NCBI GenBank assembly: GCA_001824325.1
Contig: MHXC01000035.1
Coordinates: 1 to 23,519 of the forward strand
Length of the DNA stretch: 23,519 nucleotides
Direction: 5' to 3'
Source of the DNA: Parcubacteria group bacterium RIFCSPHIGHO2_01_FULL_47_10b
Lineage (GTDB): Bacteria > Patescibacteriota > Minisyncoccia > 2-01-FULL-47-10
Shown: piece by piece, positions 1 to 23,519 of the stretch
How positions within the stretch are numbered: position 1 is the stretch's first letter
Layout of the letters: each line of letters opens with the position of its first letter
Notes under the pieces: generated by a model
The model's input: only the letters and a program-made list of their open reading frames with translations
The model's database searches: none
Told to the model about the DNA's origin: nothing
Made by a program: the position numbers and the translations under genes

Positions 1-2
1 GG

Positions 3-866
3 GATGGTAATCCAACCATTATCGCACCGTTAAAAAATTCTCCTGCAGAGCGAGCTGGGTTGCGCTCCGGGGACCGCATCTTATTGATCGACGAAACAAG
101 TGCCATTGGCATGAGCCTAGAACAAGCAGTCACCATTATTCGCGGCAACAAAGGCACGCCTGTGGTACTCACTGTTTTGCACGACGGCGATACCGAGCCA
201 TCCGAAATCCGAATTATTCGCGAAACCATAAATATCCCGCCCATGGAATATACTGTTTTGAAAAGCAAAGACGGCAATATCGGCCATCTGCAGGTATATA
301 ACTTTAATGATCAACTGGAACAAGAATTCCGTCGCGTCACCAAGCAAATTTTGTCATCCGATGTGAAAGGACTCATTCTTGACGTGCGCGACAACCCGGG
401 TGGACGGCTGGATATTGCGATTTCATTTATTAGCTGGTTCGTGGATCAGGGCGATACCGTGGTTACTGAACGAGGACGCAATCCAGAGGACGAAATTGTT
501 CATATTGCACAGGGCCCGGCAAAATTAAAGGAAATCCCCGTTGTAGTGCTCATTAATGAGGGCTCTGCGTCAGCATCGGAAATTCTCGCCGGCGCATTGC
601 ATGACTTACGCAATGTTGAGCTTGTTGGCGAAAAGACATTCGGCAAGGGGTCTGTTCAAACTTATCAAGCATTGCCTGATCGATCGTCTATAAAAATAAC
701 AACGGCGTTATGGTTTACGCCAGCAGGAAGCTCTATCAACGACACAGGCCTCGAGCCAACGGTGGCAGTTGAGAATGTGGATGAAGAAGAAGGGGCTGCC
801 GAGGTTGATGAGCAGCTAGAGAAGGCAATTGAGGTGCTGGAGAGGGAGATTGGTAGCAACAAGTAA
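3..866 (+). CDS. ctpA: S41-family C-terminal processing protease (PDZ + peptidase), 5' end outside window
   Basis: Partial gene: the open frame runs in from the left edge, and the in-frame TTG at 60 lies inside the PDZ domain, so it is not the start. The visible protein begins with a PDZ segment (APLKNSPAERAGLRSGDRIL). The S41 domain follows, with the substrate-cleft stretch DVRDNPGG and the catalytic serine motif GSASASEI, in which the second Ser is the nucleophile. Next is GEKTFGKGSVQ with the general-base Lys, and four residues on the Gln, matching the Ser/Lys/Gln arrangement of B. subtilis CtpB. Family members are exported, membrane-anchored enzymes that trim C termini of envelope proteins. 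The signal peptide would lie outside the window. The C terminus is Glu-rich. The TAA stop at 864 abuts the candidate structured RNA. Family call is firm; the physiological substrate is unknown. Confidence 0.95.
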   Translation, partial: DGNPTIIAPLKNSPAERAGLRSGDRILLIDETSAIGMSLEQAVTIIRGNKGTPVVLTVLHDGDTEPSEIRIIRETINIPPMEYTVLKSKDGNIGHLQVYNFNDQLEQEFRRVTKQILSSDVKGLILDVRDNPGGRLDIAISFISWFVDQGDTVVTERGRNPEDEIVHIAQGPAKLKEIPVVVLINEGSASASEILAGALHDLRNVELVGEKTFGKGSVQTYQALPDRSSIKITTALWFTPAGSSINDTGLEPTVAVENVDEEEGAAEVDEQLEKAIEVLEREIGSNK

Positions 867-871
867 TATTA

Positions 872-1041
872 TATTCTCCCCCTATTGTCATTGTCCTCTC
901 AACACCGGCGCGAAACGCTTTTTGAACTTCTATTCACCGTGACAACGCGCCTTGTCCTCGGCGGGCAGAAGTAATATTCACCCTATGTATCAAGCTGCCC
1001 GCCTGCGGAGTGTTTCGAGTCCAGAGACGATAGGGGAGACC
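872..1041 (+). ncRNA. Candidate structured RNA with nested helices (6S-like architecture, unproven)
   Basis: No gene fits between 867 and 1117, but the sequence folds into nested helices by eye. 875-889 pairs with 1026-1039 (14 pairs, C882 bulged, one U.G). 911-919 pairs with 1009-1017 (9 pairs, one G.U). Inside these, hairpins 941-945/952-956 and 960-968/995-1003 (9 G/C-rich pairs) branch off. Both wobble pairs are allowed only in + strand RNA; on the - strand they become A/C mismatches, which favours + strand transcription. A -10-like TAATAT at 864-869 sits about 6 nt upstream of the closing helix, but I see no good -35. A long closing stem with internal bubbles resembles 6S RNA, but I cannot match conserved 6S sequence. 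It could instead be an ispG leader. Confidence 0.4.
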
Positions 1042-1046
1042 GCTAG

Positions 1047-1087
1047 TATAACCCTACCCAAATGCAAAATTTCTTGCTAGGGTTATA
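1047..1087. promoter_or_regulatory. 10-bp perfect inverted repeat upstream of ispG
   Basis: TATAACCCTA at 1047-1056 is exactly repeated in inverse at 1078-1087, separated by 21 bp. It ends 30 bp before the ispG start. Each arm contains a -10-like TATAAC, and on the - strand TATACT is also formed at this place. It could be an operator dyad or a weak hairpin in the ispG leader. There is no U-run, so it is not a typical terminator. Confidence 0.4.
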
Positions 1088-1117
1088 AAATCAAATCATC
1101 AAGGAGCGTGGTTCTTT

Positions 1118-2248
1118 GTGGAATTGAATATGTTGAAGCGCAGACAGACGATACAAGTTGCTGTTGGGAAAGGTATAAAACAGAAGTGTATCGGCTCTGA
1201 TCATCCAATTCTGGTACAAGCCATGACTACGACTCAGACAAGCGATGTTTGGGAAACGATGAATCAGATAATGCCACTCGAGAATGCGGGCTGCGAAATG
1301 ATTCGTGTCGCGGTACAAACTCCTGAAGATGCTAGGGCAATTCGGGAAATTACCAGACACCTCACGATCCCTCTCGTGGCTGATATACACTTCAATCCCC
1401 AACTCGCACTCCTTGCTATTGAGTATGGAGCGGACAAAATTCGCTGGAATCCCGGCAATATCACGAAAACGGAAATGATCAAGGACATAGCCCAGGCAGC
1501 AAAGGACGTCAAAATCCCCATGCGTATTGGCGTCAACGGAGGTTCGCTGCGCAAAGACCTTCTGGATAATCCAGAGTTTCGAACTTCGAGTGGGGGTTAC
1601 AAGACAGCTGGCATGATGGTACGTGAGTGCCTCGACGCCGTTGCATTGATCGAGGATATCGTTGGCGGAAAAGGGATTGTCCCGTTAGTACTTTCGGTTA
1701 AGGCCAGTGATCCGTTAGCAATGTTGACGGCTAACTTCGACATCGCAAGGCAAACAGATTATCCCATTCACCTTGGTGTTACCGAAGCAGGTAGCGACGA
1801 AGATGGGATTATCGTAAGTTGTGCCGGACTCATGCCGCTCCTCGCATACGGCATCGGTGATACCATTCGAGTGTCCATTAAGGACCCGCTAAAACAGATT
1901 CGAGCGGCATATCGAATTCTGCGCTCCTATGGACTCCGCGAATACGGTGTTCGCATTATCAGTTGTCCAACATGCGGACGGATGGGAAATTTCCCACTCA
2001 CAGAACTCGAACAACGATTGAACGAGGAATTCTCAAAACGCTTAGATCTGCGCGGAACCATTGCGCTCATGGGATGTCCAGTGAATGGCATAGGAGAGTC
2101 GAATCAACATTCCTATGGATTAATTGGATCGCATACCGGAGCGGCAGACATTTATTACAATGGCAATAAAGAGAAGCGTATTGAGCCACCGGACATTATC
2201 GACAAGATCGTTGTTGATGCGCTGGAGTTTTTAGAAGGTAAGTCATAG
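1118..2248 (+). CDS. ispG: (E)-4-hydroxy-3-methylbut-2-enyl-diphosphate synthase (IspG/GcpE)
   Basis: This is the penultimate enzyme of the MEP isoprenoid pathway. It reductively opens methylerythritol cyclodiphosphate to HMBPP using a [4Fe-4S] cluster. The protein is 376 aa, close to the 372 aa of E. coli IspG. The TIM-barrel half carries RVAVQTPEDA, ADIHFNPQLA and KIRWNPGN. The cluster ligands are Cys283 and Cys286 (SCPTCGR) and Cys320 (GCPVNG), and the ligand Glu is Glu327 (GES). This matches E. coli C270/C273/C305/E312 in spacing. The GTG start at 1118 is preceded by AAGGAG at 1101-1106 (11-nt spacing). ATG at 1130 is an alternative that would remove four residues. The gene is followed after 14 bp by the coiled-coil protein. 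No other MEP gene is in the window. Confidence 0.97.
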   Translation: MELNMLKRRQTIQVAVGKGIKQKCIGSDHPILVQAMTTTQTSDVWETMNQIMPLENAGCEMIRVAVQTPEDARAIREITRHLTIPLVADIHFNPQLALLAIEYGADKIRWNPGNITKTEMIKDIAQAAKDVKIPMRIGVNGGSLRKDLLDNPEFRTSSGGYKTAGMMVRECLDAVALIEDIVGGKGIVPLVLSVKASDPLAMLTANFDIARQTDYPIHLGVTEAGSDEDGIIVSCAGLMPLLAYGIGDTIRVSIKDPLKQIRAAYRILRSYGLREYGVRIISCPTCGRMGNFPLTELEQRLNEEFSKRLDLRGTIALMGCPVNGIGESNQHSYGLIGSHTGAADIYYNGNKEKRIEPPDIIDKIVVDALEFLEGKS

Positions 2249-2262
2249 AAAAAGGAGGGTGT

Positions 2263-2772
2263 ATGCCGACCAACGAAAAACTTGTTAAGATGTGTCGACA
2301 TGTTGCTGCTGCAAGAATTAAACTCAAAGATCTTGAGGGCACTCTCGCCACTCTTCCAAAACCAACAGCTGAGGCAACCCGCGTTGTGCAACTGCAAAAA
2401 CAGTATGTCCGAACGCTTGAATCGAAGATGTCGGACCTCGCGCGAGCAGGAAATGTCCCAGATGAATTGATCGAGCTCCTGATAGCCCAAGTAGGCGATC
2501 AACTCCGCATGGAACGCATCCATGAAGAAGCATTTGAAACAACTACTGTGGGGCAGGCGCTGGATGAACTCTTTTTTCTTATAAACCGATTGCTGGATCG
2601 GTTACTTAAGAAAGATGGTATGTACGAGGAATACGAAGAAGCACTGCCTGATTCGGACTCCCTGCGGGCTGCGGAAATAAAAACAAAAGTATTTCCGGAG
2701 TACGATCAGTTGGGGTCGCTTGTTGCCGACATTCGGGCAGTACTTTTATACCCCGACCACGAACAGGAGTGA
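2263..2772 (+). CDS. Hypothetical acidic coiled-coil protein, 169 aa
   Basis: I do not recognise a family. The protein is mostly helical, charged and without signal peptide or membrane segments. Residues about 8-60 (repeated Leu/Ala with Lys/Glu) and 85-120 (VGQALDELFFLINRLLDRLLKK) look like amphipathic or coiled-coil helices. The C terminus is acidic. The start is well fixed by AAGGAGG at 2252-2258, one of the best Shine-Dalgarno sequences in the window, followed by ATG at 2263. It lies 14 bp behind ispG and just before a terminator, so it is probably the last gene of the ispG transcript. Nothing ties it biochemically to isoprenoid synthesis. It is a cytoplasmic protein of unknown role. Confidence 0.75.
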   Translation: MPTNEKLVKMCRHVAAARIKLKDLEGTLATLPKPTAEATRVVQLQKQYVRTLESKMSDLARAGNVPDELIELLIAQVGDQLRMERIHEEAFETTTVGQALDELFFLINRLLDRLLKKDGMYEEYEEALPDSDSLRAAEIKTKVFPEYDQLGSLVADIRAVLLYPDHEQE

Positions 2773-2790
2773 GAACCTTAATTAACAGCA

Positions 2791-2831
2791 GAACGCCCCG
2801 GAGCGAACCCCGGCAGGCGTTTTGTTTTTTT
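2791..2831 (+). terminator. Rho-independent terminator after ispG operon
   Basis: AACGCC (2792-2797) pairs with GGCGTT (2816-2821), and an inner CCGG/CCGG can add pairs. The hairpin is followed by TTTGTTTTTTT. It begins 19 bp after the stop of the 169-aa gene. There is no U-run for the - strand, so it acts in one direction. Confidence 0.8.
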
Positions 2832-2838
2832 AGTCCAA

Positions 2839-2928
2839 CTAAACGCCGCGAGTCTTTTTCATTACCTGCTCATACTTCGTTAATAAGCTCAATTTCCGCT
2901 CAATAAATTGTTTGTCCAGCGCGGTCAT
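2839..2928 (-). pseudogene. Truncated HepT-like (DUF86) toxin remnant, 29 codons
   Basis: Two bases after the nucleotidyltransferase stop, on the same strand, an ATG (2928) opens a 29-codon frame, MTALDKQFIERKLSLLTKYE..., ending in TAG at 2839-2841. This resembles the N-terminal helix of HepT/DUF86 proteins, the HEPN RNase toxins that normally pair with MNT nucleotidyltransferases. The close spacing is what an intact mntA-hepT pair would have. A full HepT is about 110-140 aa and carries the RX4-6H active site further on. None of that is present, and the frame runs straight towards the opposing ispG terminator. I read it as a deletion remnant. A short genuine peptide is possible but less likely. 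The resemblance is from memory, not from an alignment. Confidence 0.5.
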
Positions 2929-2930
2929 AT

Positions 2931-3308
2931 TTATGCTAATATTTTTTTAAGATAGAGATGGCGCGCCTCAAAAATTCGCTTGTTGTCATGGTATGTGTGT
3001 TCAGCATACACCTCAACTGGCGCCAAGGAATACCCCAGCTTTACGTACAACGCCTTGTAATCTTTCATGATCAAATACTTCAATAATGGATCAGCCCGCC
3101 GAAAGTTGCATATATCCACTTTATCAGAATGAAAAAATGTTATTAAGTCAGTAATCAGATACGTTTCAGTAGTAAAATCCAAAGATTTGTCAGCTATGTA
3201 ACAAACGTCAAAATCGCTCTCTTGATGGAGAGGCTCGTTCTTTTCCCGAGACCCAAACAGCAACAAGGCATTCACGTTATATTTTTTTCCTATGGCTTTA
3301 ATATCCAT
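2931..3308 (-). CDS. Minimal MNT-type nucleotidyltransferase (MntA-like antitoxin family)
   Basis: A 125-aa protein with the minimal nucleotidyltransferase fold. LLLFGSRE gives the GS motif (Gly19-Ser20), SDFDV gives Asp32 and Asp34, and the third acid is Asp65 in KVDIC. In the HepT/MntA system such proteins AMPylate and silence the HEPN toxin. Here the downstream partner is only a 29-codon remnant, so this copy may be orphaned or may have been recruited elsewhere. The ATG at 3308 lies six bases after a TATACT -10, so the mRNA is probably leaderless, and there is no Shine-Dalgarno. The gene diverges from the DUF3800 gene. Family is clear; present-day function is uncertain. Confidence 0.85.
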   Translation of the reverse strand: MDIKAIGKKYNVNALLLFGSREKNEPLHQESDFDVCYIADKSLDFTTETYLITDLITFFHSDKVDICNFRRADPLLKYLIMKDYKALYVKLGYSLAPVEVYAEHTYHDNKRIFEARHLYLKKILA

Positions 3309-3314
3309 GGTATT

Positions 3315-3342
3315 AGTATAGTTTACTTGATGATAATTTCAA
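3315..3342 (-). promoter_or_regulatory. Sigma70-type promoter for the nucleotidyltransferase gene
   Basis: On the - strand TTGAAA (3342-3337), a 16-bp spacer and TATACT (3320-3315) precede ATG at 3308 by six bases. The expected transcription start falls on or next to the ATG, which implies a leaderless mRNA. Confidence 0.7.
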
Positions 3343-3447
3343 GCAAGCTGAAAAGCAAACTGCTTAAAAAGGGCGGGTGAGTGGCAAAACTATTTTCATC
3401 GAAATGGCGACTTAAGCGAATCGATTACGCTGCTTTCAACTCTATAT

Positions 3448-3476
3448 TTTTGTTTGAACTTCATTCATGCTACACT
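3448..3476 (+). promoter_or_regulatory. Extended -10 promoter for the DUF3800 gene
   Basis: TGC followed by TACACT (-10 at 3471-3476) lies six bases before ATG 3483, the same geometry as the divergent promoter. The -35 region (TTTTGT/TTTGTT around 3448-3454) is poor, but an extended TG can compensate. This supports 3483 as the real start. Confidence 0.5.
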
Positions 3477-3482
3477 GATGAA

Positions 3483-4115
3483 ATGTCATATATTTTTCTC
3501 GACGAATCGGGTGATTTAGGATTCCGGTTTGACAAGGGGTCGTCACGTCATTTTTTGATTACCATAGTTTTTGCAAAGCAAAAACGACCGCTTGAAAAAG
3601 TCGCAAAAAAAGTCCATGTTTCACTTCGGAAAAAATACAAAAAAGTGGGAGTCCTCCATACATACCATGATGAACCGGCTACAAGGAAGCGATTACTAAA
3701 ACTCACCGAACAGCAAGCGTGCAGCATCCTCGCTATCGTGCTAGATAAAAAGAAAGTGTACACCAATCTAAGTACTGAGAAGTCAGTGTTGTACAATTAT
3801 GTAACCAATATCTTGCTTGATCGTCTGTTTACGAGGAAACCAATACCACTAATGCAGCCGATTCATTTAATCGCAGCACGGCGGGAAACAAATAAGTTTT
3901 TGAATACAAATTTCAAATATTACCTCCAGCAACAAGCAAAAAGGAATCACGGCCTCAAGCTTCAAGTTGCAATTGCAACTCCGTCACAAGAAAAGGCGTT
4001 GCAGATAGTTGATTTTGTATCATGGGCAATTTTCCGACGATACGAACACGGGGATAGGTCGTATTACAAATTGATACAATCAAAAATCATTGAAGAAAAG
4101 TCCCTCTTTGAATAA
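3483..4115 (+). CDS. DUF3800 family protein
   Basis: A 210-aa protein opening with the DUF3800 hallmark MSYIFLDESGDLGF (Asp7, Glu8, Asp11). It ends with a second acidic cluster (IVDFVSWAIFRRYEHGD, Asp177 and Asp191). The pattern suggests an RNase H-like metal-binding fold, and members are often found near defence and mobile genes. The frame stays open upstream to a GTG at 3381. I start at 3483 because the family consensus begins there and a promoter -10 lies at 3471-3476. The extra 34 codons would lie mostly upstream of the transcript. There is no Shine-Dalgarno. The gene pairs divergently with the MNT nucleotidyltransferase, forming a small accessory islet between housekeeping genes. Biochemical role is unknown. 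Confidence 0.85.
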   Translation: MSYIFLDESGDLGFRFDKGSSRHFLITIVFAKQKRPLEKVAKKVHVSLRKKYKKVGVLHTYHDEPATRKRLLKLTEQQACSILAIVLDKKKVYTNLSTEKSVLYNYVTNILLDRLFTRKPIPLMQPIHLIAARRETNKFLNTNFKYYLQQQAKRNHGLKLQVAIATPSQEKALQIVDFVSWAIFRRYEHGDRSYYKLIQSKIIEEKSLFE

Positions 4116-4184
4116 AAAAACAAAGCCCCGACACCTTGATGAGACGCCCTGCGGTATCCCAGCGACGAGGTCTTACTTGCTATA
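4114..4184 (-). ncRNA. Candidate small RNA, possibly pseudoknotted, with its own promoter
   Basis: A near-consensus promoter on the - strand predicts an RNA of about 70 nt ending in seven U (4120-4114). It folds as follows. P1 is AAG-A-CCTC (4174-4167) with GGGGCTT (4129-4123), seven pairs and one bulge. P2 is GATACC (4158-4153) with GGTGTC (4135-4130), six pairs, directly stacked on P1. The P1-P2 linker (CGCTG, 4164-4160) can pair with the P2 loop (4151-4145, two bulged G), giving an H-type pseudoknot. Two G.U pairs would be A/C mismatches on the other strand, which agrees with the promoter direction. No gene follows on this strand, so it would be a free-standing sRNA that overlaps the DUF3800 stop codon in antisense. 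It matches no class I know. Confidence 0.5.
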
Positions 4185-4189
4185 GTGTC

Positions 4190-4217
4190 AGTATATAACC
4201 AAATTACATCCTGTCAA
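4190..4217 (-). promoter_or_regulatory. Near-consensus sigma70 promoter facing away from rplI
   Basis: On the - strand TTGACA (4217-4212), 16 bp, TATACT (4195-4190). This is one of the best promoters in the window, and no protein gene lies downstream on that strand. It predicts a start near 4183 for the candidate small RNA. Confidence 0.7.
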
Positions 4218-4247
4218 TGGGTAAATATTTGACCCAACCCCACTATC

Positions 4248-4275
4248 TTGAAATCCCAAAACTCAATGCTATACT
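4248..4275 (+). promoter_or_regulatory. Sigma70-type promoter for rplI-pyrG
   Basis: TTGAAA (4248-4253), 16 bp, TATACT (4270-4275) with an upstream TGC. Both hexamers and the spacer length are identical to those of the nucleotidyltransferase promoter. The predicted leader is about 32 nt. A second TATAAT at 4287-4292 has no matching -35. Confidence 0.7.
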
Positions 4276-4313
4276 GAATTCATTCATATAATGATTGTTG
4301 AGATACTAACGCT

Positions 4314-4766
4314 ATGAAAGTTATTCTGACACAACAAGTGCCGCATGTCGGCGAAGCATTCGAAATCAAAGATGTTGCTGATGGTTTTGGACGAAACTTT
4401 TTATTGGCTCGTGGAGTTGCCGTACTTGCAACGCCCGAGGAACTCACCAAACTTGAGGCGCGAAAAGCACAATTAGCCGCAAAAAGTGAGTTAGATAAGC
4501 AGACTGCGCAAGAATTGAAGACAAAGTTTGCCGGATTTAAGCTCGCCATGCAGGCAGATGCCAATGACAAGGGCACGTTATTTGCCGCACTTACTACCAA
4601 AGACATCGTGAAAGCGCTTACCGCGGAACACGGCATTAAAATCAAGGCGTCATCGCTCACCATCAAAAAACCAATCAAAGAAGTCGGCCCACACGAAATT
4701 GCGTATGATTTAGGTTTCGGCATTACCGGTACCTTTCAGTTAGATATTACATCCCGCGCAAGCTGA
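4314..4766 (+). CDS. rplI: 50S ribosomal protein bL9
   Basis: 150 aa, the usual length of bL9. The N-terminal rRNA-binding domain (MKVILTQQVPHVGEAFEIKDVADGFGRNFLLARGVA) carries the conserved G-x-x-v-x-V-xxGF-xRNFL pattern. A long connecting helix follows (residues about 40-75), then the C-terminal domain (GTLFAALTTKDIVKAL...). bL9 sits at the base of the L1 stalk and supports frame maintenance. The start has no Shine-Dalgarno; a promoter lies 38 bp upstream. The stop codon lies in the loop of a 6-bp hairpin, and pyrG follows after 42 bp, so the two are probably co-transcribed. Some CPR groups have lost bL9, so its presence here helps placement. Confidence 0.97.
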   Translation: MKVILTQQVPHVGEAFEIKDVADGFGRNFLLARGVAVLATPEELTKLEARKAQLAAKSELDKQTAQELKTKFAGFKLAMQADANDKGTLFAALTTKDIVKALTAEHGIKIKASSLTIKKPIKEVGPHEIAYDLGFGITGTFQLDITSRAS

Positions 4767-4774
4767 AAGCTTGC
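4758..4774 (+). repeat. Small hairpin around the rplI stop codon
   Basis: GCAAGC (4758-4763) and GCTTGC (4769-4774) form six perfect pairs around the loop TGAAA, which contains the TGA stop of rplI. There is no U-run. It could stabilise the mRNA or modulate rplI-pyrG coupling, or be chance. Confidence 0.35.
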
Positions 4775-4808
4775 AGCTAATCACGTTTCATAACGCACAC
4801 CAAGGGGC

Positions 4809-6485
4809 GTGACCCGATATATCTTTATTTTTGGAGGAGTGATGTCGGGCATTGGCAAGGGAACCACCACCGCTTCAATCGCTCGGCTCTTGAAAGACCG
4901 AGGGTTTCGGGTTACTGCGATGAAAGCGGATCCCTATATCAACGTCGATGCCGGCACGATGAACCCCATAGAGCATGGGGAAGTTTTTGTGACGCATGAT
5001 GGGCTCGAAACAGATCAAGATCTGGGCAACTACGAGCGATTCCTCGACCAAAATATTTTGGCCTACAATTATATGACCACCGGCTCGGTATACAAAGCCG
5101 TTATTGAGCGTGAAAGAAATCTCGAATACGGCGGGCGTTGTGTCGAAGTGGTTCCACATGTGCCTGAAGAAATAATCCGACGTATCCACGAAGCGGGAAA
5201 GCGGGCCCGCGCTGATTTTGTGCTGATTGAAATTGGCGGCACCGTGGGAGAATACCAAAACATGCTGTTTGTTGAAGCAGCTCGTATGATGCATCTTTCT
5301 GACCCCGAGCGCATTCTATTTATACTGGTCAGTTATTTGCCGATTCCGGACAATATCGGCGAGATGAAGACTAAGCCGACGCAAACCGCGTCGCGCATGC
5401 TCAATACCGCTGGTATTCAAGCTGATTTCATAGTCGCACGGGCAAAACAGACGCTTGACGCTTCGCGACGACATAAGTTATCGGTATTTTGCAACGTTCA
5501 GCCCGACCATATTATTGCTGCTCCTGACCAATCCTCAATATATGAAGTGCCGCAGCTGTTTCGAGCTCAAGGGTTTGATGACAATATTATGCGACATTTC
5601 AAAATGAACCGTGCCCCAAGGAAACATCGGGAATGGGATATCATGGTCAATCGCATGAAAGCCGCTAAGAAACCAGCTACTATAGCGATTGTAGGCAAGT
5701 ATTTTAAGACCGGGGACTACGAATTGGGCGATTCATACATATCAGTTTTGGAAGCAATACGACATGCTTCGTGGGTACAGGGGATTAAGCCTGAAATAGT
5801 CTGGATAAATTCAGAAGAGTACGAAGAAAATCCGAAGGCAGTCAACGAATTATCCCAGTATGACGGGGTTATTATACCGCAAGGGTGGGGAAGTCGCGGT
5901 GCGGAAGGTAAAATTCGAGCGATTCAGTACGTGCGCGAGCACAACATCCCATTTTTGGGGCTTTGTTACGGCATGCAAATGGCTAGCATTGAATTTGCAC
6001 GTCATGTCCTCAAAATACCCATGGCAACCAGCCAAGAAATTGACCAGAAGGCCAAAGACCACGTGATCCACTTTATCCCGGAGCAGTGTAAGCGTATTCA
6101 ACACAAGGATTATGGCGGTTCGTCTCGGCTGGGGGCGTATGCGTGCAAGGTCCGTAGCGGCACCATAAGCCACTCGTTATATGGAAAATCGCTCGTTCAT
6201 GAGCGACACAGACACCGATATGAGTTCAACAACAACTATCGAAAACGATTTGAGAAACACGGTATGGTCTTTGCAGGCATCCATCGGAAGCTAAACCTTG
6301 TCGAAATCATGGAGCTTCCCAGCCATCCGTTCTTTATTGGAGTTCAGTTCCACCCGGAATACATCAGTCGGCCACTTTCGCCGCACCCTTTGTTCGTGGG
6401 CTTTTTGCGGGCTGCTTCGGCGCACCGGAAACAGCGGCCTGCCTTAAAGCCTTCTTTGCAACAGCGGGTTTCGCCGAAGTCATAG
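4809..6485 (+). CDS. pyrG: CTP synthase (glutamine-hydrolysing)
   Basis: 558 aa. The protein makes CTP from UTP, ATP and glutamine. The N-terminal synthetase domain starts MTRYIFIFGGVMSGIGKGTT (P-loop) and continues with DPYINVDAGTMNPIEHGEV and ETDQDLGNYERFL. The C-terminal class I glutamine amidotransferase domain has Cys386 (GLCYGMQ), His515 and Glu517 (FHPEY). The GTG at 4809 matches the family start and lies 15 bp after an in-frame stop; no clear Shine-Dalgarno is present. Two oddities: the usual PGGFG oxyanion-region motif is PQGWG, and about 22 residues after the conserved end (FVGFLRAA) form a basic tail. The last 122 bp overlap rpmA on the opposite strand. Confidence 0.97.
   Translation: MTRYIFIFGGVMSGIGKGTTTASIARLLKDRGFRVTAMKADPYINVDAGTMNPIEHGEVFVTHDGLETDQDLGNYERFLDQNILAYNYMTTGSVYKAVIERERNLEYGGRCVEVVPHVPEEIIRRIHEAGKRARADFVLIEIGGTVGEYQNMLFVEAARMMHLSDPERILFILVSYLPIPDNIGEMKTKPTQTASRMLNTAGIQADFIVARAKQTLDASRRHKLSVFCNVQPDHIIAAPDQSSIYEVPQLFRAQGFDDNIMRHFKMNRAPRKHREWDIMVNRMKAAKKPATIAIVGKYFKTGDYELGDSYISVLEAIRHASWVQGIKPEIVWINSEEYEENPKAVNELSQYDGVIIPQGWGSRGAEGKIRAIQYVREHNIPFLGLCYGMQMASIEFARHVLKIPMATSQEIDQKAKDHVIHFIPEQCKRIQHKDYGGSSRLGAYACKVRSGTISHSLYGKSLVHERHRHRYEFNNNYRKRFEKHGMVFAGIHRKLNLVEIMELPSHPFFIGVQFHPEYISRPLSPHPLFVGFLRAASAHRKQRPALKPSLQQRVSPKS
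5586..5598 (+). repeat. Copy of over-represented word (ATTATGCGACATT)
   Basis: Exact 13-mer inside pyrG, on the + strand. With the three bases before it, it forms a 16-mer that recurs exactly at 7951-7966 on the - strand. Confidence 0.7.
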
Positions 6486-6756
6486 GCATCACATTGACGA
6501 TTCGTACCGTTCGCAAGGCTCCCGTAAATGAAGGTACGCTTTTGGCCTTAAAAGAAACAACGCCTGGTGCGATCGCAAACAGCGTATCATCGGAACCGCG
6601 CTTCACATTTATACCTTCCACAAACCGACTGCCGCGCTGACGAATGATAATACTGCCGATCTGTGCTTTCTGACCAGCGAATAATTTAACACCAAGACGC
6701 TTTGCTATTGAATCGCGTCCTAAACGAGTTGTCGTTTTTCCACCGTGATGTGCCAT
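6364..6756 (-). CDS. rpmA: 50S ribosomal protein bL27 with long basic C-terminal tail
   Basis: 130 aa, against about 85-95 in most bacteria. The N terminus MAHHGGKTTTRLGRDSIAKRLGVK is the bL27 signature that reaches the peptidyl-transferase centre. The core continues through IIIRQRGSRF and GSDDTLFAI to about residue 90. Residues 91-130 (Ala/Lys/Pro-rich, ending GAAKVAD) have no bL27 counterpart and are encoded entirely antisense to the last 122 bp of pyrG. bL27 helps position tRNA and subunits in the 50S ribosome. The usual partner rplU is not adjacent. A good promoter lies 45 bp upstream, and there is no Shine-Dalgarno. The core identification is secure; whether the tail is functional is open. 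Confidence 0.96.
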   Translation of the reverse strand: MAHHGGKTTTRLGRDSIAKRLGVKLFAGQKAQIGSIIIRQRGSRFVEGINVKRGSDDTLFAIAPGVVSFKAKSVPSFTGALRTVRIVNVMPMTSAKPAVAKKALRQAAVSGAPKQPAKSPRTKGAAKVAD

Positions 6757-6800
6757 AGAGAAGAGGGGTCAAAGGAAGTACATTGATGTTCTATTTGTGT

Positions 6801-6829
6801 ATTGTACTAGGTTACATCTACCATGTCAA
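6801..6829 (-). promoter_or_regulatory. Sigma70-type promoter for rpmA
   Basis: On the - strand TTGACA (6829-6824), 17 bp, TACAAT (6806-6801), giving a leader of about 37 nt before rpmA. The -35 box overlaps the ATG of the divergent Ada-like gene, so the two genes may interfere in expression. Confidence 0.75.
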
Positions 6830-7221
6830 CAAAAACCACACACATTCTTATATCTCTTGTCCTCTGGGGAATTGTGCTGTTCTTGGGCGGCTTTGCTCTC
6901 GGCACACGCCAAGTAAAACACCCATTCACATTCGAAGGACTCAACGCCGATCCCGACCACATCCTCGACGAAGCATTCTTCGCTCAAGCAGATGCGTTTT
7001 TTGCTGCGAAAGATAAAGAGCGCTCATTGCGTGAGGAGGCAGGTGAGCGGAGTGGGGGACGCTTCCTAGCTAGTAAAAACGGCTCAACATACTACCTCCC
7101 CGAATGTTCTGGCGCTCGGAGAATAGGTGAAGCAAATAAAGTATGGTTCGATACCGAGCAGCAAGCACGAAATTCCGGCTACAGGCCTGCAAAAAACTGC
7201 GATGGGTTGATGGCAGAGTAA
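6823..7221 (+). CDS. Membrane-anchored protein with Ada-like metal-binding domain
   Basis: 132 aa. One N-terminal transmembrane helix (residues 7-27) is followed by a charged linker (40-75) and a C-terminal module. That module, FLASKNGSTYYLPECSG...IGEANKVWF...GYRPAKNC, resembles the zinc-binding domain of Ada (SKNSxxYHxxxC...NxxxFxxxxxAxxxGYRPCxxC). Two Cys remain (95 and 126). The positions usually held by His and by the first Cys of the final pair differ (Tyr and Ala), so metal binding may be altered. The short N-terminal tail suggests a signal-anchor with the domain outside. There is no methyltransferase part, so it is not a DNA-repair Ada protein. The start has no Shine-Dalgarno; a weak TTGATG/TGTACT pair lies just upstream. 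Confidence 0.7.
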   Translation: MSTKTTHILISLVLWGIVLFLGGFALGTRQVKHPFTFEGLNADPDHILDEAFFAQADAFFAAKDKERSLREEAGERSGGRFLASKNGSTYYLPECSGARRIGEANKVWFDTEQQARNSGYRPAKNCDGLMAE

Positions 7222-7232
7222 TGGGTTTGAAT

Positions 7233-7242
7233 ATTATGCGAC
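7233..7242 (+). repeat. Copy of over-represented word (ATTATGCGAC)
   Basis: Exact 10-mer on the + strand in the gap after the Ada-like gene, extended upstream to AATATTATGCGAC (7230-7242). It is the last + strand copy before the polarity switch. Confidence 0.7.
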
Positions 7243-7277
7243 GTATTGAAAATTTCAATCCCTCGCTGGAATGACTC

Positions 7278-7306
7278 GCGGGTGGAATATGCTCCATTCC
7301 ACCCGC
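7278..7306. terminator. Strong hairpin between convergent genes
   Basis: GCGGGTGGAAT (7278-7288) and ATTCCACCCGC (7296-7306) form an 11-bp perfect stem with a 7-nt loop. It lies between the + strand Ada-like gene and the - strand 75-aa gene. Neither side has a clear U-run, so it is a probable bidirectional or atypical terminator. Confidence 0.5.
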
Positions 7307-7332
7307 ACAACAATCTTTCCTATGACGCTCTC

Positions 7333-7560
7333 TTACTCAACGATTGCCGCATCAAAATCATCAGCGAGCTTGCGAAGAACGCTAGCGATTCTGCCTACAG
7401 TCGCTTCCGCCGATTCAAGGATGTCAAACCCAACAAATAACATATCATCGCCGTCTGGCGATTGATATCGAATTTCTGACCCGTGTTGAAAAAAATACAC
7501 CCCTGAAACTGGGTGCAAGAGGAGCAATGCACTCTCCGAAAAAACCCATTCCTTTTGCAT
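7333..7560 (-). CDS. Hypothetical protein, 75 aa
   Basis: I do not recognise this family. The sequence starts MQKEWVFSESALLLLHPVSG and is followed by a short strand-rich part (VYFFQHGSEIRYQSPDGDDM). A helical C terminus comes last (AEATVGRIASVLRKLADDFD). It has no signal peptide or membrane helix and is mildly acidic. The frame is open to an ATG at 7611, but that codon lies upstream of the promoter's predicted start. ATG 7560 has AAGGG at 7574-7570 with 9-nt spacing and is preferred; ATG 7569 is the alternative. Promoter, RBS and conservative composition make it a likely real gene. Its position beside the dif-like site and convergent hairpin may be incidental. Confidence 0.6.
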   Translation of the reverse strand: MQKEWVFSESALLLLHPVSGVYFFQHGSEIRYQSPDGDDMLFVGFDILESAEATVGRIASVLRKLADDFDAAIVE

Positions 7561-7588
7561 TTTTACCATCCCTTTCTTTCCGCTAGAT

Positions 7589-7708
7589 TTAAATTGAGTA
7601 TAGTGCCTCAATATTCAGTTTGTCAACAAAAATTTTCCCACGATCGGGGAGAGGACTAGTTTTTAGAAGACCTAGCACTGATGTCGCACAATAGTATTTA
7701 TGCGTCAT
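7589..7708 (-). CDS. Possible 39-aa small ORF (doubtful)
   Basis: ATG at 7708 lies 8 nt after a very good Shine-Dalgarno (AAGGAGG, 7723-7717) and opens 39 codons (MTHKYYCATSVLGLLK...) ending in TAA at 7591-7589, 28 nt before the 75-aa gene. Against it: the peptide has no recognisable pattern, the frame covers a TTGACA/TATACT promoter, and its start codon is part of the dif-like palindrome. It could be a leader peptide or chance. Confidence 0.2.
   Translation of the reverse strand: MTHKYYCATSVLGLLKTSPLPDRGKIFVDKLNIEALYSI
7597..7626 (-). promoter_or_regulatory. Sigma70-type promoter for the 75-aa gene
   Basis: On the - strand TTGACA (7626-7621), 18 bp, TATACT (7602-7597). The predicted start near 7590 gives a leader of about 30 nt containing the RBS of the gene at 7560. 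Confidence 0.7.
7681..7708. other. Candidate dif-like (XerCD) site
   Basis: Two 11-bp arms, ATGTCGCACAA (7681-7691) and TTATGCGTCAT (7698-7708), flank a 6-bp centre TAGTAT. The arms are inverted repeats of each other at 9 of 11 positions. The 11-6-11 layout and inner bases CGCAnAA/TTATG resemble known dif sites such as that of E. coli (arm GGTGCGCATAA, arm TTATGTTAAAT). It lies where gene direction and motif direction both reverse. No recombinase gene is in the window, so this is a structural inference. Confidence 0.4.
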
Positions 7709-7950
7709 TCATAGCGCCTCCTTAGGGATTTTCAGATGGTATAGACGTAGTAGTTGCTATGCAATTTTTCCGCTCTAGGACGCAAAAAATCGACCTGTTG
7801 GAGAATTGGGATTTTGTGGAATAATTATTAAAAAATTTCTCTGCGCTTCCCTATTGGATAAAATATTTTTTTTAGAAAGGAAAATGGGGGAAAAAACCTC
7901 TCGGTCGCAAAAATTGTAATTAAGGAAAAAGGGGAGGGTTATTTCTATTT

Positions 7951-7963
7951 AATGTCGCATAAT
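7951..7963 (-). repeat. Copy of over-represented word (ATTATGCGACATT)
   Basis: Exact 13-mer on the - strand in the gene-poor stretch. Extended to 7966 it equals the 16-mer found in pyrG at 5583-5598. It is the first exact - strand copy after the polarity switch. Confidence 0.7.
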
Positions 7964-8015
7964 ATTTATTACATCCATCCTATCCCTATAATGAGGCCGT
8001 ATCATAAATAAAGGA

Positions 8016-8041
8016 GAACCCACCTGCACGCAAGTGGGTTC
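8016..8041 (-). terminator. Terminator of the SPFH-like membrane protein gene
   Basis: GAACCCAC and GTGGGTTC form eight perfect pairs with a 10-nt loop, 35 bp after the stop of the - strand gene. On that strand the hairpin is followed by TCTCCTTTATTTATG, a moderately U-rich tail. Confidence 0.6.
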
Positions 8042-8076
8042 AACTCTTTTCTCGCTTCAGAGTGAACACCCTTTCT

Positions 8077-8922
8077 TCAACTGGTTTCAGCTGATAAAAA
8101 AGGGTTGTGATACAAAGCAATCTCCATTCTGACTGGTATTCCGCCGATGTTGATTGCTCCAATAACTCCGTCCTTTAGTAGCTCGCCTATTGTCAACATC
8201 CGCACATGTTTGCGCCCGAGACATGTCGCCACTTCACGAAGAAGCGCCTTAACACTGAAAGACTGCGGATCGATCGTCCGGACGTTGGCCACTTTAGCAA
8301 TTCCGATATCAAGATGAAATGTGGCTCTCCCAGACACTTTGAATGTTCCGTCTTCGCATAACAGCTCGAGTAATGGCAGGCTAATACGTTCCTCGTGGCT
8401 AAAAAGCCGTCTCTCATAAACATTCCATGGCCACATGCGATACGCTTCACCTGGATAAAGCAATGAACCCTTCCCGAATACAACCAAGCGACCCCCTGGT
8501 ACCACCCATTTAGGAGCCACAATCAACAGGTACGCAAGCAGGCAAATTGTGGCAGTGACTCCTACATTCGAGATGATGTTAGCGCGCATTATAAGGTCTG
8601 GGTCGCCAATTGCTTCCGCAAATGGCAATGACACTGTAGCCACGAGGGCATAAAGAAACGCTGCCATGGCAGCAAGGGTCATTAGAACGTTCAGTGTCTT
8701 TCGCCAAAACGGCTCTGTGCTCACATACGAATCATAGAGTTCCGATCTCGATACATAATACATGACTCCGATTGAAAATGCACAGAGGGCTAAACCACCC
8801 CAAATGGGTGACGGCTGTAAGGCTGAAGGTAGCTCTCCCGTGTAAAACCAACGAAGGCCATATGGCACTGCGGCCATTACGCCAACAAATATCCATTTAA
8901 TGACGCTGGCTCCTAGGTTCAT
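8077..8922 (-). CDS. Four-TM membrane protein with possible SPFH/band-7-like domain
   Basis: 281 aa. Four hydrophobic helices (about 8-25, 39-57, 76-98, 113-136) are followed by a soluble domain from residue 140. That domain reads GRLVVFGKGSLLYPGEAYRMWPW, then ERISLPLLELLCEDGTFKVSGRATFHLDI, then a helical ALLREVATCLGRKHVRML. The order of a pG-type start, a 'new substrate' strand with DG, a beta strand and a helix recalls SPFH/band-7 scaffold proteins. The match is loose and should be treated as tentative. The ATG at 8922 has AAAGGGG about 10 nt upstream. The gene stands alone, with its own weak promoter and a terminator, between the gene-poor stretch and the cell-wall operon. A scaffold role at the membrane is possible, but I cannot assign a function. 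Confidence 0.65.
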   Translation of the reverse strand: MNLGASVIKWIFVGVMAAVPYGLRWFYTGELPSALQPSPIWGGLALCAFSIGVMYYVSRSELYDSYVSTEPFWRKTLNVLMTLAAMAAFLYALVATVSLPFAEAIGDPDLIMRANIISNVGVTATICLLAYLLIVAPKWVVPGGRLVVFGKGSLLYPGEAYRMWPWNVYERRLFSHEERISLPLLELLCEDGTFKVSGRATFHLDIGIAKVANVRTIDPQSFSVKALLREVATCLGRKHVRMLTIGELLKDGVIGAINIGGIPVRMEIALYHNPFLSAETS

Positions 8923-9008
8923 GATCGATTTCCCCTTTCTTTACCTATTTTCAGATTTCAGAGAATTGATTTATAAGGAACTACTCCAATCGTATCTCCG
9001 TTATGACA

Positions 9009-9037
9009 ACGGTACTAAATTTAGATATTACTGTCAA
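9009..9037 (-). promoter_or_regulatory. Possible promoter for the four-TM protein gene
   Basis: On the - strand TTGACA (9037-9032), 17 bp, TACCGT (9014-9009). The -35 is perfect, but the -10 keeps only three consensus bases. The leader would be about 80 nt. Confidence 0.4.
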
Positions 9038-9062
9038 GTCAATTAGCTGTATTGTAACATAG

Positions 9063-9072
9063 GTCGCATAAT
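9063..9072 (-). repeat. Copy of over-represented word (ATTATGCGAC)
   Basis: Exact 10-mer on the - strand in the gap downstream of the EnvC-like gene, extended to AATATTATGCGAC (9075-9063). Confidence 0.7.
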
Positions 9073-9135
9073 ATTATATTTTGTATTTCCCCAGTCCTTC
9101 GAGGGGTGGATGACGGAATTAGAAAAACATATAGA

Positions 9136-10416
9136 TCACAAATAATCCAACGGATTCAGCACCCCCTCGCTATAGTTAAAATAAATCTCCCCATTTTTAT
9201 CAAAGGTAAAAAACTTCGAGTACACGCTAAAATGCAAATGCGATCCTGTTGAATAACCGGTGGAGCCTTCATAGCCAATGGTATCCCCTGCCCTGACCGG
9301 CGCGCCAACTGCAACATGGGTGGGGCGAATCATGTGTGCATATAGCGTCACGAGACCTCCCAAGTGCTGCACCGTCACCCAGTTCCCCCACCCTTTATTG
9401 GTCCCTGATGCAAAAATAATGCCGTCCTGCGCTGCCTTTATACGACTTCCGCGACCCGCTGACATGTCGATGCCGTTATGTATAGATCCACCATATGCGC
9501 CCGATAATGCAAAACTCGTCATTCCGTATCGTTGAGTCAAGACCGGATCGTCTTCAGGCCAGAAAAATATCTTTGTTCCCGGCCGAGGGACTTCGTTTGA
9601 TTCAGAAATCTTGATGTAGTTTTTCTGAATTGAAACCTGTTTCTCCAGCTCTTGAACCGCTTTAAATAGCGCTGCCTCCTCCTTCTGGGCATCAGTTAGT
9701 AATCGCTGGTATTCCCGCTCTTCACCGCGCGTTGTTTGCAACAATACGCCTTGGCGGTATCGTTCCTCTGCAACTGCCTGTTGCTGTACCGATAAATCCG
9801 CTTGCTGCGACTCAAGCTGCGCTCGCTTACCCTCTTGGGTAACGCGTTGCAATACTAATGAATCTCGATACGTCTTTAGTGTATCGAGCGTAATCTTCAT
9901 GCTGTCTTGGACGCTTTGCACATTCGCGCTTTCGCGTAAAAAGTCAGAAAGCGTATCATAGCCGAGTATCACCTCGATCAAAGTCTTCCGGTCAAATTCA
10001 TGCACTCTACTCAATAACGCTGCAAGGTTTTCCTTGTTCTGGTCGATATTTCCCTCGGTTTCATTCGTTTTCAGACGCAGCTGTTCGATCTCCAGTTCCG
10101 TTACCTGAATGTTGTTTTGTGTCTCCTGAATTTGTAGCTCGAGAGTATCGATCTGGCGTGCAATCTGCGCCAGTCGATTCTGCAACGTACTAATTTCACT
10201 TCGTGTTTCTTTGAGTTCTTGGCTGTATTGATTAACCTGTTGGTGGATGCGCTGTGAGGACGCATTCAATTCTTCGATTTTCTTTTGTAACTCCTCCACT
10301 GTTGCTGCGGAAGCGATGTACGAACCGCTAGTCAAGTTAAGCTGAGACAAACCAAGGAACATAAAAACAGCCGTACATAAGCACAGAACAATTGTCCCCG
10401 CACATTGTTTTTTCAT
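9136..10416 (-). CDS. EnvC-like murein hydrolase activator / M23 (LytM) peptidase with coiled coil
   Basis: 426 aa from ATG 10416. A signal peptide (residues 1-37, ending IASA-ATV) is followed by a long coiled coil (about 38-275, rich in Gln/Glu/Leu heptads). The C-terminal LytM domain (about 290-400) has HNGID (His313, Asp317), YAHM (His361) and SHLHF (His393, His395), so the M23 zinc ligands are intact. EnvC itself has lost these residues and only activates amidases. This one may therefore cut peptidoglycan itself, likely at the septum. The frame is open for 81 more codons, but these overlap gltX. GGAGAG just before ATG 10416 and the signal peptide fix the start. It is the last gene of the cell-wall run, 19 bp after gltX. 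Confidence 0.9.
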   Translation of the reverse strand: MKKQCAGTIVLCLCTAVFMFLGLSQLNLTSGSYIASAATVEELQKKIEELNASSQRIHQQVNQYSQELKETRSEISTLQNRLAQIARQIDTLELQIQETQNNIQVTELEIEQLRLKTNETEGNIDQNKENLAALLSRVHEFDRKTLIEVILGYDTLSDFLRESANVQSVQDSMKITLDTLKTYRDSLVLQRVTQEGKRAQLESQQADLSVQQQAVAEERYRQGVLLQTTRGEEREYQRLLTDAQKEEAALFKAVQELEKQVSIQKNYIKISESNEVPRPGTKIFFWPEDDPVLTQRYGMTSFALSGAYGGSIHNGIDMSAGRGSRIKAAQDGIIFASGTNKGWGNWVTVQHLGGLVTLYAHMIRPTHVAVGAPVRAGDTIGYEGSTGYSTGSHLHFSVYSKFFTFDKNGEIYFNYSEGVLNPLDYL

Positions 10417-10435
10417 GGTTCTCTCTCCGTAGCAA

Positions 10436-11947
10436 TTACGTGCGCAGACGCGCAAGCGCCCCTTCAATACGATCACAGCTCTCGTCTTTCCCAAGTACCC
10501 ATACAAGTTCGAATGGGCTCGGGCTCTTTTCTTTATTCGATAATGCAACGCGTAATGGCCAGAGTAACGCACCCCGATCACCCTGTTTATACTCTCCCGC
10601 CTTTTGCAACAACGAGGCCTGGAGCTCAGCGAGCTCTTCATCGCCCCGTAATCCGGCAATCAATGACTTGCTATGCTGTAGGCTCGCAATTGTTTCTTCT
10701 GTTGTCATTATTTTCCAATGCAGCATCGCCGGATCGCACGGCTGCGATTCATCTCGGTAGCTTGCCACTGCGGTTACCAAATCAGACAGTAATTCTGCAC
10801 GCGATTGCTCGACTTGTACGGCACGGCGAAACCGCTCATGCAATGGATGATTCGTCGCTCCTGCTATTTCGGCAACGTGTGGTTGCTGCTCATAATATGG
10901 TTCTAGTCGTTTCAATAAATCATCAAGTGGTAGTGCTTTAATATAGTGACTGTTAAAATACCGCAACTTCGCCATATCAAATACTGAATTGCTCTTTCGC
11001 ACGCGATCCATGCTAAAAACTTTCACCAGTTCATCAAGCGTGAAAAATTCTTGGTCAGCTGCAGAAGCCCTGCCCGTTTCAGAGGATGCCCCCAGATGCC
11101 AGCCAAGCAAAGCTAAATAATTGACCATTGCTTCGGGTAAAAATCCCTGCGTCACGAAATCTTTCATTGATGTTGTTCCTTTTCGCTTGGACAGTTTTGA
11201 TCGATCAGTGGCCAATAATAGTGGTAAGTGCCCAAATCGCGGGGGCGTATGGCCAAGCGCCTTATAGAGGAGCATCTGTTTAGGGGTATTCGAAATATGG
11301 TCTTCGCCGCGGATAACATCAGTAATACCCAGGTCAATATCATCTACCGTTACCACGAAATTATATAGTGGTTCATCAAGCCCCTTGGCGATTGAAAAGT
11401 CCTCAATATCATCGGTATTAAAATGTATCGGTCCGCGCACCATATCATCACATACAACTTCTTCGTGATCTGGTGTCATAAACCGCACTACTCCCCCTTG
11501 CTTTCCCGTTTGAAACTCAAACACGGCATTTTTACGAAATGCGCGCGTATCAGCTGGCCGACGATCGCCTTCAACGTGTGGCTCGTCATAGCTGATATAT
11601 ACTTTCTTCTCGGAAAGAAGCTGTAAAAGCGCCTTGCGGTATAATTCATATCGTTCTGATTGGCGATATTCTTCGTCCCATGTTAATCCTAACCATTTCA
11701 AATGTCGCATAATGTCATTTTCGTATTCCTTCTTTGACCGAACTTTGTCCGTATCTTCAATGCGTAATATAAATATTCCACCCTTTTGACGGGCCAATAA
11801 CCAATTATACAACGCAGCACGCGCAGTGCCTACGTGTAAATACCCCGTTGGCGACGGAGCGATGCGCAGTCGCAAGGTCTCATTTTTTCTTGGCGATTTT
11901 CCAGAAGCGCTTTTCGTTTTTTGTGGTAGTTTGATGCTGGTCTTCAT
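10436..11947 (-). CDS. gltX: Glutamyl-tRNA synthetase
   Basis: 503 aa class I synthetase. LRIAPSPTGYLHVGTARAALYN carries the HIGH-type motif (H38-V-G-T), FILRIEDTD follows, and KLSKRKG (251-257) is the KMSKS loop. The C-terminal anticodon-binding helices end at about 500. The Cys-rich zinc site of some GluRS is missing (VYISYDEPH where CYCT would be). Whether it charges only tRNA-Glu or also tRNA-Gln cannot be told here. The ATG at 11947 overlaps murG by 68 bp and adds a basic 24-residue leader not typical of the family. A TTG at 11875, just after the murG stop, would give the usual N terminus. Neither has a good Shine-Dalgarno. The enzyme is certain; the start is not. Confidence 0.96.
   Translation of the reverse strand: MKTSIKLPQKTKSASGKSPRKNETLRLRIAPSPTGYLHVGTARAALYNWLLARQKGGIFILRIEDTDKVRSKKEYENDIMRHLKWLGLTWDEEYRQSERYELYRKALLQLLSEKKVYISYDEPHVEGDRRPADTRAFRKNAVFEFQTGKQGGVVRFMTPDHEEVVCDDMVRGPIHFNTDDIEDFSIAKGLDEPLYNFVVTVDDIDLGITDVIRGEDHISNTPKQMLLYKALGHTPPRFGHLPLLLATDRSKLSKRKGTTSMKDFVTQGFLPEAMVNYLALLGWHLGASSETGRASAADQEFFTLDELVKVFSMDRVRKSNSVFDMAKLRYFNSHYIKALPLDDLLKRLEPYYEQQPHVAEIAGATNHPLHERFRRAVQVEQSRAELLSDLVTAVASYRDESQPCDPAMLHWKIMTTEETIASLQHSKSLIAGLRGDEELAELQASLLQKAGEYKQGDRGALLWPLRVALSNKEKSPSPFELVWVLGKDESCDRIEGALARLRT
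11701..11713 (-). repeat. Copy of over-represented word (ATTATGCGACATT)
   Basis: Exact 13-mer inside gltX, - strand. It is read in the frame I-M-R-H, the same frame as in pyrG but different from argS, so protein similarity alone does not explain all copies. Confidence 0.7.
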
Positions 11948-13127
11948 GGTGTTCCGATGATGATTCCCCTGTAAGCCATGGCGGCACTATCTGCTTCTTA
12001 ATCGCAAGCTCAACAAGATTGGTGGCGATTATGAGCGAAGCGTCCGGCTTGGCAATTTCTTTCGCCCGTACCGACATTTGCTTTGCCAATAGCGGGTTCT
12101 TCAGTATATGATGTATTTCGTTGAGAAGCAAATGCGGCGTGAGGTTGTGCTGCTGTAATACGACTGACGCGCCGCGCCGCGCAAAATGATAGGCGTTCCT
12201 CGTCTGATGTTCAGATGCAGCGTGCGGGAGTGGAATTAATATACTCGGCTTCCCCAGTGCAGCTATTTCGAAAATCGTTCCGGCTCCTGCCCTACTAATA
12301 AACAGATCAACGACGCTGTATGCCATTGCCTGCTCGTGCTCTTCTAAATACCCACGCACATGATAATAGGGATTCTTTTCTGGGTCTATCCCGTGCACAT
12401 CGCGCAATTCCGTTACAAATTCGTCATAATTCGTAGCGCCGCATTGGTGAATAAGTTCGTATGAAGGAAGTAAATCGTGCAATGATTCGGCTATGAGTGT
12501 ATTTAATCGTTGAGCTCCCTGCGAACCACCCATCACCATGATAATAGGCCTACCCTCTTCTCCGCTCAAGGTGAAATATGAACGAGCTTCATTAGGATCA
12601 CCCTCAAATAGCGATCTTCGAATGGGATTGCCAACAAGCGCAGTTTTTTGTGGCGGAAAATAGCGCAGCGCCTGTTCAAAGCAGACGCCGATTTCTGTTG
12701 CAAAGATCGATAGAAATCGATTCGAAAGGCCAGGAATCGTATCTGATTCATGGATAATTAATGGTATGCGGTATAGCCAGGCAACAAATCCAATACTTAA
12801 GCTGCCGAATCCGCCTTTTGCCCAGACAATATCAGGCATAACCTTATACAGTTGCCATAGCGCCTGCAAAAAACCAATCGGTAATTTAACAATATCAACA
12901 AGATTCGAAAGACTAATATACCGTCGAAGTTTAGCGCCTAAGATATACTCAATCTGAACGCCCTCGTCGAGCAATGCTTTCTCCTCAAAAGCACCTTTTG
13001 GCCCCATAAAAAAGAGCTCGAGCGGGCTTATATGTTCGTGCGGATATATGCGCTTCAATTCGCGCACCACAGAAACCACTGGTGTAATGTGTCCTCCTGT
13101 CCCCCCTCCCGTAAATACGATGCGCAT
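11880..13127 (-). CDS. murG: UDP-GlcNAc : lipid I N-acetylglucosaminyltransferase (MurG)
   Basis: 415 aa, GT-B fold. It adds GlcNAc to lipid I to make lipid II on the inner face of the membrane. Motifs are GGGTGGHITP (7-16), AKGGFGS (103-109), HESD (126-129), GNPIR, the nucleotide loop GGSQGAQRLN (200-209), SRAGAGT and the UDP-GlcNAc site (LGKPSILIPLPHAASEHQTRNA). The C terminus carries about 35 extra, charged residues (GESSSEHHEDQHQ... to KKK), half of which are encoded in the overlap with gltX. The gene starts 12 bp after ftsW with ATG at 13127. It is part of the mraY-ftsW-murG block. Usual length is about 350-360, so the tail is the unusual part. Confidence 0.97.
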   Translation of the reverse strand: MRIVFTGGGTGGHITPVVSVVRELKRIYPHEHISPLELFFMGPKGAFEEKALLDEGVQIEYILGAKLRRYISLSNLVDIVKLPIGFLQALWQLYKVMPDIVWAKGGFGSLSIGFVAWLYRIPLIIHESDTIPGLSNRFLSIFATEIGVCFEQALRYFPPQKTALVGNPIRRSLFEGDPNEARSYFTLSGEEGRPIIMVMGGSQGAQRLNTLIAESLHDLLPSYELIHQCGATNYDEFVTELRDVHGIDPEKNPYYHVRGYLEEHEQAMAYSVVDLFISRAGAGTIFEIAALGKPSILIPLPHAASEHQTRNAYHFARRGASVVLQQHNLTPHLLLNEIHHILKNPLLAKQMSVRAKEIAKPDASLIIATNLVELAIKKQIVPPWLTGESSSEHHEDQHQTTTKNEKRFWKIAKKK

Positions 13128-13139
13128 AGGTGCTAATTG

Positions 13140-14243
13140 CTATGATTCAATTTTCCGAGCCACGTTCGTCAGTAATCCGGCTGCTGCTAAAAATGTGATT
13201 AACGAGCTCGACCCATAACTGATAAATGGCAGTGTAATCCCCGTAAACGGGATGCTCGCGGTCACCACGCCGATATTCACAAATGCCTGGATCAACAACA
13301 GCGCGACAATACCAAACGCCATCAATCGGTTGAATGTATCCTTTGTATGTCGTATAATCTGATACCCGATATACCCTATTCCCAGATAAACTACTATAAG
13401 CAATGTCGCTCCAACAAACCCCAGCTCCTCTGCCATGATAGCATAAATTGAGTCACCCATGGGCTCCGGCAAGTAACTATATTTCTGTTGGCTGTCTCCG
13501 TACCCTTTCCCACCGATTCCTCCGGCCCCAATGGCAATGAGCGACTGACGCACCTGGTAGCCCGAATCTTGTACATCTGCCGTTGGAGTCAAAAATGTCG
13601 TAACACGTTGGATTCGATGCTCATCAAGCGCAACATAGCTTCCAATCACCAGTAATGCCACAACGCCGAAAAGCGCTAGGTGCGTAATCCTACCACCGGC
13701 AAAAAAGAAGACGAGTGTACTCGCAGCTGTAATCACGAACAACGTCCCGATATCAGGCTGAAGTAATATTAAAAATCCGATAACGGCAACGATGACCGTA
13801 AACGGCATAAACCCATCACGCAAACGGTGTAGCTCTTTTTGGTGCTGCGACAACCATGCTGCTAGATAGACCAAAATCGCCAACTTCGCAGGTTCTGATG
13901 GTTGCAGTGAAAACGGACCGATAGTAATCCAACGATTCGCGCCGCCATAGGTATAGCCAAGGCCTGGTAATAATACGAGTGCCAGCAAAATAATGGCAGC
14001 GCCCAACAAAATAGGCGCGATGCGCTTCAACCACTCAAGCGATAGCTTCATGCCGACAATATACGCGACGACGCCAACCGCAAAACCATACATAAGCTGG
14101 TGGCGTACGAAATAAAAGCTTTCGTTGTATCGTTCCTGGCTTAACACAACAGACGCCGACGCCAACACGATTAAGCCAAAAACGCTGATCACAAAAACAG
14201 CTATGGTGAGTATCCGCGCCAGGTTCCTATTCGTATGCATCAT
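13140..14243 (-). CDS. ftsW: FtsW/RodA-family peptidoglycan glycosyltransferase (FtsW)
   Basis: 367 aa multi-spanning SEDS protein that polymerises lipid II into glycan strands; its place next to MurG favours FtsW over RodA. Motifs are ANRWITIGPFSLQPSEPAKLAIL, LLQPDIGTLFVI, and YLPEPMGDSIYAIMAEELGF with the conserved Asp, then a C-terminal PFISYGSSSL. The frame is open to 14324, but that part lies inside mraY. ATG 14243 overlaps the mraY TGA as ATGA, the usual layout for translational coupling, and gives a normal cytoplasmic N terminus (MMHTNRNLARILT). The next ATG (14240) is equally possible. It is preceded by mraY and followed by murG. Confidence 0.95.
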   Translation of the reverse strand: MMHTNRNLARILTIAVFVISVFGLIVLASASVVLSQERYNESFYFVRHQLMYGFAVGVVAYIVGMKLSLEWLKRIAPILLGAAIILLALVLLPGLGYTYGGANRWITIGPFSLQPSEPAKLAILVYLAAWLSQHQKELHRLRDGFMPFTVIVAVIGFLILLQPDIGTLFVITAASTLVFFFAGGRITHLALFGVVALLVIGSYVALDEHRIQRVTTFLTPTADVQDSGYQVRQSLIAIGAGGIGGKGYGDSQQKYSYLPEPMGDSIYAIMAEELGFVGATLLIVVYLGIGYIGYQIIRHTKDTFNRLMAFGIVALLLIQAFVNIGVVTASIPFTGITLPFISYGSSSLITFLAAAGLLTNVARKIES

Positions 14244-15307
14244 TGCGTGATTATGGGGACCAATTGATAACTCATAATGCCAAGAGATAGTCCGATGATT
14301 GCGCACACTGCGGCGATAATCCAAAACCGCATGGTGATCTTTGTTTCCGGCCAGCCGATGGCTTCGAAATGATGATGGATCGGCGTGGAAATAAAAATCT
14401 TTCGCTTGAAAATTTTTTTTGAAATCGTTTGCAAAATCACTGATCCCGACTCAAGCACTAAAATAAAACCGATAAACGGCAGCAACAGTGCGGAATTCGT
14501 AAGCATCGCAATAACACCAAGCGTAACACCCAACGACATGGAGCCGGTGTCACCCATAAAAAACCGCGCAGGATGGACATTGAACCACAAAAATGCAAGC
14601 AGTGCTCCGATAATAACCGAGCAAAATGCTGCCAGATTATATCGTCCCTGTAATAACGCAATGCCAGTCAAAGCGCTAAACGCAACAAGCAATACGCCGC
14701 CGGCGAGGCCGTCAAGCCCGTCAGTTTCGTTTGTAGAAAACGACGTTGCCACAATGACAAAAATAAATACCGGTATATACCACACGCCGATATTGAACGC
14801 ACCGACAAACGGAACATAGAATAAGTCCCAGTCGAGTTTTGCATAAAACCACCACGCTCCCCCGATCGCAATCAGCGCATACAGTAATAATTTGATCTTT
14901 ATCTCAATCCCATCGCCGCGGGGTCCAAGTTTTAACACTCCCATCAGGTCGTCAGCGAGCCCGACTATCGCAGAAAATACAAGTACACCAAGCGGAAGGA
15001 GTGTTTCCGACCGCGTCAAAAAATTTAAATTATTGAAAAAATCGTTCGAATCAAATAAAGATGCCAGTCCCCAAAAAACCAGTGAAACGATGAGGGTTGT
15101 TCCCCAAATAAGCACTCCCCCCATAGTAGGAGTGCCGCTTTTTTTCTGGTGAAGTTTCTGAAATACGGGCGCATCTTTTTGAATTTGCTTACCCAGTTTG
15201 TATCGATATAATAAATTCGTCACAAAAGGCGTCAGGAGCATCGCAACAATAAAACTTACGGCGCCGAGTGAGAGTATTTTGACTATATAAAAAATAGTTT
15301 CGGGCAT
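14240..15307 (-). CDS. mraY: Phospho-N-acetylmuramoyl-pentapeptide transferase (MraY)
   Basis: 355 aa, about ten transmembrane helices. It transfers phospho-MurNAc-pentapeptide to undecaprenyl phosphate to make lipid I. Motifs are KSGTPTMGG (56-64), the Asp pair LADD (119-120), NETDGLDGLAGG (193-204, usually NLTDGLDG), the Mg/nucleotide site FFMGDTGSMSLG (249-260) and PIHHHFE (309-315). The ATG at 15307 is 23 bp after the carboxypeptidase stop, with no clear Shine-Dalgarno. Its TGA is overlapped by the ftsW start. murD, which normally sits between mraY and ftsW, is absent from this cluster. Confidence 0.97.
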   Translation of the reverse strand: MPETIFYIVKILSLGAVSFIVAMLLTPFVTNLLYRYKLGKQIQKDAPVFQKLHQKKSGTPTMGGVLIWGTTLIVSLVFWGLASLFDSNDFFNNLNFLTRSETLLPLGVLVFSAIVGLADDLMGVLKLGPRGDGIEIKIKLLLYALIAIGGAWWFYAKLDWDLFYVPFVGAFNIGVWYIPVFIFVIVATSFSTNETDGLDGLAGGVLLVAFSALTGIALLQGRYNLAAFCSVIIGALLAFLWFNVHPARFFMGDTGSMSLGVTLGVIAMLTNSALLLPFIGFILVLESGSVILQTISKKIFKRKIFISTPIHHHFEAIGWPETKITMRFWIIAAVCAIIGLSLGIMSYQLVPIITQ

Positions 15308-15330
15308 AGAGTTGAGCTTATTTTAACAGA

Positions 15331-16395
15331 TCATTGCGGGTTCGACCACTGATAGGCCTTCGAAACCCAGTCGGCCAACGCGATTGCATCAGCAAAGCGA
15401 TTCTTAGAACCAAGAATCACCATGATAAGCGTGTCGTTGTTCGGCGATGCGATCAACGCAGCATAATTCTCCAGCGACTGCGTGGTGAAACCAGTTTTGG
15501 CGGCAATAATTTCGGGACGTTGCAAAATTTTATTCGTTGTCGTTAATACGTGCGCACGATGAGCATCGAGCGAGTACACCGTCGCATCTGGTTTTTGTAA
15601 TATCTCCCAAATAAGCGACCGATTTTGGATTGCCTTGATAAAACGAGCAAGATCCCACGCCGTTGAAACATTACCCTTATCAAGACCACTCGGCTCTACA
15701 AAGGTTGTTTCTATCATGCCGAATTGGGACGCTTTGCGATTCATAAGTACCACAAATTCGTCTATGCCAAGCGACTCGCCAAACGCAATGGCTGCATCAT
15801 TGCTGGATGGTATAAGCAGCGCGTGAAGTAGATCAACGACTGATAGTCGCTCCCCGCTCACCAAATCACCTGCGTCCCCCGTTGTGGCAACTGCAGCGTC
15901 GCTCATAGTTACGTCACTCTCAAGATCAAAAGAATCGAGCACGACTACCGCCGACATCAATTTTGCCAAGCTCGCTATGGGCCAACGCAACGCCGCGTTG
16001 TGCTCGTATAATACTTTCTGGTGTACGGGGTCATATACGAGCGCTGCCTCGGCAGTGATACCTCCGTTTAAATCAAGGATTTCATTGTTTCGCTGGGGAA
16101 ATCCGCTTTCAGTAACTGCGAACACTGGGGTACTTGCATCCGCGATCAATGGCAGTTGCGGGACGTGTGGAGTAATCACGACACCGCTTCTATCTGCAAT
16201 TGCAGTTGTTGCGCTATATTCATATGCCTCGCTCAACGGCGCACTTGTTGCGTTATACACGACATACACAAACGCTGCCAATGCTCCACATAAAAGAATC
16301 CCGGCACCAATGCCGAGGTAGAAAAATGAATGATTTTCGCTCTTGGTACTAGGAGCGCTTTGTGGGCTTTTTTTTGGAGCTACGCTTTTTTTCAT
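15331..16395 (-). CDS. D-alanyl-D-alanine carboxypeptidase (PBP5-like, S11 family)
   Basis: 354 aa. A basic N terminus and one membrane helix (about 23-47) anchor the protein; a periplasmic or outward-facing serine peptidase domain follows. The three penicillin-binding motifs are complete: SLAK (Ser142, Lys145), SSN (Ser197 to Asn199) and KTG (300-302). It would remove the terminal D-Ala from stem peptides and so limit cross-linking. The C-terminal amphipathic anchor of classical PBP5 is absent; anchoring is N-terminal instead. ATG 16395 (MKKSVAPKK) is chosen over the longer frame to 16494, because the extra 33 residues lie inside aspS and spoil the membrane topology. It still overlaps aspS by 47 bp, without a Shine-Dalgarno. 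Confidence 0.93.
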   Translation of the reverse strand: MKKSVAPKKSPQSAPSTKSENHSFFYLGIGAGILLCGALAAFVYVVYNATSAPLSEAYEYSATTAIADRSGVVITPHVPQLPLIADASTPVFAVTESGFPQRNNEILDLNGGITAEAALVYDPVHQKVLYEHNAALRWPIASLAKLMSAVVVLDSFDLESDVTMSDAAVATTGDAGDLVSGERLSVVDLLHALLIPSSNDAAIAFGESLGIDEFVVLMNRKASQFGMIETTFVEPSGLDKGNVSTAWDLARFIKAIQNRSLIWEILQKPDATVYSLDAHRAHVLTTTNKILQRPEIIAAKTGFTTQSLENYAALIASPNNDTLIMVILGSKNRFADAIALADWVSKAYQWSNPQ

Positions 16396-17773
16396 GGACA
16401 ATCGAAAGTTTGAGTTCTTTGAGCTGTTGGGGATCGATTGGTGACGGGGCATCCATAATCGCTGTCTTTCCCGATCCACCGGTAGGTAACGCAATCACTT
16501 CGCGAATACTGGGCTCATTCATCAACATGGCAACAAGGCGATCAAATCCCCACGCAATACCGCCGTGAGGAGGCGGACCATACGTGAATGCCTCGAGCAT
16601 GTGCCCGAATTGCTCCTGGATACGATCCTTTTTGAAACCCATAATTTCGAACACCGTGTGGAGCGTGTGTGGTTCGTGTGCTCGAATACTGCCCCCGCCG
16701 ATTTCAGAACCGTTCAACACGATGTCGTATTGTGTCGTCAAAATATGTTCGATATTCTTTTTTGCTAATAGGTCTTTCTTATGCTCCGGCAGTGGCTCTG
16801 AAAATGGGTTATGCGTGAACGTCCACCCACCCTCGTCAGTTTTTTCAAAAAATGGAAAATTTACGACCCAGCAAAACGCAAGAAGGTTCGGATCGTTTTT
16901 ATCTTTACGAATGTCAGGGCGGTCGGTTTTATACAGCTTCATTGCGTCAGCGTAATCAATACAAGGAAATGGAAGTTCCTGGATATGTTTCTGTGGGAAT
17001 AGCGTCTTCACCAGATGTATCAGTAGGGCCTCGTTGAGTGCCATCACTTCCTCGCGTGTAGTGAAACTCATCTCGAGGTCTAGCTGCGTAAACTCAAGCA
17101 CCCGATCGGCACGAAGGTCCTCATCGCGTAAGCAGCGCGCAAACTGAAAATATCGTTCAAACCCTGCAACCATCAATAGTTGCTTATACTGCTGGGGACT
17201 TTGGGGTAATGCGTAAAATGTCCCTGGCTGCAAACGACTGGGCACCACAAAGTCCCGCGCGCCCTCTGGCGTCGATTTCGTAAGAAGCGGTGTCTCAATT
17301 TCATAAAATCGCTGCGCGCGAAGCGATTCACGTACAATGTCCTGCATCTGTTGGCGGGTTTTGAGATTTCGCTGGATTCGTTCGCGGCGCAAATCAAGAT
17401 AGCGATAGCGCAAACGTAGATCCTCGGTTATTTCATATCCTTCGCTATCAATCGGCAGCGGTAACGGTTGTGCAACTGACAACACCTCAATTGCCTGCGC
17501 CTGCACTTCTATCGACCCCGTGGGCATTGCGGGATTTCGCAACTTTTCCGGGCGCTCGGTAATCTGCCCTGTAAGCGCCACCGTAGACCATTCAGAGAGC
17601 AATGGGTATTGTGCTCGCAACGCCTTAGTTACCACCACCTGCACTATCCCCGTAGCATCGCGCATCGTAAAAAAACTCACACCACCGTGGTCCCGTATTG
17701 AAACAAGCCATCCTTTGAGGAGGACCATCGTTCCGATATGCTGCGGTGTTTCACTAATAAGCGTGCGCTCCAT
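16349..17773 (-). CDS. aspS: Aspartyl-tRNA synthetase, bacterial type without GAD insert
   Basis: 474 aa class IIb synthetase. It has an N-terminal OB-fold (GWLVSIRDHGGVSFFTMRDATG), motif 1 region (FYEIETPLLTKSTPEGARDFVVP), the bacterial flipping loop and motif 2 (FQFARCLRDEDLRADR) and motif 3 (GIAWGFDRLVAML). E. coli AspRS has about 590 aa. The difference is largely the GAD insertion, which should follow YADAMKLYKTDRPDIR but is reduced to a few residues before LAFCWVVNFPFFE. The frame extends to 17872. I choose ATG 17773 because a promoter -10 ends 7 nt upstream and the family N terminus fits; ATG 17779 would add two residues. Basic C-terminal tail (KKRSSKKKPTKRS). Confidence 0.95.
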   Translation of the reverse strand: MERTLISETPQHIGTMVLLKGWLVSIRDHGGVSFFTMRDATGIVQVVVTKALRAQYPLLSEWSTVALTGQITERPEKLRNPAMPTGSIEVQAQAIEVLSVAQPLPLPIDSEGYEITEDLRLRYRYLDLRRERIQRNLKTRQQMQDIVRESLRAQRFYEIETPLLTKSTPEGARDFVVPSRLQPGTFYALPQSPQQYKQLLMVAGFERYFQFARCLRDEDLRADRVLEFTQLDLEMSFTTREEVMALNEALLIHLVKTLFPQKHIQELPFPCIDYADAMKLYKTDRPDIRKDKNDPNLLAFCWVVNFPFFEKTDEGGWTFTHNPFSEPLPEHKKDLLAKKNIEHILTTQYDIVLNGSEIGGGSIRAHEPHTLHTVFEIMGFKKDRIQEQFGHMLEAFTYGPPPHGGIAWGFDRLVAMLMNEPSIREVIALPTGGSGKTAIMDAPSPIDPQQLKELKLSIVHEKKRSSKKKPTKRS

Positions 17774-17780
17774 ACACATC

Positions 17781-17809
17781 TTTATAACGCAAAAAGGGCG
17801 CGGGGGCAA
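17781..17809 (-). promoter_or_regulatory. Internal promoter for aspS
   Basis: On the - strand TTGCCC (17809-17804), 17 bp, TATAAA (17786-17781), then ATG 17773 after seven bases. The geometry predicts a nearly leaderless aspS mRNA inside the long operon, in the 58-bp gap after the kinase gene. Confidence 0.5.
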
Positions 17810-17831
17810 GAGTTGCACCTGCCCTCGCTCC

Positions 17832-19514
17832 CTAATCCTCCCCTCGTATACTATCCGCCTCATCTTCCTCACTTAAATGCTTTTCTCTTGCAGTCATTTT
17901 GTGTTTTACCGGTAGCTCAACGATGAATTGCGACCCTCTGCCCTTGCCCTCTGACTCTGCGACGATAGTGCCTTGGTGGGCATCAACAATGCTCCTCGCG
18001 AAATACAGACCAAGTCCCACACCCTCGTTGTAAAGCGCGCTCACCCGATTGCCGCGGACAAACCGGCGGAATATGGAGCCCATCTCGTCACGGGTCATAC
18101 CTATGCCTGTGTCTCGGATCATCACGCGAATCTTGTTCTTCCCCGCCTTGGTCACAAACGCGCCAACGCTTCCAACTTCCGTGTATTTAACGGAATTATC
18201 GATCAAGTTCAAAAATACTTGGCGCAGTTTCGAAAAATCAGCAGTGATCTTCGGAATCCGCTCGTCGGGCTCCTTGAAGGCAAGTATTAATTTCTTGGTC
18301 TTCGCTTTAGGCGCCAGTTCGCCGACAATTTCACGCACCATTTTCACCACATCCACTTGGATATATTCGTACCCAAGACGTCCTTGTTCAAGCCGTGAAA
18401 TATTCAATAAATCCTCAACAAGATTGATCAAACGGTTTACCGACGTATAGACTGTCTCAAATACCTTTTTTTGCTTTATATTGGCCATCTTCCCGAAATC
18501 TCCTTCAAGCGCCATCGAAGTATATCCTTTAATAATCGAGAGGGGGGTACGCAATTGGTGAGAGGCGATCGAGATAAACTCGTTCTTTATTCGAGCAACG
18601 CGCTTCAGTTTATCGTTAGCTTCTGAAAGTTGGGCAGCAAGTGATTGCATGTTCTCGCGCAGCTGTATTTCCCGTAACGAACCTCGTACTAAGATCACGC
18701 CGAAGATTGCCCCAAATATGAGCACGCTCGACTGGAACAGAAATTCCTGGACACTCGTTGAGATTAAGACTTGCGCACAGAATACTATCAAGATGAAACC
18801 GGTGAAAATTTCATTACCGATCACGCGCATATTTAACAAGTGGTGCTTAAATATTGCATAGGTAATCGAGACAACCATTACCAAGGTAAAGTATGGACCA
18901 AGCCAAATGAGTTGATAATTTCCAATAAGGGGAAATATCAAATTAAACAAGGAGCCAAAAACAAACGCGATAAATGTGCCGACTGTTACATACAACAGTT
19001 GGACCTTTTCAAGTTGGTTTGCCCGCTTAAATTTTCCAATCAAATTGATGAATCCCCAGCTAACTATGGTGATGAAAAAAGCGCTGTAAAAGCTATAGGC
19101 AGGGCCGAGTATAATATTTTTTCCCCACTCTTCGAGCCCGATCGATGCAATATGGAAATCCGTGAACAATAAAAAATAGATAACCAAAAGGAATGGTAGC
19201 GATAGAAATCCGAGTCGTTTCAAATCTAATCGTTTTACTTTTTTGTCCAAAAAGTAAAACGAAAAATCAAAAAAGAAAATCGCAATTAATAGTGCGGCAA
19301 TATAATAAATTCTCGCCCATTCGACTGCTAGAAATAAATCTGGAACGTGTCGAAATGCTGCGAGTCCGAAAGTCCAGATTGATGTAAAAAATACGGCAAA
19401 ACCATAAGCCTTGCTTGCGATATTGTCTTTTGCTTTCAATACAAGGATTCCCGCAATGCCGAGATCGACAAGGCCGACAAGGATGAGAATCAGGTTGATA
19501 AGCTCAATGCGCAT
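17832..19514 (-). CDS. Sensor histidine kinase with multi-TM N-terminal sensor
   Basis: 560 aa. Seven to nine hydrophobic helices (about 5-280) form a 7TM-type sensor region without a large extracytoplasmic loop. A short coiled linker (283-310) leads to the HisKA domain with His319 (SIASHQLRTPLSIIKGY). The HATPase domain has the N box (LNLIDNSVKYT, Asn436 and Asn440), G1 (DTGIGM, 468-473), F (FRRFVRGN) and G2 (GVGLGLYFA, 498-506). All catalytic boxes are intact. It would autophosphorylate on His319, but no response regulator is in the window, so it is an orphan here. The gene starts 6 bp after plsC, with no Shine-Dalgarno, so co-transcription is likely. The signal it senses is unknown; its neighbours suggest membrane or envelope state. 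Confidence 0.94.
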   Translation of the reverse strand: MRIELINLILILVGLVDLGIAGILVLKAKDNIASKAYGFAVFFTSIWTFGLAAFRHVPDLFLAVEWARIYYIAALLIAIFFFDFSFYFLDKKVKRLDLKRLGFLSLPFLLVIYFLLFTDFHIASIGLEEWGKNIILGPAYSFYSAFFITIVSWGFINLIGKFKRANQLEKVQLLYVTVGTFIAFVFGSLFNLIFPLIGNYQLIWLGPYFTLVMVVSITYAIFKHHLLNMRVIGNEIFTGFILIVFCAQVLISTSVQEFLFQSSVLIFGAIFGVILVRGSLREIQLRENMQSLAAQLSEANDKLKRVARIKNEFISIASHQLRTPLSIIKGYTSMALEGDFGKMANIKQKKVFETVYTSVNRLINLVEDLLNISRLEQGRLGYEYIQVDVVKMVREIVGELAPKAKTKKLILAFKEPDERIPKITADFSKLRQVFLNLIDNSVKYTEVGSVGAFVTKAGKNKIRVMIRDTGIGMTRDEMGSIFRRFVRGNRVSALYNEGVGLGLYFARSIVDAHQGTIVAESEGKGRGSQFIVELPVKHKMTAREKHLSEEDEADSIRGED

Positions 19515-19520
19515 GGTTTG

Positions 19521-20180
19521 TTACACGCTATGCCTTAAATCCATCACCCTGGCCATAACTCCTTTTGCAACAATAGCGAGGTCCTTCTTGGTTCTCAATT
19601 TTTTCGATGTAATTTCCCGAATAGTAAAGGGTTTGCCGTATCTTATTGTAACATGTCTGCGTCGGCGTACTACATCTGACAGACTTAATTGAAAAAGACC
19701 CTTGATATACACGGGAACAATAGGACAATCGCACCGGCTTGCCAAATAGGCAACGCCTCGCTTCGGAACCGCTGGTCTTCCTATCGTACTTTTCTTACCT
19801 CGGGGGAAGATTACAATATGGCCTCCTCCATCCAGGATCTTCGCGAATTTTTTTGTTGCATGATTTAGGCCAATCCCCTTGATAATTGGCCGCGCGCCAA
19901 GAATAAAAATGGGGAGCGCTATATGGGGTCGAAAAAATAGTCTTCGCTCCGCGACAAACCAAAACGGATAATATTTCAATCCAAAGGGGTATGCATCAGC
20001 AATGAGAAAAGGATCCACATATGAATCATGGTTACTTGCAATGATATATGGTCCTTTCAGATCCCTGATATATTCCTGTCCAAGAATCTTTAGACGAAAA
20101 AACCATCGAAATATGACTCGGCAAGGCACGAATATGAGGGCTTGCGATATTTTTGCTATTATTCTTGCGATATAAAACAT
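19521..20180 (-). CDS. plsC: PlsC-like 1-acylglycerol-3-phosphate acyltransferase family protein
   Basis: 219 aa. The acyltransferase motif I is present: NHDSYVD, with His51 and Asp56 in H-x4-D spacing. An N-terminal hydrophobic stretch (4-30) fits membrane association. Motif III, normally FPEG, reads FPRGKKS here (Arg127 in place of Glu). Motif IV-like CPIVPVYIKG is present. The family transfers a second acyl chain to lysophosphatidic acid. The Glu-to-Arg change lies in the glycerol-phosphate-binding motif, so the acceptor may differ or activity may be weak. ATG 20180 follows AAGGGG by five bases. The gene lies between the methyltransferase (34 bp) and the kinase (6 bp). Family certain, substrate uncertain. 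Confidence 0.88.
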   Translation of the reverse strand: MFYIARIIAKISQALIFVPCRVIFRWFFRLKILGQEYIRDLKGPYIIASNHDSYVDPFLIADAYPFGLKYYPFWFVAERRLFFRPHIALPIFILGARPIIKGIGLNHATKKFAKILDGGGHIVIFPRGKKSTIGRPAVPKRGVAYLASRCDCPIVPVYIKGLFQLSLSDVVRRRRHVTIRYGKPFTIREITSKKLRTKKDLAIVAKGVMARVMDLRHSV

Positions 20181-20214
20181 ACATCCCCTTGTCTATTATT
20201 ACTGGATTACAGGA

Positions 20215-20946
20215 TTACTGTTTTCTACAACTCAAAATAAGCGCCTGTTTTGCAAAACTTGTCTGCGCTGCAACGCTCTGAAATCCAGTTTTTTTCAGTA
20301 TCTCCACGTGCTTCTCTGCTTCAAAAAATGAATAGTCGCCGCGCTTTCCCTTGTGTGCAATTTCTAACGCATAACGCATAATTGCCGGACCATAGAATAA
20401 GTTTTCAATCTGATCCTTTCGAAGAATGTCGTTGCGTGAAGCCCAAAAGACTTTCCAAAAATTCACGTTCGGCACAGGAGTTGTCCACACGAATCGGCCA
20501 CCTGGTTTCAAAATGCGATACATTTCTGATAGTACGCCCTTGAGCGCGCCCTCCCCTTCTGTGCCTTCGAATCGTTGCACATAGGTAAGCACCAAGTTCG
20601 CAACAATCCCATCAAATGTCTCGCTTGGAAATGGGGTCCGCTCGCTTAAGTCAACGCGCAACAACTCAACAGATTGTTCTTTGTGCATTTTCTCATGCGC
20701 ATGCGTAAGCATAGTCTCATCAAAATCAATACCAACGAGTTTGGCTAGGATGCCGTTTGATCGCTTAATAATAACTTGCATGACGGTTCCTGGCCCGCAT
20801 CCCACATCCAGCCATTGCTCGCCTTTTTTCGGTTTAATCATCCCGCCGATATCGCGGAGCAATTCTTGATACGGCGTTGAACGCTCAATATACGGATAAA
20901 TTTTCCCATATGATGACCAAAATTTTCTTTCGTGTGCTTCGTTCAT
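20215..20946 (-). CDS. Class I SAM-dependent methyltransferase
   Basis: 243 aa. Motif I LDVGCGPGT (46-54) binds S-adenosylmethionine, the acidic residue after strand 2 is in GIDFDETML, motif II is FDGIVANLVLTYV, and the post-motif is LKPGGRFVWTTP. The layout is that of the UbiE/COQ5-like Methyltransf_11 group. The C-terminal part (about 160-215, with FFEAEKHVEIL) is helical and may cover the substrate site. Substrate cannot be told from sequence. Neighbours (plsC-like gene downstream, argS 37 bp upstream) allow a lipid or small-molecule substrate but do not show it. The ATG at 20946 has no clear Shine-Dalgarno. Confidence 0.9.
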   Translation of the reverse strand: MNEAHERKFWSSYGKIYPYIERSTPYQELLRDIGGMIKPKKGEQWLDVGCGPGTVMQVIIKRSNGILAKLVGIDFDETMLTHAHEKMHKEQSVELLRVDLSERTPFPSETFDGIVANLVLTYVQRFEGTEGEGALKGVLSEMYRILKPGGRFVWTTPVPNVNFWKVFWASRNDILRKDQIENLFYGPAIMRYALEIAHKGKRGDYSFFEAEKHVEILKKTGFQSVAAQTSFAKQALILSCRKQ

Positions 20947-20983
20947 AGTATTGCTCGGTTGTTCGACTGATAATTTCGGGTAA

Positions 20984-22843
20984 TCACATTTTTTCCGGCA
21001 CCGGTATGCCGAGAATGGTTAATCCATTATGTAGGACCTGTGCTACTGCTGCAGTTATGGTGACACGAATTTTTTGCTGCTCCCCAGTGTCCGCTTGTAA
21101 TACCCGATTCCGCGCATAAAAACCATTAAACTGTTGTGCAACATCATACAAAAATGAACAGAGTAGATGGGGTGTGTGTTTTTCAGCAGCTTCTGCCACT
21201 ATTTCCGGGGATCGGTATACAATTCGCAGCACTGATAATTCATCTGGGTTAAGGGTAGGGGTTGCTTGCTGGAAATATGATGTATCGAAACCAGTTCCTC
21301 GTTCGTCTACTTGCCTACCAATGCTTCGGGCCCGCGCATACGTATATTGTAAGTACGGCCCTGAATTCCCTTCGAAACTAATCGATTGATTGAAATCAAA
21401 CACAATATCGCTCCCGATGTTCGATTTCAGTAACGCATATTTTATCGCGCCGATAGTTATGTGTTCCGCCACCGCAGGCCGCTCATCTACTGAAAGCTTA
21501 AACTGCTCGCCCGATGACATTACACCAAGTACGCGCTCTTTCACATCGGCCAACAGCGATTCCGCCGCTATCACCGTTCCGGTTCGACTACTCATTTTTC
21601 CTTCGGGAAGTCGAATAAATCCGTGCGACAAATGAGACGTTTTCTCACCAAGCTCGGGGTTAATAGCTCGCAATGCGCTTAGTACAACCCGAAAGTAGTC
21701 TTTTTGTTCGTTGCCGGTAATAATCAGCGACTTGTCATAGGCAAAATCGCGTTGCTTTAATAATGGAAGCCCGAGGTCTTTTGCCTCATACGTCGGCAGT
21801 CCGATACTATTAATAAAGACGCGTTTATGTAATCCGCTGCCGGATGCATCAAACACAATTGCTCCCCTATCGCCGACCTCGAATACGCCTTTCGCCAAGA
21901 ACTGCTTCACAACTACATACCCCTCCTGCGCGCTCTCGCTCTCAAAATAATAGTGCGCGAATGTAGTACCAAGGCGTTGATATATAGTTTCAAAATATGC
22001 TAAACTCCATTCGCGTCCTTTCAGCCATAATTGATACACATCATCAGGTTTCCATGGACTTTCGGGAGTTCTGGGATTACTCGCTTTCTTTAATGTCGCA
22101 TAATCTATCTTCATTTCCTTTCCACTCTCTCTTAAAAACCGCTCACTTACTTCATATATAAGGCCGTTGAGAGACTCAATTTCGGTCTTTGCGGCTTCAT
22201 CTGTCTCATATGCCTCTGCGCCTGCAGCATAAACTTTGCCCATCCATGTCGCGCGCTCGGGCAAAGATAATTTTTCAACAGACGCAAGCGACCGACCCGT
22301 ATTTTTCTCATCCTGTAGCATTCCCCAAATCGCTTTGGCCACATGCATACCAACATCTCCCTGGTAACAGACACGCGCGACTCGCCACCCCTGCGACTCA
22401 TATAATCGAGACAGACACTCCCCTACTGTATTGCTATACAGATGTCCGAGATGAAACACTTTGAATGGATTCGGGTCGGTGAATTCAATGACAATAAGTG
22501 GTGCCTTTGGATCGGTTGTGGCGACATTGCTCGTCTGGTACGCCTGATGTATCTCGGATATTCCTCGGACAAGCGCAATTACTGATAGATGGATATTGAT
22601 AAAGCCTGGAGGAACAACCTCGACTCGTTCGACAAGCGGACTTTTCTCTAACTTTTGCACAATCTCCTGTACGACTTCCATGGGTGGCCGCTTCTGTTTT
22701 TTGCCCAGTGCCAAGGCAATGGCGGACGCATAATCGCCATGTGTCGGATCTTTCGGGTGCTCAATCGTCACGATCACAGATTCGTCACCAGTGATCGACG
22801 TCACGCCGCGCAAAAACCATGCATGTATCTCCTCTCGAATCAT
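20984..22843 (-). CDS. argS: Arginyl-tRNA synthetase
   Basis: 619 aa class I synthetase. An N-terminal Add-1 domain (1-110, with HGDYASAIALALGK) precedes the catalytic domain. The HIGH motif is in FTDPNPFKVFHLGHLYSNTVGE (HLGH at 131-134), a variant of the more common NPTGPLHVGH. The KMSKS loop is GKMSSRTG. The DALR anticodon domain has YLQYTYARARS. The ATG at 22843 follows serS by 26 bp without a Shine-Dalgarno. The length is slightly above the usual 560-600 because of insertions in the catalytic part (for example 180-270). Part of the minus-strand run, with serS upstream and the methyltransferase downstream. Confidence 0.96.
   Translation of the reverse strand: MIREEIHAWFLRGVTSITGDESVIVTIEHPKDPTHGDYASAIALALGKKQKRPPMEVVQEIVQKLEKSPLVERVEVVPPGFINIHLSVIALVRGISEIHQAYQTSNVATTDPKAPLIVIEFTDPNPFKVFHLGHLYSNTVGECLSRLYESQGWRVARVCYQGDVGMHVAKAIWGMLQDEKNTGRSLASVEKLSLPERATWMGKVYAAGAEAYETDEAAKTEIESLNGLIYEVSERFLRESGKEMKIDYATLKKASNPRTPESPWKPDDVYQLWLKGREWSLAYFETIYQRLGTTFAHYYFESESAQEGYVVVKQFLAKGVFEVGDRGAIVFDASGSGLHKRVFINSIGLPTYEAKDLGLPLLKQRDFAYDKSLIITGNEQKDYFRVVLSALRAINPELGEKTSHLSHGFIRLPEGKMSSRTGTVIAAESLLADVKERVLGVMSSGEQFKLSVDERPAVAEHITIGAIKYALLKSNIGSDIVFDFNQSISFEGNSGPYLQYTYARARSIGRQVDERGTGFDTSYFQQATPTLNPDELSVLRIVYRSPEIVAEAAEKHTPHLLCSFLYDVAQQFNGFYARNRVLQADTGEQQKIRVTITAAVAQVLHNGLTILGIPVPEKM
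22092..22104 (-). repeat. Copy of over-represented word (ATTATGCGACATT)
   Basis: Exact 13-mer inside argS, - strand, read in frame D-Y-A-T-L. This differs from the I-M-R-H frame of the pyrG and gltX copies, so the DNA word rather than a shared peptide is conserved. Confidence 0.7.
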
Positions 22844-22869
22844 ACGAATAATGGAAAATCAGTTATGCG

Positions 22870-23519
22870 TTATGCGCGCTTTGTACGGATCACATCAGTA
22901 CCGACATACGGCTGCAATATTTTTGGTACGCGTACCGATCCATCTGCTTGCTGGAAGTTATCGAGGATAGCTGCTAATGGACGTGTGTTCGTTAGCGCAG
23001 TCGAGCTCAACGTATGCACATAACGGGTATCTCCGCCGCCTATGGGTCGATATCGAATGTTCAAGCGACGCGCGTGATACTCGTGTAAGTCAGAGTTACT
23101 CATGACTTCCATGTACGTTTGCTGGCTCGAGAGCCACACTTCTACGTCCCATTTACGGTACGTCGGCATTCCTACGTCGCCGCTACACATCTCAAGAACA
23201 TGGTACGGCAATTCAAGATCTTGCAAAATTTCTTCTTCGATTGCCAAAATTTCTTTCATGCAGTCTTGGCTCGTTTCAGGCGTTGTAAAATATATCATTT
23301 CCAATTTTTCAAACTGATGCACGCGTTTAATGCCGCGCACATCCTTGCCATGCGATCCTGCTTCACGGCGAAAACATACCGAGTGGCCTAAATATTTTTT
23401 CGGTAATTCACTCTCCTTCAAAATATCGCTGTCATGGTATGAGACAATCGCCTGTTCTGAAGTCCCAACTAAATATTCATCGGTACCTTTCTCTGCAGGA
23501 TTCCCAATTTTGTAAATCT
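22870..23519 (-). CDS. serS: Seryl-tRNA synthetase, C-terminal part (5' end outside window)
   Basis: The open frame continues through the right edge, so the gene is partial; the visible part is about 216 residues. It begins in the catalytic core with DEYLVGTSEQA, which positions Ser and ATP. Motif 2 follows (SVCFRREAGSHGKDVRGIKRVHQFEKLE), and motif 3 comes last (TNTRPLAAILDNFQQADGSVRVPKILQPYVG) with its Arg kept. The usual G-R of motif 3 is T-R here. The N-terminal tRNA-binding coiled coil lies outside. The TTG at 23421 is internal, not a start. It is the first visible gene of the minus-strand run, 26 bp before argS. Confidence 0.95.
   Translation of the reverse strand, partial: IYKIGNPAEKGTDEYLVGTSEQAIVSYHDSDILKESELPKKYLGHSVCFRREAGSHGKDVRGIKRVHQFEKLEMIYFTTPETSQDCMKEILAIEEEILQDLELPYHVLEMCSGDVGMPTYRKWDVEVWLSSQQTYMEVMSNSDLHEYHARRLNIRYRPIGGGDTRYVHTLSSTALTNTRPLAAILDNFQQADGSVRVPKILQPYVGTDVIRTKRA

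Follow-up and report, generated by a model that had tools for sequence, protein, structure and literature searches.

The genome of the Parcubacteria group bacterium RIFCSPHIGHO2_01_FULL_47_10b carries an enriched short word that is identical to the dif arm of its class, flips its orientation at dif, clusters there and lies on one replication strand by the KOPS-like words. All 35 copies appear to be directed at dif. On our best reading, it is a new polar word, one that points at the terminus and is made from the Xer half-site.

Results

The window, the whole 23,519-nucleotide stretch analysed, holds six exact copies of the 10-mer core, at the places given in the preliminary description. Two copies on the + strand lie left of dif, at 5586–5595 within pyrG (sense) and at 7233–7242 in an intergenic gap about 440 bp from it. 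Four on the − strand lie right of it, at 7954–7963 (intergenic, about 250 bp from dif, with the complete 11-mer TTATGCGACAT), 9063–9072 (intergenic), 11704–11713 (within gltX, sense) and 22095–22104 (within argS, sense, in a frame unlike those of the pyrG and gltX copies). All six are directed at dif, as all 35 copies in the genome appear to be, which gives the word the look of a signpost for the chromosome-sorting machinery.

The orientation flip, + on the left and − on the right as already described, straddles the dif site for chromosome-dimer resolution at 7681–7708. This unstranded site consists of the arm ATGTCGCACAA (7681–7691), the spacer TAGTAT (7692–7697) and the arm TTATGCGTCAT (7698–7708). 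The preliminary description had listed longer extensions and a common 16-mer, AATATTATGCGACATT, both present in the sequence, and a near copy at 7683–7692, where the sequence is the left arm of the dif palindrome. It overlooked the identity of the word as a dif half-site, as well as the coincidence of the flip with dif itself.

The searched 28-bp palindrome, of 11-6-11 form, was found in 77 of 383 class genomes including this one, at one place per genome, with one forward and one reverse match per positive genome and 0 control matches. The present dif has 2 mismatches to it and is the single place in its genome, where one Xer-type gene, with a product of 342 aa, was found (the genome being 92.8% complete). 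Two dif-type sites occur in one named MAG, on two contigs (L063, L076). KOPS-like words switch polarity at the present dif, from 5:3 on the left, which is weak evidence, to 7:32 on the right. Up to about 6 kb the GC skew of the window is weak, and every 1.5-kb step from there on has a negative value.

The word, A-TTATGCGACRT, consists of one dif arm and the adjoining spacer base. TTATGCGACRT is the full dif arm of class members; TTATGCGAC[AG]T is identical to the complete class arm, and both GACAT and GACGT are found in members. The left arm of the present dif has TA on its spacer side, the same as in the word, and each of its arms is 1 base off TTATGCGACAT. Moreover, the 3′ end of the word in the relative G029 (AC) tracks that genome's own right dif arm. 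The dif arms are variable, whereas the word tolerates little mismatch. Degenerate full dif sites were rejected as the nature of the words, with no second arm upstream among the 30 words and 26 satellites inspected. Judged by its letters, the word is a dif half-site, yet neither dif nor the class KOPS.

Counted exactly on both strands of the whole 1.01-Mb genome, the 10-mer core occurs 35 times (16 +, 19 −), or about once per 29 kb, against 2 occurrences of the word read backwards, so the genome-wide enrichment predicted beforehand is borne out. An unselected sample of 293,770 bases, made of the first 20 contigs (up to 20 kb each) and the window, contains 16 copies, including the window's own 6, against 0.88 expected from a third-order Markov model. 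The z-score of the word tops those of all 10-mers with at least 6 counts in this sample. A palindrome, AGACCGGTCT, exceeds the word there in the observed/expected ratio. With one mismatch allowed, the window has 9 matches, against a shuffle mean of 2.3 and at least 9 in 0 of 100 shuffles. The word is sharply exact, its single-base variants being near expectation in number and 27:10 in leading versus lagging placement over 30 variants.

Copies are found in each of the three sense frames, in antisense orientation and in intergenic gaps; hence no common peptide accounts for the word, as the preliminary description had argued. An RNA-level element was rejected, too, there being no Rfam match in the window and some copies being antisense.

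Because the assembly consists of 66 contigs, the replichores were inferred. When the contigs were oriented by class KOPS words (AGGGGA, GGGGAG and GGGGGA, derived from the regions around dif in 20 other genomes), a choice made after the GC-skew results had been seen and with some thin margins, 35 of 35 copies fell on the terminus-pointing strand, against 22.7 expected under a coding-constraint null (P = 3.6e-8). The antisense (4) and intergenic (7) copies agree with this polarity in 11 of 11 cases.

By GC skew alone, 27 of 35 copies agree. Strong-skew segments (|skew| ≥0.04) and both dif sides together give 23:3, a count that covers 414,502 bases and leaves out the remainder, and the gene-corrected skew gives 20 of 28, with 7 copies having no estimate. 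The replichore orientation predicted in the preliminary description is therefore clear by the KOPS-like words and less clean by the skew. The majority coding strand of the contig is matched by 31 of 35 copies, and the KOPS-like words may carry this bias too.

Such polarity is rare among other words. Among the 10,313 8-mers present 20 times or more, just 1 reaches 95% (mean 60%; those containing GGGG or GGGA left out), and the 9-mers that do, 3 of 442, are all pieces of the word. Within 5 kb of dif there are 5 copies versus 0.35 expected, in a window chosen for its cluster and with no closed map elsewhere; the density gradient was viewed around dif only.

Amplification of the word is rare among the genomes searched, with 14 copies in G029, 8 in the sister genome G154 and at most 7 elsewhere. 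TTATGCGACRT occurs 27 times in the present genome and at most 4 times in each of the other 382 class genomes, many of them with good dif arms. Conservation in relatives, also predicted, is thus weak for an amplified word, only G029 and G154 being above background. On the dif contig of G029, 5 of 5 copies are directed at dif, all on its right side and on the − strand, while the genome-wide polarity is 9:5 (aligned:not) and that off the dif contig 4:5. The other exact-word polarities, small in number and mixed, are 7:1 in G154, 4:0 in G028, 3:0 in G051, 2:2 in G048 and 1:1 in G045.

Of 79 other dif loci, 22 have half-dif satellites no more than 1 kb away, whereas permuted arms gave 3.7 such loci on average and 11 at most in 200 controls; here identical dif loci were merged, the present genome and G029 left out, and sister species retained, which are non-independent. 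Over the 22 loci, 11 satellites point toward dif and 15 away. At nine Moran-/Magasanik-type loci (Moranbacteria), the half-sites by dif are directed away from it. The half-sites flanking dif elsewhere among the genomes had no universal orientation.

Discussion

We tentatively propose, as a reading that falls somewhat short of probable, that the word is an Xer half-site sequence that the lineage has spread as a strand-polar dif-pointing word, densest by dif, and that serves as one-way gates for FtsK. For the mechanism, we infer that the sole Xer recombinase found would bind the half-sites. An FtsK motor travelling the right way to dif would run into the bound Xer from the spacer side and strip it. 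On the wrong route, it would reach the outer side of Xer, as at dif, and halt. Together with the usual KOPS loading sites, the words would then act as gates that lead FtsK and Xer to dif. A more doubtful extension is that leading-strand half-sites, with Xer monomers as one-way gates for FtsK, form a second polarity code that spans the chromosome alongside KOPS and marks the road to dif.

Several observations count against the Xer-gate reading. The Moran-/Magasanik-type half-sites point opposite to the gate expectation. The genome-wide polarity is mixed in G029, and GC skew agrees with only part of the copies here. The arms of the present dif each differ from the word by a base, and dif arms vary while the word is exact. 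TTATGCGACRT stays at 4 copies or fewer in every other class genome, many of which have good dif arms.

Alternatively, the word may be a second FtsK orienting sequence, a lineage-specific KOPS read by FtsK gamma or another motor part, with its dif-arm likeness secondary or coincidental. A polar, leading-strand, sharply exact word of this frequency, dense at dif, would suit such a role, and the FtsK gamma domain was found in 50 of 55 genomes, G029 included. A search of the present genome, which covered only part of its FtsK gene, gave no gamma match and is not a sign that the domain is lacking. KOPS vary among lineages (PMC3325230, PMC5357621). However, the class KOPS (GGGNAGGG/AGGGGAG-like), of which AGGGGAG is 70:4 toward dif in 20 genomes, is unrelated to the word, and words of its type keep their polarity in this genome (51:8 on the contig C18, for instance). 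Nor do they place the word: 6 of 35 copies have a KOPS-like word on their own strand no more than 60 bp away, versus 17% at random, so there is no same-strand coupling; for the opposite strand the figures are 5 of 35 and 8%. Moreover, 11 positions of the word agree with the dif arm. We thus regard a lineage-specific KOPS as possible and rather unlikely.

Chi-like sites are also biased to the leading strand. Another polar leading-strand process, such as a Chi-like signal or a terminus-organising protein, could give the word with the dif-arm resemblance arising by chance, and polarity with terminus density would suit any architecture-imparting sequence (AIMS; PMC5993296). The dif-arm identity, the covariation in G029 and the half-dif satellites elsewhere would then all be coincidence, which makes this explanation improbable.

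A DNA uptake sequence for natural competence is a frequent word without replication-strand polarity. The exact word is over-represented genome-wide in genes and gaps, as such a sequence would be, but its 35:0 polarity and its clustering are unexpected for uptake words and its density is low, so this origin is very unlikely. A coding by-product, with the codons for I-M-R preferred as a string in genes that mostly run one way, would fit the 12 of 23 sense copies in frame 0, the match to the majority coding strand and the sense bias of 23:4, given less weight here because it is near the codon-model prediction, and it can practically be dismissed, as the codon model rejects coding as the cause of an enrichment that is about 13- to 80-fold in each of the five occupied frames and about 15-fold antisense overall, with seven copies intergenic and all antisense and intergenic ones following the KOPS polarity.

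The Xer half-site word can be compared with known systems. AIMS are leading-strand-biased words that become denser and more strongly biased nearer the terminus (Hendrickson and Lawrence, PMC5993296). The word is likewise over-represented on leading strands, while it differs from AIMS in having 10–12 bases versus 8, a nearly absolute polarity and a recombinase half-site sequence. The KOPS and SRS octamers, which orient FtsK and SpoIIIE, are aimed at dif on both replichores and switch there (PMC2680272, PMC5357621). The word similarly converges on dif from both sides and flips at it, whereas its sequence matches an Xer arm and not the class KOPS. The archaeal ASPS, GTTG/GTTC, are short polarised sequences converging on dif (PMC5357621); the word is also polar, non-canonical as KOPS and converging, but ASPS are 4 bases long and unlike a dif arm.

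Compared with the dif/Xer systems (XerCD, XerS, XerH and XerA), the word has the same 11-bp arm, the dif in the window being 11-6-11, while the words are lone arms in 35 copies versus one site. Having no partner arm, they should not recombine. We know of no guide word among the KOPS, SRS, AIMS and ASPS, in the accounts of them consulted, that doubles as an arm of its target recombination site. The preliminary description had named precedents (uptake sequences, KOPS, Chi and terminus sites) without settling on one function, and its interpretation is partly supported overall; the behaviour is KOPS-like and the sequence is not that of the class KOPS.

For the class as a whole, the palindrome of dif and KOPS of the AGGGGAG type amount to a practical dif/KOPS description. 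The Xer-gate reading is open to in vitro work with two purified proteins. If it is true, the word ties Xer directly to the motor guidance, and it would mark the replication terminus in Patescibacteria drafts.

The word and the dif site

All six exact copies of the 10-mer ATTATGCGAC (hereafter the word) placed in the window by the preliminary description were found at their positions, as were the word extensions it listed. The over-representation holds genome-wide: the source genome (1,012,319 bases in 66 contigs, 92.8% complete, the window belonging to contig C35) carries the word 35 times (16 on +, 19 on −), versus 2 for the word read backwards. The word also has the highest z-score among sampled 10-mers, with 16 copies versus 0.88 expected in 293,770 bases, an unselected sample taken from the first 20 contigs (at most 20 kb each) and the window with its six copies. 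Its recognition looks sharp, because the signal fades fast in shorter sub-words and single-base variants occur about as expected. The inner TTATGCGAC has 39 copies on the KOPS strand and 2 more on the opposite strand, and the 39 give a fuller profile of A(26)T(21)A(35)-TTATGCGAC-R(35)T(27).

Two other words are also enriched in the source-genome sample. They are the palindrome AGACCGGTCT (8 two-strand counts, or 4 places, versus 0.15 expected) and TTATCCACA (18 versus 2.3), a DnaA-box-like word.

The sequence TTATGCGACRT is found in class relatives as inverted pairs 17 bp apart, from which we derived the dif search pattern ATGTCGCATAA-N6-TTATGCGACAT with at most 3 mismatches. One forward and one reverse match per genome, coinciding wherever places were given, are present in 77 of 383 class genomes (source genome included), and the reversed-control palindrome has no match in these 383. 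The palindrome is dif, the chromosome-dimer resolution site, its layout of a single 28-bp 11-6-11 site per genome being that of dif. The window match is ATGTCGCACAA-TAGTAT-TTATGCGTCAT at 7681–7708. The near copy reported at 7683–7692 is the left dif arm. Judged by its sequence, the word is a dif half-site.

A stricter dif pattern gives 34 stretches across GTDB species, 24 in Patescibacteria-named records (19 from Moran-, Magasanik-, Berkel- or Doudnabacteria), 3 archaeal and the others in other or unplaced bacteria. The archaeal matches (L060, L082 and L085; Poseidonia, Poseidoniales and Euryarchaeota UBA256) have the common spacer TGTGAG. The Moranbacteria MAG DOLZORAL124_35_17 has the palindrome on each of two contigs (L063 and L076), reflecting either two chromosomes or a mixed bin.

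One tyrosine recombinase is detectable in the source genome, of Xer type and 342 aa, with the XerC and XerD models nearest at scores under their cut-offs. Among its best 120 listed relatives, organism names are few and read Parcubacteria/Paceibacterota groups, Patescibacteria or bacteria. Elsewhere in the window, a nucleotidyltransferase like MntA antitoxins (2931–3308, −; 50.3 bits, under the cut-off of 60) adjoins a DUF3800 protein (3381–4115).

Strand polarity

The orientation flip noted earlier falls at dif, with two words to the left on + and four to the right on −, and therefore every one of the six points at dif. Five words fall within 5 kb of the site versus 0.35 expected, with P ~3e-5 inflated by the reader's picking of the window for its cluster; the independent part of the clustering evidence is that the dense window contains dif. 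On + the GC skew is weak up to ~6 kb and negative beyond. The E. coli KOPS GGGNAGGG is matched by GGGGAGGG at 7931–7938 (+), which is separated by 15 bp from the 7954 copy of the word and points away from dif.

Coding favours one orientation, so the polarity of the word requires a control. The codon model expects 0.85 sense and 0.27 antisense copies, a sense share of 76%, against which the observed 23:4 is unremarkable. The G-rich strand by GC skew carries 27 of the 35 copies, gene-corrected skew agrees for 20 of 28 and the majority coding strand of the contig carries 31 of 35.

After these measures, the contigs were oriented by terminus-pointing words trained on 387 kb flanking dif in 20 further genomes of the class (L168–L187). 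Toward:away counts there are 70:4 for AGGGGAG, 196:26 for AGGGGA, 172:24 for GGGGAG and 119:15 for GGGGGA. These four are likely KOPS, the FtsK-orienting words, for this Patescibacteria class; they resemble the classical KOPS, and GGGNAGGG itself counts 43:6 in the same flanks.

Orientation by replichore holds when replichores are inferred from these words, as all 35 copies lie on the terminus-pointing strand defined by AGGGGA, GGGGAG and GGGGGA, with some contigs covered in part and thin KOPS margins on C12 (5:8), C16 (11:13), C19 (3:5), C60 (6:3) and left of dif (5:3). This includes the copies contrary to GC skew, all 4 antisense and all 7 intergenic copies. A null with coding constraint expects 22.7 of 35 (P = 3.6e-8).

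The KOPS-like words may themselves be biased by gene direction, a bias that an empirical null of 8-mers and 9-mers would equally have. A polarity of at least 95% is reached by only one of the 10,313 8-mers that occur 20 times or more (mean 60%) and by three of 442 9-mers, all fragments of the word.

Relatives and satellites

As to conservation in relatives, the amplified word is rare but clear in two comparison genomes, G029 and G154, all comparison genomes being from orders other than that of the source. Among 55 genomes, the source included, G029 (another family) alone stands out with 14 words and 0 controls, the next having 4. G154, among 9 genomes of G029's order, has 8 versus 1 control, and none other of 379 phylum genomes exceeds 7. 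TTATGCGACRT occurs 27 times in the source genome and at most 4 times in each of 382 others. The exact word is polar (aligned:not) in G154 (7:1), G028 (4:0) and G051 (3:0), weakly so in G029 (9:5) and not in G048 (2:2) or G045 (1:1).

The G029 dif (C46:10220–10247) has 3 mismatches to the searched palindrome. Its contig holds 5 of the 14 words versus 0.93 expected (P 0.003, by a rounded genome size), all on −, right of dif and pointing at it. On that contig alone the polarity is compatible with chance because three are sense in open frames and two intergenic. In a G029 sample (L143–L159), a word family centred on GGTCGCGACC has 24 two-strand counts (12 places) versus 0.12 and is perhaps a dispersed repeat.

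Satellites, single half-dif arm copies near dif, are common. The own arm with at most 1 mismatch occurs within 1 kb of dif at 22 of 79 distinct loci of other genomes, related species included so that the loci are not independent, versus 3.7 on average and no more than 11 in 200 permuted-arm controls. Several match the host genome's own arm, such as TTTTACGACAT in family f40, and no second arm is visible at the satellites. Nine Moran-/Magasanik-type loci (L061, L063, L069–L071, L076, L078, L080 and L175) have 1 or 2 each at ~280–860 bp, on the same side of dif and pointing away, three with the sequence TCTACA-TTGTGCGACAT-AAA. Overall 11 point toward dif and 15 away, and an orientation rule for half-sites beside dif is not general.

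Discussion

According to PMC2680272, KOPS loads FtsK so as to travel to dif, and wrongly oriented KOPS does not stop FtsK in E. coli. FtsK clears many obstacles, XerCD-dif being handled differently, and its gamma domain activates XerD there (PMC5357621 and PMC5052618). Of our 55 genomes, 50 have the gamma domain. FtsK travelling to dif would reach each word at its spacer end and wrong-way FtsK at its outer end, as happens with the dif arms, a suggestive geometry. Xer monomers on the words could therefore gate FtsK by direction, with motor passage one way and hold in the other.

In the chief alternative, FtsK would read the word directly, as a second KOPS. The word behaves like KOPS but its sequence falls outside the class KOPS, and ordinary KOPS is still polar in the source genome, which argues against replacement by the word. 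The word also has the leading-strand half of the definition of architecture-imparting sequences, as worded in PMC5993296.

Dispersed polar half-dif words are not described among the matches listed, in open-licence titles and abstract openings, for half-site with dif, XerD and KOPS, Patescibacteria dif/Xer, candidate phyla radiation FtsK/XerC/chromosome dimer, polarised terminus motifs and genome-wide XerD sites. Carrying half-sites close to dif may be general in these bacteria, and the lineage of the source genome may have extended the trait chromosome-wide.
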